Shown: positions 1-64,000 of the stretch, in pieces
Numbering within the stretch: position 1 is the first letter of the stretch
Layout of the letters: every line of letters begins with the position of its first letter
Assembly (NCBI RefSeq): GCF_012927455.1
Contig: NZ_JABBPE010000015.1
Location: 1-64,000, forward strand
Reading direction: 5' to 3'
Length of the DNA stretch: 64,000 nucleotides
DNA from: Polaromonas sp.
GTDB taxonomy: Bacteria; Pseudomonadota; Gammaproteobacteria; Burkholderiales; Burkholderiaceae_C
The notes under the pieces: model-generated
The model's database searches: none
What the model saw: only the letters and a program-made list of their open reading frames with translations
Told to the model about the DNA's origin: nothing
Translations under genes and position numbers: made by a program

Positions 1-2
1 CA

Positions 3-1292
3 GATGCCTACTTTGTTGATGACAATCGTTGGGGTGCGGGTGCTATCACCGAGGGAGGCGCCGCCAATCAGTATGAGCAGGCTGTGGGGGTTGATCCGGC
101 CGTTGGCGCCGGCGGGGAAGTGGCATACCGCATGAAGTGGCGCTGGCCAGCAGGCGCAACCGAAGTCAAGGCCTACCCTTCAATCATCAGCGGCAAAAGG
201 CCCGGCGCTGCCAGTGGCAACCCGGTCATGCTGCCCAATGGCTCAATGTCTGAACGCTCTGGCGTGACGCCCGGGACGATCTTTCCCCTGCAACTTCCGA
301 TCAAATCGCTCAAGTCCAAATTTGCTGTCAAAAATGTGACTGCGCCAACGGGCCAGGGACATCTGGCCTACGACATTTGGCTTCAGTCTTCTCCGGCTCA
401 GGACTTCCCAAAGGCCAATTCTTCGATCACCCACGAAATCATGATTCCCTTGCAAAACTGGGGCAACTATGGGGGACACAACAGTCTTCTCAACGGAAGA
501 AATCCCGGCTGGTATGACCATGATGTCACCATTGGTGGAAGGCTCTATCACGTCTATGCAACCAAGGAGGCGGACGGGGCGCTCCTGTACAACTTTGCCC
601 AAGGCTCACTCAATGGTAGTTACGGCAAGACCGGCTGGAAATTGATTGCTTTCGTGCCTGATGTGTTTCCTGTGCCCGCTGGGGAGCTGGACCTTGCCGC
701 ATTTATCAACCATGTCGCCACCCGCAAAGACGTCAAGGGAAATCCGTGGGCGCTGGGCAATGAGTATGTCAGCAGCGTCGAGCTGGGGGTCGAGCCGGTG
801 GAAGGAACTGGCGACATCGCCGTATACGACTACAAGGTCTCGACAGCAGGTTCCGCATCAATAGCGGCGCCAGCACCGGCACCGGCACCGGCACCAGCAC
901 CAGCACCAGCACCAGCACCAGCACCAGCACCAGCACTGGCATGTAGCAGCGGTTCAAGCTGGGTCCAGGGAAAACAATATGCCGCGGGCAGCGTCGTGTC
1001 TTATGGAGGCAAGCAATATATTGCCAAGTTCGCCAATCCGGGTTACACCCCTACGATTAGCACGTACTACTGGTCTGCATATTTCTGCGGTGGCTCATCC
1101 GCCCCAGCACCAGCAGCAGCCCCAGCCCCAGCATCTGCATCCGCATGCAGCGGTCCAAGCTGGGTTCAAGGAAAACAATATGCCGCGGGCAACGTCGTGT
1201 CTTATGGGGGCAAGCCATATGTTGCCAAATATGCCAACCCTGGCTACATCCCAACGGTCAGCACCTACTACTGGTCTGGAACCGCTTGCTAA
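3..1292 (+). CDS. GH12-like secreted endoglucanase with two CBM5/12-like modules (5' end outside window)
   Basis: The open frame runs to the window edge, so the start lies upstream; an internal GTG at 84 is not a credible start. The catalytic part resembles glycoside hydrolase family 12 (beta-1,4-glucan or xyloglucan cleavage): DNRWGAG near the start, KWRWPAGATEVKAYP, THEIMIPLQNW around the expected nucleophile Glu, and GVEPVEGTGDIAVYDYKV around the expected acid/base Glu. A Pro-Ala linker follows (about 855-940, built from GCACCA-type hexamers). After it come two chitin/cellulose-binding-like modules of about 48 residues with the pattern W-Q-G-K-Q-Y, VVSYGGK, Y-A-K-NPGY, YYW, each bounded by Cys. 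Bases 1-820 read identical to 5840-6659. The family call rests on motif recall; the fold is likely and the exact substrate is unknown. Confidence 0.65.
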   Translation, partial: DAYFVDDNRWGAGAITEGGAANQYEQAVGVDPAVGAGGEVAYRMKWRWPAGATEVKAYPSIISGKRPGAASGNPVMLPNGSMSERSGVTPGTIFPLQLPIKSLKSKFAVKNVTAPTGQGHLAYDIWLQSSPAQDFPKANSSITHEIMIPLQNWGNYGGHNSLLNGRNPGWYDHDVTIGGRLYHVYATKEADGALLYNFAQGSLNGSYGKTGWKLIAFVPDVFPVPAGELDLAAFINHVATRKDVKGNPWALGNEYVSSVELGVEPVEGTGDIAVYDYKVSTAGSASIAAPAPAPAPAPAPAPAPAPAPAPALACSSGSSWVQGKQYAAGSVVSYGGKQYIAKFANPGYTPTISTYYWSAYFCGGSSAPAPAAAPAPASASACSGPSWVQGKQYAAGNVVSYGGKPYVAKYANPGYIPTVSTYYWSGTAC

Positions 1293-1385
1293 TTAATGCC
1301 TGGACATCCTGACGCCGCATGTAATTCAAATGATGTGGTCTTGGTCTAGCGTCAAAGCTCAAATCTCGCTCTGGCAAAACAAGCG

Positions 1386-1736
1386 TCAGCTCTGAACAGC
1401 TCGACGCTTGTCTTTGCCATTACCAAAGGGACTTGCGCTCTTGATGCTGATCTGCTGAACAAGCTTCCGGATGCGCGCAACTTCGGGGTCGCCGGCGGCC
1501 AGTTCAGCATCTCGTTTGGTGGACAGAACAGTATTTACGCCCAGATTGCCTGCACGGATGACAACCAGCTTTTCACTTTGATAGAAAAGCTGATGACCGA
1601 TTCGGGCACCCGGCGGCTTGACTGGGACGTTTAGGAACAACAAGCTCCTGAACGTAGAGCGAACCGCCCGCAGAACCCGCGTGTCAGCACGGCTGCAGGC
1701 CTTGTACTCGGGGACAACATGCCAGCAACAAAGCAC
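1386..1736 (-). CDS. hypothetical protein, 116 aa, directly after gtrA
   Basis: An open frame with a GTG start one base after the stop of the GtrA-like gene, so it could be translationally coupled to it. Codon use looks like that of its neighbours and the C-terminal half (QLFYQSEKLVVIRAGNLG, then a charged tail) has protein-like composition. I recognise no domain, signal peptide or membrane segment. It may instead be a chance frame filling the gap before the convergent GH12 gene. Confidence 0.35.
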   Translation of the reverse strand: MLCCWHVVPEYKACSRADTRVLRAVRSTFRSLLFLNVPVKPPGARIGHQLFYQSEKLVVIRAGNLGVNTVLSTKRDAELAAGDPEVARIRKLVQQISIKSASPFGNGKDKRRAVQS

Positions 1737-1737
1737 C

Positions 1738-2127
1738 TTAACGAAAGGCGAAGTGCTTGCTGCCGAGGTAATTGAATGCCAGCGCTACGATGGATGCAAT
1801 GGCGAGCGGCATGATCGGAAATGCCGCCATGGGCGCCACGCTCAACACGAGCGCCGTATAAATAATGAAATTGATGCTTGCCCCCCCCAGACTGACTGCG
1901 ACGTAACGTGCAAAGCTGTGGCCGGCAGCGCCGTCGTTGGCTTGGTCAAAGGTGAAATTTCGGTTGAGCAGCCAAGTAGCGAAGACCGCCGCCGGGAACG
2001 ACAGGAGGCGCGCCTGTATCACGCCCCACCCGGCCAAGTCGACGAGTGCCTGGAGCAACCCGCCGTCCACCAAAAAGCCGAGCGTACCGACCAGGCCGAA
2101 CCGCACGAAACTCGGCAGACTTGACAT
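1738..2127 (-). CDS. GtrA-family membrane protein
   Basis: A 129-residue protein with four predicted hydrophobic helices and the typical GtrA opening (FVRFGLVGTLGFLVDGGLLQ) and ending (FNYLGSKHFAFR). GtrA proteins are thought to flip or present undecaprenyl-phosphate-linked sugars across the inner membrane for O-antigen or other surface-glycan decoration. It is the last recognisable gene of a three-gene minus-strand cassette, 14 bp after the polytopic membrane protein gene. The family call is firm; the sugar and acceptor cannot be told. Confidence 0.88.
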   Translation of the reverse strand: MSSLPSFVRFGLVGTLGFLVDGGLLQALVDLAGWGVIQARLLSFPAAVFATWLLNRNFTFDQANDGAAGHSFARYVAVSLGGASINFIIYTALVLSVAPMAAFPIMPLAIASIVALAFNYLGSKHFAFR

Positions 2128-2141
2128 GGCTGTAACCGACC

Positions 2142-3641
2142 TCAGAGGAAGGCGCGAAAGTCGAGAAGCCGCGCGGCAACCCCAATGCTGACGGCCAGCC
2201 CCGTCGCGCCTATTCCACCTAGCAGCAGGCCGGAGCGGCTACGTAATCCTTGCACTAGCACTGGCAGGACCAGCAAGGTCCCGACAAGGATCGACATCAG
2301 GGACCAGTAGTGATAGCGCATGTCGGTGGCCACGCCGATCAACAAATAGGCACAGGAATAGCCTAACGCCGAGACAATCAGAACCCTTGCAAGCTGGACC
2401 GTGGGGGAAGGGTTTTGATGGCTAATAAAGGCCAGCAAAAAGCCACCCCAAACCAGCCAGGTAACGGGCCAGACGAACGGATTTTTGCGCAGCAGGTCCA
2501 AACGCACGTCGCGATCGGTGACCACTTCCCTGGGTGCAATGGCCGGATCGTCGGTACGGTACTCGGGCGTCAGCCGGATGTGTTTGAGCGGCACGGCAAA
2601 CAACAGAGATGAGTTGAAGTGCTTGAGGCGGTGCGCAGCATACGCAACCGGATGTTGAAAGATCGTCCTGGCCCACTGTAGTGTCAAACCCTCAGTGATC
2701 GTGACCGAATCGGCGGTGGGTCGGTGTACTTTTGCGCCGCAGCGGCCCCACGGACTCAGGCTGTCCCACCAGTAAGGCGAGTAGCAGGCCTGCAAGTCAC
2801 TAGCCGCCAGGGTAGCGCGTGGCTCTATGAGACTGGGATCTGTTTCGTACACGGCCATACCCATCAGATCGAACAGGAACAGCGACTGTTCAGGATGCGT
2901 CGGGGAAGGATTGAAGAGCCACCGGTTTGCTTGCATCGCAACGGGAATAGCCAGTACGGCAACCACCATAGCTGAAGTGATTAACCGGACGCTGCGTAAC
3001 CAGTGAGAGTGAGGCGGGGCAAGCGCATACACAAGCAGGGGGCCAACAGCGAACACCGCGTTGGTGCGCACCAAGGTACCGTAAATCATGAGAGCAGCTA
3101 CCACCGCCCACCATCGAACGGGGATAGGCCTCCCTTGAGCCCGGAACCAGAAAATTAGTCCAACCGCTGCCAACCAAGAGACTACCAGGCCGACGTCCTT
3201 GGTGACTGTGGCATTGATGTAAAGAAAGGGCGGAAAGACGCCTGCAAGAGCCATCAGAATTGCCAGCCGTGGGCGTTCAGAGCGCCGCAGCCCGTCAGCC
3301 AGCAAACCAAACCCGAGCCAATAAAGGGTGAGGTGAAGCAGCAGCAAAGGTCCGGGCCCGTTGCCTGCCAGCCGAAGCCAAGACCATAGCCAGGCCATCA
3401 CGGGAGGGTGCCAGTCGGCGTAGCGGCCACTGATCGCTTGACCGTACTGGTTGATCGAATCGTTGTTCATCATCCCTGGGTAATGCATGAGCGCATTGAC
3501 CGCGAACAGGGCGACGATAAGCAGCAGGAGTAATAAACCAGCTGGCTTCGCCAGCACACCGGAAAACCGGGCAGCGCCCGATCCCTCAGGAAAAGACAAT
3601 CCAGCTTCGGCAGGCACCGGTGCGACTGGTGGGTAATTCAT
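2142..3641 (-). CDS. polytopic membrane glycosyltransferase-like protein (GtrC/PMT-like role)
   Basis: A 499-residue protein with about ten hydrophobic segments. It has a periplasmic-loop signature near the N-terminus (MMNNDSINQYGQ, then WHPPVMAWLW) of the type seen in GT-C membrane glycosyltransferases that use polyprenyl-phosphate sugars. I chose the ATG at 3641 because it overlaps the stop of the upstream GT2 gene (ATGA), which implies translational coupling; the longer frame upstream is only the overlap. Position between a GtrB-like and a GtrA-like gene suggests the serotype-specific transferase of a GtrABC system. That role is inference from context; I cannot assign a named family with certainty. 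Confidence 0.7.
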   Translation of the reverse strand: MNYPPVAPVPAEAGLSFPEGSGAARFSGVLAKPAGLLLLLLIVALFAVNALMHYPGMMNNDSINQYGQAISGRYADWHPPVMAWLWSWLRLAGNGPGPLLLLHLTLYWLGFGLLADGLRRSERPRLAILMALAGVFPPFLYINATVTKDVGLVVSWLAAVGLIFWFRAQGRPIPVRWWAVVAALMIYGTLVRTNAVFAVGPLLVYALAPPHSHWLRSVRLITSAMVVAVLAIPVAMQANRWLFNPSPTHPEQSLFLFDLMGMAVYETDPSLIEPRATLAASDLQACYSPYWWDSLSPWGRCGAKVHRPTADSVTITEGLTLQWARTIFQHPVAYAAHRLKHFNSSLLFAVPLKHIRLTPEYRTDDPAIAPREVVTDRDVRLDLLRKNPFVWPVTWLVWGGFLLAFISHQNPSPTVQLARVLIVSALGYSCAYLLIGVATDMRYHYWSLMSILVGTLLVLPVLVQGLRSRSGLLLGGIGATGLAVSIGVAARLLDFRAFL

Positions 3642-4684
3642 GAAACGGTCAGCAGCACGCCTGCTCGTTCTACTTCGTTGCCAGCCCGCGCTGCCACAGG
3701 TATGGATCCCACTCGAGCGGGAAGTGGTTGCAACACGCCCAACGCAGGCCATTTGGGCGCTGGGATCTCAAGATAGGCCAGACGCTTGAGCTCGCGCCGT
3801 GAATGAGTGACCGTGTCGAGAATGAGCCCGCAAGCCAATGACAGAAAAGCCAGCAGCATGATGCCGAGCGACAGCACCGCTGTAGGCAGCCTGGGTACAA
3901 GCGCAGTGCGAAGGAACTCCAGAACTATAGGGGTGGCGAGTCCTATCGATAGCAGCGCGAGCACGACAAACGTGTAGCCGAAGAACATCAATGGGCGCTC
4001 TTCCTTTACCAAGTGGCCGATCATTCGCAAGATGCGCAAACCGTCGCGAATCGTGTTGAGTTTGGATGACGAACCTGTGGGCCGGTCTTTGTAATGCGTC
4101 GGTACCTCAACCGTCTTCATCCGTAATTCGAGCGCATGAACAGTGAGCTCTGTCTCGATCTCGAAACCCCTGGAAAGGGCAGGAAACGATTTTACGAAGC
4201 GGCGCGAAAATACTCGGTATCCCGATAGCATGTCGCCAAACTGTTTGCCAAAGATGACCTGCACCAGACCGGTCAGCACGCGGTTGCCGAAGCGGTGACC
4301 GAAGCGGTAGGCCTCTTGAATGGTAGAAACGCGCGCGCCATTAACCATGTCAAGTTGTTTATCCAACAGCATTTTTACCAGTTTTGGCGCAATCTGGGGG
4401 TCATAGGTGTCGTCGCCGTCCACCAGCACGTACACATCGGCCTCAATGTCGCTGAACATGCGTCGCATCACATTGCCTTTGCCGGGGAAAGGCTCGTGCC
4501 CAACAATTGCGCCCTCTTGCGCCGCCACCTCGGCGGTCCGGTCAGTTGACGAGTTGTCGTAGACGTAGATCCGGGCGGTAGGAAGCGCCTGTCTAAAACC
4601 CCGAATCACAAGCGGGACTGCTATTTCTTCGTTGTAACAGGGGATAAGAACAGCAACCTCGATACCTTGGAATGCGTTATCCAT
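3638..4684 (-). CDS. GT2 family polyprenyl-phosphate glycosyltransferase (GtrB/DPM1-like)
   Basis: A 348-residue protein: an N-terminal GT-A domain (VLIPCYNEE, YDNSSTDRT, then the metal-binding VDGDDTYDP) followed by two C-terminal membrane helices. This is the layout of bactoprenol-phosphate glucosyltransferases that load a sugar from a nucleotide donor onto undecaprenyl phosphate at the inner membrane. The start at 4684 is chosen for a strong AGGAGG-type ribosome site just upstream; the frame extends 36 codons further but without one. It is the first gene of the cassette and overlaps the next gene by 4 nt. Confidence 0.85.
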   Translation of the reverse strand: MDNAFQGIEVAVLIPCYNEEIAVPLVIRGFRQALPTARIYVYDNSSTDRTAEVAAQEGAIVGHEPFPGKGNVMRRMFSDIEADVYVLVDGDDTYDPQIAPKLVKMLLDKQLDMVNGARVSTIQEAYRFGHRFGNRVLTGLVQVIFGKQFGDMLSGYRVFSRRFVKSFPALSRGFEIETELTVHALELRMKTVEVPTHYKDRPTGSSSKLNTIRDGLRILRMIGHLVKEERPLMFFGYTFVVLALLSIGLATPIVLEFLRTALVPRLPTAVLSLGIMLLAFLSLACGLILDTVTHSRRELKRLAYLEIPAPKWPALGVLQPLPARVGSIPVAARAGNEVERAGVLLTVS

Positions 4685-5571
4685 ATTCCCTCCTGAAAAT
4701 TTAAAGTCGGTCGAGGCGAAAACAAGGTTCACCCAGCACTGCATTAGCTGAGCAAATATTATTGGTAAGAAAGATGAACTTCTATAGCTCATTCAGACTA
4801 TGCCGATACAGAAGCGACGACGAATGCTTGAAAGTCCTGGCACGAGCAGCAGCACCTGCAAAGCGCAAAGCTCGTTGCCAGCCCAACCCGGACGTCGACT
4901 ATCACGCAGGGGGCCAGCCCGCCCTGCGTCGCAAATAGTCATCCAAAAATCGTAAAAAAACGTGACTTTTTAGGTACATAAAGTAACAGATAAAGTCAAA
5001 TATTCGTCATTTTGACAACGTTTTGCGCGTTTAAAGGACGATCAATTCCAGTGATCACACGAATCTGAAGGATTTCATAGGCACTTCAGGTGCGTTCAAG
5101 CGGCCGATCATCAGACCTGGAATTCAGCATTTATTTTGTGCGCTTTTTCCTACAAGGCTTTAAGTTGTTGAACCACCAACCCCTTCTGGATAAGAAGAGG
5201 CAGTTTTATGCCGTTCCTCTTATGAATCAGCATTTTCTGGTTCTACTAAAGAGCATCGACGACGACTTTTTAAATAAAATTGAGCTGTTTTTAGAAAAAT
5301 ATGGCGATAAGGAAGCGTCAGTTTCCTCAAAATTTTCCTACATGTTGTAGGACCAGTCGTACAAGTTGTGTGCGCTAGCGCACGTACTGTCAAGGTTGAA
5401 GGGGTGGCTTGCACACTACCTTCATGGGTTGCCGGCTGGTTTTTGAATACCTCGCAGCACGCCCTTCAGCGCATCAACAGGCTCTTTTGCAATTTGCATC
5501 GCGCTATCTGACGGTGTTTGACCGTCATTTTTTGATAACAACTTTATTTACATTTAATTGATTGATATTTG
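4685..5571. other. AT-richer intergenic region between the gtr cassette and GH12 copy 2
   Basis: This 887-bp stretch is clearly richer in A/T than its surroundings. It holds an inverted repeat GTCAAA-N10-TTTGAC (4995-5016) and a perfect 14-bp palindrome GTGCGCTAGCGCAC (5370-5383), both candidate operators. A 86-codon open frame (5090-5350, +) has no recognisable family and I do not call it. The divergent promoters for the gtr cassette and GH12 copy 2 must lie here, but no convincing -35/-10 pair stood out. Confidence 0.5.
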
Positions 5572-6687
5572 ATGCGTAAATGTAAATTTTCGAAGGTTGC
5601 CAGTGCACTGGCTACAGTCAGCTTTTTGATAGGTTGCGGCGGTGGGGGACAAGCCACTACAGCGGCCGCTGACGCTTTTTCTCCAGCAGCCGGCGCCTCG
5701 TCTGCAAGCGCCTCCTCTCCAACTGCCGGTACTTTACCTGCACCTGCCAGCGCCTCGTTTCCTGCAATTAGCGCGCTTGACCCGGCCGCAATCCCCGTGG
5801 GTAGCCATGACAACATCTTTTTGCAAGCCGGCAATCCCGCAGATGCCTACTTTGTTGATGACAATCGTTGGGGTGCGGGTGCTATCACCGAGGGAGGCGC
5901 CGCCAATCAGTATGAGCAGGCTGTGGGGGTTGATCCGGCCGTTGGCGCCGGCGGGGAAGTGGCATACCGCATGAAGTGGCGCTGGCCAGCAGGCGCAACC
6001 GAAGTCAAGGCCTACCCTTCAATCATCAGCGGCAAAAGGCCCGGCGCTGCCAGTGGCAACCCGGTCATGCTGCCCAATGGCTCAATGTCTGAACGCTCTG
6101 GCGTGACGCCCGGGACGATCTTTCCCCTGCAACTTCCGATCAAATCGCTCAAGTCCAAATTTGCTGTCAAAAATGTGACTGCGCCAACGGGCCAGGGACA
6201 TCTGGCCTACGACATTTGGCTTCAGTCTTCTCCGGCTCAGGACTTCCCAAAGGCCAATTCTTCGATCACCCACGAAATCATGATTCCCTTGCAAAACTGG
6301 GGCAACTATGGGGGACACAACAGTCTTCTCAACGGAAGAAATCCCGGCTGGTATGACCATGATGTCACCATTGGTGGAAGGCTCTATCACGTCTATGCAA
6401 CCAAGGAGGCGGACGGGGCGCTCCTGTACAACTTTGCCCAAGGCTCACTCAATGGTAGTTACGGCAAGACCGGCTGGAAATTGATTGCTTTCGTGCCTGA
6501 TGTGTTTCCTGTGCCCGCTGGGGAGCTGGACCTTGCCGCATTTATCAACCATGTCGCCACCCGCAAAGACGTCAAGGGAAATCCGTGGGCGCTGGGCAAT
6601 GAGTATGTCAGCAGCGTCGAGCTGGGGGTCGAGCCGGTGGAAGGAACTGGCGACATCGCTGTGCATGACTACAAGGTGTCTCGCTAG
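5572..6687 (+). CDS. GH12-like lipoprotein endoglucanase, copy 2 (CBM lost)
   Basis: A complete copy of the GH12-like gene with its N-terminus visible: MRKCKFSKVASALATVS then a lipobox LIGC, predicting an outer-membrane or periplasmic lipoprotein, followed by a Ser/Ala/Pro-rich linker and the catalytic domain. I use the ATG at 5572, not the TTG just before it. The region 5840-6659 reads identical to 1-820. After residue VHDYKV the frame diverges: a 2-nt gain (GTGTCT where copy 1 has GTCT) shifts it to a stop at 6687. The carbohydrate-binding module that follows is no longer translated. The catalytic domain appears intact, so an active but module-less enzyme is possible. Confidence 0.7.
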   Translation: MRKCKFSKVASALATVSFLIGCGGGGQATTAAADAFSPAAGASSASASSPTAGTLPAPASASFPAISALDPAAIPVGSHDNIFLQAGNPADAYFVDDNRWGAGAITEGGAANQYEQAVGVDPAVGAGGEVAYRMKWRWPAGATEVKAYPSIISGKRPGAASGNPVMLPNGSMSERSGVTPGTIFPLQLPIKSLKSKFAVKNVTAPTGQGHLAYDIWLQSSPAQDFPKANSSITHEIMIPLQNWGNYGGHNSLLNGRNPGWYDHDVTIGGRLYHVYATKEADGALLYNFAQGSLNGSYGKTGWKLIAFVPDVFPVPAGELDLAAFINHVATRKDVKGNPWALGNEYVSSVELGVEPVEGTGDIAVHDYKVSR

Positions 6688-6863
6688 CAGGTTCCGCACC
6701 AGCGCCAGCATTTGCATGTACCGGCTCCAGCTGGGCTCAAGGACAACAAGATGCGGCTGGCATAGTCGTGTCGTATTGAGGCCAGTTCTATGTCGCCAAG
6801 TTCGCCAACCCGGGTTGCTCTCCAAAGATCAGCTCCTACTACTGGGCTGTAACTGCTTGTTAA
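6688..6863 (+). pseudogene. degenerate CBM5/12-like module of GH12 copy 2
   Basis: If the 2-nt gain near 6677 is removed, the sequence reads on as a short Pro-Ala linker and one module: TGSSWAQGQQDAAGIVVSY, an in-frame TGA at 6777-6779 (where copy 1 has GGA), then GQFYVAKFANPGC and SSYYWAVTAC to a TAA at 6861. This is a recognisable binding module killed by two independent lesions. The amino-acid match to the modules of copy 1 is direct; the order of mutations is unknown. Confidence 0.8.
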
Positions 6864-7036
6864 GTAAGGGTAAGAAGCACACGGGCCACTGCGGGCGCGC
6901 CGTTGTCAGGTCATTGCACGGGGCGGTGGCTTTCAGCGCCTAAGCCGACGAGAATACTTAAAATCCTGGCATGTGCAGCCTTCTGTTGCTGATCTCCTGG
7001 GATGCTCCTGTGTTAACCTTTTCACTGAAAGAATCC

Positions 7037-7561
7037 ATGACAAGCGCTGTTCGAGCACCGACGATTTACGCCACATCCGTTCCCGTCTTTAATCAGATGC
7101 TCGGAGGGATCGAAAAGGTGTTGAGTAAAGCTGCAGCACACGTTGAAACGAAGAAAATCGATCCCACTGCACTGCTTCAGGCTCGCCTTTTTCCCGACAT
7201 GTTTCCCTTGTTGCGCCAAGTCCAGGTGGCCACCGACTTCGCCAAAAGCGTCTCAGCCAGGCTGGCCGGTGTGGAAATACCCAAACTGGAGGATACCGAG
7301 TCGTCCTTCGCCGATCTGCAGGTGCGCATTGCCACGGTACTGGCGTTTATTGGCAGTCTGAAGGTAACCCAGTTCGACAATGCCGCCACACGCGAAATCG
7401 TGACGCAAGCCGGCACACCCAAGGAAAAGCGTTTTACCGGGCAGTCTTATCTGCTCAATTACGGCTTGCCGCATTTCTTTTTTCACACCACCACGGCCTA
7501 TGCTATCTTGCGGCACAACGGCGTTGAAGTAGGCAAGAAAGATTACATCGGCGCTTACTGA
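7037..7561 (+). CDS. DUF1993 family protein
   Basis: A 174-residue soluble protein with the DUF1993 pattern: SVPVFNQMLGGIEKVLSKAAAH at the N-terminus, RLFPDMFPLLRQVQVATDFAK in the middle, and LPHFFFHTTTAYAILRHNGV at the C-terminus. The family has a four-helix DinB-like fold and no established function. The ATG at 7037 starts the conserved domain; an upstream in-frame start adds only a non-conserved leader. It stands alone, transcribed toward the minus-strand DUF4864 gene. Confidence 0.85.
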   Translation: MTSAVRAPTIYATSVPVFNQMLGGIEKVLSKAAAHVETKKIDPTALLQARLFPDMFPLLRQVQVATDFAKSVSARLAGVEIPKLEDTESSFADLQVRIATVLAFIGSLKVTQFDNAATREIVTQAGTPKEKRFTGQSYLLNYGLPHFFFHTTTAYAILRHNGVEVGKKDYIGAY

Positions 7562-7607
7562 ACAGGGCATGAGTCCGCGAACACCCGAGTTTCTGTTTTT
7601 CTTACTA

Positions 7608-7661
7608 AAATAGGGCCCTAGCCCAGCAGCTACGGGCGCAAGTAGCTATTAAAAATATAGC
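7608..7661 (+). repeat. two-hairpin dispersed element, copy 1
   Basis: Full copy between two convergent genes (DUF1993 and DUF4864). First stem GCCC (7621) and GGGC (7634) with a 9-nt loop; second stem GCTAT (7645) and ATAGC (7657) with a 7-nt loop. Confidence 0.85.
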
Positions 7662-7677
7662 AAACAAGGCCGGGAGC

Positions 7678-8133
7678 TCACACTATGCGCCCCTTGTTTT
7701 TAACCACCACACAGCCCGTGATGCGCCACGCCTTGCTGATTTGCCGCTGCAGGCTGTAAATTGCCAACCAGGAATTTCCTGCAGCGTCGAGCATGTGGGC
7801 CCGCTGGATCACCTGGTCGCCTTGGCCCTCGGGTTTGAGAAAAGCCACCGAGGCAGGGCGGTAGACCACCGGGTAGCCATCGCGCACCATGGCTAAAAAA
7901 CCGCTTGCCGTGCCTACCGCTTGCCGCACATTGGGGGCAGCATAAGAAAACGCCTTGTCTGCATCGTCCCTGGCCAAAGCCTCCAGCTGGCCCTCCACCA
8001 CCTCACGCACGCTTTTTTCGTCGGCTGCACTGAGCGGTGCCGCACGTGCCGGAGCGAACAGCGTCAAACTGCAAACTGCGGTTATCAGCAGCCATGACAG
8101 CCGCCCTAAAACGGCATGCGATTGGACATTCAT
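7678..8133 (-). CDS. exported DUF4864 family protein
   Basis: A 151-residue protein with a Sec signal peptide (hydrophobic LLITAVCSLTLFAPARA, cleavage near ARAAP). A domain matching DUF4864 follows: VREVVEGQLEALARDDADKAFSYAAP, then GFLAMVRDGYPVVYRP and a C-terminal AWRITGCVV. The family is NTF2-like in size and likely periplasmic; no function is established. It is transcribed from a short gap also holding the next small gene on the same strand, but a hairpin and a partial repeat separate them. Confidence 0.8.
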   Translation of the reverse strand: MNVQSHAVLGRLSWLLITAVCSLTLFAPARAAPLSAADEKSVREVVEGQLEALARDDADKAFSYAAPNVRQAVGTASGFLAMVRDGYPVVYRPASVAFLKPEGQGDQVIQRAHMLDAAGNSWLAIYSLQRQISKAWRITGCVVVKNKGRIV

Positions 8134-8236
8134 GGCAGCGCCTCCCGGGGTCTCTACGTTTTTCTTTACCAGGCACCAGCAGCGACGCGACGCTAGCCAG
8201 CAAGCAAGTGCCTGCAGCGTAACGTCGCCAAATTCG

Positions 8237-8276
8237 CTGGGGGTTCCCCCAGGTTAATTGCTATTCAAAATATAGC
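8237..8276 (+). repeat. palindromic hairpin plus partial two-hairpin element, copy 2
   Basis: CTGGGGGTTCCCCCAG (8237-8252) is a 7-bp stem with a 2-nt loop. It is followed by the distal half only of the dispersed element, GCTAT (8260) to ATAGC (8276). The proximal half of the element is not recognisable here. Confidence 0.6.
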
Positions 8277-8301
8277 AGTGGGGGCTGTTTGCGCCTTCCT
8301 G

Positions 8302-8538
8302 TCAGATACCCAGCATCTTTTTGGCGCCGTCCAGGGCTTTCTCTGACTCGGCGTGTTTGCCAGCCTTGTGCAACGTCTCCCCCTCGGCGCGCAACTGTTT
8401 GACTTTGGTCATGTCTGCGGCTGACAGTGTGGTGGTTTCTGCGAGTTTGGCGTCAATGGCTTTCATTTCCATCGGGCAGCGGTTGGCAAAAGCCAACGAT
8501 GACGCGGTCAGGGCTATGGCAGCAATGATAAGTTTCAT
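8302..8538 (-). CDS. small exported helical protein, 78 aa
   Basis: Starts with a clean signal peptide (MKLIIAAIALTASSLAFA) after a GGAG ribosome site. The mature part is short and charged (about 60 residues) with one Cys directly after the cleavage site region (NRCPMEMKAID) and repeated helix-forming stretches (KLAETTTLSAADMTKVKQL, then EKALDGAKKML). It resembles small periplasmic proteins of unknown function in this bacterial group. No domain name can be given. Confidence 0.75.
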   Translation of the reverse strand: MKLIIAAIALTASSLAFANRCPMEMKAIDAKLAETTTLSAADMTKVKQLRAEGETLHKAGKHAESEKALDGAKKMLGI

Positions 8539-8792
8539 TCAAATCTCCAATAAGCATCAGAAAATTCTGACTAAAAAAATACTACCAAAGAATGCGGTGT
8601 GGCAACAGGGGGAGTAGTCCCCGCCGGGGTGCCAGATGTAACAACCGGGAAGCCCTGCTAGAAAAACAGCTCAGGCGGGCCGGCCTAAAATCGGGCTCTA
8701 GCCGGTTTTTGCTGTGATTAAATTGTTACCGATTTATTACGGAACCGTCGACTGGCACCATTCCATCCCACCTCTTCTTTTTGGGTAAACGC

Positions 8793-9455
8793 ATGTCTCT
8801 TGAAGTTATTGAAGCCCAGACCGGCGACAACCCGGTCGCCACCGTCCTGATATTGCACGGCTTGGGGGCGGACGGGCGCGACTTTGTGCCGATTGCCGAA
8901 CAACTTGATTTGTCCAGCGTGGGCCCGGTGCGGTTTTTGTTTCCAAGCGCCCCCAGCATCCCTGTCACCATCAATGGCGGTTACGTGATGCCCGCCTGGT
9001 ACGACATTCTGGTCACCGATCTGGTCAGGCGCGAAGACGAAGCCGGGTTGCGCCACTCACAGGCAGCGATCGAAGCGTTGATCGCCCACGAAAAGTCGCG
9101 CGGCATGGCGGCCCACCGCATTGTGGTGGCAGGTTTTTCCCAGGGTTGCGCACTGGCGCTCATGACGGGCTTGCGCCACAGCGAACGGCTGGCCGGCATT
9201 GTGGGCATGTCTGGCTACTTGCCGCTGGCCGACAAAACCGCTGCAGAGCGCAGCGCCGCCAATCAGGACACGCCGATCTTTCTGGCCCATGGCACGCGCG
9301 ATGGTGTGGTGGCACTGCCGCGCGCTACCGCGACGCGTGATGCGCTGACGGCACTGGGGTATTCGCTGGAGTGGCATGAGTACCTGATGGAGCACTCGGT
9401 GTGTCCGCAGGAGATCAGCGACCTGGAGCGCTGGCTGCAGCGCGTGCTGGCTTGA
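8793..9455 (+). CDS. alpha/beta-hydrolase carboxylesterase (phospholipase/thioesterase family)
   Basis: A 220-residue protein of the Abhydrolase_2 family. The sequence shows ILHGLGADGRDF (oxyanion-hole loop), FPSAPSIPVTINGGY, the nucleophile elbow GFSQG, LAHGTRDGVV carrying the acid, and a C-terminal EHSVCPQE carrying the catalytic His. It hydrolyses carboxylic or acyl-thioesters in the cytoplasm; the physiological substrate is not evident. The ATG at 8793 is used because the domain begins right after it. No operon partner. Confidence 0.9.
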   Translation: MSLEVIEAQTGDNPVATVLILHGLGADGRDFVPIAEQLDLSSVGPVRFLFPSAPSIPVTINGGYVMPAWYDILVTDLVRREDEAGLRHSQAAIEALIAHEKSRGMAAHRIVVAGFSQGCALALMTGLRHSERLAGIVGMSGYLPLADKTAAERSAANQDTPIFLAHGTRDGVVALPRATATRDALTALGYSLEWHEYLMEHSVCPQEISDLERWLQRVLA

Positions 9456-9485
9456 TCTGGGGTGGCAGGCCCACATTTCATTAGG

Positions 9486-9539
9486 AAAAATGGCTCTAGC
9501 CCATGAATAGCGGGCGCAGTCAGCTATAAAAAGCATAGC
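9486..9539 (+). repeat. two-hairpin dispersed element, copy 3
   Basis: Full copy between convergent genes (esterase and the minus-strand gene ending at 9577). Both stems are perfect: GCCC-9 nt-GGGC and GCTAT-7 nt-ATAGC. Confidence 0.85.
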
Positions 9540-9576
9540 AAACAGGCGCGCCTCTACCTCAGTTGGCGCCGTTGGC

Positions 9577-10221
9577 CTACAGCGCCGAGGGCTGTGTTTT
9601 TTCGTACCCCACGGCAATCCCGTCAAAGTGTTTGCCCAGTAGCTCGTCGCGGACCTGGAACAGGCGCTGCAGATCTTCCAATGCTTCGCTTTCTTCCGAT
9701 CGCGGGACTGCCAGGGCAATCGGCGTAAAGGCGGATGGATTAGAGGATAGCGCGGGGGGCGAGACCCCTATCACCGGGGTTTCCGGCCTTACCGATTCAA
9801 CCCAGAAAGCCTTGTCTGGCAAAGTGGTGTAGGGGCAGCTGTCGGTCATTTCGAACTGCCACGAAATGCCATGCAGCCATTCGGAGGCGCGTGGTTCAAA
9901 GCGTGCAACGTCGGCCAGCAGCGCGTTCTGCAAGGCCACGGCATAGTTCATCAGACGAGCGTCCCAGTGCCTAATGATCAGACGTACAAACAGGCCGGTG
10001 CCGCGACTGCTGCGTGATACCACCAGCATCTGCAACTCGATCCAGTGGGGCGCAATGCCGTGTTTGCGCAGCAAGTCGCGCAGCAGCACCTGTACCAACT
10101 GGCGCCGCATGGCGTTGTCCGAGCCATCTTCTATCGTCGGAGGGTGATCGCCGCTGGTGCGCTCGGCGGCGGCTAACGCGGCTTTTGGCGCGCCAAATAA
10201 CCTTCGCATCATATTTTTCAT
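9577..10221 (-). CDS. hypothetical protein, 214 aa
   Basis: A cytoplasmic-looking protein with no signal peptide. It contains a run resembling a small alpha/beta domain (QLVQVLLRDLLRKHGI, then WIELQMLVVSRSSRG and GLFVRLIIRHWDARLM) and an acidic C-terminus (SEESEALEDLQRLFQVRDEL). I do not recognise the family. Several Met codons at the N-terminus make the exact start uncertain by up to five residues. Confidence 0.7.
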   Translation of the reverse strand: MKNMMRRLFGAPKAALAAAERTSGDHPPTIEDGSDNAMRRQLVQVLLRDLLRKHGIAPHWIELQMLVVSRSSRGTGLFVRLIIRHWDARLMNYAVALQNALLADVARFEPRASEWLHGISWQFEMTDSCPYTTLPDKAFWVESVRPETPVIGVSPPALSSNPSAFTPIALAVPRSEESEALEDLQRLFQVRDELLGKHFDGIAVGYEKTQPSAL

Positions 10222-10555
10222 AGTTATCCAAGCTCCAACACTCTTTTTTGCTGATTAAAGTCTCGTAGAGCCGTCATGTTATCAGAGTGTTACTAAATGT
10301 TATATGACCAAATTTCGGCTGCGGATCAGGCGACGGAAGTTTGCGGCGGAGGGCGGCTAAAATTCATTTTGTCTTTATGTCCTGGCATTGCGGCGCGGAA
10401 GGGCGCCACCATTAGCTTGACAGGCCGTAGCGCCAGGCTTGACTGCCACCTTCAACACCCCGCCCGCGCCATGCAGTCAAGCCGCAGGGCGCCTGCGCGA
10501 AGCGCTGGCCTGTGCTACCTTTCACGACACTTCAAGAATCTCGGGGAATCACCTT
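10222..10555. other. intergenic region upstream of gshA
   Basis: A 334-bp gap between divergent genes. Open frames run through it without recognisable products. No clear operator or terminator was seen; the promoters of gshA and of the minus-strand hypothetical gene must lie here. Confidence 0.4.
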
Positions 10556-12130
10556 ATGACCAAGTTGCAGGCGCCTGCGGGCGCGCCCATGCAGGAGCGC
10601 TTGAAAGCGCTGACCCCGGCCCGGCTTAAGGGCATGCGCCGCGGTATCGAAAAAGAAAGCCTGCGTGCCCAGCCCGGGGGCGGTCTGGCGCTGACGCCGC
10701 ACCCGGCGGCGCTTGGCTCGGCACTGACGCACCCGGGCATCACTACCGACTTCAGCGAGTCGCAGGTGGAGCTGGTCACGGCCGCGCACCCGAGCGCTGA
10801 AGCGGCGTTGCTAGAACTCACGCAGTTGCACCAGTTCACCTTGCGCGCCATGAAAGACATGGGCGACGAAATGCTCTGGGTGTCCAGCATGCCCTGCGAT
10901 TTGCCGACAGACGAGACCATTCCGATTGCCCGCTTTGGCGCGTCCAACGTCGGGCGCGCCAAAAGCGTCTACCGCATGGGCCTGAGTCACCGCTATGGGC
11001 GGCGCATGCAGACCATCTCGGGCATTCACTACAACTGGTCCTTGCCCGAGGTCACGAGCGAGCAATACTTTGCGCTAATTCGCAATTTTCGGCGCCACGC
11101 GTTCTTGCTGCTTTACCTGTTTGGCGCTTCGCCCGCCGTCTGTTCAACCTTTGTGGCAGGCCGCCCGCACGAGCTGCAGCCGCTGTCGAAAAGCACCATG
11201 TACATGCCGCACGGCACTTCGCTGCGCATGGGGCGGCTGGGTTACCAGAGCGATGCGCAGGCATCGCTTGCAGTCAGCTACAACAGTCTGGAGGGCTACG
11301 GCGCATCGCTGCAAGAGGCGCTGACCCGGCCCTATCCGGCCTACGAGGCGGTGGGCATACGCAACCCGGGCGGCGACTACAACCAGCTGGCCACCACGCT
11401 GCTGCAGATTGAAAACGAGTTTTACGGCACCATCCGGCCCAAGCGCGTGATCTTTCCGGGCGAGCGCCCACTGCACGCGCTGCGCGAGCGCGGCGTCGAG
11501 TATGTCGAAGTGCGCCTGATGGACCTGGACCCGTTCGAGCCGGTCGGCATCACCGCGCAAACCATGCGTTTTCTCGATGTGTTCTTGCTGCACTGCCTGC
11601 TGAGCGATAGCCCGCCCGACACGCCAGCCGAGATCGCCGAGCTCAAACACAACCAGCACCACACCGCTGCGCGCGGCCGTGAACCCGGCCTTGCGTTAAA
11701 GCGCGCCGGTGGCGAGGTGGCGCTGACCGAGTGGGGCGCCGAGGTGCTCGCACAATGCGCGCCCATCGCCTCCGCGCTGGATGCCGCGCAAGGCGACAGC
11801 TGCTACAGCGACGCCCTGGCGGCGGCCGATGCAGCGCTGCTTGATGCGAGCACCCTGCCGTCGGCGCGCGTGCTGGCCGCCATGGTGCAGGACTTTGACA
11901 ACTCCTTCGTCAAGTTTGCCCGGGCCCAGTCCAAGAAGACCCGAACTGCGCTGCAAGCTCTGCCGCTAAGTGCCGAGCAGCAGGCGCGGCTGGTTGCCCT
12001 GAGCGAGCAATCCATCCTGGAGCAAAAGAAAATTGAAGCGGCGGACGCCATGCCCTTTGAGGTCTACCGCCAGCAGTATGTGTCGGCCGAGCGGCTGGGT
12101 GTTCCGGACCAAGTGGCGGTGCATGCCTGA
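10556..12130 (+). CDS. gshA: glutamate-cysteine ligase
   Basis: A 524-residue protein that makes gamma-glutamylcysteine, the first step of glutathione synthesis. It matches the proteobacterial GshA type: GMRRGIEKESLRAQP, TDFSESQVELVT (metal/glutamate site), QTISGIHYNWSLP, KSTMYMPHGTSLRMGRLGY and EYVEVRLMDLDPF. The length is typical. The start at 10556 is chosen because conservation begins there; the frame opens 39 codons earlier with unrelated sequence. It is monocistronic here and ends before a copy of the dispersed repeat. Confidence 0.95.
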   Translation: MTKLQAPAGAPMQERLKALTPARLKGMRRGIEKESLRAQPGGGLALTPHPAALGSALTHPGITTDFSESQVELVTAAHPSAEAALLELTQLHQFTLRAMKDMGDEMLWVSSMPCDLPTDETIPIARFGASNVGRAKSVYRMGLSHRYGRRMQTISGIHYNWSLPEVTSEQYFALIRNFRRHAFLLLYLFGASPAVCSTFVAGRPHELQPLSKSTMYMPHGTSLRMGRLGYQSDAQASLAVSYNSLEGYGASLQEALTRPYPAYEAVGIRNPGGDYNQLATTLLQIENEFYGTIRPKRVIFPGERPLHALRERGVEYVEVRLMDLDPFEPVGITAQTMRFLDVFLLHCLLSDSPPDTPAEIAELKHNQHHTAARGREPGLALKRAGGEVALTEWGAEVLAQCAPIASALDAAQGDSCYSDALAAADAALLDASTLPSARVLAAMVQDFDNSFVKFARAQSKKTRTALQALPLSAEQQARLVALSEQSILEQKKIEAADAMPFEVYRQQYVSAERLGVPDQVAVHA

Positions 12131-12158
12131 CAAGATCCAGAAGCCGAAAATTACAGGT

Positions 12159-12212
12159 AAATAGTGCTCTAGCCCATATAGAACGGGCGTAAACAGCTAT
12201 CAATTTAGTAGC
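12159..12212 (+). repeat. two-hairpin dispersed element, copy 4
   Basis: Full copy between gshA and the convergent small membrane protein gene. First stem GCCC/GGGC perfect; second stem GCTAT pairs with GTAGC, one G-U wobble in RNA terms. Confidence 0.85.
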
Positions 12213-12245
12213 GAATTACGAAGCAATGCTGCCGCTCGCGCCAGC

Positions 12246-12515
12246 TTACGGCTTTGCCTGAGCGGCCACGCGTCGCCAGACATGCACGCCAATGAATGCG
12301 CAGCCCAGCACCAGCGCAAACCAGCCTACCAGCGAGGACTTGGCCACAATGCCCTGCATGCCGGGCGAGGTGATGTAGTAGGGCGCCAGCAGAACACCCA
12401 GGCCAATGAAGGCACACAAAATTCCCTTGATCAGCAAGTCGTTGTTGGCCCTGCTGTTGGCCAGGCGGTTGCCCGGGTTGTTGGGGCGGCGGGTGGGGGC
12501 GTCGGGGAGGGGCAT
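12246..12515 (-). CDS. small inner-membrane protein, 89 aa
   Basis: A soluble Pro/Asn/Arg-rich N-terminus (about 25 residues) is followed by two hydrophobic helices (IKGILCAFIGLGVLLAPYYI, then LVGWFALVLGCAFIGVHVW) and a short basic tail. No family is recognised. It is divergent from the GTPase gene with a long gap between them. Confidence 0.65.
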   Translation of the reverse strand: MPLPDAPTRRPNNPGNRLANSRANNDLLIKGILCAFIGLGVLLAPYYITSPGMQGIVAKSSLVGWFALVLGCAFIGVHVWRRVAAQAKP

Positions 12516-12853
12516 GAAGTGGGGAATAGCGGTGTGAAAAGTTGAAGGCGCTGGAGCTGCACCAAGACTGCCGGCAGTTGACTCGCCTTGCCCTGATTTT
12601 CACCCATCCCGGGACGACACAGCATGAGGGTTTTTGCAGGCCTGAGCGCCCGGAATGCTGGTACCGGCCAAAGCGCGGTAGTTGCTGGTGCAGGCGTACT
12701 GGCAGTTTGCCTGCCAGCCAAGGCCGCATGGGGAAGCGAGCCAGGTCCGGCAAGCTCCCAAGCCCGCAACAGCGTTCACAATCCGGTCTGGCGCGGACAA
12801 TGGACGCAGCGCCTGCCGATGCGCGGCAACAAGTAAAGAAAGAACATTCAGCA
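12516..12853. other. intergenic region upstream of the YlqF-type GTPase gene
   Basis: A 338-bp gap between divergent genes. The GTPase frame stays open across it, but the translation there is low-complexity and unlike the family. I see nothing else that can be supported. Confidence 0.4.
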
Positions 12854-13813
12854 ATGGCTATTCAATGGTTTCCGGGTCACATGCATTTGACCAAAAAGGC
12901 CATCAGCGAGCGCATCAAGGAAATTGATGTGGTGATCGAGCTGCTCGACGCGCGCCTGCCCGGCTCCAGCGCCAATCCCATGCTGGCCGAACTGACCGGG
13001 GCCAAGCCCGCGCTCAAGGTGCTCAACAAACAGGATTTGGCCGACCCGGCCCGCACGGCGCCCTGGCTGGCCCACTACAACAGCCTGCCGGGCACCCGCG
13101 CTATCGGGCTAGACGCCAGCATGAGCACGCCGGCCAAAGCGCTGATCGAGGCCTGCCATGCGCTGGCACCGAGCCGTGGCAGCATGGTCAAGCCCATGCG
13201 TGTGCTGATTTGCGGCATTCCCAACGTCGGCAAGTCCACGCTCATCAACACTTTTACGGGCAAGCGCGCGACCAAAACCGGCGACGAAGCGGGCATCACC
13301 AAACTCGAGCAGCGCATCGTGCTAGCCGATGGTTTTTATTTGTGGGACACGCCCGGCATGCTGTGGCCGCGCATCATCGTCGCCAAAAGCGGCTACAACC
13401 TGGCCGCCAGCGGCGCGATTGGCCGCAACGCTTTTGAGGAAGAAGAAGTGGCGCTGGAATTGCTCGATTACCTGATTCCCCACTACCCGGAGATGCTGGA
13501 GGCGCGCTACAAGCTCAAGCTGGCGCCAGGCGTCACTGATGAGCAGTTGCTTGAAGAAATCGGTCGCAAGCGTGGCGCCGTGCTGAGCAAAGGCCGCATC
13601 AATCTGCAGAAAGCCGCCGAAATCGTGATTTACGAGTTTCGCGCCGCCACGCTGGGCCGCATCACGCTGGAGACGCCCGAAGAGTTTGCCCAATGGCTGG
13701 CCGCCGGGCAAAAAATCGACGCAGAACGGCAGGTCAAAAAAGACCTGATTGAAACCAATCGGCTGATCAAGTTCAAGAAGATTCCCCGGCCAGCCAAGCC
13801 GGACGAGGCTTGA
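12854..13813 (+). CDS. ylqF: ribosome biogenesis GTPase YlqF/RbgA
   Basis: A 319-residue circularly permuted GTPase. It opens with IQWFPGHMHLTKKAI, then shows G4 (NKQDLAD), G1 (GIPNVGKST) and G3 (DTPG) in that permuted order, and ends with the helical ANTAR-like C-terminal domain. Family members assist late assembly of the large ribosomal subunit. The start at 12854 matches the conserved N-terminus. Downstream is a long non-coding stretch with DnaA boxes. Confidence 0.93.
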   Translation: MAIQWFPGHMHLTKKAISERIKEIDVVIELLDARLPGSSANPMLAELTGAKPALKVLNKQDLADPARTAPWLAHYNSLPGTRAIGLDASMSTPAKALIEACHALAPSRGSMVKPMRVLICGIPNVGKSTLINTFTGKRATKTGDEAGITKLEQRIVLADGFYLWDTPGMLWPRIIVAKSGYNLAASGAIGRNAFEEEEVALELLDYLIPHYPEMLEARYKLKLAPGVTDEQLLEEIGRKRGAVLSKGRINLQKAAEIVIYEFRAATLGRITLETPEEFAQWLAAGQKIDAERQVKKDLIETNRLIKFKKIPRPAKPDEA

Positions 13814-14369
13814 GGGCCATTCCGTCCTGCGCTTGCGCTGCACCCGGCCCGGGGAAACCATCGGTCTGTCTTGGGATTGTTGAAAAATAAATCAAAAGTA
13901 GTCATTTCTTCCTGAGCTGTTACCGAAATTTAAGCGTGTCTCGGGTTGATAGAGAACCGCTTGAGAACCCCTTGAGCGCCGCAAGCTCCCGCAGATCCCC
14001 AATTGCTGTGATCAACCCGAAAATTCCAGTGACATTTGCTTGCACTGTTATCCACAGGGCGGGAGACCAGATTTAGGCTAAAAGACTCAACTCGAGATTT
14101 AAAAGGAGTAACGCCGGACCTACCACAGATAAGCCCGTAAACCTGATTGCCAGAGGGAAAAAACATGCCGGCTGAAGCACAACAGCGCGGCTGTGGTCAA
14201 TTTCAAGGCAGCGCCTGCCAACCCAGCACTGGCGTGGCCTCAGCGGTTTATAAACATTGTTATCCACAGGGTGGCGCACAGAATCGGGGGGTAAGGCCTT
14301 GCTGTTGGGGTAAAAAAACAGCGGTGCGGACCGGTTAGGCGCCGGGCAAGCGATGCTGATTCGCCGGCC
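13814..14369. promoter_or_regulatory. non-coding region with two perfect DnaA boxes and a 10-bp inverted repeat
   Basis: Two exact DnaA boxes, TTATCCACA, lie in the same orientation at 14048-14056 and 14260-14268, each within the longer match TGTTATCCACAGGG. A perfect inverted repeat TCGGGTTGAT (13941-13950) and ATCAACCCGA (14011-14020) lies beside the first box. No gene is supported in the 556 bp. It could titrate DnaA or mark DnaA control of a neighbouring gene. It lacks the clustered boxes and flanking genes of a chromosome origin. Confidence 0.6.
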
Positions 14370-14846
14370 TCAAAGGGCGGGCGCGGGCGTTTTATCCTGA
14401 CCCCAACGCTGTCTGAATACCAGCACCGGCTTCTTGCTGTGGGTCAGCACTTTCTGGGTTTCGCTGCCCAGCAGCAAGCCGCTGATGCCTTTGCGGCCAT
14501 GCGAGGCCATGGCGATCAGGTCGCAGCCCCGCTCTTCGGCCACCTTGATGATGGCCTCATGCGGATGGTCGCTCTCGACATAGGCCGTTTCGCACGCCAC
14601 GCCAGCTTCTTCAGCTGCCTTTTGTATCACCGCCAGAAATTTAACGGCGTGGCTCTGGCTGTCTTTGGTGAACTGTTCCCGGGTGTCCTCCAGCATTTCG
14701 GTCTGGTAGGTGAATACATGGAACTCCGGAATCACATGCAGGCCGGTGACCTTGGCATGGATTGCTTTGGCGAGTTCAATGCTTTGTTGAATTGCAGCTT
14801 CGGACGCTGGGGAACCATCGGTAGGCAATAGAAGATGCGTGAACAT
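14370..14846 (-). CDS. universal stress protein, UspA family
   Basis: A 158-residue single-domain Usp (THLLLPTDGSPASEAAIQQS at the N-terminus). The ATP-binding loop reads ASHGRKGISGLLLGSETQKVL, with Ala in place of the first Gly of the G-2x-G-9x-G-S motif. Such proteins bind ATP and protect during stress or stasis. Good GGAG ribosome site upstream. It is separated by 212 bp from the TerB-like gene on the same strand. Confidence 0.92.
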   Translation of the reverse strand: MFTHLLLPTDGSPASEAAIQQSIELAKAIHAKVTGLHVIPEFHVFTYQTEMLEDTREQFTKDSQSHAVKFLAVIQKAAEEAGVACETAYVESDHPHEAIIKVAEERGCDLIAMASHGRKGISGLLLGSETQKVLTHSKKPVLVFRQRWGQDKTPAPAL

Positions 14847-15058
14847 TTTTCTCTCCTCGAGGTGAATCCATTGGGTCGGCCTGGTTGCTGCAATGAGGCG
14901 TTTTTCAGGCTACTCTTCTGGCCATCCATTTGCTTGATGCGTGTCAACAAACCCCCAGACAATTCAGCAGCCCGCATCTTGAAATAGGCTGGCCCCGCCA
15001 TCGGCCGGCCGGTACTGCTGAGCGCTATCACCCAGACTATCAACGCGGACCGCGCCTT

Positions 15059-15526
15059 TCAGGCCTGACCAGCGTCTTCCCTGGCCCGCATTTTGGCGGC
15101 GATGTACTCGCCGTGGGTGACATGCAGCAGCCCGGCAATCTTGCTGATTACCTGGTTTTCATGGGCGTCGAGATGGGCATCTGCATAAGCCACTTGCCAC
15201 ATGTTTTCGACCATCAAAATCTTCTGTGCGTGGGTAAAGTTGTCGTTAATGCTGGACGTGAAGCGGTGGTAGTCATAGGCGTTTTTCGCGGTCTGCTCGG
15301 CCAGCTCCATCAGCCGGGCCAGCTCGTCATCGGCAAATAAAAATTTTCCGGCCAGGCTGGCCACCACAGTAGCGCGTTCAGCGGGCTGAATCGTCGGATC
15401 GGCCCGCATGACTTCGACCAGCAAGACTGCGGTGGCAAGCCGCAGCGCGTGCTCGCGCTCGGCGGGAGACTGCGAACCAGGCGCGGAGGTGAGGCTATCG
15501 AACAGGTCTTTGAGGGTTTTCAGCAT
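15059..15526 (-). CDS. TerB-like (tellurite resistance family) protein
   Basis: A 155-residue all-helical protein with the paired acidic motifs of TerB-like domains: LLVEVMRADPTIQPAERATVV and later WQVAYADAHLDAHENQVISKI. These Asp/Glu clusters may bind metal. The start at 15526 follows an AAGGAAG ribosome site; the earlier part of the frame is not conserved. Transcribed ahead of, and possibly with, the UspA gene. Confidence 0.8.
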   Translation of the reverse strand: MLKTLKDLFDSLTSAPGSQSPAEREHALRLATAVLLVEVMRADPTIQPAERATVVASLAGKFLFADDELARLMELAEQTAKNAYDYHRFTSSINDNFTHAQKILMVENMWQVAYADAHLDAHENQVISKIAGLLHVTHGEYIAAKMRAREDAGQA

Positions 15527-15615
15527 GAGTGGCTTCCTTAAGTCAGGCCGGCGCCCGCGGGATGGTATGCGCCAGATTAACGCTGAATTGCAAATAAAAA
15601 ACACATTTTAGGTGC

Positions 15616-15670
15616 AAAAAATGCCTCTAGCCCATATGGATCAGGCGCAAGCAGCTATCAAAAACATAGC
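15616..15670 (+). repeat. two-hairpin dispersed element, copy 5
   Basis: Copy between two minus-strand genes, so antisense to their transcription. The first stem is weakened (GCCC against AGGC); the second stem GCTAT/ATAGC is perfect. Confidence 0.8.
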
Positions 15671-15757
15671 GGTCATGGGCCGGCAGGGATTCATGGTCGG
15701 CCTGGCGTTATCAGTTCCGCAGCTTATTTTACGTAGCGCCAAGCGGAAGCGGAAGGT

Positions 15758-16648
15758 CTAGCGCGGAGCCGGCAACAGTTTTTGCACCAGCGGGTGCAGC
15801 ACCTTCTTTTGCGCGCCTATGGCAAAGAAATGCTCCTCGACACCCTCGCAAGCGCCCACTCGCTTGACGCCGTAGCGCGCCATCAGCTCGGACTCGACCA
15901 GTTCAGCCACCGGAAAAACCCCCATTCCGGCAGCCCCGAAGGTTTTTAGCAGGGCGCTGTCTTCGAACTCACCGACCACGTTGGGCCTGATCGAAAGGCG
16001 CTCGAACCACTGGTCGATGCGGGGGCGCACAGCGGCATGCGTCGTCGGGAGCAGCACGGGAACCCGGCTCAGCGATTGCGGAAAGCCCTTTCGGGCGGCC
16101 TCCAGCAGCGCCGGTGGTGCGTACCAAGCCAACGTCGATGAGCCGAGCGAATGGCTGTACACCTTGAGGTTGGGGTTGGGCGGAGCCGTCCTGTCGGCCA
16201 GCACCACATCGAGCCGGTGCAGTGCCAGGTCGCCCAGCAGGTCCTCGAATTCATCCTGGTGGCAAATCAGTTTCAGGTTGGGGTCTTGCATCACCGGCTG
16301 CATCAGGTGCCAGACCGCCAGTTTCGGCAGCCCGTCGGAGATGCCCACCGCCAGGCGCACGCGGGGCGAGCCCACCGCGTCACGCAGCGCCGCCGGCAGC
16401 TGTTCACCGAGCTGGAAGATTTTTTCGGCCTGCTGCATCACCGCCACGCCGGCATCAGTCAGCGCGATGCCGCGCCCGGCCGGTTTGAGCAGGGCGTAAC
16501 CGAGCGAGCGCTCAAGCTCGCGCACCTGCGTGCTGACGGTTTGCACCGCCATGCCGAGCCGGTCGGCGGCGCGCGACATGCCGCCTTCCTTGGCGACAAC
16601 CCAGAAGTAGTAAAGATGCCGGTAGCTGAAGTCCGTGCTCATGCTCAT
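15758..16648 (-). CDS. nhaR: LysR-type regulator, NhaR-like
   Basis: A 296-residue LTTR. The helix-turn-helix region is NhaR-like: YRHLYYFWVVAKEGGMSRAADRLGMAVQTVSTQVRELERSLG read in pieces, followed by an effector domain. NhaR homologues activate the sodium/proton antiporter nhaA, but no antiporter gene is present here. I place the start at 16648, which leaves about 110 bp before the divergent HPF-like gene; the frame extends to 16741. LTTRs often control their divergent neighbour, so the stress cluster starting at 16759 is a possible target. Confidence 0.8.
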   Translation of the reverse strand: MSMSTDFSYRHLYYFWVVAKEGGMSRAADRLGMAVQTVSTQVRELERSLGYALLKPAGRGIALTDAGVAVMQQAEKIFQLGEQLPAALRDAVGSPRVRLAVGISDGLPKLAVWHLMQPVMQDPNLKLICHQDEFEDLLGDLALHRLDVVLADRTAPPNPNLKVYSHSLGSSTLAWYAPPALLEAARKGFPQSLSRVPVLLPTTHAAVRPRIDQWFERLSIRPNVVGEFEDSALLKTFGAAGMGVFPVAELVESELMARYGVKRVGACEGVEEHFFAIGAQKKVLHPLVQKLLPAPR

Positions 16649-16758
16649 GTCCAGTTTGATGTTCAGGTTTTTCGGAACTGTGGCTTCTTGATTATCTGCT
16701 TTTACAGAATTGCGCAAAGCCCTAAAGTTGGCCTTCATCAACTCATAGGAGCAATGTG

Positions 16759-17106
16759 ATGCAAGTGATTTTTGAATCCCGCGACCCTGAAGGCGCTCAG
16801 ATGCGCGACCTGGCGGTGAACCGCGCGCGCTTCGTCATGCGCCGCTTGAGCTGGCTGGTGCCGCGCGCCAAAGTACAGCTGTCAGATGTCAACGGCCCGC
16901 GTGGCGGCATTGACAAGCGCTGCCAACTGGAACTCAAGACTGACGGCATCGGTACCGTGGTGATTACCGCTCTCGGGCGCGACTGGCGTTCAGCGCTCGA
17001 TAGTGCGCTCGGCCGCGCCGCGCAGCTGGTGATGCGCAACTGGCGCCGCCGCCAGGCACGCGACCAGCATCGCCCCGGCCATCTGCGCACTGGCATTCAC
17101 GCTTGA
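16759..17106 (+). CDS. HPF/RaiA-like ribosome-associated protein
   Basis: A 115-residue basic protein with the shape of a ribosome hibernation factor: QVIFESRDPEGAQMRDLAV, a middle beta strand run (AKVQLSDVNGPRGGIDKRCQL) and VVITALGRDWRSALDSALGRAAQ, then a basic tail. Family members bind the 30S subunit in stress. It has a GGAG site and starts the plus-strand stress cluster. The match is by pattern, and the family is divergent. Confidence 0.7.
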   Translation: MQVIFESRDPEGAQMRDLAVNRARFVMRRLSWLVPRAKVQLSDVNGPRGGIDKRCQLELKTDGIGTVVITALGRDWRSALDSALGRAAQLVMRNWRRRQARDQHRPGHLRTGIHA

Positions 17107-17153
17107 ACAGGGCACAGCAATCAGCCATCAGCAATCAGATACGAGGAAAGACC

Positions 17154-17861
17154 ATGGAACACCCTACACAGACGATTCGCCCTGACACCACCGACGCAGG
17201 CTCCCAGTCGCTTGGTCCAGCGCCAATGGGCCTGGGCACCGAGGTAAGTCGCGTATTGCGCAACACCTACGCGCTGCTCGCACTGACGCTGCTCTTCAGC
17301 GCAGGCGTTGCGGCAACCAGCGTGGTGCTGCAACTGCCGGCGCCCGGCATCTTGTTGACGCTAGCGGGCTACTTCGGTTTGTTGTTTGCGGTCTTCAAGC
17401 TCAAAAACAGCGGCTGGGCGTTGCCTGCGGTGTTCGCGCTGACCGGCTTTATGGGCTACACGCTGGGCCCGCTGCTGTCGCGTTCGCTGGCGCTGCCTGG
17501 GGGCGGGCAGATCGTGACCATGGCGCTAGGCGCCACAGGCGCCACTTTCCTGGCTTTGTCGGCCTGGGTTTTGACGACCCGGCGCGACTTCAGCTTCATG
17601 GGCGGCTTTCTGTTCGCAGGCATGGTCATTGCCCTGCTGGCGGCGCTGGCTGCGGTGTTCTTCCAACTACCGGCGCTGGCGCTGGCGGTCTCGGCCATGG
17701 TGGCCTTGCTCGCAGCTGGCCTGATTTTGTACGACACCAGTCGCATCGTGCACGGCGGCGAAACCAACTACGTGCTGGCCACGGTCGGGTTATACGTCTC
17801 GATCTTCAATTTGTTCTCCAGCCTGCTTAGCCTCTTCGGCTTAGGCGGTTCGGACGAATGA
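17154..17861 (+). CDS. Bax inhibitor-1 family membrane protein
   Basis: A 235-residue protein with seven hydrophobic segments and the BI-1 pattern: RNTYALLALTLLFSAGVAAT near the N-terminus, GYTLGPLLS in the middle and YDTSRIVHGGETNYVLATVGLYVSIFNLFSSLL at the end, read in pieces. BI-1 (YccA/YbhL type) proteins are thought to conduct calcium or modulate membrane proteolysis. The start at 17154 follows GAGGAAAG. A degenerate fragment of a second BI-1 gene lies at 20.6 kb. Confidence 0.9.
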   Translation: MEHPTQTIRPDTTDAGSQSLGPAPMGLGTEVSRVLRNTYALLALTLLFSAGVAATSVVLQLPAPGILLTLAGYFGLLFAVFKLKNSGWALPAVFALTGFMGYTLGPLLSRSLALPGGGQIVTMALGATGATFLALSAWVLTTRRDFSFMGGFLFAGMVIALLAALAAVFFQLPALALAVSAMVALLAAGLILYDTSRIVHGGETNYVLATVGLYVSIFNLFSSLLSLFGLGGSDE

Positions 17862-17885
17862 CCATTTTTTTAAAAGGAGAAACGC

Positions 17886-18146
17886 ATGAAATGTCCTTCC
17901 TGTCCCGACAGCCTTCTGGCGATGACCGATCGCCAGGGCGTGGAAATTGACTATTGCCCTCAATGCCGGGGGGTCTGGCTCGATCGCGGTGAACTCGACA
18001 AATTGATTGATCGCGCCGGCGCAGCCGCGCCAGCGCACTCTGCCGCCGCATCGTCGCAGCCAGACTTCGTGGACTCAGACTATCGGGGCGGGCAAGGACA
18101 TCATCCGCGCCGCAAAAAGTCCTGGATGAGTGACATCTTTGACTGA
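17886..18146 (+). CDS. TFIIB-type zinc-ribbon protein
   Basis: An 86-residue protein with a four-Cys zinc ribbon: CPSCPDSLL at the start and DYCPQCRGVWLDRGELDKL 20 residues later. The last pattern is typical of short bacterial zinc-ribbon proteins of unknown role. The C-terminal half is a flexible, charged tail. Strong AAGGAG site; 24 bp after the BI-1 gene, so the same transcript is likely. Confidence 0.85.
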   Translation: MKCPSCPDSLLAMTDRQGVEIDYCPQCRGVWLDRGELDKLIDRAGAAAPAHSAAASSQPDFVDSDYRGGQGHHPRRKKSWMSDIFD

Positions 18147-18178
18147 TTCGCTTTACCTTAGCCAAGGAACAAAAAATC

Positions 18179-18613
18179 ATGCGACCCTACCCAAGTAACA
18201 GTCCCCAAGCGGCCGCCCGTGTTGTCGCGCTGGCCCTGCTGGCAGACGGCCAACTGCACAAGGCAGAGCTCGACATGCTCGACCGGCTAGGCGTTCACGC
18301 GCAACTTGGCCTTGCGCGGTTCGAGTTGCAGGAAGTCATACACGCCGTCTCTGAACACCTGCCCGAATTCGTGCGACCGAGCGGGGCCGATGTGTGCCTG
18401 CTAAACCCTCGAATGATCAGGCAACTGATGGACGAGGTCGATGACCCCGGCCTGCGTCTTAAAGTTCTGCGCCTGTGCGTTGCACTGGTTGAGGCGGACG
18501 GGAATGTCGCTGAGGACGAATCGATGGTGCTTATGGCGGCGGTGGAACAGTGGGGCCTGCATCAATGGATGCTGCAGACGGGACGCACCCAACGGAGCTT
18601 GGAACATGTCTGA
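18179..18613 (+). CDS. TerB-fold protein
   Basis: A 144-residue helical protein with two acidic TerB-like motifs: ALLADGQLHKAELDMLDRLGV and LVEADGNVAEDESMVLMAAV, read in parts. It is a second TerB-like protein of the window, with a different sequence from the one at 15.0-15.5 kb. It follows the zinc-ribbon gene by 32 bp and overlaps the next small gene. Confidence 0.78.
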   Translation: MRPYPSNSPQAAARVVALALLADGQLHKAELDMLDRLGVHAQLGLARFELQEVIHAVSEHLPEFVRPSGADVCLLNPRMIRQLMDEVDDPGLRLKVLRLCVALVEADGNVAEDESMVLMAAVEQWGLHQWMLQTGRTQRSLEHV

Positions 18614-18761
18614 CTACGCGCCTGCAATCGTGTCGCTAGGGGTCTTGATCTTGCTGGGCGCCTGGCGCGAGTACGCCAGGGATAACCGGCGCGATGCCAA
18701 GTTGTTGGTCGCGTGCGGCGCCGGCGGAATGCTGGCGGGCGCCGCAGTGTGGCTGGTCTGA
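18606..18761 (+). CDS. small membrane protein, 51 aa
   Basis: Starts within the last codons of the TerB-fold gene (8-nt overlap), suggesting translational coupling. It has two hydrophobic stretches (APAIVSLGVLILLGAW and LVACGAGGMLAGAAVWLV) around a charged loop (REYARDNRRDAK). No family is recognised. The hydrophobic pattern and coupling are the only support. Confidence 0.5.
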   Translation: MSDYAPAIVSLGVLILLGAWREYARDNRRDAKLLVACGAGGMLAGAAVWLV

Positions 18762-18903
18762 CCCGGCAGGCCGTAGACTATCGGTCGACCCTGGCGTGCA
18801 AGCTGAAGGAGTCAGTTGGAGCGGTGCCGCGGCACTTCCTGGAGCGCATCGCTGGGCCTCTGATTTGATACCCGTGACGGTGCTGGAGGCCGAAAGCCTC
18901 ACC

Positions 18904-18966
18904 ATGAACTGCATGAACTGCATGAACTGCATGAACTGCATGAACTGCATGAACTGCATGAACTGC
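18904..18966 (+). repeat. 9-bp tandem repeat (ATGAACTGC)7
   Basis: Seven perfect head-to-tail copies, just upstream of terC. As the period is a multiple of three, one frame reads Met-Asn-Cys seven times, then Ser-Trp-stop, as a possible 23-residue peptide beginning at any of seven ATG codons. A GGAGG stretch lies about 15 nt before the first ATG. Whether it is translated is unknown. Confidence 0.9.
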
Positions 18967-19024
18967 TCCTGGTGACGGGGGACGGTCAAGGTTTTGAGAT
19001 CGACTACTACAACTTTAACTACAG

Positions 19025-19999
19025 ATGAACAACATCGAATCCTTCGCCACCGGCCCGATGTGGGCTGGTTTCATTGCCTTTGTGCTGGCCATGCTGGCCC
19101 TGGACCTGTTTGTCCTCGGCGGCAACAAGGCCCACCGTGTCAGCGTCAAGGAGGCCGGGAGCTGGGTCGTGGCCTGGGTGCTCCTGGCCGCCAGTTTTGG
19201 CGCTTTGTTGTGGTGGTACCTGGACGGCACGGCTGGCCGCGAGATCGCCAACCGCAAGGCGCTGGAGTTCTTTACCGGCTACCTGATCGAGCAGACCTTG
19301 TCGGTGGACAACATGTTCGTATTCGTGATGATCTTCAGCTACTTCGCCGTGCCGCCGGAGTTGCAGCGCCGCGTGCTCTTGTACGGCGTGATAGGTGCGA
19401 TCGTCATGCGCGCCGCGATGATCATGGCCGGCGTCTGGCTGGTTTCGGAGTTTGCCTGGGTGCTTTACGTGTTCGGGCTGTTCCTGGTGGTAACCGGTAT
19501 CAAGATGCTGGTGATGGCCGATCAAAAGCCCGACCTGGAGAAAAACCCTTTCTTGCGCTGGCTTCGCGGCCACCTGCGCATCACGCCGGGCTTTCATGGC
19601 GAGGCCTTCTTCGTGCGCATCAACGGTCTGCGTTATGCAACGCCGATGTTTTTGGTGCTGATGATGATCGAGGCCAGCGACCTGGTCTTTGCCGTCGACA
19701 GCATCCCGGCGATCTTTGCGGTGACCACCGATCCGTTCATCGTGTTCACCTCCAACATTTTCGCCATCATGGGCTTGCGGGCGCTGTACTTTCTGTTGGC
19801 CGACATGGCCGAACGCTTTCACCTGCTCAAATACGGCCTGGCCTTGGTGCTGGTCTTTATCGGCGGCAAGATGCTGGTGATGCCCTGGTTTCATATGCCG
19901 GTGCAGTGGTCGCTGGGGATTGTGGGCGCCATCATCTTGATTTCCGTGGTCCTCAGCCTGAAGCTCTCAAGCCGCAAACCGTCCGGGAGTACCTTATGA
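19025..19999 (+). CDS. TerC family membrane protein
   Basis: A 324-residue polytopic protein of the TerC/Alx type. Motifs include LEFFTGYLIEQTLSVDNMFVF and MIEASDLVFAVDSIPAIFAVT, each with the conserved Asp of the presumed metal path, and NIFAIMGLRALYFLLAD. TerC proteins are linked to manganese export or metalation of secreted enzymes. The gene ends in ATGA overlap with the UspA gene. I looked for a yybP-ykoY manganese riboswitch upstream and did not see one. Confidence 0.93.
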   Translation: MNNIESFATGPMWAGFIAFVLAMLALDLFVLGGNKAHRVSVKEAGSWVVAWVLLAASFGALLWWYLDGTAGREIANRKALEFFTGYLIEQTLSVDNMFVFVMIFSYFAVPPELQRRVLLYGVIGAIVMRAAMIMAGVWLVSEFAWVLYVFGLFLVVTGIKMLVMADQKPDLEKNPFLRWLRGHLRITPGFHGEAFFVRINGLRYATPMFLVLMMIEASDLVFAVDSIPAIFAVTTDPFIVFTSNIFAIMGLRALYFLLADMAERFHLLKYGLALVLVFIGGKMLVMPWFHMPVQWSLGIVGAIILISVVLSLKLSSRKPSGSTL

Positions 20000-20505
20000 C
20001 TGATTCCGCAATGCAGGGCGCCATGCCGTTACCCAATCTGGAACTGCGCGACGACATGGGCCGGCTGGTTGGCGTGACCTGGCATGGCGCAGGTGATGAC
20101 GCCGGCCGCGCTGGCTGGCTGGCGGCGGTCGATGGCTCGCCGTGCTCGCTGCGCGCCCTTGCGATGGTGGCCAATTGGGTGACACCGGAGCCGGGCGCCG
20201 AGGTTGATGTGGTGCATGTCCAGTCCTGGCTTAACAAGGAGTCCGCCGAGACCGAATTGGCGCCGCGCGGCTGGGCGGCGACGGCCGGGGCGCGCCAGTT
20301 GCTCGACGCGGCTTCGGTGCGCTGGCGCCTGCACGTTGTCATGGGGGAGGCGGCGGAACAGATTGTGAACATGGCCGATGCGCTGAGTAGTCGCGGCATC
20401 ACCATTGGCTCGCAAGGCTTGACCGCTGCGCAATCACTGTTGCTCGGATCGGTGACTTTCCAGGTTGTGCACCAGGCCAGAGCCCCCGTTCTGATTGTTC
20501 GCTGA
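19996..20505 (+). CDS. universal stress protein, UspA family
   Basis: A 169-residue Usp coupled to terC by a 4-nt ATGA overlap. It has an unusual 30-residue N-terminal extension before the fold starts at GWLAAVDGSPCSLRAL. The nucleotide loop is complete (GSQGLTAAQSLLLGS matches G-2x-G-9x-G-S). The pairing with TerC suggests a role in the same stress response. Confidence 0.88.
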   Translation: MTDSAMQGAMPLPNLELRDDMGRLVGVTWHGAGDDAGRAGWLAAVDGSPCSLRALAMVANWVTPEPGAEVDVVHVQSWLNKESAETELAPRGWAATAGARQLLDAASVRWRLHVVMGEAAEQIVNMADALSSRGITIGSQGLTAAQSLLLGSVTFQVVHQARAPVLIVR

Positions 20506-20559
20506 CGCCTGCGCGCCCGGCAACGGCGAGGCCACGTCGGGCATCTCGCCTGATGCAAG

Positions 20560-20690
20560 TCCGGTGCTGCGCAACACCGGTGCCAGCTTTTCCTCACGCT
20601 GCTGTTTAGCGCGAAGGTCGCCGCCACCAGCTTTGCGCTGAGCCTTCTTGCGCCCGACATCGTATTAACGCTGGACGGCTCCTTCGGTGG
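20560..20690 (+). pseudogene. remnant of a BI-1 family gene
   Basis: The frame reads TLLFSAKVAATSFALSLL and APDIVLTLDGSFG, against TLLFSAGVAATSVVLQLP and APGILLTLAGYFG in the intact BI-1 gene at 17.15 kb. The DNA just upstream (GTGCTGCGCAACACC) also matches. The rest of the gene is missing and the frame ends soon after. This is a decayed partial duplicate or relic placed after the terC-usp pair. Confidence 0.75.
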
Positions 20691-20798
20691 AAGACCCGAG
20701 GCGAGCCGCTGGCGCTGGGAAAATCCTAGTCTTTGAAGTGCGTGCAGACGATATGCTTCGTCTTCTGTCGATAATTTCCATTTACCGGAGGAACCGTG

Positions 20799-21593
20799 AT
20801 GCGCCCCAATTGTCTGAAAGAAATGTGCCAGAGGCAGGAAGCGGCTGTCAATGGCTGGCTCGGTATTCCCTCTTCTTATGCCGCTGAAGTCATGGGGTAC
20901 CAGGGCTTTGATGCGGTGACGGTGGACATGCAGCACGGCATGATTGGGTTTGACCAGGCGATAGCCATGCTGCAGGCACTGTCGGCGACACCGGCGCTGC
21001 CCCTGGCGCGCGTGTCCTGCAACCATCCGGCGCTGGTCATGCAACTGCTGGACGCTGGCGCCTACGGCATTATTTGCCCGATGATTTCTTCTGCGCTCGA
21101 AGCTGAATTTTTTGTATCGGCCTGCCGCTACCCGCCGCAGGGGACGCGCTCCTTCGGGCCAGCGCGGGGCATGCTGTACGGCGGCCCGGACTATTTCCAG
21201 GGCGCCAATCAGGCGATTCTGACATTGGCCATGATTGAAACTCGTGCCGGCCTGGACGCGCTCGATGCCATCCTGGCGGTCGAAGGTCTCGACGGAATTT
21301 TTATTGGACCTAACGATCTGGCGCTGGCGCTCGGCAAGGCGCCCAGCTCCGAGCCCGACGATGAAGAGGTTCGCCAGGCCATTGCCCATATCTGCGAACG
21401 GACCCGCGCCAGCGGAAAAATTCCGGGCATTTTTTGCTCCAGTGGAGAAGCGGCGGCGCAGCGTATGGCCGAAGGTTTCTTGCTGGTAACACCGGGCCAT
21501 GACGTGGGAATGCTGTCGCAGGCGGCCCGCCATGCGGTGCAAGCAGCCAGAAGCCAGAGCGCTTCCCGACAGGGTAGCGGCGTGGGCTATTGA
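20799..21593 (+). CDS. HpcH/HpaI family aldolase
   Basis: A 264-residue class II metal-dependent aldolase of the 2-keto-3-deoxy/4-hydroxy-2-oxoheptanedioate type. Motifs: GFDAVTVDMQHG with the metal-adjacent His, GAYGIICPMISS, AMIETRAGLDALD with the metal-binding Glu, and FIGPNDLALALG with the metal-binding Asp. It cleaves hydroxy-oxo acids to pyruvate and an aldehyde. The ATG at 20799 follows GGAGGAACC. No catabolic partners are adjacent, so the substrate is open. Confidence 0.9.
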   Translation: MRPNCLKEMCQRQEAAVNGWLGIPSSYAAEVMGYQGFDAVTVDMQHGMIGFDQAIAMLQALSATPALPLARVSCNHPALVMQLLDAGAYGIICPMISSALEAEFFVSACRYPPQGTRSFGPARGMLYGGPDYFQGANQAILTLAMIETRAGLDALDAILAVEGLDGIFIGPNDLALALGKAPSSEPDDEEVRQAIAHICERTRASGKIPGIFCSSGEAAAQRMAEGFLLVTPGHDVGMLSQAARHAVQAARSQSASRQGSGVGY

Positions 21594-21616
21594 CTAATGT
21601 GAAAGCTGATTAGAAA

Positions 21617-21652
21617 GCGGGGGTGAAACCATGGTCATGGCATCACCCCCGC
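21617..21652. terminator. strong hairpin between the aldolase and nirK genes
   Basis: GCGGGGGTGA (21617-21626) pairs perfectly with TCACCCCCGC (21643-21652) around a 16-nt loop. It lies between two convergent genes and could stop both transcripts, although T-runs are weak on either side. Confidence 0.6.
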
Positions 21653-21693
21653 AGGGTTGGCCAGCACGGCTGCTGACCTGATAACGCAAACCT

Positions 21694-23091
21694 TTAGTGG
21701 CCGGAATTCGGATCCGCTTTTTGTGTCGTGTGAAACACCGCAGGATTCGCAGGGCCCGTCACGTACAGAAAGCCGGCCAGGCCTTTTTCGAGTCGCGACA
21801 AGGCATGGTCCACCAGAATGTAGCGGCCCGGCACCTCAACCTTAAACTCGACCATGGAAGCACCGCCCGGTGGCACCGAGATGGTCTGGACATTTTTGAG
21901 TGGCGCGGAAGTCAGGTCTGCCTGGCTGTAGACGCGGTCGAACACTTCGCCGATCACATGAAAGCTCGACGTGGCGTTGGGGCCACCGACGCCGAAGAAG
22001 ATGCGCACGGTCTCGCCGACTTTCGCTTCCATCTTGTGGGTCTTGGTCAGCGCGTCCATGGTGCCATTGAACATCATGTGCTCAGGCTGTTCCTTGAGAA
22101 GTTTTTCCAGGGAAAACTCGTTTTCCCCGAGCGTTCCGTGCGGCTGGTTGGTGTACAACTCGCCCTGCATCACGTAAAACTCGCGGTCTACCGTGGGCAA
22201 GCCGCCTTCAGGTTCGACCAGGATCATGCCGTACATGCCGTTCGAGATATGCTGCGCCACCATCGGTGTGGCGCAGTGGTAAACAAACAGCCCCGGGTTG
22301 ATGGCCTTGAAGGTGAAGCTCTTGCTGGTGCCGGGGCCGGCTTGGGTCACCGCAGCGCCGCCGCCCGGTCCGGTCACCGCATGAAAGTCCACCGAATGGA
22401 TCATGTGGCTGTCCTTGGCATTGGCCATGTTAACGGTCACGGTATCGCCAAGGCGAACGCGAATGAACGGGCCCGGCACCTTGCTGTTGAAGGTCCAGTA
22501 TTTGTAGGTGGTCCCATCTGCCAGCTGGCCCAGCACCTCAGTGGTTTCCAGATTAACTGTCACGCTCTGGGGGCCGCGCTTGCCGATCGGTTGACCGACT
22601 TCCGTCGGGCTGCGCGATACTTCCGCGCCTTTGGCTTCCGGCTTGGCAATGCCACCGCCGCCAACCACGATCTTGCCTATCATGCCGGCCTGGACATGGC
22701 CCGGCAGTGTGCAGATGTATTTGAAGTCACCTTTCTTGTCAGCCTTGAACACAATGGCGGTACTGGCGCCCTTGGTGTTGAGCTGATTGGAGGTCGCGCC
22801 AAAGTCGGGAACGCTGATGTCGTGCGTCGCGCCATCGCCGTTAACCAGATTGATTTGCACAATCGCCCCTTCGGCCACGGCCAGCTGCGGATTGACCTGG
22901 CCTTTGATGGCCCCGGTCTCTCCTACAAACACCAGCTTGCCGTCAGCAATATCGGTGCGCAAAGTAAACGTCACGTCTGGACGGTATTTGACGCCGGTAT
23001 CGTGATGCGGCTCTGCGGCAAAGGCCGTCGACAAGCTGGCAAGGCCAATGACAGCGGTCGCCATCATTTTTTTTAGAAAACCGTTTCTCAT
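21694..23091 (-). CDS. nirK: copper nitrite reductase with extra N-terminal cupredoxin domain
   Basis: A 465-residue periplasmic enzyme (signal peptide ending SLSTAFA) reducing nitrite to NO. The core shows all expected ligands: type 1 copper H232, C273, H281, M286; type 2 copper H237, H272, H429; catalytic D235 and H378. An additional cupredoxin domain at about residues 40-145 keeps its own type 1 set (H90, C127, H132, M137). So this is the three-domain, N-terminally tethered form, as known in Hyphomicrobium-type enzymes. The fused domain probably relays electrons. Its promoter carries FNR- and NsrR-type sites. Confidence 0.95.
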   Translation of the reverse strand: MRNGFLKKMMATAVIGLASLSTAFAAEPHHDTGVKYRPDVTFTLRTDIADGKLVFVGETGAIKGQVNPQLAVAEGAIVQINLVNGDGATHDISVPDFGATSNQLNTKGASTAIVFKADKKGDFKYICTLPGHVQAGMIGKIVVGGGGIAKPEAKGAEVSRSPTEVGQPIGKRGPQSVTVNLETTEVLGQLADGTTYKYWTFNSKVPGPFIRVRLGDTVTVNMANAKDSHMIHSVDFHAVTGPGGGAAVTQAGPGTSKSFTFKAINPGLFVYHCATPMVAQHISNGMYGMILVEPEGGLPTVDREFYVMQGELYTNQPHGTLGENEFSLEKLLKEQPEHMMFNGTMDALTKTHKMEAKVGETVRIFFGVGGPNATSSFHVIGEVFDRVYSQADLTSAPLKNVQTISVPPGGASMVEFKVEVPGRYILVDHALSRLEKGLAGFLYVTGPANPAVFHTTQKADPNSGH

Positions 23092-23176
23092 TTAAATCAC
23101 CTTTTAGTGTTGTTCGTCGTCTTGCCTGGTGCATGCATCGGGTCCGGCGCTAAGCTTTTTCGATCTGCTTGACAAA

Positions 23177-23199
23177 ATAGTACATTCATAATGCATCTT
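23177..23199 (-). promoter_or_regulatory. NsrR-like operator overlapping the nirK -10 region
   Basis: The right half TAATGCATCTT matches the NsrR half-site AAATGCATCTT at 10 of 11 positions; the left half matches at about 6 of 11. On the minus strand a -10-like TACTAT (23182 to 23177) overlaps it. A start near 23170 would place the upstream FNR-type site at about -41.5. Confidence 0.6.
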
Positions 23200-23204
23200 T
23201 AATG

Positions 23205-23218
23205 TTGACGCAGATCAA
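23205..23218. promoter_or_regulatory. FNR/Dnr-type box in the nirK-hemN intergenic region
   Basis: TTGAC-GCAG-ATCAA matches the FNR/Dnr consensus TTGAT-N4-ATCAA at 9 of 10 defined positions. Spacing fits class II activation of nirK. It may also serve hemN, whose start is 190 bp away on the other side. Confidence 0.7.
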
Positions 23219-23408
23219 CATGAAGCGCCGCAACAAAGACTGCGTTCTTACACGATGGGCTACAGCGCACCGCGGGCAGCTGTTGCCGAGTTACGGGGTT
23301 CGAGAAGTCAACCTGTGTGCCGCGCCGCACTTACATGCAATAGGGATTTTTTTTCAAGAACCTGATTTGGAACAAAATAGAGACCACGACCACCTTCCGG
23401 ATTTGCCA

Positions 23409-24800
23409 ATGACTATTCCCTTGCCTGATATCGAACTGTCTGAAGAATTAATACGAAAGTTTGATACGTTAGGTCCGCGTTACACGTCTTACCCGACTGC
23501 TGACCGCTTCAACACTGCTTTTACCGATCAGTCATTTCAGGGCTACTTGGAAGAGCGCGCGGGAAAGGCCAGCAATCCCCCCTTGTCGATTTATGTGCAT
23601 TTGCCGTTCTGCGAATCGCTCTGCTATTTTTGCGCCTGCAACAAGATCATTACCAAAGACCATGAGAGGGTTGCCGAATACCTGCGCTACCTCGACAAGG
23701 AAATGGCTTTGGTGGCATCCCGTCTTGGCAGCGACCGCAAGGCGGTGCAGTTGCATTTGGGTGGCGGAACGCCGACCTTCTTCAACGCAGACGAATTGCG
23801 CCAGCTGATGACCATGCTGCGTGCACACTTCAACTTCACGCCCGATGCTGAGATGGGCGTCGAAATAGATCCCCGTACCGTACGGGGCGGAACGCTGGCC
23901 ATGCTGGCCGAGCTCGGTTTTAACCGCAACAGCTTTGGTGTACAGGACTTTGATCCGGCCGTGCAGCAGGCCGTCAACCGCATTCAGCCGCTGGAAATGG
24001 TGGAGAAGGCGGTTGAAGAAAGCCGCGCGGCCAACTTCCAGTCCATCAACGCCGACCTTATTTACGGCCTGCCGAAACAGACGCTGGAGAGCTTCGGCCG
24101 TACCCTGGACAACTTGATCCGCATTTCACCTGACCGCATCGCGCTTTATAACTACGCGCATTTGCCCAAGCGTTTCAAGGCGCAGCGGCTGATCGTGGAA
24201 AGCGACCTGCCTTCGGCCGAGGCGCGGCTGCAGATTTTTTTGATGTCTATGCACCGACTGCTGGCTGCCGGCTACGTGTATATCGGGCTGGACCATTTTT
24301 CAAAACCCGATGACGAGTTGAACAAGGCGCGCTTGAACAAGAGCTTGCACCGCAATTTTCAGGGTTACACCACGCGTGCAGAATGCGACCTGATTGGTTT
24401 GGGTGTCTCGGCCATCAGCAAGGTCGGCAATTCCTACGGCCAGTCGGTACGGACCGTCAACGCCTATTACGAGCACCTGGACAAAGACCAGCTGCCGACG
24501 GAGAAAGGCTTTGATTTGAGTACTGACGATCTGCTGCGGCGGCAAATCATCATGACCCTGATGTGCAGCGCACCAGTCGAAATTGACGCCATCAACAGCG
24601 AATATGGCATCGATTTCAATAGCTATTTTGCCCGCGAACTGTCGCTGCTCAAGCAGTACGAAGATGCCGGCTTGATCACTATCGACCCCGCGGCAATTCG
24701 GGTCACCGCCAAAGGACGTCTGTTCGTGCGCGCCAGCGGCATGGTGTTTGACAAGTACCTCGGTCAGCCGACCACCTCGACCTACTCCAAGCTGATTTAA
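23409..24800 (+). CDS. hemN: oxygen-independent coproporphyrinogen III oxidase
   Basis: A 463-residue radical SAM enzyme making protoporphyrinogen without oxygen. It has the HemN N-terminus (GPRYTSYPTADRF), the cluster motif FCESLCYFCAC (C-x3-C-x2-C-x-C), LGGGTPTFF, and GYVYIGLDHFSKPDDEL. The start at 23409 matches the family; the frame opens further up with unrelated sequence. Placement opposite nirK and a shared FNR-type site fit heme supply for anaerobic respiration. Confidence 0.95.
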   Translation: MTIPLPDIELSEELIRKFDTLGPRYTSYPTADRFNTAFTDQSFQGYLEERAGKASNPPLSIYVHLPFCESLCYFCACNKIITKDHERVAEYLRYLDKEMALVASRLGSDRKAVQLHLGGGTPTFFNADELRQLMTMLRAHFNFTPDAEMGVEIDPRTVRGGTLAMLAELGFNRNSFGVQDFDPAVQQAVNRIQPLEMVEKAVEESRAANFQSINADLIYGLPKQTLESFGRTLDNLIRISPDRIALYNYAHLPKRFKAQRLIVESDLPSAEARLQIFLMSMHRLLAAGYVYIGLDHFSKPDDELNKARLNKSLHRNFQGYTTRAECDLIGLGVSAISKVGNSYGQSVRTVNAYYEHLDKDQLPTEKGFDLSTDDLLRRQIIMTLMCSAPVEIDAINSEYGIDFNSYFARELSLLKQYEDAGLITIDPAAIRVTAKGRLFVRASGMVFDKYLGQPTTSTYSKLI

Positions 24801-24861
24801 GCGTAAGGCTGCTTGCCCTGTCTGCAGGCGGTTTTCCCAGGCACCGCCCCCGGTGCAGATG

Positions 24862-25359
24862 CTATTTTGGCTTCTTAACTGGCGTTCTTAGTGGCGTCCT
24901 CACCGGCGCGTGCAGTCGCACCGGCTTGAGCGCGCCAGCGCCAGCGGAACGCGCGCTGTTTTTCCTGACCAGGTTTTCCAGCGTCGCGTCGTCGAGCACC
25001 TCCAGATAGGCGGCCGTGGCATTGCGCAGGACGCCCTTCAAGCCGCAGGAAGGGGAAAGGATGCATTCGTTCCTGCTCTTGTCAAAGCATTCGGCCATGA
25101 AAAAATCGGGCTCGGTGCTGCGTACCACCGCGCCGATATTGATCTGCGCCGGCTCCTTGCCCAGCTTGAGCCCGCCGTTGCGGCCGCGCACGGTTTCGAC
25201 AAAACCCAGGATGCCCAGCTGATGCACCACCTTGGTCAGGTGGTTTTTGGCAATGCCGTGCACATCGGCGATGTCCTGGATGGTCACCAGCCGGTCCCGA
25301 TTGCCGGCGAGGTACATCAGGGTGCGAAGCGCGTAGTCGGTGTAGGTAGTCAGTCTCAT
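24862..25359 (-). CDS. nsrR: Rrf2-family NO-sensing repressor NsrR
   Basis: A 165-residue Rrf2 regulator with the typical start MRLTTYTDYALRTLMYLA, a winged helix (HGIAKNHLTKVVHQLG), the NsrR-type wing VRGRNGGLKL, and three Cys (C91, C99, C105) for a NO-sensitive iron-sulfur cluster. Cluster nitrosylation releases the repressor from DNA. It has an unusual Arg/Pro/Lys-rich C-terminal tail of about 35 residues. It is divergent from the NO reductase, with two NsrR-like sites in between. Confidence 0.93.
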   Translation of the reverse strand: MRLTTYTDYALRTLMYLAGNRDRLVTIQDIADVHGIAKNHLTKVVHQLGILGFVETVRGRNGGLKLGKEPAQINIGAVVRSTEPDFFMAECFDKSRNECILSPSCGLKGVLRNATAAYLEVLDDATLENLVRKNSARSAGAGALKPVRLHAPVRTPLRTPVKKPK

Positions 25360-25467
25360 GGCGAGATCAAGTCCGGTTGAAGAAAAATTAATACGGCAGC
25401 TTGCCTGCGCTTAATGCTGCATTGATTTTATAGGTTTGATTATTTTTTTGCATTTGGTGTGTCAAAT

Positions 25468-25517
25468 AAGGTGCATATGCGTTGCATGTTATAAATGATG
25501 CAGATAGAATGCATCTT
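25468..25517 (+). promoter_or_regulatory. norB promoter with two adjacent NsrR-like operators
   Basis: A -35-like TTGCAT (25482-25487) and -10-like TAGAAT (25505-25510) are 17 bp apart. Operator 1 (25468-25490: AAGGTGCATAT-G-CGTTGCATGTT) covers the -35. Operator 2 (25495-25517: ATGATGCAGAT-A-GAATGCATCTT) covers the -10. Operator 2 matches the NsrR consensus at about 18 of 22 positions. Confidence 0.65.
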
Positions 25518-25571
25518 AAATCGGAATCCATCCGAGACATGCTTTCAACACCACAACCAAGGAAATTTGCC

Positions 25572-27845
25572 ATGCACGCTACGCGCAAACTCTGGACCTG
25601 GCTCGCTGTCATCTGTGTAATGTCCTTTGCCGTTCTGGGCTGGGTCGGAACAGAGATTTACCTGACAGCGCCGCCGATTCCCAAACAAGTCATCAGTACC
25701 AAGGGCGCGGTGCTATTTTCCGAAGGCCAGGTCCAACGCGGCCAGAAAGCCTGGCTTTCCGCCGGTGGACAGCAGCTCGGATCGGTCTGGGGACACGGCA
25801 GCTACCTGGCGCCCGACTGGTCGGCCGACTGGCTGCACCGCGAAGCGCTGGCATTGCGTGGCGTCTGGGCTCAGCGCGAGTTTGGCAAAACCTATGAACA
25901 GCTGAGCGTTGGCCAGCAAGGCGAGCTGAACGCGCGGCTTAAGAGCGAGATGCGCGGCAATACCTATGACGCGGCCACCGGCGCAATTACCCTGTCGCCC
26001 GAGCGCGCCGAGGCCGTGCAACAGGTGGTCAAGCACTACACCGACCTGTTCGGCGATGCGCCATCGCTCGACAAGCTGCGCGAGCAATATGCGATGAGCT
26101 CGGGCCTGCTGCCTAACGCGGATGACCTGAAAGCGCTGCCCGCCTTCATTTTCTGGTCCTCATGGTCTGCCGCCACCGACCGGCCGGGCGAAACCGATTT
26201 GAGCTACACCAGCAACTGGCCGCATGAGCCGCTGGTGGACAACACGCCGACCGCCGGCGCCGGCATCTGGTCAATTGCCAGCATCATTTTCATGATCGCG
26301 GCGATCGCCGGCATGATCTTCTACCACTCGATGTCGAAAGAGCCGGGCGACCCCAAGCCCGCCAAAACTGATCCGCTGTTCGACTTGAAACCGACGCCGT
26401 CGATGAGGGCGACGAAGAAGTACTTCTATGTGGTGATCGGCCTGATCTTGGCGCAGGTCGGCATGGGCGTCATCACCGCCCACTATGCGGTCGAAGGCCA
26501 GAGCTTCTTCGGCATCCCGCTGGGCGAGATCTTGCCGTTCACCGTGAGCCGCACCATTCACACGCAGTTCGCGGTGCTGTGGATTGCCACCGCCTGGCTG
26601 GCGACCGGACTGTATATCGCGCCGGCCATTTCCGGCCACGAGCCCAAGTACCAGAAGCTCGGCGTCGATGTGCTGTTTTATGCGCTGCTGTTCATCGTGG
26701 TTGGCTCGACCGCCACCGGCTGGATCGGCACCTTGCAGCATTTGGGCACCAACTTCAGCTTCTGGGTCGGCAACCAGGGCCTCGAATTCACCAGCATGGG
26801 CCGCGTCTGGCAAATCCTGCTGTTTGTGGGCCTGCTGTTCTGGGTCACGTTGCTCGGCCGGGGCCTCTTGCCTGCGCTGAAAAAGCCGTCTGAAAGCCGC
26901 GGCCTGATCGCCATGGTGTTTTTGGCAGCCCTGTGCATAGGCGGCTTTTACGCCACCTCGCTGACCTGGGGCCAGACCACCCATTATTCGATGGTCGAGT
27001 ACTGGCGCTGGTGGCTGGTCCACCTGTGGGTTGAAGGCTTTTTCGAAGTGTTCGCCACCGCCGTCATTGCGCTGCTGTTTACCCGCCTGGGCCTGATCCA
27101 CGCCGCCACCGCCAACACCGCCATCGTTCTGGAAACCATCGTGTTCCTGTTCGGCGGCATCCTGGGCACGCTGCACCACTTGTATTTCACCGGCACACCG
27201 ACTTTCGTCATTGCGATTGGCGCGATGTTCTCTGCGCTCGAAGTGGTGCCGCTGGCCATGATTGGCGTCGAAGGCTGGCGCAACTACCAGCGTTCGAAAT
27301 CGGCTCCCTGGGTTCAGGCCTACAAATGGCCCATTCAGTGTTTCATCGCCGTCGGCTTCTGGAACGTGGTAGGTGCCGGTCTGCTGGGTTTCTCCATCAA
27401 CACGCCAATTGCGCTGTACTACATGCAGGGCCTGAACATGACTGCGGCCCACGGCCATGCTGCGCTGTTCGGTGTCTACGGCATGCTGGGCATTGGCCTG
27501 CTGTTGTTCTGCCTGCGCGGCCTTTCAAGCCGCCTGGCATGGTCGGACAAGCTGCTGGCGCCGATGTTCTGGTGTCTTAATATCGGCCTGGGAATGATGG
27601 TGTTCATCTCGCTTGTTCCCGCCGGCATCTACCAGGCCTGGGCCAGCATTACCCAAGGCATGTGGTACGCCCGCTCGGCCGATTTCGTGCATTCACCCAT
27701 CATGGAAACCCTGGTCTGGATGCGCGTTCCAGGCGACATCGTGTTTGCCATCGGCACCGTGTTCCTGGCCTGGTTTGCGGTTCGCCTGCTGTCCGGCGGC
27801 AAAGATAAACCAGCACTGGAACCCGCAGGCGCCAAACGGGCCTGA
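25572..27845 (+). CDS. norB: quinol-dependent nitric oxide reductase (qNor)
   Basis: A 757-residue inner-membrane enzyme reducing NO to N2O. It has the N-terminal cytochrome c-like extension without heme motif typical of qNor (KGAVLFSEGQVQRGQKAWLS), then about 14 helices with conserved His: SRTIHTQFAVLW, LVHLWVEGFFEVF, LGTLHHLYF and TAAHGHAALFGVYG. Length is typical. The ATG at 25572 follows AAGGAAAT; earlier in-frame codons overlap the operators. With nirK and nsrR it gives nitrite to N2O conversion and NO detoxification. Confidence 0.95.
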   Translation: MHATRKLWTWLAVICVMSFAVLGWVGTEIYLTAPPIPKQVISTKGAVLFSEGQVQRGQKAWLSAGGQQLGSVWGHGSYLAPDWSADWLHREALALRGVWAQREFGKTYEQLSVGQQGELNARLKSEMRGNTYDAATGAITLSPERAEAVQQVVKHYTDLFGDAPSLDKLREQYAMSSGLLPNADDLKALPAFIFWSSWSAATDRPGETDLSYTSNWPHEPLVDNTPTAGAGIWSIASIIFMIAAIAGMIFYHSMSKEPGDPKPAKTDPLFDLKPTPSMRATKKYFYVVIGLILAQVGMGVITAHYAVEGQSFFGIPLGEILPFTVSRTIHTQFAVLWIATAWLATGLYIAPAISGHEPKYQKLGVDVLFYALLFIVVGSTATGWIGTLQHLGTNFSFWVGNQGLEFTSMGRVWQILLFVGLLFWVTLLGRGLLPALKKPSESRGLIAMVFLAALCIGGFYATSLTWGQTTHYSMVEYWRWWLVHLWVEGFFEVFATAVIALLFTRLGLIHAATANTAIVLETIVFLFGGILGTLHHLYFTGTPTFVIAIGAMFSALEVVPLAMIGVEGWRNYQRSKSAPWVQAYKWPIQCFIAVGFWNVVGAGLLGFSINTPIALYYMQGLNMTAAHGHAALFGVYGMLGIGLLLFCLRGLSSRLAWSDKLLAPMFWCLNIGLGMMVFISLVPAGIYQAWASITQGMWYARSADFVHSPIMETLVWMRVPGDIVFAIGTVFLAWFAVRLLSGGKDKPALEPAGAKRA

Positions 27846-27871
27846 TTCGGCCAGGCAACCGTTGACAGTCA

Positions 27872-27901
27872 AGAGGCCGGCCTGTGCCGGCCTCTTTTTT
27901 T
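27872..27901 (+). terminator. Rho-independent terminator after norB
   Basis: A 10-bp stem (AGAGGCCGGC with GCCGGCCTCT), a 4-nt loop CTGT and a run of T residues. It separates norB from the DUF2249 gene. Confidence 0.9.
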
Positions 27902-27935
27902 GACAACTCCAGCAACTTTTTCTCAGGAGTATTTC

Positions 27936-28199
27936 ATGAGCCACAACTGCTCTCTTCCCGTCACCTCTGAAGGCGTTTACCCATTCGACGCACGCGGCGT
28001 CGCCAAACGATTCCGGCATGCCGCGATCTTTGGCGCTCTTGATGCGCTGCAGCCCGGCGAGACTATGCGCTTTTGCAACGACCACGATCCCTTGCCGCTG
28101 CTGTCGCAGATTGAAGGTCGCTTCGGCGCGCAGGTCAAAATCAACTACGTATCGCGAACACCGGGCGAAATCGTGATTGATTTTCTGGTCGCGCGGTAG
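27936..28199 (+). CDS. DUF2249 domain protein
   Basis: An 87-residue soluble protein: FDARGVAKRFRHAAIFGALDAL, GETMRFCNDHDPLPLLSQI, and a final GEIVIDFLVAR, read in parts. DUF2249 proteins have a TusA-like alpha/beta fold and often lie beside NO, nitrite and hemerythrin genes, as here. The ATG at 27936 has a good AGGAG site. The terminator before it implies its own promoter or read-through from norB. Confidence 0.82.
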   Translation: MSHNCSLPVTSEGVYPFDARGVAKRFRHAAIFGALDALQPGETMRFCNDHDPLPLLSQIEGRFGAQVKINYVSRTPGEIVIDFLVAR

Positions 28200-28259
28200 A
28201 CGAGGAATAGAAGGCGTAGAAGGCGTAGTAGGAGCAGTCGGCGAGTTCCTGCGCAAGAC

Positions 28260-28273
28260 TTGATCTGGATCAG
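28260..28273. promoter_or_regulatory. FNR/Dnr-type box upstream of the hemerythrin gene
   Basis: TTGAT-CTGG-ATCAG matches the TTGAT-N4-ATCAA consensus at 9 of 10 positions, 65 bp before the start codon. No convincing -10 at the ideal distance was found. Confidence 0.6.
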
Positions 28274-28337
28274 GGCTTGAACTAGCCGGATCGGGCATCC
28301 TCAAGGCTGCTGTTAGATCAATTCCCAGGGGCGCGTC

Positions 28338-28922
28338 ATGAAACATACCAGTCTGCAAATCATCCGCGATGAGCATTCGTCGCTGGGTGCCATGCTGCGG
28401 TCCATGCTCCTGATGGTGGAGCGCGGCTATGGTGATGATCCGCAGCAGTTCTTTGACGTGCTGCGCTCCATGCTGTTTTACATTGACGAGTTCCCCGAGC
28501 GCCTGCACCACCCCAAGGAGTCGAATCTGCTGTTTCCGCGCGTGGTGCGGGCGGCGCCTAGCGTCATGGCGGCGGTCGCGCTGCTGGAGCGTGACCACCT
28601 TAACGGCGAGCAGGCTGTGCGCGAACTGCAGCACCTGCTGCTGGCCTGGGAGCTGCTGGGCGAGACGCGCCGGACTGCCTTCGTCGAGCAATGCCGGCAC
28701 TATGTTGACTTCTATCTGGCTCACATGCGGATGGAGGAAACCGTCATCATTCCGGAGGCCGAGAAGATGCTGACCGAGGCCGACTGGAAAGAACTGGACG
28801 CCGCGTTCGAAAAAAACTGCGACCCGCTGACTGGCAAGTACCCGCCCGACCCCGCCTATGCGCGTCTCTTCACGCGCATCGTGATGAAGGCGCCGGCCCC
28901 TATCGGCCTGGGCAACGACTGA
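28338..28922 (+). CDS. hemerythrin-like HHE domain protein
   Basis: A 194-residue helical protein with the iron-binding His/Glu set of HHE proteins: IRDEHSSLGAML, FPERLHHPKESNLLFP, LLERDHLNGE and YLAHMRMEETVIIPEAE. The non-heme diiron site can bind oxygen or NO, or repair iron-sulfur clusters. Its place after nirK, nsrR and norB and behind an FNR-type box suggests NO-stress handling. Function is inferred from context. Confidence 0.85.
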   Translation: MKHTSLQIIRDEHSSLGAMLRSMLLMVERGYGDDPQQFFDVLRSMLFYIDEFPERLHHPKESNLLFPRVVRAAPSVMAAVALLERDHLNGEQAVRELQHLLLAWELLGETRRTAFVEQCRHYVDFYLAHMRMEETVIIPEAEKMLTEADWKELDAAFEKNCDPLTGKYPPDPAYARLFTRIVMKAPAPIGLGND

Positions 28923-29382
28923 GCAGCGGTCCCGGTGTCGGCCGGCATGGCCACTCCTTCCTTGACTGGGCTTAGCCCGCAAATCTTTTCGGGCCCCCGG
29001 TTTTCTGTTATTCGACCACGGATACAAAAGTAACAGCAATTGAGTGATGCCTGGCAGTGACATCTGGGGCGCGGCCATCTGCCGCACCCGGAGTCTGCGC
29101 GCCCAAAAACAGCGCCGCGCCCCTCTGTACGACCGGGCTGCCAGACAGCCTCAGCGCTTCATTCGCTCCGCTTTCAGTCCCTAAATTGCGGTAATTTCGA
29201 TTACCCCGTGAACAAAGTCGCGTATATCCGCAAATTTCTACTGTCGGCGCGCGGTAGCACATTGTTCATTGCAAAAATTTACAGTAAATTACATTCATTC
29301 ACAGTAACGATATCGATTTACCCCTTCAGACCGATCAACGACCGCGGCACACCGACCACCAACCAACCGAAAAAATCCGACC
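28923..29382. other. intergenic region upstream of the cytochrome c peroxidase gene
   Basis: 460 bp. The last 130 bp before the peroxidase start are AT-rich, with a repeated ACAGTAA motif near 29280-29310, and probably hold the promoter. Small open frames on both strands show no recognisable product. Confidence 0.4.
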
Positions 29383-30390
29383 ATGCGCTCCAACACTTCA
29401 CTCCGTAACTTCACTGGTGCGCTTTTGCTGTGCGCTTCGGCGGCTGCCGTGCTGCCGGGCGGTGCCGCCGCGCAGAGCGACGAGCCGATCAAGCCGATAC
29501 CCACCGAGCTCAAGCTGGACCCAAAGAAGGTAGCACTCGGCGAGAAGCTCTTCAACGACAAGCGCCTGTCGCGCGACAACACCCTGTCTTGCGCCAGCTG
29601 CCACAACCTGAGCGCAGGCGGCATCGACGGAATGGCAAGCTCGGTGGGCATAGGCGGCGCCAAAGGCCCGATCAATGCCCCGACGGTATTCAACAGCGCC
29701 TTGAATTTTCGCCAGTTCTGGGATGGCCGCGTCAACTCGCTCGAAGAACAGGCCGCCGGCCCGATTCATGACCCCAAGGAGATGGGCAGCAGCTGGGTGG
29801 AAGTTCTCAGCAAACTCAGCCAGGACGCCGCGCTGGTCGCCCAGTTCAAGGAGCTCTATCCCGATGGTCTTCAGTCAAAAAATGTCCAGGATGGCATCAG
29901 CACCTTTGAGCGTACGCTGGTCACGCCAAATGCGCGCTTTGACAAGTACCTGCGCGGTGACAAAAACGCCATCAGCAGCGACGAGCTCAAGGGTTACGAG
30001 CTGTTCAAGAAATACGGCTGTGTAGCCTGCCACCAGGGCGTCGCGGTCGGCGGCAACATGTTCCAGACCTTCGGCGTGATGGGTGACTATTTTGCCCAGC
30101 GCGGCAACCCGACCGCGGCCGACATGGGCCGTTACAACGTTACGAAGAACGAGGCGGACAAGCATGTGTTCAAGGTGCCCAGCCTGCGCAACGTGGCGCT
30201 GACCGCGCCGTATTTTCACGACGGCTCGGCCAAGACCTTGAACGATGCGGTAGCCGTGATGTTCAAGTACCAGCTTGGCCGCACGGCTTCGCAGCAGGAT
30301 AAGGACCAGATCGTGATGTTCCTGCGCACGCTGACCGGCGAATACAAAGGCCAGCCACTGGACCGCATCCAACGGACCGCCGCGAAATAG
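29383..30390 (+). CDS. di-heme cytochrome c peroxidase (CcpA/MauG family)
   Basis: A 335-residue periplasmic protein with signal peptide (cleavage near GGAAAQ). Two heme c sites, CASCH and CVACH, lie about 150 residues apart, with the conserved FNSALNFRQFWDGRVNSLEEQ and the C-terminal APYFHDGSAKTLNDAV. It reduces hydrogen peroxide using electrons from small cytochromes. It precedes a sensor kinase and response regulator on the same strand, 64 and 48 bp apart, suggesting that redox or peroxide state is coupled to signalling. Confidence 0.92.
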   Translation: MRSNTSLRNFTGALLLCASAAAVLPGGAAAQSDEPIKPIPTELKLDPKKVALGEKLFNDKRLSRDNTLSCASCHNLSAGGIDGMASSVGIGGAKGPINAPTVFNSALNFRQFWDGRVNSLEEQAAGPIHDPKEMGSSWVEVLSKLSQDAALVAQFKELYPDGLQSKNVQDGISTFERTLVTPNARFDKYLRGDKNAISSDELKGYELFKKYGCVACHQGVAVGGNMFQTFGVMGDYFAQRGNPTAADMGRYNVTKNEADKHVFKVPSLRNVALTAPYFHDGSAKTLNDAVAVMFKYQLGRTASQQDKDQIVMFLRTLTGEYKGQPLDRIQRTAAK

Positions 30391-30453
30391 CTCATCAGCA
30401 GCCAAGCCCGCCTACCTCCCTAGCCCGCCGACATCCCTTCCCAAGGAACCGTA

Positions 30454-32250
30454 ATGAACAAAACACGCATTGGCTACGCCTTCGCCGCGCTCGCGCTAAT
30501 TGCCGTGCTCGGCTTCCTGATCGTGATGACGCGATCAGTCGGTTTCGGCGCGAACAACGAGATCGTCGCCGCGCTTCGCCAGCTCAAGCAGATTGACGCC
30601 GAATGGAACGTTGACGTGCTGCGCTCCAAGACCGGACTGAACAACAGCTACGACCCGGTGGCGAGTCCCTTGCCGCTGATCGAGGCGCTCGCCGTCCAGT
30701 TGCAGAACAAGTCCGAAGTGATGGGCGCGAGCGCCGAGAGCAGCAAGCGGTTGCAGCCACTGCTGGCGGCCTACGAGAAGGCAATGGGTCAAAAGATCGC
30801 GCTGATCGAAAACTTCAAGTCGCAAAATGCCATCCTGCGCAACTCCTCACGCTTTCTGCCTGTGGCTGCGGCCGATCTGATCGAAGCGGTGCGTGCAGGC
30901 AGCACGGCGCCCGCCAGCAAGGCACAGGTGGAAGAGTCGCTCAACACACTGCTGACCAACACCATGACTTACGCCTTGACGCCCGAGACGGCCTTGAAGG
31001 AGCGCATCGAAGCCGGCTCGCGTGAATTGAAGCAACAGGTGCAGGGCTTTCCCGACGATGTACGCGAACGCGCAGACACGCTGGCCGCGCACGTCGCCAC
31101 GATTTTGAAGCAGCAGCAGATCGGCAACCGGCTGCTTGGAGAACTCGCCGCCTTGCCGGTCGTCAACGCGATCGACGCGCTGGGCGACGCGCATGCGCAA
31201 GAGCACGAAAAGCTGCTCGTCTCGCAGCAAAAGTACGGTCAGGTACTGGTCGCATATTCGGTGTTACTGCTGTTGCTGATCGCCTACATCGGCTGGCGTC
31301 TGTTCAAAAGCTACCGCTTGCTCAATGCGACCCACGCTGCGCTGCAAAAAAGCAATGCCGAACTCAAGGAATCGCAGGTCTACATGGTGCAGACCGAAAA
31401 GATGTCGGCTCTAGGCCAGATGGTGGCCGGCATCGCGCACGAGATCAACACACCGCTGGCCTACGTCAAGGGCACTATCGACGTGCTGGCCGAGCAGTTG
31501 GCGCCGGTCAAGGAATTGGCCCAGCGCTGCCAGCAGTTCGTCAGCGCCATGCGCCTGCCTGCCCAAGAGCGCGACAATGCGGCGGTCAAGCTGCAGCTGC
31601 TCGGCGTCGAAACGGTCAGCCGCAACCTGATCGAAGCGGGCGTGCTCGAAGACATGAATACGCTGCTCAAGGACGGGGTGCATGGCATCGATCAAATCTC
31701 CGAGATTGTCTTGAACCTGAAAAACTTCAGCCGCCTGGACCGCGCGCGCGTCACCGAGTTCTCGCTGCAGGAAGGCCTGAACAGCACCTTGCTGCTGGCC
31801 CGCAATCTGCTTAAAAATACCGTCGAGATCCGGCAGGAGCACCTGGATGTGCCCAAGATCCAGTGCTCGCCATCGCAGATCAACCAGGTGTTTTTGAACA
31901 TTATCAGCAACGCGGCGCAAGCCATGGCTGATCGTGCAGAGAAGGGCGTCATCACGCTGCGCACCATGCGCGAAGGCGACGAGATGGTGCGCGTAGAGAT
32001 TCAGGACAACGGCAGTGGAATTCCGAAGGACGTGCTGCCCCGAATCTTCGACCCCTTCTTCACGACCAAGCCGATCGGCAAAGGCACCGGCATGGGCCTG
32101 TCGATCTCCTACAAGATCATTCAGCAGCACGGTGGCATGATCCTGGTCGATTCCGAACAGGGCGTCGGCACGGTGTTTTCCATCCTGCTGCCGATTCGCG
32201 CGCTAGAGCAGTCGGCCGTCGAGAGCGACGATCTGCTGCTTGTGGCCTGA
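30454..32250 (+). CDS. membrane sensor histidine kinase
   Basis: A 598-residue kinase. Two membrane helices (residues about 7-26 and 265-285) frame a periplasmic all-helical sensor domain of about 235 residues ([20 protein letters not shown]). Its pattern recalls DAHL-type ligand-binding domains. The cytoplasmic part has a HisKA-like box ([15 protein letters not shown]), an N box ([12 protein letters not shown]), G1 (DNGSGIP) and G2 (GTGMGLSIS). No receiver is attached; the next gene supplies one. The ligand is unknown. Confidence 0.9.
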
Positions 32251-32297
32251 CCCGCTGACCCCGCTCGCACCAGCAACTCGAAGAAAGAAAACAAAAA

Positions 32298-33239
32298 ATG
32301 CCAGCCAAAGCCAAACTACTCTTCGTTGACGACGAGGAGCGCGTCGTCAACCTGCTCAAGATGATGTTTCGCGCCACCCACGAGGTGTTTACCGCCACCA
32401 GCGGGGCAGAGGCGCTGGAGATCATCGCCGCCAATGAGATCCAGGTCATCGTCAGCGACCAGCGCATGCCCGGCATGCTGGGCACCGAACTGCTGCTGGC
32501 GGTGCGCAAGAAATCGCCGAGCACCATGCGTATCTTGCTGACGGGGTATTCGGACCTGGCGGCCATCGTCGGCTCGGTCAACGACGGCGAGATCTTCCGC
32601 TTTGTCAGCAAGCCCTGGGATAACGCCGAGATGAAAGCCATCGTCGGCGAGGCCGCGGAGATTGCGCTGGCAACGCAGGATGCCGCTCTGTCGTCCCCGG
32701 AGTCGCTACCGCCGTCGGCGGAACTTGCCTCGCTGGCCATGCCGGCCCTGCTGGTGCTGGACGACAGCGACAACGACAGGCGCCAGATCATGCAGCTGTT
32801 CAGCAACGACTACCGCGTGCACGGCGCGGCCAACGTGGCCGAGGCGCTTAAGGTGATCGAACAGCACGATGTCGGCGTCATTGTTTCGGAAGCGCGCGTA
32901 GGCAGCGAAGACACCGGACAGCTGCTGCGCATTCTCAAGCAGAACTACCCGATGATCACCACGGTGATGCTCACCAGTTCGGCCGACAGTGACCTCATCA
33001 TCAAAATGATCAACCAAGCGCAGATCTTCCGCTTTGCGATGAAGCCGATACGCGCCGGCGTGTTCCAGCTCGCGGTGTCGGCGGCCATGAAGGAGCACCG
33101 GCGCTTTCGCAGCGACCCCCGCATGATGAGCCGGGTCAGCGTTGCCAAGGCCACCGAGCCCGAAGACATGTCGCTGGTCGCATTGGTGACGGGAAGCCTT
33201 TCACGCCTGCGCGCGCGCTTTTCGTTCTTCTCGCGCTAG
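32298..33239 (+). CDS. response regulator with two receiver domains, the second lacking its phospho-acceptor
   Basis: A 313-residue protein. Receiver 1 (about 1-125) is complete: FVDDEERVV, phospho-acceptor in VIVSDQRMPG, and FVSKPWD. Receiver 2 (about 148-270) has LVLDDSDNDRR and MKPIR, but the acceptor position reads VIVSEARVG, Glu for Asp. There is no DNA-binding or enzymatic output domain; a basic tail follows. It probably acts through protein contact. It is likely the partner of the kinase 48 bp upstream. Confidence 0.88.
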   Translation: MPAKAKLLFVDDEERVVNLLKMMFRATHEVFTATSGAEALEIIAANEIQVIVSDQRMPGMLGTELLLAVRKKSPSTMRILLTGYSDLAAIVGSVNDGEIFRFVSKPWDNAEMKAIVGEAAEIALATQDAALSSPESLPPSAELASLAMPALLVLDDSDNDRRQIMQLFSNDYRVHGAANVAEALKVIEQHDVGVIVSEARVGSEDTGQLLRILKQNYPMITTVMLTSSADSDLIIKMINQAQIFRFAMKPIRAGVFQLAVSAAMKEHRRFRSDPRMMSRVSVAKATEPEDMSLVALVTGSLSRLRARFSFFSR

Positions 33240-33396
33240 GCCAGCAGCGGGCGAAGGGTGGCTCGCAACGGCCTCGCGCTGCCCGACTTTCGGCGCTGCG
33301 CGCCCGCACCCCGCGAAAATGAGTCAAAGCAGGCGGGTGCGGCGCCGCCGGCAGGCACAATCAGGGCTTCAACCCGGTCGCACAAGGAGTCTCGCC

Positions 33397-34161
33397 ATGC
33401 CGCGCGTCGTTTTCAATCAAAAAGGTGGAGTGGGCAAGTCCACCATCACCTGCAACCTGGCCGCCATCAGCGCCAGCCAGGGTCTGCGCACCCTGGTCAT
33501 AGACCTCGATCCGCAGGGCAACTCCAGCGCCTATCTGATGGGCGCGCAGGCAACGGAAGACATGCCCAGCGTGGCCGGCTTCTTTGAAAACACCTTGAGC
33601 TACAGTTTGCGCAGCGTCGCCCCCAGCGAATTCATCGTGGCCACACCGCATGAAAACCTCCACCTGATGCATTCCAGCCCGGCACTTGGCGAATTGCAGG
33701 GTAAGCTCGAATCGCGCCACAAGATCTACAAGCTGCGGGAAGCCCTGCAGCAGCTCGCCGGCGACTACGACCGCATCTACATCGACACGCCGCCGGCGCT
33801 TAATTTCTACACCCGCTCGGCGCTGATTGCCGCGCGCGGCTGCCTGATTCCGTTTGACTGCGACGATTTTTCACGCAAGGCGCTGTACACGCTGCTGGAG
33901 AACGTGCAGGAGATCCAGGCCGACCACAACCCCCAGCTGGTGGTTGAAGGCATCGTGGTGAACCAGTTCCAGCCGCGCGCCAACCTGCCGCAGCGCCTGG
34001 TCGATGAACTGATCGCCGAAGGCCTGCCGGTGCTGCAGCCCTACCTGCCATCCTCCGTCAAGATCCGCGAATCGCACGAGCAGTCGCTGCCCATGATTTA
34101 CCTGGACCCCGGCCACAAGCTAACGCAGGCGCTGGTGGCGCTGCACGGGGCGCTGAGGTAA
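33397..34161 (+). CDS. ParA family ATPase
   Basis: A 254-residue deviant-Walker ATPase: VFNQKGGVGKSTITCNLAA (Walker A with signature Lys), LRTLVIDLDPQGN and YDRIYIDTPPALNFY. No parB-like gene or parS site is adjacent, so it is an orphan ParA of the kind that positions protein assemblies or plasmid-like cargo. The start at 33397 has an AAGGAG site; upstream codons in frame are not conserved. Possible link to the two-component genes just before it is only positional. Confidence 0.88.
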   Translation: MPRVVFNQKGGVGKSTITCNLAAISASQGLRTLVIDLDPQGNSSAYLMGAQATEDMPSVAGFFENTLSYSLRSVAPSEFIVATPHENLHLMHSSPALGELQGKLESRHKIYKLREALQQLAGDYDRIYIDTPPALNFYTRSALIAARGCLIPFDCDDFSRKALYTLLENVQEIQADHNPQLVVEGIVVNQFQPRANLPQRLVDELIAEGLPVLQPYLPSSVKIRESHEQSLPMIYLDPGHKLTQALVALHGALR

Positions 34162-34199
34162 CGCTGCGGCGAGCCGCTGCGTGCGCCCGTGGCGGATAT

Positions 34200-34254
34200 A
34201 AAAACAGGCTGCAGACCCTATGGAACGGGCGCTAGCTGCTATTGAATTTGTAGC
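34200..34254 (+). repeat. two-hairpin dispersed element, copy 6
   Basis: First stem shortened to CCC/GGG; second stem GCTAT pairs with GTAGC (one wobble). First of a same-strand pair. Confidence 0.8.
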
Positions 34255-34326
34255 GTTCTGCGCCCGCTGCAGGCGGTTCCCGGGCCGGATACGGGTGTGA
34301 CAGCAGAATTTGCTGATTTATCCATC

Positions 34327-34380
34327 AAATTGGCTTCAAGCCCATACAGGACGGGCGCAAGCAGCTATTAAAACTATAGC
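34327..34380 (+). repeat. two-hairpin dispersed element, copy 7
   Basis: Both stems perfect (GCCC/GGGC with 9-nt loop, GCTAT/ATAGC with 7-nt loop). One of the copies closest to consensus. Confidence 0.87.
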
Positions 34381-34598
34381 GACCGATGAGTAGTGCAGCC
34401 CAGGCCGCGCTGTTTTGCCGGCCGGGCCCGGGTGACTGGGGCCGGCTGCCCGCGTCCCGCCTGCTACGCAGCGCCCACTTGTCAGCGCGCCCTGGACCTG
34501 ACTCAGGTTGACGCGCCAGCGCTTGCGGACTAGATTTCGCTGAAAGGGGCGTTGAATTTCCGGTTTCTCATTTCGACGCCCCATCGCGGAGACCCTTC

Positions 34599-35423
34599 AT
34601 GACAAAACTCGTTCGCGCGACGCTAGGCACCGTGGCGATCACGCTGGCCCTGGCGCCGGCACCCAGTCAGGCGATTGCGCCCATCATCGCGCTTCTCGCC
34701 AAGCAGATGCTTACCGACATGGTCACCTCCACCGCCAAAAGCATGTTGCGGGGGAGCCTGGACGGCATGGGTTGCAAGGGCCAGGCCCTGGCGAACGCCA
34801 TCAACTCGGTAGGCAACGTCGGCGCTGGCCGCGGCATGCCATCAGGTATGGCTCTGCACACGATGCCCGGAATAGCCGGAATGCCCGGAATGTCGACCCT
34901 GCCCGGTGGCATGCCAATGATGCCCGGCATGGGCGCGCTGCCGCCGGGTTCGCCCGACATGGCGGCCATGATGGCGCGCATACTGCCCGGCGGCGCGATG
35001 CCCCCCGGCATGGCGCTAGACCCCGAACAGGCGGCCATGCTTGCCCAACTGCAGGGCGGCATGGGTGCGGCGCTGGCGCCGGCCGAAACGCTGGCCACCA
35101 TTGACGAGATGAGCGAACTCGGCCTGTTGAGCCACGCGATGAACACCGAGCTGAAAGAGTGTATGGTGCTGCTGCCGCATGCGGCGCCCGCCATGGGCAT
35201 GGCGATGGGCATGATGAAACCGATGCTGCCGCAGTTTCGCGACGCGCGTGACCAGATGCGCGCCCTGTCGCCCGAGGAACAGGACGAACTGGCCGCCAGC
35301 CTGGTGCAGGAACTCGACAAGGCGCCGGCCAAGGAGCGCAAGGCCATGCTCGGCGAATTGGCCGGCGGCCTGTTCCCGCCGCGCGTGGTGCAAACGCTGA
35401 ATCAGCGCTTCGGCGTGAAATAG
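34599..35423 (+). CDS. exported Met/Gly/Pro-rich protein, 274 aa
   Basis: Signal peptide (VAITLALAPAPSQA) followed by a helix-forming segment. Residues about 78-140 form a low-complexity core rich in Met, Pro and Gly (repeats such as MPGIAGMPGMS and GGMPMMPGMG), and there is a second Met cluster later (AMGMAMGMMKPMLP). Met-rich periplasmic stretches elsewhere can bind copper(I), but no other copper gene is adjacent, so that is speculation. Two Cys only. Family not recognised. Confidence 0.75.
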   Translation: MTKLVRATLGTVAITLALAPAPSQAIAPIIALLAKQMLTDMVTSTAKSMLRGSLDGMGCKGQALANAINSVGNVGAGRGMPSGMALHTMPGIAGMPGMSTLPGGMPMMPGMGALPPGSPDMAAMMARILPGGAMPPGMALDPEQAAMLAQLQGGMGAALAPAETLATIDEMSELGLLSHAMNTELKECMVLLPHAAPAMGMAMGMMKPMLPQFRDARDQMRALSPEEQDELAASLVQELDKAPAKERKAMLGELAGGLFPPRVVQTLNQRFGVK

Positions 35424-35552
35424 CACGCCACAGCCTGAGCTGCGCCTGACCAGCGCCGCCACCAGCCGGGCCAGCGTCTGCACTTGCAGAAAACATCGAC
35501 AATCGGCCGAAGCCCGGGAGCGCAACCCGCCGACGCTTGCCCACACCTACCG

Positions 35553-36503
35553 ATGCCTGACCACAACGCCACGAAAACCATGACTCCCTTGCAACTACCC
35601 GTTGCCCCCGACCTCAACGACCCGCAGCCGCTGGTCATCTACCACGGCCGACGTTGCCCCGACGGCTTTGCCTCCGCGCTGGCCGCCTGGCTTTTCTACG
35701 AAGGTCGGGCAGAATTTCTGGGACTCGATCACGGCGACATCAAGTCGCCGGACGATTTGCCCGCGCTTGACCGCCGCGCCGTATATATCCTCGACTTCTC
35801 GTTCTCGCCAGAAATCATGCGCGGCATCGAGGCGCGGGCCGCCAAGCTGGTGCTGCTTGACCACCACAAGAGCGCGGCCGAGAAACTCAGCGGCTTTGCC
35901 TGCCGCTGCGGCGTCGTTCACTTTGACATGCACAAGTCCGGCGCCCGCCTGGCCTGGGAGTTCTTCCAGCCCGCCAGACCGTTGCCGGATCTGGTGCGCT
36001 TTATCGAAGACCGCGACATCTGGGTCTGGCAGTACCCCGAAAGCGCGGGCTTTTTGGCCGCGCTTGACATGGAAGCCTTCGAGTTTGCCCGCTGGGCCGA
36101 GATCGCCTCGTTCAGTCCAGTGCAGCTGGCGGCTTTCATGGCGCGCGGCCAAGCCATGGATGAGAAATTCAGCAAGCTGGCCGCCGACATTGCCGAGGGC
36201 GCACAGCCCGTTACCTTCAATGGCCAGCACGGCTTGATGGTCAACGCGCCCGGCGTGTTTCATAGCCTGATCGGCAACACACTGTCTGAAAAAAGTGCCA
36301 CGTTCGCGCTGATGTGGGTCGTCGCCAAGGACGGCGTCATCAAGGTCGGGCTGCGCTCGCAACGCGGCTTTGACTGCATTCCCTTGGCCGAAAGCATGGG
36401 CGGCGGCGGTCACGCGCAGGCCTGCGGCTTCAAGATGGGCAACGAGCGCCTGCCCGAGTTGCTGAGCGGGGTGTTTGAAGCGGCCGCCAAGCCTTTGACC
36501 TAG
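35553..36503 (+). CDS. DHH family phosphoesterase
   Basis: A 316-residue protein. DHH motifs: IYHGRRCPDGFASALA, YILDFSFSP, and the signature LLDHHKSA. The DHHA1-type C-terminal motif is SMGGGGHAQACGF. These are metal-dependent phosphodiesterases or nanoRNases; the substrate cannot be told. Start may be 35553 or 35580. Its stop overlaps the stop of the convergent methyltransferase gene within a CTAG. Confidence 0.85.
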   Translation: MPDHNATKTMTPLQLPVAPDLNDPQPLVIYHGRRCPDGFASALAAWLFYEGRAEFLGLDHGDIKSPDDLPALDRRAVYILDFSFSPEIMRGIEARAAKLVLLDHHKSAAEKLSGFACRCGVVHFDMHKSGARLAWEFFQPARPLPDLVRFIEDRDIWVWQYPESAGFLAALDMEAFEFARWAEIASFSPVQLAAFMARGQAMDEKFSKLAADIAEGAQPVTFNGQHGLMVNAPGVFHSLIGNTLSEKSATFALMWVVAKDGVIKVGLRSQRGFDCIPLAESMGGGGHAQACGFKMGNERLPELLSGVFEAAAKPLT

Positions 36504-37132
36504 GCTTCGTAATAAAGAAGGGCCTCGCCCCAGTAGTTAAAGCTCAGGGGCCGCGGCCCCGGCAGGTAGCGGGTGTTCAGGTCGCGCAGCCGAAAACCTG
36601 CCTGCCGCAGCAACGCCGGAATGTCGCGCCCCAAGTGACAACCACCGGCTAGCTTGCCCCACAGCGGCTGCAGCCGGTCCTGCCATCGCCGCACCGACTC
36701 GTCTGGCGCGCGCCCATGTTCGCAAAACAGCAGGCGCCCGCCTGGTGCCATGACGCGGCGCATTTCGCGCAGTGCGGCCAGTGGATCAGCGATGGTGCAC
36801 AGCGTGTAGGTGATCAGCACCGTATCAAAGCTGGCGTCCGGCAGCGGGATGGTTTCAGCCGACATGGCAACCAGATCCACCTCCAGCCCCGCCTCGGCAA
36901 TGCGCTCGCGCGCCAGCGCATGCAGCTGCAGAGCCGGGTCCAGCCCTGTGATGTGGGTCACGCGGGCTTTGTCGTACCAGCGCATATTCAGCCCGGTGCC
37001 AATGCCGACTTCAAGCACGCGCCCCTGCGCCAGCGGCACCACCAGCTGGCGCTGCCGGCTCACCATAGGCAGGCCGCAGGCAAAGTCCAGCACCGGCGGC
37101 AAGATGGTGCGCTCGTACCAGGAAGGATTCAT
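36500..37132 (-). CDS. class I SAM-dependent methyltransferase
   Basis: A 210-residue methyltransferase with motif I VLEVGIGTGLN, an acidic end of beta 2 (GLDPALQL), and motif post-I TVLITYTLCTIADPLAAL, close to the UbiE/phospholipid N-methyltransferase group. C-terminal LGRDIPALLRQAGF is also typical of that group. The acceptor is unknown. It is convergent with the DHH gene, and the two stop codons share the palindrome CTAG. Confidence 0.87.
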   Translation of the reverse strand: MNPSWYERTILPPVLDFACGLPMVSRQRQLVVPLAQGRVLEVGIGTGLNMRWYDKARVTHITGLDPALQLHALARERIAEAGLEVDLVAMSAETIPLPDASFDTVLITYTLCTIADPLAALREMRRVMAPGGRLLFCEHGRAPDESVRRWQDRLQPLWGKLAGGCHLGRDIPALLRQAGFRLRDLNTRYLPGPRPLSFNYWGEALLYYEA

Positions 37133-37604
37133 GGGGCGGTTATTTCATTCAAATGGGGTGATGGGGGCCTTAAAAAGGCATCAAATAAGCCTCTAGCCCT
37201 TATTAAACGGGCGCAAGCAGCTATTAAAACGATAGCAGTCTAGTCCCTCAATTTTAGTGTACGGGGGCTGGCCACGAGGGCGGCCGGTATTGCAGGGCGA
37301 AATGCTCAAGCTGACGTCATGTCGCGTCATCGTCTTACAACAGATGACGCCTTACTTGCAAGCAGACGTTGGCGTGGCAAGGCCAATCCAGGCTGCCCGT
37401 TGGCGTCGGTTGTTCAAAAAAATCTTTAAAAATCAAACACTTGGCGCAAACGATGTGCCCGTATACGGTCGTTTGCGAGCAGCCCGTCAGGCGCCGCTAC
37501 GGCTTTGGCGGCGCCATCAAACAAGTGGAATCGGCCGAAAAAGCGCTAACGCGGCGCTTACAGCCCGAAACGTCCGTTGTAATTTGCGGCCATAAGGTAC
37601 GCCC
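37133..37604. other. intergenic region between the methyltransferase and CAP-domain genes
   Basis: 472 bp between divergent genes with one full dispersed element (37183-37236). An open frame at 37369-37608 has no recognisable product. No operator recognised. Confidence 0.4.
37183..37236 (+). repeat. two-hairpin dispersed element, copy 8
   Basis: Both stems perfect. It lies about 50 bp upstream of the minus-strand methyltransferase start, so it may sit in that gene's promoter or leader region. Confidence 0.87.
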
Positions 37605-38423
37605 ATGACACATTTAACACCTTCAAGATTTGCTTTCCTGGGTTTGCTGACCATTTCGATAGCTGGGCTGAGCGCCTGCGGGGGCGGCGGCAGCGGCAGT
37701 GAGGGCGCGGTCAGCGATGCGCCACCGTCCGTGACGGCAAACGGCGTCAGCGCCGCGCTTGCGCAGCCCGCCAGTACGCCCACTCCGGCCCCAACGCAGA
37801 CGCAAACATCAACCCCCTCGGCCGCCCCGGCTGCTGCGCCAACCCCAGCCCAGACGCCCGCAGCAGCGCGGGCTCCAGCTCCAACACCGGCTCCAACAAC
37901 GGCACCGGCACCAACTCCAGTTCCAGCACCCGCGCCCGCTCCCGTACCAGCTTCAGCCAGCGCCATCAGCGCAGAGGCAAGCTGCGCTCTTCCTGATTTC
38001 CAGCAACAGCTGCTGCAGCAAATCAACGCCCTGCGCACGGCAGGCACCAGTTGCAATGGCCGGCCGGTCCCTGCCGTAGCCGCGCTGCAGTGGAGCAGCG
38101 CGCTGTTCAAAGCAGGCCTGGTTCAGTCTCAGGATATGGTCACCAACAGTTTCTTCGGGCACGCCGGCAGCAACGGCAAACAAGTGGGGGACCGGGTCAC
38201 TGATCAGGGCTACCGCTGGGGTTTTGTCGGCGAGAACATCGCTGCAGGTCAGGGGAGCGTTGCCACCGTGGTCGACAGCTGGATGAAAAGCACGTCGGGT
38301 CACTGCGAAAACATCATGAACGTCAGCGCGCAAGACATCGGCGTGGCCTGCGTCGCCAAGCCCAACGATCCAAAGAACTTCGGCAGCTACTGGACCATGG
38401 TGCTGGCCAAACCGCTGCGTTAA
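37605..38423 (+). CDS. CAP (SCP/PR-1-like) domain lipoprotein
   Basis: A 272-residue protein. Lipobox in AGLSACGGGG, then a long Ala/Pro/Thr linker (about residues 50-125) and a CAP domain: LLQQINALRTAG, LQWSSALFKAGLVQSQDMV, FFGHAGSNG, GENIAAGQGS, WMKSTSGHCENIMN. The His/Glu cavity residues of CAP proteins are present. It is an outer-membrane or surface-tethered protein of unclear activity. It is preceded by a dispersed element and followed by an 11-bp tandem repeat. Confidence 0.88.
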   Translation: MTHLTPSRFAFLGLLTISIAGLSACGGGGSGSEGAVSDAPPSVTANGVSAALAQPASTPTPAPTQTQTSTPSAAPAAAPTPAQTPAAARAPAPTPAPTTAPAPTPVPAPAPAPVPASASAISAEASCALPDFQQQLLQQINALRTAGTSCNGRPVPAVAALQWSSALFKAGLVQSQDMVTNSFFGHAGSNGKQVGDRVTDQGYRWGFVGENIAAGQGSVATVVDSWMKSTSGHCENIMNVSAQDIGVACVAKPNDPKNFGSYWTMVLAKPLR

Positions 38424-38424
38424 G

Positions 38425-38468
38425 GCTGCACTTACGCTGCATTTACGCTTCATTAATGCTGCTTTAAG
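38425..38468 (+). repeat. imperfect 11-bp tandem repeat, four units
   Basis: GCTGCACTTAC, GCTGCATTTAC, GCTTCATTAAT and GCTGCTTTAAG follow each other directly after the CAP gene stop. The period is close to one helical turn. A hairpin GCTGTAAG/CTTACAGC (38488 and 38510) follows and may act in termination. Confidence 0.7.
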
Positions 38469-38607
38469 CCCGTAAGCCGGGCCCGGCGCTGTAAGTCAGT
38501 CGCGCCACGCTTACAGCCCTTGGCGCTGCCGGTTGCGCCCGCTACCAGCCCTGACACGCCGGGCAGCAACTGGCCCAGCGCGCAAAGGGCTTCCCAAGTC
38601 ATCCCTT

Positions 38608-38661
38608 GAATTGCCTGCTAGCGCAGCATGCACCAGCGTTGGCAGCTATTAAAAGCATAGC
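38608..38661 (+). repeat. two-hairpin dispersed element, copy 9 (degraded)
   Basis: Only the distal stem GCTAT/ATAGC is intact; the proximal half is weakly recognisable by position and a few matches. Confidence 0.6.
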
Positions 38662-38923
38662 GATCAAGCCCCCCGACAGGCCGAGCGGCTATGCCCTGGC
38701 ACTTCGCCTGCGCACCCCCCGCTCGAAAAATCCGGAACGCCGCGCGCATCCCGTCCATCTAATGGACAGGAAGCTCGTGAATGCCCCGCAAACCCTGCCC
38801 ACTGTGCCCCTTGATCGCGGCTTGACCGCTCACCGGGGAAGAGGGCGCCAGTTCTTGCAGGGTCGAAAAAAAACGCGCAGGGGCTGAATTCAATTGTTTT
38901 GATGGAACTCCAGGAGAAAAACC

Positions 38924-40186
38924 ATGAAGAGCATGACTTACACAACAAGCGGCGAATCAATCCGGTTTACAGCCGCGTGGCGGCCGTCGCTGAGTGTGAT
39001 CGCCGCAGCCGCGACGCTGGCCCTGCTTTCGGCCTGTGGCGGTGGTTCGGACGACTCCGCCGCGCTGGCGCGGGCCGCCCAGGCTGCGCAAGCTGAACAG
39101 GGCAAGCAGATCTTCCGCTTCGACACCTTTGGCGACGAGGCGCAGTGGACCGACACGCTGCGCATGCACGAGGTCATCCGTTCCGCGGTCGATCCGGTGA
39201 CGGCTTTGTCGGTTGGCCTCAAGGTAGACGCCGAGGCCTTGCCCGCCGCCGTGGTCGCTGGCATCCAGAACGGCAGCATCGATCTGAAGAGTCCGGCCAC
39301 CACCGTGGCCTTGCTCAAGCTCAATGCCGTCGTGGGCCTCAAGGGTACGGTTGAGGCCGTCAATGGCGCGGACACGCTGACCCGCGTCGGCATTACCTGT
39401 GCGCTGTGCCATTCGACGGTAGACAACTCGTTCGCGCCCGGCATCGGCAAGCGGCTGGATGGCTGGCCGAATCGCGACCTCAATCCGGGCGCCATCATCG
39501 CCCTGTCACCGGCCGTGGACGCCAAGGAGGTGGCGGCCCTCAAGACCTGGGGTGCTGGCAAGTTCGATCCGCGCCACAACGTCGACGGCCTCAACAAGCC
39601 GGTGGTGATCCCGCCCGCCTACGGGCTGGACGGCATACACCGCATCACCTTCACCGGCGACGGCGAGGACATTGCCTACTGGAATCGCTATGTGGCGGTG
39701 GCTGAAATGGGCGGACTCGGAACCGTCACCGAGCCCCGGCTGAACCTCAGCATCACGCATGGCACACAAGACCTGGTCAGCAGCAAGCTGCCCGCGCTGC
39801 AGGCTTATCAGCTGACGCTGAAGGCGCCCGAGGCACCGGCCGGCAGCTTTGACGCGGTCGCGGCAGCGCGCGGAAAACTGGTGTTTGAAGGCGCGGGCAG
39901 GTGCGCCAGTTGCCACAGCGGGGCAACGTTTACGGACGCCAACAGCCGGCTGCATCCGGCTTCAAACTCGATGGCCGAACCCGAGTCGCCAAGCTACGCT
40001 TCCCGCTCGGCGACCAAACAGTACCGCACCTCGCCCCTGAAGGGTGTCTGGCAGCATGCGCCGTACTTTCACGACGGGTCGGCCGCCACGCTTGATGATG
40101 TGGTGCAAGCCTACAACCGCAAGCAGGCGCTGGGCCTGACGGCGCCGCAAGCAGCGGATCTGGCGCAGTATCTGAAGTCGCTATGA
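38924..40186 (+). CDS. di-heme c-type cytochrome lipoprotein
   Basis: A 420-residue protein with a lipobox (LLSAC) and two heme motifs, CALCH (about residue 160) and CASCH (about 325). The C-terminal half has the di-heme peroxidase-like ending APYFHDGSAATLDDVVQAYNRK, but the N-terminal half (IFRFDTFGDEAQWTDTLRMH) is different from CcpA. It is likely a periplasmic electron carrier or a MauG-like oxidase. It is followed closely by a flavin reductase-like gene. Confidence 0.85.
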   Translation: MKSMTYTTSGESIRFTAAWRPSLSVIAAAATLALLSACGGGSDDSAALARAAQAAQAEQGKQIFRFDTFGDEAQWTDTLRMHEVIRSAVDPVTALSVGLKVDAEALPAAVVAGIQNGSIDLKSPATTVALLKLNAVVGLKGTVEAVNGADTLTRVGITCALCHSTVDNSFAPGIGKRLDGWPNRDLNPGAIIALSPAVDAKEVAALKTWGAGKFDPRHNVDGLNKPVVIPPAYGLDGIHRITFTGDGEDIAYWNRYVAVAEMGGLGTVTEPRLNLSITHGTQDLVSSKLPALQAYQLTLKAPEAPAGSFDAVAAARGKLVFEGAGRCASCHSGATFTDANSRLHPASNSMAEPESPSYASRSATKQYRTSPLKGVWQHAPYFHDGSAATLDDVVQAYNRKQALGLTAPQAADLAQYLKSL

Positions 40187-40235
40187 GCGCGCCGCAGCGC
40201 CATCATCCGTGCCTGTTATCAATTGGGGACATCGC

Positions 40236-40961
40236 ATGAGCACTTACGAAGCAAAACTGCAAGGGCGCGAAGAGATCGCGCAAGGCACGATGGCCTTTCA
40301 TTTCGAGAAGCCCGCCGGCTTTATCTTCAAACCCGGCCAGGCTATCGACCTGTTGTTGCCCGATGCGCCCGACCTGGTCGCCGGCAGCGCCCGTCACACC
40401 TTCTCTATCGCCAGCGCGCCGTTTCAGGACGAACTGGTGGTGGCCACGCGCATGCGTGACAGCGCCTACAAACGCGCTTTGAGCGCGCTGCCTATCGGCA
40501 CGCAGGTCAGGCTCGAAGGGCCGTCTGGCTCGCTGACCTTGCACAGCGATCGCGCGCGGCCGGCGCTCTTCATGGCCGGAGGCATTGGCATCACGCCGTT
40601 CATGAGCATTTTGCGGCAGGCGGCGAAGGACCGGTTGCCGCAGCAGATGGTGCTTCTGTATTCCAACCGCCGGCCCGAGGACGCGGCCTTTCTCGCCGAA
40701 TTGCAGCAGCTCGCGCGTCAGCAACCGCAGAACTTCCGGCTGGTCGCCACCATGACCGGCATGGGAAAGTCGCAGCAACCCTGGGACGGCGCAACGGGCG
40801 CTATCGACGAAGCGCTGGTGCGGCAGATCTGCGCTGAGATTGCGGCGCCCATCTGCTACCTGGCCGGCCCGCCGGCCATGGTCGAGGCCGTACGACACAG
40901 CCTGGGTGATGCAGGCGTCAACGATGACGACATTCGCAGCGAAGAGTTTTACGGTTACTGA
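40236..40961 (+). CDS. ferredoxin-NADP reductase-like FAD oxidoreductase
   Basis: A 241-residue flavoprotein without an iron-sulfur domain. FAD part: FKPGQAIDLLL, RHTFSIASAPF (the R-x-Y/F-S-I type motif) and GPSGSLTL. NAD(P) part: FMAGGIGITPFMSILR, LLYSNRRPEDAAF and YLAGPPAMVEAVR. It ends EEFYGY, as in this group. The start at 40236 excludes a short upstream extension. It lies 49 bp after the cytochrome gene. Confidence 0.88.
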   Translation: MSTYEAKLQGREEIAQGTMAFHFEKPAGFIFKPGQAIDLLLPDAPDLVAGSARHTFSIASAPFQDELVVATRMRDSAYKRALSALPIGTQVRLEGPSGSLTLHSDRARPALFMAGGIGITPFMSILRQAAKDRLPQQMVLLYSNRRPEDAAFLAELQQLARQQPQNFRLVATMTGMGKSQQPWDGATGAIDEALVRQICAEIAAPICYLAGPPAMVEAVRHSLGDAGVNDDDIRSEEFYGY

Positions 40962-41070
40962 CCGGCCTGATCCGCCTGGTGGTGTTGGCTTAGGCGCGGC
41001 GCTGCATTCAGGCGGCCGGAAAATCCGGAAAGCCACTGGCATCATGACCCTCAAATAAACAGGAACCGCT

Positions 41071-41787
41071 ATGAACACCTTACAAGCGCTCCCCCAGCCG
41101 CTCGATGCCCGCTCCGATATAGAACTGGTCAGTCTGGCGATTGCCGGTAACGACCTGGCTTTTGCACAGATCATGCGGCGCTATAACCGGCTGCTGTTTC
41201 GCACGGCGCGCAGCATTCTTAAGAACGACGACGACACGCAAGATGCCCTGCAAGATGCCTACATGCGCGGCTGGCGTGCACTGGCGAGCTTTCGCGCCGA
41301 TGCCAGGCTGTCGACCTGGCTGGTGCGCATCGTCGTCAATGAAGCGCTGGGTCGGCTGCGGCGCCAGGGCGCCCAGCCGGCCCGTGTCGTGCCCCTCAAT
41401 GCCGCCGTGGACAGCGATGGCGAAACACCGGAGATGCACATGCCAGCCAACCCCGATGAGCAGCCTGAGCCCTCGGCCATGCGTGCGCAACTGCGCCAGC
41501 AAATTGAGTCGCGCATCGACAGCTTGCCCGAAGCCTTTCGCACCGTCTTCATGCTCAGGGGGGTGGAGGAGATGAGCGTGGAGGAAGTCGCAGCCGCGCT
41601 GGATATTCCAGAGGCTACTGTCAGGTCGCGCTTTTTTCGGGCCCGCGGCATTTTGCGCGAAGGTCTGGCGCGCGACGTTGACATGACCGTGGGCGACGCG
41701 TTTTCATTTGCCGGCCAGCGCTGCGATCGTATGGTTGAAAACGTGCTGGCCCGGCTTGAGCGCGAGCGCCAACTGCCAGGCGCGTGA
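41071..41787 (+). CDS. ECF-type RNA polymerase sigma factor
   Basis: A 238-residue sigma-70 family protein with regions 2 and 4 only: region 2 NRLLFRTARSILKNDDDTQDALQDAYMRGWRAL (in parts) and FRADARLSTWLVRIVVNEALGRLRR; region 4 LPEAFRTVFMLRGVEEMSVEEVAAALDIPEATVRSR (in parts). No anti-sigma gene is adjacent, which is unusual for the class. The long tail (about 35 residues) might substitute. It precedes a ferritin-like gene. Confidence 0.92.
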   Translation: MNTLQALPQPLDARSDIELVSLAIAGNDLAFAQIMRRYNRLLFRTARSILKNDDDTQDALQDAYMRGWRALASFRADARLSTWLVRIVVNEALGRLRRQGAQPARVVPLNAAVDSDGETPEMHMPANPDEQPEPSAMRAQLRQQIESRIDSLPEAFRTVFMLRGVEEMSVEEVAAALDIPEATVRSRFFRARGILREGLARDVDMTVGDAFSFAGQRCDRMVENVLARLERERQLPGA

Positions 41788-41790
41788 CCC

Positions 41791-41820
41791 GTCAAGTCAA
41801 GTCAAGTTAAGTCAAGTCAA
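41791..41820 (+). repeat. pentanucleotide tandem repeat (GTCAA)6
   Basis: Six units, one reading GTTAA, between the sigma factor stop and the ferritin-like start. The 5-bp period means slippage would change promoter or leader spacing of the downstream gene. Confidence 0.85.
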
Positions 41821-41858
41821 TCAATATTTGAGTCAGTTTTTTTCAACCGGAGATTGCC

Positions 41859-42431
41859 ATGTCGTTTTTTCAGATGTCTAGTCCGCTCGCCGCGCGTCGG
41901 CTGTTTTTGGGTCGCTCGGGCGGCCTGGTGTTGTCGGGGGCTGCGGTGGCGCTGCTGGCCGGCAACGATGTACTGGCCGCCAAGTCAGAGGGGTCCAAGG
42001 CCGGTGATGTCGATATTTTGAACACCGCCATCGGTGCCGAACTCGAGGCCATCGCCGCCTACCAGTTGGGCGCCGAAAGCAAACTGCTCAGCAAGCCGGT
42101 GCTGGAGTTGGCGCTGACGTTTCAGGGCCACCACAAGGCGCATGTGGCGCTGCTTTCCGGCACTGTGCAAAAGCTGGGCGGCAAAGCGGCCGCAGGCAAA
42201 GGCAAGTACGACTTTCCGGTGGATCAGCTCAAAACCGAGCTCGACGTACTGAAGTTTGCCGCCAAGCTGGAGCAGGGCGCCGTCAGCGCCTATCTGGGTG
42301 CCGTTCCGCTGTTTGGCAACCGTGACCTGGCCAAGGCCGCCGCCAGCATCTTGGGCGACGAAGCCATGCACTGGGCCGTCTTGCGCCAGGCCATGGGTGA
42401 GGCGCCGGTGCCAGTCGCCTTCATGACCTGA
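41859..42431 (+). CDS. exported ferritin-like domain protein
   Basis: A 190-residue protein with a twin-arginine-type signal (ARRLFLGRSGG, then a hydrophobic run). The mature part has a four-helix ferritin-like pattern: LNTAIGAELEAIAAYQLGAES, LALTFQGHHKAHVALL, KLEQGAVSAYLGAVPL and ILGDEAMHWAVLRQAMGE. Glu and His residues fit a diiron site. Role unknown; context (sigma factor, cytochrome) hints at oxidative or iron stress. Confidence 0.83.
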   Translation: MSFFQMSSPLAARRLFLGRSGGLVLSGAAVALLAGNDVLAAKSEGSKAGDVDILNTAIGAELEAIAAYQLGAESKLLSKPVLELALTFQGHHKAHVALLSGTVQKLGGKAAAGKGKYDFPVDQLKTELDVLKFAAKLEQGAVSAYLGAVPLFGNRDLAKAAASILGDEAMHWAVLRQAMGEAPVPVAFMT

Positions 42432-42540
42432 TTTCATTTTTACTTCAAAGCGATACGTTGTTTCCCACCTTGCCGTGCTACGGCACTGTCTGCGGTGGTG
42501 CGCCTGGTCTCGCATCGAATAGAAATGTAATGAGAATGAA

Positions 42541-42576
42541 AAACGCCCGGCGTTGCAGCGCAACGCCGGGCGTTTT
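42541..42576. terminator. bidirectional Rho-independent terminator
   Basis: A 16-bp perfect stem (42541-42556 with 42560-42575, loop AGC) has an A-run on the left and a T-run on the right. It serves the convergent ferritin-like gene and repeat-protein gene. Confidence 0.93.
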
Positions 42577-42614
42577 GGCAGCAGTGCTGCCAGCTCTTCA
42601 GGTCGTTAATGCTG

Positions 42615-43100
42615 TTAGGCGACCATGTCGACCTGGCTGTCGATGGCGGGGTGGCCCTTGCCTTCACCGCGCGCACCTTCACCGGCTTCGCGGGCGACGA
42701 CATCGCCTTTGACGTCGGTCAGGGGGTGGCCCTTGCCTTCACCGCGCGCACCTTCACCGGCTTCGCGGGCGACGACATCGCCTTTGACGTCGGTCAGGGG
42801 GTGGCCCTTGCCTTCACCGCGCGCGCCTTCACCGGCTTCGCGGGCGACGACATCGCCTTTGACGTCGCTCAGGGGATGGCCTTTGCCCTCGCCCTTGCCC
42901 CGGCCTTTGCCTTCGCCCTCGCCGCGCGCGCCTTCACCGGCTTCGCGGGCAACGGCGTCGCCCATGGTTTCGATGGCGGGGTGGCCCCTGCCTTCACCGC
43001 GTGCGCCTTCGCCGGCCTCACGGGCAAAAGAAGCGGTTACTGCGCTGGCACCAATCGCGAAGACGGCGGCAGCCATGGCAATTTTGTTGAGCTTGATCAT
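42615..43100 (-). CDS. exported protein of five 25-residue repeats
   Basis: A 161-residue protein. Signal peptide MIKLNKIAMAAAVFAIGAS to about ASFA, then five units beginning REAGEGARGEG and ending in a KGHPLTDVKGDVVA-type segment. Unit 2 has an extra Gly/Lys/Glu stretch. At the DNA level units 3-5 are nearly identical 75-bp direct repeats. The mature protein is Gly, Glu, Arg and Lys-rich with no Cys and is probably disordered. The start at 43100 follows AGGAG. Function unknown. Confidence 0.8.
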   Translation of the reverse strand: MIKLNKIAMAAAVFAIGASAVTASFAREAGEGARGEGRGHPAIETMGDAVAREAGEGARGEGEGKGRGKGEGKGHPLSDVKGDVVAREAGEGARGEGKGHPLTDVKGDVVAREAGEGARGEGKGHPLTDVKGDVVAREAGEGARGEGKGHPAIDSQVDMVA

Positions 43101-43604
43101 GATGAATCTCCTGAATGAAAGTTGAATTGAATAAGTTTTGTGGACGTGTGTGAAAAACTTCCACACAACTTGAATATAAGAAGGGAAGACTTTAAAACGC
43201 ATGATCGATGGTCGCGATTTGTCCGCGAACTTGGTCTCAAAATTGATCAGACTTTGGTCGCTATCAGTTGGGAATGCTGGTGCCCAAGATGGACGCAGGT
43301 ACAAGCCATTAAAACTGATTGAATTCTCCAATCAGGCCAAGCTTTGCCCGCGAGACAGGCCTTGCAATCAAGGCAAAAGCACATTTGGACACCACTGAAG
43401 TCGCGCCGTAAATACCGGGTAAAACTCCGTTTTCCTTACACCGTGTTAACAAATGCACAGCAACAATGAACCGTCTGAATCGCCAAGGCGTTCTAGTACA
43501 CCCACGGTTCAGGCGCAATTCCAGGCGCTGTTTGCCGATCCATCGGGTTGATACAAATTGCGCTTCGAATCGCTGGACAGTTCATTCACCAGTAGGGGAA
43601 TTCT
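43101..43604. other. intergenic region between two exported repeat-protein genes
   Basis: 504 bp between divergent genes. It carries TGTGTG-N9-CACACA (about 43147-43167) near the minus-strand start. Short open frames have no recognisable product. Confidence 0.4.
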
Positions 43605-44468
43605 ATGAAATCGAAATTGTTAACTTCTTCGTTGTTGGCTGCGGCCCTGTTCGCCGGTTTGGGGCTTGCCCCAGTCATGGCGCAAAACACCAACACACCG
43701 AACATTGAACGTGCACACCAGGAAATCAGTGCGCGCATCCAGCAGGGCATCAGCAACGGCTCCATCACGCCGACCGAAGCGCAGGCGCTGTATCAGCGTG
43801 GCCGCGCAATTGAAATGCGCGAACAACAGTTCAAATCCAACGGCACTGCCTCACCGCAAGAGCGTCAGATTTTGCGTGCCGACCTCGATGGTCTGAACGC
43901 CGACGTCGAACGCATGATGGCCAACCGCGATGTGGTCAGGCCTGGCAATACCGCCACACCCGGCATTGACCGTACACACCAGACGATCAGTGCACGCATT
44001 CAACAGGGCATAGGCAGCGGCGACCTCACGCCCTCGGAGGCGCTAGCCCTGAATCGGCGTAGCCGCGAAATTGAAATGCGCGAAAACCAGTTTAAATCCG
44101 ATGGCAATACCTCGCCGCAAGAACGCCAGACCTTGCGTGCCGACCTCGAGGGTCTGAACGCCGACGTCGAACGCATGATGACCAACCGCGACGTAGTCAG
44201 GCCCGGCAATTCCAATACCCCGGGTATTGACAATGCGCAGAACAGCATCAGCGACCGCATTGACGAGGGCGTGCGCGCCGGCTACATCACCGAGCGTGAA
44301 GCACGCAGACTGCATCGCCGGGAGCGCGACATTGCGCGCCACGAGGCCGGCTTCAAGTCTGATGGTGTGGTGACCCCGCAAGAGCGCCGCCAGCTGCGTA
44401 ATGAAGTGACTGGGCTGCGCGGCGAGGTCGAGCGCATGATGCGCAACGAGCGCCGCGGACGCGGTTAA
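43605..44468 (+). CDS. exported protein with three 85-residue helical repeats
   Basis: A 287-residue protein with signal peptide (cleaved near PVMAQ). The mature part is three repeats of about 85 residues. Each reads roughly H-Q-x-I-S-A-R-I-Q-Q-G-I, L-T-P-x-E-A, REIEMRE-x-QFKSDG, SPQERQ-x-LRADL and DVERMM, with NRDVVRPGN as the joint. Repeat 3 has drifted more. The repeat looks helical, charged and EF-hand-free. Family not recognised; periplasmic location inferred. Confidence 0.8.
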   Translation: MKSKLLTSSLLAAALFAGLGLAPVMAQNTNTPNIERAHQEISARIQQGISNGSITPTEAQALYQRGRAIEMREQQFKSNGTASPQERQILRADLDGLNADVERMMANRDVVRPGNTATPGIDRTHQTISARIQQGIGSGDLTPSEALALNRRSREIEMRENQFKSDGNTSPQERQTLRADLEGLNADVERMMTNRDVVRPGNSNTPGIDNAQNSISDRIDEGVRAGYITEREARRLHRRERDIARHEAGFKSDGVVTPQERRQLRNEVTGLRGEVERMMRNERRGRG

Positions 44469-44874
44469 TCAGGCCAAGTATGGGTAAGCGCGCTTCAGGC
44501 TCATCAAGCGCTTGAGGCTTGCAGGCAGCCCGCCAGGGCGGCGAAAGCGGGCGTCTTGGTACCTGGCACTGAAACCGCTATGCAGTGGCGGTTTCAGTGA
44601 AAAATCTATTTGTAGCCCAATGAATATGGGCGTTAGTAGCTATCTAAATCATAGCATCATGATGACGCCGATGGGCCATGAACGCCGCCAATTCCAGTCA
44701 CATCTGATTGGCGTTCCCAGCCGGCGTGATGGTTATACCTAAACTTTGCCTAAACGCTTGCCGTTACTATTGCCTGTACTGCTTGCCCCATAAGCGCGCC
44801 AAGGCTTCTGGCTTCGCGTGTGGGGATGGTAAAGCGGAAAAGATATTTGTTGATGCCTGAAGGAGTGCCTGGTT
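44469..44874. other. intergenic region with long hairpin and dispersed element
   Basis: 406 bp. A 14-bp stem with one mismatch (CACTGAAACCGCTA at 44567 with TGGCGGTTTCAGTG at 44586) directly abuts a full dispersed element (44600-44655). No gene seen in the rest. Confidence 0.5.
44600..44655 (+). repeat. two-hairpin dispersed element, copy 10
   Basis: Both stems perfect. It begins exactly where the 14-bp-stem hairpin ends, so the three hairpins stand in a row. Confidence 0.85.
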
Positions 44875-45441
44875 TTGACTTTGTTCTGGATGCCCCCTGG
44901 CGCTACCATTTCGCTGATTAGCTTGTGCGGCCTGTCAGGTTTGCTGTCAGCGTGCGGAACGCCGTTAAAGGCGTTTCCGTCACAGGAAGAATTCGGCTCG
45001 ACCGCAACCTATTCGAGGCAGTTCGACGCCACCGCCGCGCAAACCTGCGAGGCCGCCCGAAGGGCTTTGCTGAGCCAGGGCTACATCATTGGCACGGCCA
45101 GGGAAGACCTGGTCAATGGACAGAAAAGCTTTCAACCCGAGCCTGAGTCGCACCTGCAAATGGAAATTCGGGTGGTTTGTGCGCCAGACAGCGGTGACGG
45201 CAAAGTCAGCCTGGGTTTTGTCACCGCCCTGCAAGACGTTTACGCGCTGAAGAAAAGCAACAATTCGGCCAGCTTGGGCGTGGGCGCGCTTGGTTCCGTC
45301 TCGCTGCCATTCAGTTCAAGCAACGACGCCATGGTCAAGGTCGCCAGCAAAACCATCACCACCGACGCTTTTTATGATCGGTTTTTTGACCTGGTGAAGC
45401 GTTATCTGGTAGTTGATAAAAGCGCCGAACAAGCGCCTTGA
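44875..45441 (+). CDS. DUF2242 family lipoprotein
   Basis: A 188-residue lipoprotein (GLSGLLSACG lipobox). Mature domain: ATYSRQFDATAAQTCEAARRAL, SQGYIIGTAREDLVNGQKSF and a final FYDRFFDLVKRYL. DUF2242 proteins are outer-membrane-associated with no known role. The TTG at 44875 is used because a GGAG lies at good distance; an ATG five codons later is the alternative. Confidence 0.8.
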   Translation: MTLFWMPPGATISLISLCGLSGLLSACGTPLKAFPSQEEFGSTATYSRQFDATAAQTCEAARRALLSQGYIIGTAREDLVNGQKSFQPEPESHLQMEIRVVCAPDSGDGKVSLGFVTALQDVYALKKSNNSASLGVGALGSVSLPFSSSNDAMVKVASKTITTDAFYDRFFDLVKRYLVVDKSAEQAP

Positions 45442-45462
45442 CGCCGGGCGGGCACTGTCCAG

Positions 45463-46038
45463 CTACGGCGCCACCTCAACTTCGCACCAGCAGCCCGGCG
45501 CCAGGCCGTCCAGCGTGTAGGGGCCAATCGCCGCGCGTATCAGCCGCAGCGTTGGAAATCCCACTGCCGCCGTCATGCGCCGCACCTGCCGGTTGCGGCC
45601 CTCTTTAATAGCCAGCTCAATCCAGGCGGTGGGAATGGACTGGCGCACGCGAACCGCCGGCACGCGCTCCCACAATCCAAACGGCGCTTGCATCAAACAG
45701 GCGCGGGCTGCTCGCGTAGCACCATCGTTGAGTTGCACACCGGCGCGCAAGGCTTGCAGCGCGGCCTCGTCTGGCAGACCTTCGACCTGCACCCAATAAG
45801 TCTTTTCCATCTTGAAGCGCGGGTCCGCAATGCGCGCCTGCAGCTGGCCGTCGCTGGTCAGCAGCAGCAGGCCCTCACTGTCGGCATCAAGCCGGCCCGC
45901 CACATACACGTCGGGCAAGGCGATGAAGTCCTTTAGCCCGCGCCAGCGCCCCTCGGGCGTGAACTGGCTCAGCACGCCGAAGGGTTTGTTGAAGCGGATC
46001 AGGCGCGCTGGCATGCGGGTAAGGGGTAGAGGACGCAT
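45463..46038 (-). CDS. 23S rRNA pseudouridine synthase, RluE-like
   Basis: A 191-residue member of the RsuA/RluB/E/F group without an S4 domain: FNKPFGVLSQF, the catalytic AGRLDADSEGLLLLTSDG with its Asp, EKTYWVQVEG, and KEGRNRQVRRMTAAVGFPTLRL. It isomerises one uridine in rRNA; the lack of an S4 domain and the length point to RluE. The start at 46038 begins the domain. Confidence 0.9.
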   Translation of the reverse strand: MRPLPLTRMPARLIRFNKPFGVLSQFTPEGRWRGLKDFIALPDVYVAGRLDADSEGLLLLTSDGQLQARIADPRFKMEKTYWVQVEGLPDEAALQALRAGVQLNDGATRAARACLMQAPFGLWERVPAVRVRQSIPTAWIELAIKEGRNRQVRRMTAAVGFPTLRLIRAAIGPYTLDGLAPGCWCEVEVAP

Positions 46039-46129
46039 CGGGCCGAGTGTACGTCGGTCGGTGTCATCGGCGCGACCGCAGGATGGTCGGCTAAATCTGG
46101 TATCGCGTATCCGTCTAAAAATTAAAATA

Positions 46130-46182
46130 AATCCCCCAAAGCCCCCGTGCAGCATGCGCAAGCAGCTATATAAAAGAGAGCG
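46130..46182 (+). repeat. two-hairpin dispersed element, copy 11 (degraded)
   Basis: Proximal and distal stems are both damaged (GCCC against GCGC; GCTAT against AGAGC), but the linker GCGCAAGCAGCTAT is intact. Confidence 0.65.
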
Positions 46183-46605
46183 AGTGTGAGTTTTTTAAGT
46201 TCATGGGTAGCCGTTCTAATGCAGCAGGAATTCCGCTCAAGCGGCTTCAGTTGAGTCCGCCAGCCATTGGTTTCAGCGAGACTAACTTGTACTCAAATTA
46301 AGTCAGGGCTAAGAGATATGGCCATCTGGTCAACCTGTTCACGCTGATCGACTTGATCACCAACGATGTGTCGCTGCACGTCATCCTCTGGAGCGACAAA
46401 GGCGTGAGCTGGTCGGCGCCCGCGAAGCTGGCCGACGCGCCTTTTTCGGCGCGACCGATTCCGGGAGCGGCGTCCCCATCCGTGACGGCTCCATCCCGGC
46501 GCAGCTCGGCATCAGCCCGCGGAACAGCAGAACAGCAGAACAGCAAAACAGCACCAACTCGATTCAAAACGCAGCACGAGCTGCGTAGTTACGTAAAAAG
46601 GGTAA

Positions 46606-46658
46606 AAATAGGGTCTAGCCCCTATGGAATGTGCGCAAGCAGCTATCATTACCGTAGC
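46606..46658 (+). repeat. two-hairpin dispersed element, copy 12
   Basis: First stem degraded (GCCC against GTGC), second GCTAT/GTAGC with one wobble. It ends 12 bp before the ankyrin gene start codon, in its translation-initiation region. Confidence 0.8.
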
Positions 46659-46670
46659 AGAAAAATCATC

Positions 46671-47351
46671 ATGCAACGCCGCCAAGCCATCACCACCACC
46701 CTCATGCTGACACTTTGCACAGGCCTGGCCGCCCAGGGCACCAAGCCTGCAGGCACGTCATTGGTAGCGGCGGCGGCGCGCGGCGATCTGCCCCAGGTGC
46801 GCCGCCTGCTGGACGCCGGCGCGCCGCTGGAGTCACGCGGTGAAACGCAGCACAGCCGTAACGTCACCCCGGTGCTGGCCGCCACGCAGGGCAACCATGC
46901 CCTGGTGGTGCGCCTGCTGATTGCACGCGGCGCCAACGTGAACGCGCAGGATGAGCAACAAGACAGCGCCTTCCTGCTGGCCAGCGCCAGTGGCTACACC
47001 GACATCGTGCGGGCCACGTTGGCGGCCGGCGCCGACCTGAGCAGTACCAACCGCTATGGCGGTACCGCGCTTATTCCGGCCTGCCACCACGGCCATGTGG
47101 AGACTGTGCGCCTGTTGCTGGGCACCGCCATTGCGGTGGACCATGTCAACAAGCTCGGCTGGACCGCCTTGCTGGAGGCGGTGATTCTGGGCGACGGTGG
47201 CCCCGCGCACAGTGAGATCGTGCGCCTGCTGCTGGCGGCCAAAGCCTCTGTGAACCTGCCGGACGGGCAGGGCGTCACGCCCTTGCAGCATGCGTTGGCG
47301 CGCCAGCAGACCCGCGTGGCGCAGCTGCTGCGGGCCGCTGGCGGGCGCTAG
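46671..47351 (+). CDS. exported ankyrin-repeat protein
   Basis: A 226-residue protein with a signal peptide-like N-terminus (ITTTLMLTLCTGLAAQG) and about five ankyrin repeats (for example SLVAAAARGDLPQVRRLLDAGA and NVTPVLAATQGNHALVVRLL). It is likely a periplasmic protein-binding module. The ATG at 46671 has no clear ribosome site; a dispersed element occupies the sequence immediately upstream. Confidence 0.83.
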   Translation: MQRRQAITTTLMLTLCTGLAAQGTKPAGTSLVAAAARGDLPQVRRLLDAGAPLESRGETQHSRNVTPVLAATQGNHALVVRLLIARGANVNAQDEQQDSAFLLASASGYTDIVRATLAAGADLSSTNRYGGTALIPACHHGHVETVRLLLGTAIAVDHVNKLGWTALLEAVILGDGGPAHSEIVRLLLAAKASVNLPDGQGVTPLQHALARQQTRVAQLLRAAGGR

Positions 47352-47396
47352 TGTGGCGCGTCAAATAGAAGTGCGCTTATTCACAAAGGCCCGCGC

Positions 47397-47561
47397 TCAA
47401 GTGACGTTGGCCTGGATGTCGCTGACCGTGGCGGCCCAGATAAGCGGTTTGGGCATGGCGATGTACGCATGGATGGCCGACTTCAACTTGGCCGCGCTGG
47501 CGAACACACCGCGGCGCAGGCGCTTGTCGGTGATGTCTCGCATCGCCTTCGCCTTCACGAA
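47397..47561 (-). pseudogene. IS630-type transposase C-terminal remnant
   Basis: The minus strand reads MRDITDKRLRRGVF, SAAKLKSAIHAYIA and MPKPLIWAATVSDIQANV, then a stop. This matches the C-terminal end of IS630/Tc1-like transposases (last catalytic Glu region to the PKPF-W-T motif) as I know it. The rest of the transposase and both ends are gone. Confidence 0.65.
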
Positions 47562-47577
47562 TGATCTGAAAACGGAA

Positions 47578-49055
47578 TCAAGCTTTGCCGCTTGTCGACA
47601 GGAAGCGCTTTAATACGTTGCGTGTCGTTTGCTGGGCCGCCGGATTCAGGCGTGATGGGCGCAATTCGGGTGCGTTGTGGTCGTCCAGGCCCCAGGCCCA
47701 CTGGATAGAGCCGGTAGCAAAAACGACTGCGCCGCTGGGCGCGGTGTAAATACTCATATGCGCCACACCCTGCTTGCTGGCATCGGTGAGTGCGGTCCAC
47801 GGCGACTCAGCCAGTATTTGAACGGCTGATGGCAAATCGGCATCGGCATGCACGCAATCCACCTCGTAGCCCAATAGTCCCGGCAAGGTGGCGCCGGGCT
47901 CAAGTCCGGTGTTGGCAAAGACCCAGTGCTGCGTCGTTGTGATCACGATGTCGGCATCAACCGGGTCGCCCGCATACATCACGCCAATCAGCTGCTCTTC
48001 GGGTCGATTGACCGCGGCACTGCGCCATTTATCGGTAGTGCGCAATGGGTCGGTGCCGATTGTGGCGAGCGGATCGCGCGACGCCTTTTTGTAGCACGTC
48101 ATGATGCGGTCGGCCGTTTTGGAGGCAGCGCTTGCCTCAAAGCGGATTTGCCAATACGCGCTGTTCGCTGAAAAAAATCCCAGATGCACGCCGGCATCGC
48201 GCGCGGCTTCATTATGCTGGCGCATTTCCCATGACCAGTACTCGTCATGCCCGACGGAGACCCACGCCTTGTGCGGGCGCAGCAGCCCCGGGTTTGTATG
48301 GGTATCGAGGTTGCTGCAGTAGCTCAGGTCGTAGCCTTCGCGCTCCAGCCAGCGCACCATGTTGTAGTCCCAACCGGCGTTGCTCACTTTGTAACTCTCC
48401 GGGTGCGGTTGCAAGTTGGTTAAAACTCGCCAGCACCCACGCCGCAGGCTGCAGCCGGGTTCTGAGCGTTGGCTGCGTAGGGGCGATTAAAAGAGAGTTT
48501 CGCTGCACGTTTGCGCTCTGTGCTGCCCCAGTTGTAGAAGGATTTTCCTCCCCAATAGTTGTAGGCCTGGTAGGTGGTGACGCTGAGCTGGAACAGTAGG
48601 TCAGACGCGCGCTGATCATCGCGCACCGCGAAGATGATGTAACTTTGCGCACCACCGCTGGATTCAGTGAGTTTTACAAGGTAAACACCGCTTACCCAGT
48701 CTGCCGGATCGTCAAGGTTGCTGGTGGTCAGGGCGAAGGGGTGGACCCACGCACAATCCGTCAGACCCGTTTCCGAGTCTGTCGTCGGCATCACCTGCGC
48801 GGTGCCCGCAACCGCCCTAGCTCCGACAACACGCCTGGCGCCCAGCCCCGCATACCAGCCCATGCGAAAGACTTCCAGCACGAAAGTGGGCGAGCCGGTG
48901 TTGACGTACAAATGAATCACATCCCCCCGGTTGACGCTGGTGGCTGATGCATAACCTTCGATCTCGCGCGCCGTGGCGGGGCAAGTCAGCTGCCAGTCGC
49001 GCGTGCCGGGTCGCAGATTCTCTGCAAAGATTGTGTTGTGGCAATTCGTCGGCAT
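47578..49055 (-). pseudogene. N,N-dimethylformamidase beta-subunit-like protein, one frameshift
   Basis: Two adjacent frames make one protein. Part 1 (49055-48420): VIHLYVNTGSPTFVLEVFRMGWY, VSGVYLVKLTE, TTYQAYNYWGGKSFYNWG. Part 2 (from about 48430): VSNAGWDYNMVRWLEREGYD, YCSNLDTH, WVSVGHDEYWSWEMR. Both match the large domain of dimethylformamidase-like proteins. The shift is at a run of four T (minus strand, near 48422-48425); one more T would restore the frame (E-F-L-T-N-L). Either a true lesion or a base error. It follows the glycosyltransferase gene by 6 bp, so they form an operon. Confidence 0.75.
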
Positions 49056-49061
49056 CGCGAG

Positions 49062-50198
49062 CTAGGCCGCGCCAGCCAAAATGCATCTGATCTTTTCGCT
49101 CGTGACGAAAGCACCATTGACCGCAATGTTACGGGCGGGGTAGGGCGTGTCCAGGGCCAGTTCAATCCTGGCTTTCAGAAGTTCTGGGGCCAGATCGGCT
49201 CCGTCCAGCGCATGCAGCAGGCCGGTTTCGGCGAACTTCTTGATGCGAAAACCCTGCTCACTGTTGCCTTGGTAGGGGTAGGCCAGCGCAGGCGTGCGGG
49301 CAGTGATCACTTCTAGCAGGGTGTTGTCCCCCCCCATGCTGATCGACACGGCGGACTCCATCAGGTGGCGCTGGAAGTCGGGCAGGAAAGGCGTGATTTC
49401 TACATTGCTGCTGCGCACCGTTGCGCGTAGCGCGTCAAGTTCGGCCTGCGTGGTGCGCGAGCCGGTGGCCAGCATGAAGAAGTAATCTGGCATCAAGGCT
49501 GCGGCGCCTATGGCCCCCTCCAATAACTCCCGGCCCACATTGCCGCCACCTTGGCTGACCAGAATCTGCTTTTTCCGCGCTGGCCTGAACTGCGGCGGCG
49601 GCGGACTGATGTAGCCGGTGTAGCAGAGTCGGTCGGCAATCTCATGCGCCAGAGAGAAAGTTTCATCGAAGCGAATGATTTGCGCGTCGCCGCGAATGAA
49701 CACGGTGTGTATGTGCTTCTTCACTGTGTCCACCATGCGGCGTTCTTTCTCAGGCGCGCGCGGCACCAGCACCTCGCGCACCGAGGTAAAGATCGGCACC
49801 GGGCCGGAGCTTTCACGCACCATCCGAAACAGATCCTGGATCTCGCGCTTGAAACGCCGGCGTCCAAAAGGGTAGAACTCGACAACTATGGCGTCGTAGG
49901 GTCCGCCCAAAAAGCTGGTGATGGCTTCACTGCGGGCGCCCCATATTTCGTCAATGCCGCGCTGGTCGTCGGGATCGAAGAAGCCGCCCGATTCAGTGTC
50001 ATGGAGCAGCGTCGGCAGAATAAGGCTGCGAAAGCCGGGGTGCTCCAGCGTCGTGCCAGTATCGAGCCCCCCTTGAATCAGATCGACCCGGGCATGCTGC
50101 AGCAGCTCGCTGATGATGCGCAAACTACAGGCGAGATGCCCAACCCCCACCAGACTTTGGCAGTAGTAAAGAATTTTTTTGTTATCAACCTCAAGCAT
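49062..50198 (-). CDS. MurG-like (GT28-type) glycosyltransferase
   Basis: A 378-residue GT-B protein. N-terminus ILYYCQSLVGVGHLACSLRI resembles the glycine loop of MurG-type enzymes, and the C-terminal part has LVSQGGGNVGRELLEGAI and SISMGGDNTLLEVITARTPALAYPY, the nucleotide-sugar site. The start at 50198 follows GGAGGGG. Substrate unknown. It shares a transcript with the dimethylformamidase-like gene, an unusual pair. Confidence 0.82.
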   Translation of the reverse strand: MLEVDNKKILYYCQSLVGVGHLACSLRIISELLQHARVDLIQGGLDTGTTLEHPGFRSLILPTLLHDTESGGFFDPDDQRGIDEIWGARSEAITSFLGGPYDAIVVEFYPFGRRRFKREIQDLFRMVRESSGPVPIFTSVREVLVPRAPEKERRMVDTVKKHIHTVFIRGDAQIIRFDETFSLAHEIADRLCYTGYISPPPPQFRPARKKQILVSQGGGNVGRELLEGAIGAAALMPDYFFMLATGSRTTQAELDALRATVRSSNVEITPFLPDFQRHLMESAVSISMGGDNTLLEVITARTPALAYPYQGNSEQGFRIKKFAETGLLHALDGADLAPELLKARIELALDTPYPARNIAVNGAFVTSEKIRCILAGAA

Positions 50199-50432
50199 GT
50201 CCCCTCCGTTTTTTGTGATGATTAGACTCGCCTCATTTCGATCAGCACCATCGTACGGGAACAAGCCTGGAAGCAGAAGTGTTTGAGAGGTGTGCGCCTG
50301 TAGCGCAGCTTTCGCTATTGGCTGACCACCGCGTGTCAAGCCGAAAAAGCAAGGCAGTGTTGGAGTGCATCAGTGCAAAGTCGTGCACCATTGGGGCATC
50401 AATCTTGCGTCACTGGTGCAGGGGACACACGC

Positions 50433-52283
50433 ATGACTTTTGAAATTGACATTGGGTTTACTTCGCTGCCTGGCCGCAGGAACATCAACGAGGACTTTTG
50501 CGCCGCCATGCTGCCAGAGCCGGGAAGCGAAGGCATGGGCTCGATCGCGGCGATTGCCGATGGCGTGAGCGCGGGTGGCATGGGCAAGGAGGCGGCGCAA
50601 ACCACGGTCACCAGCCTGGTGCGCGACTACTTCGGCACGCCAGAGACCTGGGACACCACGGTGGCACTGGACCGCATCATTGCCGCGCAAAACACCTGGC
50701 TGGCCGGCATCAACCGGCGCCGTCAGCCGGCCATGGGCCTGACCACTTTGACGGCGCTGGTGCTGCGTGGCCAGTCCTACACGCTGGCGCATGTGGGCGA
50801 TTCACGGGCCTACCTGCTGCGTGGCGGCACCACCGTGCAACTCACCAACGACCACGTCGTGCCGCATCCCGATTTCAAGCACCAGCTGCTGCGCTCGGTT
50901 GGCGCTGAAGACCATTTGATGGTGGACTACCTGCAGGGCGATTTGCATGTGGGCGATGTGTTTGTGCTGGTGACTGACGGCGTGCATGGCGCGCTGCGCG
51001 CCAGCGTGTTCGAGGCGAGCCTGGGTCAATTGACCGAATCCGGCAATGCGCAAGACGCCAGCCAACAACTGGTGAGCGTCGCCCTGACCGCAGGCAGCCT
51101 TGACAACGCGACCGCGCTGGTGGTGCGCGTGTTGGGCCTGCTGGACGCTACGCTGCAAGACGTCAACCGCATCGCGCAGACCCTGCCGATTCCGCCGCGT
51201 CTGAAGGTGGGCGAGGTGATTGACGGCTTGAGCGTGACCGCGCCTGTGGCCGACAACGGCATCAATGTGATCTACCAAGTCAAGTATGTGGCCCCCACGC
51301 CCGGCACTGATGTGTCCGTGCTGCCCCCCGAGGGGGCTGAACTTGTTCGGGGCGGCCCTTCGCGGCGTTCGGTTGCCCCCACGCCCGGCAGCAGCGGCAA
51401 GCGGTATGCCCTGAAGACGCTGAACCCGGCCAGAGCCCACGATGAGCAGGAACGCGCCATGCTGGCGCACGAGTCCTGGCTGGCCAGCCGCATGCAGACC
51501 GGCCGCGCGGCCGAGCATCTGGTCAGGCTGCACGAACAGTTGCCCAGCGGGCGCGAGCGCAGCGCCTTTTATCTGCTTTACGACTGGCACAGCGGCGAAA
51601 CACTGCAGCGGCAAATTGATCGCGGCCAGCTGTTCAGCGTGCAGCAAGCCCTGGGCGTGGCCACGCAGGCGGCGCGCGCGCTGGGGCAACTGCACCGCCA
51701 GTGCGTTATTCACCGCGACATCAAGCCCGCCAATTTGCACCAGGGCGAAGACGGCGTGCTGCGCCTGCTCGATCTGGGCGTGGCGCTAAGCGGGCGCGAG
51801 CCGGCGGCCATGCGCCGGCTGCACGCCGGCACCCCCAGCTTTATCAACCCCGAGCAGTGGGGTTACAGCGCCGCGTCAAGCGACGGGCCGGAAGAACTGC
51901 CCGATGCGCAAAGCGACCTGTTTGCACTTGGGGTGACGCTGTACCAATTGCTCACCAGCAAGCTGCCCTACGGCGAGGTGCTGCCCTATCAGGCCGGCCG
52001 CTACTATCGCGACCCGCAAGCGCCCAGCCGCCTCAACCCCCAGGTGCCAATCTGGCTTGATCACATCGTGCTGAAAGCCGTGGCGCGCGACAAACGCAGA
52101 CGTTTTGAAACGGCAGAGGAGCTGCTGCTGGCGCTGGAGCGTGGCGCATCGCGGCCTTTGAGTGCTCCACAACCGACCCCGCTGATACAGCGGGACCCGG
52201 CGGCGATCTGGAAGCTCGCTCTGGTGCTGTCTGGGCTGTTCAATCTGCTGTTGGTGTACTGGCTGCTGTTTTTGCCGAAATAG
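50433..52283 (+). CDS. PP2C phosphatase / Ser-Thr kinase fusion with C-terminal membrane anchor
   Basis: A 616-residue protein. Residues 1-250: PP2C domain (RRNINEDFCAAM, IADGVSAGGMG, AHVGDSRAYLL, LVTDGVHG, LDNATALVV). Residues 270-590: protein kinase (YALKTL with the Lys, CVIHRDIKPANL, LLDLGVALSG with DLG for DFG, GTPSFINPEQWG, DLFALGVTLYQLL). Residues 593-615: one membrane helix. An 84-bp in-frame insertion (residues about 287-314) extends the kinase N-lobe between two beta strands. It could phosphorylate and dephosphorylate the same targets. Confidence 0.93.
   Translation: MTFEIDIGFTSLPGRRNINEDFCAAMLPEPGSEGMGSIAAIADGVSAGGMGKEAAQTTVTSLVRDYFGTPETWDTTVALDRIIAAQNTWLAGINRRRQPAMGLTTLTALVLRGQSYTLAHVGDSRAYLLRGGTTVQLTNDHVVPHPDFKHQLLRSVGAEDHLMVDYLQGDLHVGDVFVLVTDGVHGALRASVFEASLGQLTESGNAQDASQQLVSVALTAGSLDNATALVVRVLGLLDATLQDVNRIAQTLPIPPRLKVGEVIDGLSVTAPVADNGINVIYQVKYVAPTPGTDVSVLPPEGAELVRGGPSRRSVAPTPGSSGKRYALKTLNPARAHDEQERAMLAHESWLASRMQTGRAAEHLVRLHEQLPSGRERSAFYLLYDWHSGETLQRQIDRGQLFSVQQALGVATQAARALGQLHRQCVIHRDIKPANLHQGEDGVLRLLDLGVALSGREPAAMRRLHAGTPSFINPEQWGYSAASSDGPEELPDAQSDLFALGVTLYQLLTSKLPYGEVLPYQAGRYYRDPQAPSRLNPQVPIWLDHIVLKAVARDKRRRFETAEELLLALERGASRPLSAPQPTPLIQRDPAAIWKLALVLSGLFNLLLVYWLLFLPK
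51291..51390 (+). repeat. in-frame GC-rich insertion flanked by 16-bp direct repeats inside the kinase gene
   Basis: GCCCCCACGCCCGGCA occurs at 51291-51306 and 51375-51390. Between them is a 68-bp segment with a hairpin GCCCCC-CGA-GGGGGC and GTTCGGGG, GGCGTTCGG motifs. Deleting one repeat plus the segment leaves a seamless kinase N-lobe. The segment resembles GC-rich palindromic repeats I associate with this bacterial family (recall, not searched). Confidence 0.75.
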
Positions 52284-52288
52284 GCATT

Positions 52289-52342
52289 AAAAACGGCTCT
52301 AGCCCAATGAATTAAGGCGCAGGCAGCTATCTATTTGATAGC
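52289..52342 (+). repeat. two-hairpin dispersed element, copy 13
   Basis: Directly after the kinase gene stop. First stem reduced (GCCC against AGGC), second perfect. Confidence 0.82.
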
Positions 52343-52533
52343 GACAGTGCGTACCGACCGGCTCAGGCCTATAGTTGCCAGAATTGGAAACCGATCAGAC
52401 CGGCTGCACGTTTGACGCTGCTGCATACTGGTCAGATTCGCATATCTGCGTATCCGCATGTTCGGGCAAGACGCTACGCTGCTATTCGAGGCCTGTTTGA
52501 TCGGGCCGCCCGCTAACTTTTTCAGGAATTGCT

Positions 52534-53154
52534 ATGTTGCTTGATGCTGATGACTGCCAACTGGTGCTGGTGGACTACCAGATTCGTTTGATGCCTGTCA
52601 TTTTCGAGAATGAACTTGTCATTGCCAATGCGCTGCGCCTGGCCCGCCTGGCGCGGGCGCTGCAGGTGCCGGTATGGGGCACCGCGCAAGCCCCTGACGC
52701 GCTCGGGCAGAACGTGCCCGAGTTGCAGGCGGCAGTCGACGCGGCTGGCGGCAAGACGCTGGCCAAGACGCATTTCAACGCGGCGGCCGACGGCCTGGGC
52801 GACTGGTTGCGCCCCCCTGTGCGCAAGCCCTCATCCGGCGGCAACGCGCGCAGCCTGCCCAAGCACCTGCAAAAAGCGCCAGAAGAAGAGCTGGGCCGAA
52901 GCACCATCGTGATAGCCGGTTGCGAAGCGCATGTCTGCCTGATGCAGACAGCGCTCGGCCTGCTTGAAGAAGAGTTTGAGGTGTGGGTAGTGACCGATGC
53001 CTGCAGTTCGCGCAGCGAGCGCAACCGCGATGCCGCCTTTGACCGGCTGGCCGGCAACGGCGCCGAACTGGTGACCACCGAGATGGTAGCGTTTGAGTGG
53101 CTGCGCACCTCCGAGCACCCGGCGTTCAAGGAAGTGCTGGGACTGGTGAAGTAG
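52534..53154 (+). CDS. isochorismatase-family cysteine hydrolase
   Basis: A 206-residue protein: catalytic Asp in QLVLVDYQIRLMP, Lys in TLAKTHFNA, and Cys in IVIAGCEAHVCLMQTALGLLE. It hydrolyses amides or ester-like bonds; the substrate is unknown. An insert (PPVRKPSSGGNARSLPKHLQ) lies between the second and third motifs. Monocistronic, ending before a dispersed element. Confidence 0.88.
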   Translation: MLLDADDCQLVLVDYQIRLMPVIFENELVIANALRLARLARALQVPVWGTAQAPDALGQNVPELQAAVDAAGGKTLAKTHFNAAADGLGDWLRPPVRKPSSGGNARSLPKHLQKAPEEELGRSTIVIAGCEAHVCLMQTALGLLEEEFEVWVVTDACSSRSERNRDAAFDRLAGNGAELVTTEMVAFEWLRTSEHPAFKEVLGLVK

Positions 53155-53177
53155 CGCGTTCCCCAGGATTTATCATT

Positions 53178-53231
53178 TAAAGTGGCTCTAGCCCATACAG
53201 GATGGACGCAAGACGCTTCTAAATTGATAGC
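53178..53231 (+). repeat. two-hairpin dispersed element, copy 14
   Basis: Both stems carry one mismatch (GCCC/GGAC; GCTTC/ATAGC). It follows the isochorismatase gene. Confidence 0.75.
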
Positions 53232-53424
53232 AATTCAGGTGGGCACGCAGGGCTATCGGATTTAAATTCAAGACGACAAAGCGCGAGGCATCGATTTCTC
53301 GCATAGTGATCCTTCGGTTGTCGGGCATGCTGGCTCCAGCAAAAAGCTGGCAGGGCCACCCGTATCGGTTGGGGAAGAATATGCGCAGCAGCACACGCTG
53401 CCGTTTTAATGTCATTCTGGCGTC

Positions 53425-53733
53425 GTGACCATCGACTCCGGCTTCGTGACCGGCCGTCCCGGTCAAGGCACACAAACGGTCACGATCGACCAGAATCAGC
53501 GGTCACGGCAAACCAGAGTCGCCGGCCACGATCGACTGGAATACCGACGTGGGACGTACACGTTCAACAAGCACGTCATCAAGCACCATTTCTGCCTGAC
53601 CTGTGGCGTTCATCCGCACGGCGAAGGCGTCGATGCAAAGGGCAATCGAACGGCTGCGATCAATATTCGCTGTCTCGAAAACCTTGATCTGGCATCCGAT
53701 CCGGTACAGAACTTTGGTGGCCGCTCAAAGTGA
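53425..53733 (+). pseudogene. truncated GFA (glutathione-dependent formaldehyde-activating-like) gene
   Basis: From about 53550 the frame reads YTFNKHVIKHHFCLTCGVHP, then NIRCLENLDL, the C-terminal half of a GFA/CENP-V-type zinc protein. The N-terminal half with its Cys pairs is absent. In its place are repeated CACGATCGACC-like stretches that do not look coding. It is probably a relic of recombination. Confidence 0.65.
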
Positions 53734-54324
53734 GTGCAGTGCCGCCAACCCGGGCTTGAAACAGAGCTTTGACCAGCGGTGCTTCGCTTGCTGGCTTAGC
53801 GCCGGTGATGCTTCGTTCCTGTTAGCGAAGTAGCGCACTTCAAGCGGCGATTGACTGGACACCGGAGTGTCACGAGGGTGGTCTACCATGGTGAGTCCGG
53901 TGGCGCCGGTATTTGCCAGCGCGGCGCTCAATCGCTTTGGCAGGCAGACTTCTTTGACTGCATGGAAAAGATGGTTGGAACTAAATCCTGAAATCGGCAG
54001 CGTCAGGGCGTCGCGTGATGCGTCCTGCGACTTTGGTGAACCCGAATCTTGGGACTATAAAGTGATGTCCCACAGCAAACAGGCTGGTGACCGCTATGGC
54101 TTTCTCCCTCTTGGGAATCTTCGCAGGCTGCACCTCGGTGCCGGCCACAATCGAAAGTGACCCATCACTTAATTTGTCGAACTGCAAGGCTGCACGTATC
54201 AGCAAGAGTTCCATATGCCGCTCCTGCCCACGCATACAAACACACCTGCAAGCAAAATCGATGGGTCATAGCATGCTCACGCTTAACCTGGCGTGGAATG
54301 TTGCAGTCACGGGCAGGTTCTTCC
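53734..54324. other. intergenic region, possibly with gene debris
   Basis: 591 bp between the GFA relic and the CPBP protease gene. Frames on both strands stay open for 70-97 codons but none matches a family I know. Imperfect inverted TTCGCT and AGCGAA motifs occur near 53785-53830. Confidence 0.35.
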
Positions 54325-55098
54325 ATGAGTAAAGCCTTCCCCCTCAAGTTCTTCATGCTGGTTTTCGCTCTTGCTGTTCCGTTTTGGCTGATCGGTGCAG
54401 TCACCGCACTGCAGCTGTTACCGGGTCTCTCGGTCAGTGCGCTCGGGGCGTTCTGTCCGCTGATGGCGGCTGTGATTCTTGTTTACAGAGAGGACAGGAT
54501 GCCAGGCGTGACGAAGCTGCTGAAGAGATCGTTCGACTACAAGCGAATCCGGGCAAAGGCTTGGTACGCACCCATCATTCTTCTCATGCCTGGCGTGATG
54601 GCCCTGGCGTATGGACTGATGCATTTGATGGGGTTCCCGCTTCCGACTCCGCAAGTGCCGGCTCTGACGGTCCTCGTCATGTTTCTAGCGTTCTTTGTCG
54701 GCGGTCTAGGTGAGGAACTGGGCTGGTCGGGATATGTCATTGACCCCATGCAAGCTCGTTGGAGCGCGCTTCAGGCCAGCCTTCTTGTCGGGTTGGTGTG
54801 GGCCGCCTGGCACATCATTCCGTACATGCAGGCGCACCGCTCGGTCGCATGGATCGGCGGGGCCATCCTCTTCACTGTGGCGACACGGGTCCTCATGGTT
54901 TGGCTCTACAACAACACGGGCGCAAGCGTATTTGGCGCAGCCTTGTTTCACGCCATGCTAAACGTCAGCTGGTTCGTGTTCCCGGTCTACGGCTCATACC
55001 TCGATCCGCGTATCAGCGCACTGGTCGCCGTCTTCTTGGCTGCAATCGTCACAGTCGTATGGGGGCCACGAACGCTAGCTCGGTACAAAAATGTTTGA
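54325..55098 (+). CDS. CPBP family intramembrane metalloprotease
   Basis: A 257-residue membrane protein with about eight helices. The three CPBP motifs are present: GGLGEELGWSGYV (Glu-Glu), LVWAAWHIIPY (His) and FHAMLNVSW (His/Asn). Such proteases (ABI/CAAX type) cleave within the membrane; some give bacteriocin immunity. The start at 54325 begins the first helix. Isolated gene in a gene-poor stretch. Confidence 0.85.
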   Translation: MSKAFPLKFFMLVFALAVPFWLIGAVTALQLLPGLSVSALGAFCPLMAAVILVYREDRMPGVTKLLKRSFDYKRIRAKAWYAPIILLMPGVMALAYGLMHLMGFPLPTPQVPALTVLVMFLAFFVGGLGEELGWSGYVIDPMQARWSALQASLLVGLVWAAWHIIPYMQAHRSVAWIGGAILFTVATRVLMVWLYNNTGASVFGAALFHAMLNVSWFVFPVYGSYLDPRISALVAVFLAAIVTVVWGPRTLARYKNV

Positions 55099-55435
55099 CT
55101 GGGTCGACCGTGCTGCAGCAGCTTCTCTGATGTGCACCGAAACGGAAAACGGACGGCACCTCAACAAACAGCTTGTTGCATTGCATCGCAGTGCGGTTCG
55201 CTTGGCGGGCTCTATGGACTGCTCGGGAAATCACCGATTTTCCAAAATAAATTGGCTGTAGACCAATATCTACAGGCGCAAGCAGCTATTTATTTGATAG
55301 CGCTCAAGGGCGCCTCGTCGTCACTTGCGGTGCCGTCAGCTTGCCGCAAGTCCTCTATCCATAATTAGCAATTCAGCTTTCTGGCGATAGCCTTCACCGT
55401 TCGTCTGTTTTTCCATCCTTCAAGGAGACATCACC
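55099..55435. other. intergenic region upstream of acuI
   Basis: 337 bp with a dispersed element (55249-55301). The promoter of the acuI-prpE pair should lie in the last 130 bp; none is called. Confidence 0.4.
55249..55301 (+). repeat. two-hairpin dispersed element, copy 15
   Basis: First stem damaged (GACC against AGGC), second stem GCTAT/ATAGC perfect. Confidence 0.8.
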
Positions 55436-56413
55436 TTGTTCAAAGCCCTTCAACTCAGCAAATCCGATGCCGGTTTTTCAGCCGCCATCACCGACACCGA
55501 AGAGTCCCAGTTGCCCGCTGGCGACGTGCTGGTCCAGGTGGACTATTCAAGCTTGAACTACAAGGACGGCCTGGCCATCAGCAACAGCGGCCCGGTGGTG
55601 CGCAGCTGGCCCATGGTGGCGGGCATTGATGGCGCGGGCACGGTGCTGGAATCCAGCCACGCAGCCTGGAAGGCCGGTGACAAGTTTGTGCACAACGGCT
55701 GGGGCCTGGGCGAAACGCGCTGGGGCCTGATGGCTGAGCGGGCCCGCCTGCAAGGCGACTGGCTGGTGCAGTTGCCGGCTGCCTTCAACACGCGGCAGGC
55801 CATGGCAATTGGCACGGCGGGCTACACCGCCATGCTGTGCGTGCTGGCGCTGGAGCAGCATGGCTGCAAGCCTGGCGATGGTGAAGTGCTGGTCACCGGC
55901 GCGACCGGCGGCGTCGGCAGCGTGGCGGTAGCCGTGCTGGGCCAACTCGGCTACAGCGTGGTAGCAGCTACCGGCAAGTCCAGCGAAGAAAGCTATTTGA
56001 AGCAACTGGGCGCCAGCCGCGTGATGGACCGGGCCGAGCTGTCGGCGCCGGGCAAACCGCTGCAAAAAGAACGCTGGGCCGCGGTAATTGACGCCGTGGG
56101 CTCGCACACGCTGGCCAACGCCTGCGCGCAGACCCGTTACGGCGGTGTGGTGGCGGCCTGTGGGCTGGCGCAGGGCGCCGATTTTCCGACTACCGTGATG
56201 CCTTTCATTCTGCGCGGCATCACGCTGGCCGGTATCGACAGCGTGATGGCGCCACTGGCGCGCCGGCAGCTGGCCTGGGGGCGTCTGGCCAAAGACCTGG
56301 ATCCGGCAAAACTTGAAGCCATGGTGGAAGAAGTGCCCTTGAGCCGCGTGGCTGAAAAAGCCGCTGAGTTGATGGCCGGCAAGGTCCGTGGCCGTGTGGT
56401 GATCAAAATCTGA
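55436..56413 (+). CDS. acuI: NADPH-dependent acrylyl-CoA reductase-like oxidoreductase
   Basis: A 325-residue medium-chain reductase of the YhdH/AcuI type: VDYSSLNYKDGLAISNSGPV, WPMVAGIDGAGTV, IGTAGYTAML, VTGATGGVGSVAVAVLGQLGY (NADPH site) and RGITLAGIDSVMAP. It converts acryloyl-CoA to propionyl-CoA in acrylate and 3-hydroxypropionate/DMSP catabolism. The TTG start follows AAGGAG. It is 34 bp ahead of prpE, which fits propionyl-CoA metabolism. Confidence 0.87.
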   Translation: MFKALQLSKSDAGFSAAITDTEESQLPAGDVLVQVDYSSLNYKDGLAISNSGPVVRSWPMVAGIDGAGTVLESSHAAWKAGDKFVHNGWGLGETRWGLMAERARLQGDWLVQLPAAFNTRQAMAIGTAGYTAMLCVLALEQHGCKPGDGEVLVTGATGGVGSVAVAVLGQLGYSVVAATGKSSEESYLKQLGASRVMDRAELSAPGKPLQKERWAAVIDAVGSHTLANACAQTRYGGVVAACGLAQGADFPTTVMPFILRGITLAGIDSVMAPLARRQLAWGRLAKDLDPAKLEAMVEEVPLSRVAEKAAELMAGKVRGRVVIKI

Positions 56414-56447
56414 AACATTCAACATTGAAATAGTTTGGAGACAACGC

Positions 56448-58361
56448 ATGACAAGCTACGCCGATTTCTACCGCCAGTCCATAGACCAGCCCGACGCTTT
56501 TTGGGCCGAACAGGGCCAGTTGATCGACTGGCACAAGCCTTTTGATCGCGTCTGCAACTACGACAATCCGCCTTTTGTTCACTGGTTTCAAGGCGGCCTG
56601 ACCAACCTGTGCCACAACGCAGTGGACCGGCACCTCAAAGACCGCGCTGACCAGGCCGCCTTGATTGCCGTTTCAAGCGAAACCGGCCTGGAGAAAACCT
56701 ACAGCTTTAAGGACCTGCATGACGAAGTGCAGCGCATGGCAGCCAGTCTGCAAGCGCTCGGTGTGCAAAAGGGCGACCGCGTGTTGATCTACATGCCGAT
56801 GATTGCCGAGGCCGCTTTTGCCATGCTGGCCTGCGCCCGCATTGGGGCGATTCACTGTGTGGTGTTTGGCGGATTTGCCAGTGGCTCGCTGGCCTCGCGC
56901 ATTGAAGACGCGACGCCCAAAGTCATTGTCAGTGCCGATGCCGGCTCGCGCGGTGGCAAGGCGCTGCCCTACAAGCCGCTGCTCGACGAAGCCATCCGCT
57001 TGTCCAGCCACAAACCCAACGCCGTGCTGCTGGCCGACCGCAGCCTGGCGCCCATGGACCTGGTGGCCGGTCGCGACCATCTGTGGAACGAGCTGCGCAA
57101 AACGCATCGCGATGCCCAAGTGCCGTGCGAATGGCTGGATGCAACGGCCATCAGCTACACCATCTACACCAGCGGCACCACTGGCAAGCCCAAGGGCGTG
57201 CAGCGCGACACCGGCGGCTACACCGTGGCGCTGGCCGCCAGCATGAGGCACATCTTTGACGGCCGTGCCGGCGAAACCTTCTTTTCGACCAGCGACATCG
57301 GCTGGGTCGTGGGCCACAGCTACATCGTCTACGGGCCGTTGATTGCCGGTATGGCGACCATCCTGTATGAAGGCCTGCCGACGCAGGGTATGGACAAAAA
57401 ACCCAATGGCGGCATCTGGTGGGAGTTGGTCGAAAAATACAAAGTGACGGTGATGTTCAGCGCGCCCACGGCGGTGCGCGTGCTGAAAAAGCAAGACCCG
57501 GCGCTGCTGAAAAAATACGATCTGTCCAGTCTGCGCGCGCTCTTTCTTGCGGGCGAGCCGCTGGACGAACCGACGGCGCGCTGGATCAGCGAAGGCCTGA
57601 ATGTGCCCATCATCGACAACTACTGGCAAACCGAAAGCGGCTGGCCAATCTTGACGATTGCCAACGGCGTGGAGCAAAAGCCCAGCAAGTTCGGCAGCCC
57701 CGGCGTTCCGATGTATGGCTACAACGTCAAGCTGCTGCATGAAGCCACCGGCGAGGAACTGACCGCGCCCGGAGAAAAAGGCGTGGTCGTGATTGAAGGC
57801 CCGACGCCCCCAGGCTTCATGCAAACCATCTGGCAAGACGACTCGCGCTTCGTCCAGACCTACTGGAAGACCGTGCCGGGCAAGACGGTCTACAACACCT
57901 TTGACTGGGGCATTCGCGACGCGGACGGCTACTATTTCATCTTGGGCCGCACCGACGACGTGATCAACGTGGCCGGTCACCGCTTGGGCACGCGTGAAAT
58001 TGAAGAAAGCATTTCGGGCCATCTGCAGGTGGCCGAGGTGGCAGTGGTCGGCGTGGCCGACGCGCTGAAAGGGCAGGTCGCCATGGCCTTTGTCGTGCTC
58101 AGGGATGCGGCTCTGCTGGACGACAGCGCCGCCGCGATCAAACTGGAGGCGGAGATCATGAAGCGCGTGGACGGTGACCTGGGCGCGTTGGCCCGGCCGG
58201 CCAGGGTGCGCTTTGTGTCGGCCTTGCCCAAGACGCGCAGCGGCAAACTGCTGCGCCGCGCGATTCAGGCGGTGTGCGAAGGCCGCGATGCCGGCGACCT
58301 GACGACCATGGACGACCCCGCTGTGCTGCAGCAAATCAAAGACAAAGTGGCGGCCGCCTGA
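56448..58361 (+). CDS. prpE: propionyl-CoA synthetase
   Basis: A 637-residue AMP-forming acyl-CoA synthetase. N-terminus SYADFYRQSIDQPDAFWAEQ, P-loop-like TIYTSGTTGKPKGVQRDTGG, NYWQTESGWPI, GRTDDVINVAGHRLGTREIEE and the catalytic Lys in LPKTRSGKLLRR. The TGGY pattern after the first motif is PrpE-like. It activates propionate or acrylate to CoA esters. It follows acuI in one operon. Confidence 0.92.
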   Translation: MTSYADFYRQSIDQPDAFWAEQGQLIDWHKPFDRVCNYDNPPFVHWFQGGLTNLCHNAVDRHLKDRADQAALIAVSSETGLEKTYSFKDLHDEVQRMAASLQALGVQKGDRVLIYMPMIAEAAFAMLACARIGAIHCVVFGGFASGSLASRIEDATPKVIVSADAGSRGGKALPYKPLLDEAIRLSSHKPNAVLLADRSLAPMDLVAGRDHLWNELRKTHRDAQVPCEWLDATAISYTIYTSGTTGKPKGVQRDTGGYTVALAASMRHIFDGRAGETFFSTSDIGWVVGHSYIVYGPLIAGMATILYEGLPTQGMDKKPNGGIWWELVEKYKVTVMFSAPTAVRVLKKQDPALLKKYDLSSLRALFLAGEPLDEPTARWISEGLNVPIIDNYWQTESGWPILTIANGVEQKPSKFGSPGVPMYGYNVKLLHEATGEELTAPGEKGVVVIEGPTPPGFMQTIWQDDSRFVQTYWKTVPGKTVYNTFDWGIRDADGYYFILGRTDDVINVAGHRLGTREIEESISGHLQVAEVAVVGVADALKGQVAMAFVVLRDAALLDDSAAAIKLEAEIMKRVDGDLGALARPARVRFVSALPKTRSGKLLRRAIQAVCEGRDAGDLTTMDDPAVLQQIKDKVAAA

Positions 58362-58380
58362 CGCTGCGCGGCCCGCTTAC

Positions 58381-58399
58381 AACACCCATCCTGGGTGTT
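58381..58399 (+). terminator. hairpin after prpE
   Basis: AACACCCA and TGGGTGTT form an 8-bp stem with a 3-nt loop, 19 bp after the prpE stop. No T-run follows; instead a dispersed element begins at once. Confidence 0.5.
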
Positions 58400-58452
58400 A
58401 AAGTGCCTGCAGCCCATGTTTTACGGGCGTGGTGTGCTATATAAAAAATAGC
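58399..58452 (+). repeat. two-hairpin dispersed element, copy 16
   Basis: Both stems perfect; the linker is divergent (GTGGTGT). It sits between prpE and the broken soxD, where soxC would be expected. Confidence 0.82.
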
Positions 58453-58587
58453 ATGCCGGCACCCCCGCAGTAGCTGCATAGCGGCGCCGGGAATTGGCCG
58501 GAAGGGCCGATTGCCCGGCGCTCATGGTTGGGACGCCATTCCTTTCCTTCTTCTCTTTTTCAAGGCCTGCTTAGTTCCCCGGGCTAG

Positions 58588-59589
58588 GCGCGCGTTGAGC
58601 CGAATGAATCGCGTGAGTCGCAGACCCCGCTGGCGGACATTGGGCGAACCGCCAGCGCCGCAGAAATCAGCGCCTGAGATATCGATGTGCGGCCCGACTT
58701 CAAGGGGCTGCCGGCCGGGCAGGGCTCGGTGCATCAGGGCGAGCTGTTATGGGAAGCGCGCTGCGCCTCCTGCCATGGCACATTTGCCGAAGCGTCCCAT
58801 GTGTTCACGCCGATAGCCGGCGGCGTGGCGGCCCAGGACCTGAAAACCGGCCGGGTGGCCAGCCTGCTGCCGGGCGCCAACCAACCCAACCGCACCACCT
58901 TGATGAAGCTGTCCACGCTGTCTACGCTGTGGGATTACATCAACCGGGCCATGCCCTTGAACGCGCCCAAAACCTTGACGGCCGACGAGGTCTACGCCGC
59001 TACTGCCTACATCCTGTATCTGGGCTGCCCCGCAAAGCCCGACGTCCAGGGATCGGCTTGCATGCGTAACTGCAAGACTGAAGTCGTCATTACGAGCGTT
59101 TTGCCCGAGCATGCGCGCAACGCCCATGGCTACTTGGCGGACCAGTCGCGCCTGGTGGGTGCCAGCCGCGGGGCCGATACCCGTCAACTTTCAATCGCTG
59201 CAAACGCACAGCCAAATACGGCTGCAGCCCAGACGCAGCGGGCGCAAGCTGCTCCTGAAAAAGGAGCGCCTGCGGGCCTGTTAGCGGGTGCCGGGGTGGC
59301 TGCTGCGGCGCAGGCGCCGCGTGTGGCTATAGAGCCGCCGCCGCAAAGCGGGGCGTGTGCAGCTTGCCACAGCATGGATATCAAACTGCTGGGGCCGTCC
59401 TTCAAGGACATCGCCAGCAAATACAAGGACCGCCCCGACGCTGTAAATTACCTCTCGGGCAAAATTAGAGCCGGCGGACAGGGTGTCTGGGGCGCAATGG
59501 CGATGCCGGCGCAGGCCCTGAGCGAGGAGCAATCGCTGCAACTGGCCGCGTGGCTGATGCAGTCGCCGTTGGCTGCAGGGGATAGGTAG
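58588..59589 (+). pseudogene. soxD: soxD remnant (sulfite dehydrogenase cytochrome subunit), 5' end lost
   Basis: SoxD-type sequence with two heme sites: CASCHGTFAEASHVFTPIAGG and SGACAACHSMDIKLLGPSF. In frame upstream the homology continues as IGRTASAAEISA, then a TGA at 58675-58677 where the family has Trp, then DIDVRPDFKGLP. A TAG at 58585-58587 closes the frame before any signal peptide. An internal start (GTG 58687) would give a protein that cannot be exported, so the hemes could not attach. The partner soxC is absent upstream. A dispersed element lies in the linker. Confidence 0.85.
59212..59267 (+). repeat. two-hairpin dispersed element, copy 17, inside soxD coding frame
   Basis: First stem GCCC-9 nt-GGGC intact. 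Second stem reads GCTCC-7 nt-GGAGC instead of GCTAT/ATAGC, with paired changes that keep it folded. It encodes NTAAAQTQRAQAAPEKGA in the linker between the two cytochrome domains. Confidence 0.8.
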
Positions 59590-59692
59590 ACCGAGTTGAA
59601 ATTACCGTGTGGAGACAGGCTTTGGAGAGGAAAATTTGCGCAGGTTTGAGTTTCTCGTCCCCAAGTATTCATTTAGTCGTGTCAAGTTTCAA

Positions 59693-59708
59693 GACTGTAA
59701 AGACAGTC
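59693..59708. promoter_or_regulatory. inverted repeat upstream of soxY
   Basis: GACTGT-AAAG-ACAGTC, 27 bp before the soxY start codon. It could be an operator or an mRNA hairpin in the leader. No regulator gene is present in the window to pair it with. Confidence 0.45.
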
Positions 59709-59734
59709 AAGTCATATAAAAAAGGAGTTCAACC

Positions 59735-60202
59735 ATGGAACGTCGTAAATTTTTGGCCAGCAGCTCAGGCGCTGGCGCGCTGGCATTGGCTGGCGCTTCG
59801 GGCTTGACGCCAGCCTATGCGCAAAACGCGCCGGGCTGGAATAAGGTAGCTTTTGAAGGCAAATCGCTGGCCGAGGTTGCCAAGGCCCTGGGCGCCAGCG
59901 CCGCGCCGGTAGAAAGCAAGGAGTTGCTGTTGCAAGCGCCCGAGATTGCCGAAAACGGCAGTGTGGTGCGCGTCGCCGCGCAAAGCAGCCTGCCAGGTAC
60001 CGTGCAGATTGCCTTCATCGTCGAGAAGAACCCGAACGCCCTGGCTGCGCTGTTTGAGGTGCCTGCCGGTACCGACGCCAATGTCTCGACCAACATCAAG
60101 ATGGGCCAGTCGTCCAATGTGTATGCGCTGGCCAAAGTGGGCGACAAGTATTTTTACGCTGTCAAGGAAGTCAAGGTCACGCTGGGCGGTTGCGGCGGGT
60201 AA
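59735..60202 (+). CDS. soxY: thiosulfate oxidation carrier protein SoxY
   Basis: A 155-residue periplasmic protein with a twin-arginine signal (MERRKFLASSSGAG). The mature part has the SoxY immunoglobulin-like fold and ends in the carrier motif VTLGGCGG; the Cys carries the sulfur intermediates during thiosulfate oxidation. Strong AAAGGAG site. First intact gene of soxYZAXB. Confidence 0.95.
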   Translation: MERRKFLASSSGAGALALAGASGLTPAYAQNAPGWNKVAFEGKSLAEVAKALGASAAPVESKELLLQAPEIAENGSVVRVAAQSSLPGTVQIAFIVEKNPNALAALFEVPAGTDANVSTNIKMGQSSNVYALAKVGDKYFYAVKEVKVTLGGCGG

Positions 60203-60264
60203 CTCAGTTAAGGCGCGCAGCAGCCCTGTTTAACCTACATAACATTCGAAGTCAGGAGAAAAAA

Positions 60265-60576
60265 ATGTCAGATCCCATGCGAATTCGGGCCCAGGCCCTG
60301 GCCGATAAGACCATGGTGCGCGTGCTGGTCAGCCACGAGATGGAAAGCGGTCAACGCAAGGACGCCGCAGGCAAAATCGTGCCGGCCTGGTTTATCCAGA
60401 TGATCAGCGCCAGCTGGAATGGCAAAACTGTCATGAGTGCCCAATGGGGTACGGCGGTCTCCAAAAATCCCTTCGTACAGTTCAGCTTCAAGGGCGGCAA
60501 GGCCGGCGACAAGATCGCCGTGAGCTGGACCGACAACCGCGGTGAGCAGCGCACCGACGAAGCCGTCATTACTTGA
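60265..60576 (+). CDS. soxZ: thiosulfate oxidation carrier complex protein SoxZ
   Basis: A 103-residue protein without its own signal peptide: MRIRAQALADKTMVRVLVSHEM, MISASWNGKTVMSAQWG, NPFVQFSFKGGKAGDKI and a final VSWTDNRGEQRTDEAVI. It pairs with SoxY and probably travels with it through the Tat route. Starts at 60265 after AGGAG. Confidence 0.95.
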   Translation: MSDPMRIRAQALADKTMVRVLVSHEMESGQRKDAAGKIVPAWFIQMISASWNGKTVMSAQWGTAVSKNPFVQFSFKGGKAGDKIAVSWTDNRGEQRTDEAVIT

Positions 60577-60639
60577 GCCTTCTATCAACTTGCCCCAAGC
60601 TGCAGCAGGCGCGCGATGCAAAAAGGAAGTGAGAAAACC

Positions 60640-61458
60640 ATGATGAAATTCAGCCTTTTCGGGCCTCTAACGGTGCTGGGGCTGGCGACGTTGGGCTTTG
60701 CACCCCTGCCTGCGGCTGCGCAGAAAAGCACGGCGGAAGGCATTGCCGAATATCGTGCCATGCTGGCTGACGGCAATCCGGCTGAGTTGTTTGAGGGCCG
60801 GGGCGAGGTGCTCTGGAAGCAGCCACGCGGTCCCAAAAAGGCATCGCTGGAAAAATGCGACCTGGGCCAGGGGGCTGGCGTGGTGAAGGGCGCTTTTGTC
60901 GAATTGCCGCGTTTTTTTGCTGACACGCAGCGCGTGCAGGACCTGGAGTCGCGCCTGCTCAGTTGCATGGAGCAGTTGCAGGGCTTTAGCGCCGCCGAGA
61001 TTGCCAAAACCCCGTTCGGTGCCGGCGAGCAAAAGACCATGGAATCGCTGGTGGCCTATATTTCCGGCGAGTCGCGCGGTCTGCAATTCAATCTGCCGCA
61101 AAGCCACGTCAAGGAAAAGCTGATGTACGAAGTCGGCAAGAAGGTGTTTTACCTGCGCGGCGGCCCCTACGATTTTTCATGCGCTTCCTGCCATGGCGAA
61201 GACAACAAGCGCGTGCGGCTGCAAGACCTGCCCAATCTGACGCGTCAGCCAGGCGCCAGCATCGGGTTTGGTGCCTGGCCAGCTTATCGGGTCTCCAGTG
61301 GCGAGCTGTGGAGCATGCAGCGCCGCCTCAACGATTGTTACCGGCAACAGCGTTTTCCGTTTCCGGGCTATGCCTCCGACGCAACCATCGCCCTGGGCGT
61401 GTACATGGGCGTGAACAGCGAGGGCGGGGCGGCTACGGCGCCTGCCTTGAAACGCTAA
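60640..61458 (+). CDS. soxA: sulfur oxidation c-type cytochrome SoxA
   Basis: A 272-residue protein with signal peptide (ending PLPAAAQ). One heme site CASCHG and the distal Cys ligand region LNDCYRQQRFPFPGY, which becomes the persulfide Cys in SoxAX. The first-heme position of diheme SoxA is not a CxxCH here (SLEKCDLGQ and LLSCMEQLQG likely form a disulfide), so this is the monoheme type. With SoxX it joins thiosulfate to SoxY. Confidence 0.94.
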   Translation: MMKFSLFGPLTVLGLATLGFAPLPAAAQKSTAEGIAEYRAMLADGNPAELFEGRGEVLWKQPRGPKKASLEKCDLGQGAGVVKGAFVELPRFFADTQRVQDLESRLLSCMEQLQGFSAAEIAKTPFGAGEQKTMESLVAYISGESRGLQFNLPQSHVKEKLMYEVGKKVFYLRGGPYDFSCASCHGEDNKRVRLQDLPNLTRQPGASIGFGAWPAYRVSSGELWSMQRRLNDCYRQQRFPFPGYASDATIALGVYMGVNSEGGAATAPALKR

Positions 61459-61483
61459 GACGTCCCCGGCAAGAAGGATTGAC

Positions 61484-62149
61484 ATGAACAAGACACCCAA
61501 AAACGCGGCGCTGCTGGCCCTGAACCTGGCCTGCAGCCTGGCGCTGACCAGTTGCGCCGTGGCGCCGACTTCTCCCAGCGCGCAGCAAGTTGACGAAGCC
61601 ACCCGGCTGGCCATGCAAAGCTCGTTTCGCGAGCAAGGCGTGGCCAAACTCGATCGCCTGAAGCTCGACGCCTCCAATCAGGCCTGCTCGGACGCGGCGG
61701 GTGCGTCACTCGACCAGAAGCTGGGCCAATCGATAGAAGCGGCCAACCTGAAGACGGTCAAGCTGCCCTTGGACGGAAAATACATCGGCAACTGGAGCGA
61801 GGGCGAAAAAATTGCCCAGAACGGCCGCGGTATGACCTGGAGCGACAGGCCCGGCGAGGCCAACGGTGGCAGCTGCTACAACTGCCACCAGATCAGCAAG
61901 GCCGAGCTGTCCTTCGGCTCCATCGGCCCCAGCCTGTACAACTACGGCAAGCTGCGCGGCGTCAGTGATCCGGCGGCCGCCGACAGCAAAGCCGTCGTGG
62001 AGTACACCTGGGGCCGGCTGTGGAATGCCAAAGCCTACAAGGCTTGCTCCGACATGCCGCGCTTTGGCCACGCGGGTATTTTGAGTGAACAGCAAATTCG
62101 CGACGTGATGGCCTTGCTGCTTGACCCGCAATCACCGGTCAATAAATAA
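61484..62149 (+). CDS. soxX: sulfur oxidation c-type cytochrome SoxX
   Basis: A 221-residue protein, longer than the classic SoxX, with a lipobox-like LALTSCAV at the N-terminus and a 60-residue extra segment before the cytochrome domain. Heme site CYNCHQ and Met ligand CSDMPRFGH. Forms the SoxAX complex. Coupled with soxA at 25-bp spacing. Confidence 0.93.
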   Translation: MNKTPKNAALLALNLACSLALTSCAVAPTSPSAQQVDEATRLAMQSSFREQGVAKLDRLKLDASNQACSDAAGASLDQKLGQSIEAANLKTVKLPLDGKYIGNWSEGEKIAQNGRGMTWSDRPGEANGGSCYNCHQISKAELSFGSIGPSLYNYGKLRGVSDPAAADSKAVVEYTWGRLWNAKAYKACSDMPRFGHAGILSEQQIRDVMALLLDPQSPVNK

Positions 62150-62157
62150 TTGACAGC

Positions 62158-62212
62158 ATTTTAGGCCTATAGCCCAATGAATACGGGCGCAAGCAGCTAT
62201 CAAAGTAATAGC
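62158..62212 (+). repeat. two-hairpin dispersed element, copy 18, inside the sox operon
   Basis: Both stems perfect. It fills most of the 106-bp gap between soxX and soxB, so its RNA hairpins would lie within the sox transcript and could alter soxB expression. Confidence 0.85.
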
Positions 62213-62255
62213 AACGTGAATGCAGCCCGCTTTGCCGGGCAGGAAGCCTATCGCC

Positions 62256-63980
62256 ATGAATCTGTCTCGCCGCGAGTTTGCAAGTGTCATGGCGGCCGCG
62301 CTGGCCGCCGGTTTTCCGCTGCAGCGGGACGCCAGCGCCGCGCAGGCGCGCAGCCTGTACAACGTGCCGCGCTCCGGCAATGTGCATTTGCTGCACCTGA
62401 CCGACTGCCATGCGCAGTTGCTGCCAAGTTATTTTCGCGAGCCCTCGGTCAATTTGGGTGTGGGCACCATGCGCGGGCAGTCGCCGCACCGGGTTGGTGA
62501 GCAGCTCTTGAAGGCGGCCAGCCTGAAGGCGGGCACGCCCGAGGCGCATGCCTTCACTTACCTGAACTTCGAGCGGGCGGCGCGCCAGTACGGCAAGGTA
62601 GGCGGCTTTGCGCACCTGGCCACGCTGATCCGGCAACTGAAGGCAGGGCGCCCCGGCGCCGTGCTGCTTGATGGCGGCGACACCTGGCAGGGCAGTGCCA
62701 CGGCGCTGTGGACGCAGGGCCAGGACATGGTGGACGCCGCCAAGCTGTTGGGCGTGGAGGTGATGACCGGACACTGGGACTTCACCTACGGCGAAGAGCG
62801 CATCCAGAAAATCATCGAGAACGATTTCGCCGGCAGGGTCGATTTTTTGGCGCAAAACGTCAAAACCAGCGATTTTGGCGACCCGGTGTTCAAGCCCTAC
62901 GTCATCAAGGAAATGAATGGCGTCGCGGTAGCCATCATTGGCCAGGCTTTTCCCTACACGCCGATCGCCAATCCGGCCTGGCAAACGCCGAGCTGGACCT
63001 TCGGCATTCGCGAAAGCGAGATGCAGCAGACCATCGATGAGGCGCGTGCCAAGGGCGCCCAGGCGGTCGCATTGCTCAGCCACAACGGCATGGATGTGGA
63101 CCTGAAAATGGCCTCTCGCGTGACCGGCCTGGACGCCATTTTGGGTGGCCATACGCACGATGGCGTGCCGCAGCCGGTGATCGTCAAAAACGCCGGTGGC
63201 CAGACCATCGTCACCAATGCCGGCAGCAACGGCAAGTTTTTGGGCGTGCTCGATCTGGACGTCAAGGGCAAGAAAGTGGTGAGTTTCAACTACCGCCTGC
63301 TGCCGGTGTTTGCCAATCTTTTGCCGGCTGACCCGGCTATGAGCGCGCTGATTGCCAAAGTGCGCGCGCCGTATCAGGCCAGGCTGTCGGAAACCCTGGC
63401 GGTCACCGACGGCACGCTGTACCGCCGTGGCAATTTCAACGGCACTTTCGACCAGCTTATCCTGGATGCACTGATGGACGTGCGGGGCGCCGACATCGCC
63501 TTTTCGCCGGGCTTTCGCTGGGGCACATCGCTTTTGCCGGGGCAGGCCATTACGCGCGAGCACGTGATGGACCAGACCGCTATCACCTACCCCTGGACGA
63601 CGCTGACGGAGTTGCCTGGCGAGATGATCAAGACCATCTTGGAAGACGTCGCCGACAACCTTTTCAACCCCGACCCTTACTACCAGCAGGGCGGCGACAT
63701 GGTCCGCGTCGGCGGCCTGACTTACAGCTGCGAGCCCGGCGCCAAGATGGGATCGCGCATCCAGAACATGCGCCTGAACGGCCAGTTGATCGAGGCCGAC
63801 AAGCGCTACAAGGTGGCTGGCTGGGCGCCAGTTCAGGAGGCCAGCAAAAATGCCGGGCCGCCGGTATGGGAGGTACTTGAAAGCTACCTCAAAGCGCAAA
63901 AAATTATCAAACCCATCAAGCCCAATACGCCGCAGCTGATCGGCGTGGCGGGTAATCCCGGCCTGGCTGCTGACCTGTAA
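62256..63980 (+). CDS. soxB: thiosulfohydrolase SoxB
   Basis: A 574-residue enzyme that releases sulfate from the SoxY-bound thiosulfonate. Tat signal (MNLSRREFASVMAAALAAG). Metallophosphatase-type dimanganese motifs: LTDCHAQLLPSYF, LLDGGDTWQGSA, GHWDFTYGEERI, LLSHNGMDVD and LGGHTHDG. The C-terminal 5'-nucleotidase-like domain is complete. The start at 62256 gives the Tat motif at the N-terminus. Confidence 0.96.
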   Translation: MNLSRREFASVMAAALAAGFPLQRDASAAQARSLYNVPRSGNVHLLHLTDCHAQLLPSYFREPSVNLGVGTMRGQSPHRVGEQLLKAASLKAGTPEAHAFTYLNFERAARQYGKVGGFAHLATLIRQLKAGRPGAVLLDGGDTWQGSATALWTQGQDMVDAAKLLGVEVMTGHWDFTYGEERIQKIIENDFAGRVDFLAQNVKTSDFGDPVFKPYVIKEMNGVAVAIIGQAFPYTPIANPAWQTPSWTFGIRESEMQQTIDEARAKGAQAVALLSHNGMDVDLKMASRVTGLDAILGGHTHDGVPQPVIVKNAGGQTIVTNAGSNGKFLGVLDLDVKGKKVVSFNYRLLPVFANLLPADPAMSALIAKVRAPYQARLSETLAVTDGTLYRRGNFNGTFDQLILDALMDVRGADIAFSPGFRWGTSLLPGQAITREHVMDQTAITYPWTTLTELPGEMIKTILEDVADNLFNPDPYYQQGGDMVRVGGLTYSCEPGAKMGSRIQNMRLNGQLIEADKRYKVAGWAPVQEASKNAGPPVWEVLESYLKAQKIIKPIKPNTPQLIGVAGNPGLAADL

Positions 63981-64000
63981 TTTCTTTTACAGGACCGTCA

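Follow-up and report, generated by a model that had tools for sequence, protein, structure and literature searches.

The window (the whole stretch of 64,000 nucleotides analysed) carries 17 full-length copies of a two-hairpin repeat, of which 864 kb of this genome contain 192 copies. In our judgement, with a little better than an even chance, these copies form an old and slow REP-like population of non-autonomous repeats, dispersed by or co-evolving with a resident REP-associated tyrosine (HuH/Y1) transposase, RAYT-A, which is their probable source. RAYT-A or its ancestors would recognise the element by its two hairpins in single-stranded form and, at a low rate, copy it or carry it to new sites, and selection would purge the copies at gene starts and spare those at gene ends. 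The element-like module that, in many element-rich genomes, lies in one fixed register between the stop codon of RAYT-A and its terminal repeat may have founded this population or be a copy captured from it.

A search with the core GCCC-N9-GGGC-N7-GCTAT-N7-ATAGC, allowing up to two mismatches, matched the window 13 times, always on the + strand, against 0.01 expected from shuffles. The covariance model built from the copies raised the number to 17 full-length matches, all + and with E ≤1.2e-14 (cmsearch; see the table). The next candidates in the window were reverse-strand matches overlapping these copies (E 0.0028 to 0.025), together with a weak + candidate at 8200-8279 (E 0.029). The 17 copies align without a gap, thus the spacing of the element is constant. 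The two-hairpin core and fixed spacing described in an earlier sequence-only reading were therefore borne out, whereas its count of 18 copies was not. The same reading held that stem pairing does not vary and that the stems are nearly always separated by GCAAGCA. Neither statement survived: the four stem arms are free of mismatches in just 7 of the 17 copies, so that pairing varies among them, and the inter-stem GCAAGCA is exact in only 7/17. The sequence GGCTCTAGCCC occurs exactly three times within the window. Upstream of the first alignment column, 159 copies are T-rich at 4-6 nt and C-rich at 10-11 nt; conservation begins before this column, hence the repeat unit is nearer 70 nt than ~61.

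Copies of the two-hairpin element in the window, with covariance model scores
Feature	Position	Strand	Score (cmsearch)
Element copy	7604..7664	+	68.9 bits, E 2.1e-21
Element copy	9482..9542	+	66 bits
Element copy	12155..12215	+	65.2 bits
Element copy, top score of the window	15613..15673	+	72.1 bits
Element copy, 35 nt past the stop of a ParA-like gene (33397-34161)	34197..34257	+	60.7 bits
Element copy, starting 126 nt past the start of copy 34197	34323..34383	+	70 bits
Element copy	37179..37239	+	71.4 bits
Diverged element copy	38604..38664	+	50.4 bits
Element copy	44598..44658	+	57.5 bits
Diverged element copy; the corresponding gap of the relative G360 also contains one	46124..46184	+	49.2 bits
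Element copy	46601..46661	+	57.1 bits
Element copy immediately past the gene ending at 52283	52285..52345	+	62.9 bits
Element copy	53174..53234	+	56.9 bits
Element copy	55244..55304	+	64.5 bits
Diverged element copy	58395..58455	+	50.8 bits
Element copy in a predicted gene (58687-59589), second stem GC-rich	59210..59270	+	57.7 bits
Element copy, same-strand gene on either side	62155..62215	+	61.7 bits

Whether the stems show paired substitution, the test that the earlier reading had named, received a mixed answer. Among 150 copies of this genome, in an alignment that had been fitted to the structure, two of five measures exceeded shuffles: the number of pairs with a double change (6 vs 2.6, matched by 1/500 shuffles) and that of further pair types (11 vs 7.7, matched by 2/500). 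The other three, namely paired cells (92.3 vs 92.1%), double-change cells (6 vs 5.6) and the covariation score, were not above shuffles. Across six genera, three of the five measures exceeded shuffles in register 18-34, which weakly supports paired stem substitution across genera in that register, and none did in register 18-36. The mean folding energies of hairpin 1, compared to plain column shuffles in three genomes (z -5.3, -4.0, and -1.6), beat them in two of the three. When shuffling was confined to copies of similar score, the signal was weak in this genome (z -2.1) and no energy excess was found in the two others (z -0.8 and -0.1).

The copy number and range of the element agree with the view that it is dispersed and non-autonomous and belongs to this group of bacteria. 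The element is present elsewhere in the genome, with at least 150 scored matches, all with E ≤7.4e-15, which rules out the second of the two refuting outcomes that the earlier reading had named. Of 299 family genomes (Comamonadaceae), 119 had at least one match, and these cover 64 of 141 genera; in the window's genus, 46 of the 61 genomes matched, the other 15 having no match at 0.001. In an order-wide draw of 300 genomes, searched at 1e-5, nine matched: six belong to the same family (the genome under study counted) and the three genomes of other families had one match apiece. The element is thus concentrated in one family. No match to one element copy was found in a plasmid collection. In the open PubMed Central papers, neither the 14-letter core, on either strand, nor a description of the repeat was found, and the genus names are not mentioned in PMC2817692, a paper on REP and RAYT. 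No description was thus found in the open PubMed Central literature for what seems to be a widespread repeat of Polaromonas, Rhodoferax, and Simplicispira. One known system that comes close is BRE, the beta-proteobacterial repeat element, a dispersed repeat listed for Polaromonas, Rhodoferax, Acidovorax, and other Comamonadaceae (PMC3110155). BRE is ~90 bp long, may occur in tandem and, in Bordetella, has an average G+C content of 69%. Conversely, the window copies have 34-64% G+C and ~61 letters, and the copies are mostly single; by description only, the two are set apart.

A total of 131 of the 192 copies fall between genes predicted by our home-made gene caller: 40 copies in 74 convergent gaps, 72 in 289 tandem gaps, and 19 in 90 divergent gaps. 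Of these 131 copies, 90 lie closer to the 3' end of a gene than to any 5' end. Counting every intergenic copy once, 55 copies nearest a 3' end are sense and 35 antisense, and 24 and 17, respectively, of those nearest a 5' end. In a tally over 526 genes, which enters a copy in a convergent gap twice, once per gene, 44 genes have a sense copy and 35 an antisense copy at the 3' end, and 12 and 10 at the 5' end. In having more than 100 mostly intergenic copies the repeat agrees with REPs of the GTAG class, and its likeness to REP/REPIN with RAYT (PMC3733652, PMC8049555; see also PMC2817692 and PMC3116915) extends to the many copies and their location at gene ends and in convergent gaps, to a RAYT of which the searched genomes usually have one copy, and to target duplication not being found. 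In contrast to REPINs, the element is mostly single, with two hairpin-like parts in a fixed frame, and is not an inverted doublet: there are nine neighbour pairs closer than 400 nt against ~16 expected, five of them overlapping inverted pairs and four others. Unlike REPs of the GTAG class, neither hairpin foot bears GT[AG]G or GGAG, as judged by eye on the consensus sequences of seven genera.

That copies favour 3' ends and convergent gaps, and that sense copies outnumber antisense ones between genes of the same direction (47 vs 25, p 0.013), would also suit an element that the host uses at gene ends (as an RNA stabiliser, a transcription-end signal or a protein-binding site) and keeps by selection, not mobility. 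Corresponding sites in relatives, assessed by comparing six window copies with stretches of 19 relatives, agree in part with such a use. Indeed, a + copy lies in the gap corresponding to 62155 in seven of the nine relatives with both flanks, and in the stretch corresponding to 59210 in six of eight. Against this, 15/61 genomes of the genus have no match at 0.001, the second hairpin is not followed by a T-run when read on the strand of the element (159 copies), no Rfam match in the window reaches the gathering score, and covariation is mixed. We thus regard a host-used element as quite improbable.

A copy was present in two of the four relatives colinear at 58395, sites that are not comparable because of gaps of 1.9-3.2 kb, and none of the 19 relatives aligned on both sides of 52285, 53174, and 55244. 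The comparison of empty and filled sites, as had been proposed, did reveal sites without a copy: at the place of 34197/34323 and at that of 46124 in G354 and G003, at 37179 in G360, G341, and G003, and at 44598 in G360. None of them counts as a clean empty site, since the gap DNA cannot be aligned. Furthermore, no pair among the 192 copies exceeds 90% identity, so that there is no sign of recent movement. The likeness to REP elements stated in the sequence-only reading was retained, while that to MITEs was dropped. A MITE derived from an insertion sequence with a DDE transposase would be short, dispersed, and partly palindromic, as the element is. Nevertheless, target duplications (3 to 9 nt) do not stand out at the outer boundaries of 159 copies, and the one excess (k 4, 0.044 vs 0.010) joins positions within the element, which makes this origin very improbable.

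The proposal that a transposase encoded elsewhere moves the element was partly upheld: a candidate, RAYT-A, lies outside the window on contig C15 (265,527-266,231), and its 3' tail is element-like in many genomes, while movement itself stays putative. The protein is a Y1_Tnp (PF01797, 40.8 bits vs a cut-off of 23), scores 80.2 bits with the NCBIfam model for REP-associated tyrosine transposases (NF047646, cut-off 80), has a single, weak relative of solved structure (TnpA-REP 4er8, E 0.0044), and shows no HTH match at E up to 1. The gene is flanked by GGGTCAG upstream and, on the other strand downstream, by GGGGTCAG and GGGGACA. These terminal inverted repeats conform to GGGGWSAS, the upstream copy being one G short, and differ from the dispersed repeat: a 16-letter piece of them gave a single hit in 864 kb, at two mismatches. 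A second RAYT of 281 aa, on contig C17, has HTH matches under the curated cut-offs, and no copy scoring >8 was found in its 2.4 kb locus, which starts at the contig end.

In 98 RAYT loci, the fixed-register module scored >8 in 27/67 element-rich, 3/7 element-poor, and 0/24 element-free genomes, 15 of these last 24 loci being scorable and nine not. The terminal repeat lies within 10 nt of the stop codon in 0/67 element-rich vs 9/23 element-free genomes. In a hand-picked set of 20 element-rich genomes (11 genera) and 20 element-free genomes (12 other genera, none in common), the best 3' sense score was >8 in 11/20 and 0/20, respectively (p 3.3e-5); the controls gave p 0.019 for 3' antisense, 0.13 for 5' sense, and 0.14 for 5' antisense. 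The element is found only on the 3' side of RAYT-A, not on both, which speaks against the RAYT-A reading. Within the window's genus, the module scored >8 in only seven of 30 element-rich genomes, and with an earlier profile the module score was low in most genomes. Taken jointly, six modules fit the repeat spelling of their own genomes, with 2/720 permutations as good and, leaving out G294, 2/120; in this test the module of G294 was taken out of the G294 copies. The own genome gave the best raw score for only two of the six modules, which, like the low share within the genus, also speaks against the RAYT-A reading.

Alternatively, a dispersed repeat with no other relation to RAYT-A may have placed one of its early copies downstream of this gene, where it was then passed on, and the repeat would really be moved by another, perhaps lost, enzyme. 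Only two independent pairs of module and abundance fall on supported branches of the tree, so that both may descend from one ancestor without a causal tie; the tree cannot separate the link between module and abundance from shared ancestry, with which this alternative is compatible. Moreover, the presence of the element is independent of that of a RAYT-A homologue (called at E up to 1e-20): matches occur in 111 of 282 genomes with a homologue and in 8 of 17 without (p 0.61), among which two are complete (G296 and G310, 16 matches each); this too counts against the RAYT-A reading. Sense copies at 3' ends are also common anyway, with 44/526 genes scoring >8. Against it, the register to the terminal repeat is the same in several RAYT branches, the modules jointly match the genome-specific spelling, and the module is absent from the element-free genomes that could be scored. 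On balance, an inherited copy appears somewhat unlikely. A stronger form of the RAYT-A reading, which we hold to be unlikely, would make the tail module a master copy that seeds the repeats of each genome, enzyme and module travelling together as the genome-wide spelling drifts along.

If true, the master copy would mean a REP system whose RAYT has terminal repeats at its borders; RAYTs of this kind have mostly been described as lacking REPs. Such RAYTs, named TIRYT or TIRtron, have the terminal motif GGGGWSAS, and the subclass with 20 of the 26 described TIRYTs has HTH domains and no REP-like repeats, according to PMC3733652 and PMC6006769. RAYT-A resembles TIRYTs in its boundaries close to this motif, and differs from subclass 2.1 (C-terminal HTH) in having no HTH match and from TIRYT/TIRtron in that its terminal repeat and the dispersed one are distinct. 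In comparison with REP/REPIN systems, the element is found only 3' of the RAYT gene and is fused to the terminal repeat. A repeat family, a register-locked module and relatives without both make the origin of REP populations testable by comparison and simple biochemistry, and the same systems bear on how a domesticated transposase stays tied to REP populations.

Regarding the strand of the copies, a simple rule was rejected. Cross-validated prediction reached 0.51-0.56 from the nearest genes, 0.60 from local gene bias, and 0.67 from neighbouring elements. In unbiased samples, no replication-arm bias was found (31/65 in G160 and 42/77 in G161). Among the listed matches of G160, 90/150 obey one replication-arm rule with the terminus at 1.70 Mb (p 0.018), 87/150 with it at 1.65 Mb, and 89/150 at 1.75 Mb; by score, the best third gave 33/50 and the lowest third 26/50. 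Contig C12 begins with a run of 24 + copies followed by 23 - copies, and in the window all 17 copies are +, while the genes are 39 + and 18 -.

We searched the window for the core pattern GCCC-N9-GGGC-N7-GCTAT-N7-ATAGC and obtained 13 matches with at most two mismatches, all on the + strand, against 0.01 expected. The pattern proposed by the sequence-only reading was partly confirmed, with a copy count of 17 instead of its 18 copies or partials. A covariance model built from the gap-free alignment of the 17 window copies recovered all of them with strong scores. The window covers positions 1-64,000 of contig C12 in a genome that measures 4.47 Mb in 22 contigs; in 864 kb of this genome, a profile refined on two contigs (threshold 3 bits over the top score in order-3 random sequence) found 192 copies of the ~61-nt element, the closest pair being 90% identical, and the covariance model found 155 at E ≤1e-6.

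Gene calls from a home-made caller placed 131 of the 192 copies between genes, 60 inside predicted genes and one at an edge. The nearest gene end was a 3' end for 90 of the 131 intergenic copies, each counted once. Convergent genes flank 40 intergenic copies and divergent genes 19; in terms of copies per gaps of at least 50 nt, the values were 40/74 for convergent, 72/289 for tandem and 19/90 for divergent gaps. Between same-direction genes, 47 copies were sense vs 25 antisense (p = 0.013). Excerpts of PMC3733652 report a similar distribution of REPs. Six window sites were compared with relatives, and two of them had a same-strand copy at the corresponding stretch, in 7/9 and 6/8 relatives whose flanks were 71-86% identical; copies shared in this way are old.

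The hairpins of the element are likely but not proven. The sequence-only reading had made paired substitution their test, and the outcome was divided. Among 150 copies of the window's genome, whose alignment had been fitted to the structure beforehand, two of five covariation measures exceeded shuffles (pairs with a double change, 6 vs 2.6; further pair types, 11 vs 7.7), whereas the other three equaled them. GCTA and ATAGC around a 7-letter loop occur in the consensus sequences of all seven genera. The spelling of hairpin 1 varies by genus: the window's genome has GCCC/GGGC, the compared genomes G055, G160 and G334 have GCGCTTG/CAAGCGC or a near variant (less perfect in G161), G257 has GCGC/GCGC, and the G294 consensus shows no good stem. 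The two main spellings give different pairing registers, columns 18-34 and 18-36. Across 47 copies from six genera, three of five measures in register 18-34 were above shuffles (cells paired, 79.4 vs 77.6%; double-change cells, 11 vs 3.5; score matched in 6/500 shuffles), a signal carried by pairs 20-32 and 46-54, whereas register 18-36 had no measure above shuffles.

A strict pattern matched exactly in 36 stretches; the named contigs that carry them all bear the titles Polaromonas, Rhodoferax or Simplicispira, and the window probably comes from that part of Comamonadaceae. Element matches were present in 46/61 genomes of the genus draw (none in, e.g., G013, G352 and G354) and, at 0.001, in 119/299 genomes and 64/141 genera of the Comamonadaceae draw. 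An order-wide draw (six-genus model, 1e-5) gave matches in 9/300 genomes, six of the window's family, including its own genome, and three of other families. The latter (G481, G528 and G551) had one match apiece. We found no description of the element in the open PubMed Central papers searched.

The transposase that the sequence-only reading considered possible elsewhere has a candidate, RAYT-A, a REP-associated tyrosine transposase of 235 aa; it is one of two Y1_Tnp genes in the genome, each of which scores at the NCBIfam cut-off for RAYTs. Homologues (E ≤1e-20) were found in 282/299 family and 60/61 genus genomes, mostly single; weaker matches may be other RAYTs. The overall pattern resembles the single-copy, vertically inherited, slow RAYTs described in excerpts of PMC8049555. 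The sole relative among solved structures was TnpA-REP 4er8 (E = 0.0044). No HTH match was present in RAYT-A, which disfavors its assignment to subclass 2.1; excerpts of PMC6006769 state that no REP-like repeats were found for subclasses 2.1 and 2.3. Inverted repeats bound the gene, GGGTCAGGTTCCAATTA upstream and a TAATTGGAATCTGACCCC-like sequence, with an inner TGTCCCCAATTA, downstream; they resemble the GGGGWSAS motif of TIRYTs. The TAATTGGAATCTGACCCC-like terminal repeat follows RAYT-A in most printed loci (stretches L127-L156, L185-L212 and L273-L312). However, a 16-letter piece of it had one match only, at two mismatches, in the 864 kb of the window's genome.

In many genomes, the stretch from the stop codon of RAYT-A to TGTCCC contains a sense element-like sequence (the module), its final letters giving way to the terminal repeat, with GCTATNAAATTTGATGTGTCCC in place of GCTATNAAATTTGATAGC. 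The scoring profile came from stretches of G000, G160 and G161 that exclude the RAYT-A gene, so it is free of RAYT modules. We compared 20 element-rich and 20 element-free genomes, hand-picked from among the genomes listed in the RAYT-A homologue search and with no genus in common; these abundance classes are coarse, because per-genome counts of 18, 89 or 150 are lower bounds. The top 3' sense score exceeded 8 in 11/20 rich vs 0/20 free genomes (p = 3.3e-5); the controls gave 2 vs 0 for 3' antisense (p = 0.019), 3 vs 0 for 5' sense (p = 0.13) and 2 vs 1 for 5' antisense (p = 0.14). The best start lay 56-57 nt from the terminal repeat in 13/20 rich and 2/20 free genomes (G058 and G187). In fixed register over 98 loci, the module exceeded 8 in 27/67 rich, 3/7 poor and 0/24 free (9/24 not scorable; Fisher p = 5e-5, without tree correction); the rich ones comprised 20/37 in other genera and 7/30 in the window's genus. 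The terminal repeat began within 10 nt of the stop in 9/23 element-free and 0/67 rich loci. The window genome's module scored 33 in fixed register (14.3 with an earlier profile). When six modules were scored with six genome-specific profiles, the own-genome match beyond row and column effects was reached in 2/720 permutations (2/120 without G294), the own profile giving the top raw score only for G160 and G161.

The RAYT tree implies at least 10 changes of abundance and at least 21 of the module, with only two independent pairs on supported branches, so that ancestry and cause are not separated in the module-abundance link. Element presence was unlinked to that of a RAYT-A homologue (111/282 with vs 8/17 without, p = 0.61), in contrast to E. 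coli, where genomes keeping the RAYT gene have more REPINs, according to excerpts of PMC8049555. The eight genomes that have element matches but no homologue comprise two incomplete ones, G080 and G203 (at least 18 matches each), two complete ones, G296 and G310 (16 each), and G171, G303, G126 and G264 (1 to 4).

The element and RAYT-A probably work like a REP-RAYT system, although the element lacks the GTAG foot and REPIN doublet of those systems. RAYT-A would recognize the element as a single strand and disperse it rarely, forming no target duplication (none was seen at element copies), and selection would leave copies at gene ends. The module may be either the founder of the element population or a copy captured from it.

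Coordinates of RAYT-A, of element arrangements and of other repeats (C, contigs of the window's genome, the window lying on C12; L, DNA stretches examined)
Feature	Location	Observation
RAYT-A gene	C15 265,527-266,231	
Element strand blocks	C12 1-180,000 (window and L031-L036)	24 copies on + in succession, 23 on -, then mainly +; matched only partly by gene direction
Inverted dimer	L056 1082-1180 (C9 101,082-101,180)	Two opposite high-scoring copies with one common second hairpin
Identical 300-nt stretches	Window 1-300 and 5840-6139	5.8 kb apart; more diverged repeats nearby
Overlapping repeat copies	Window 42618-43073	Spaced by 75 and 105 nt; region predicted as coding
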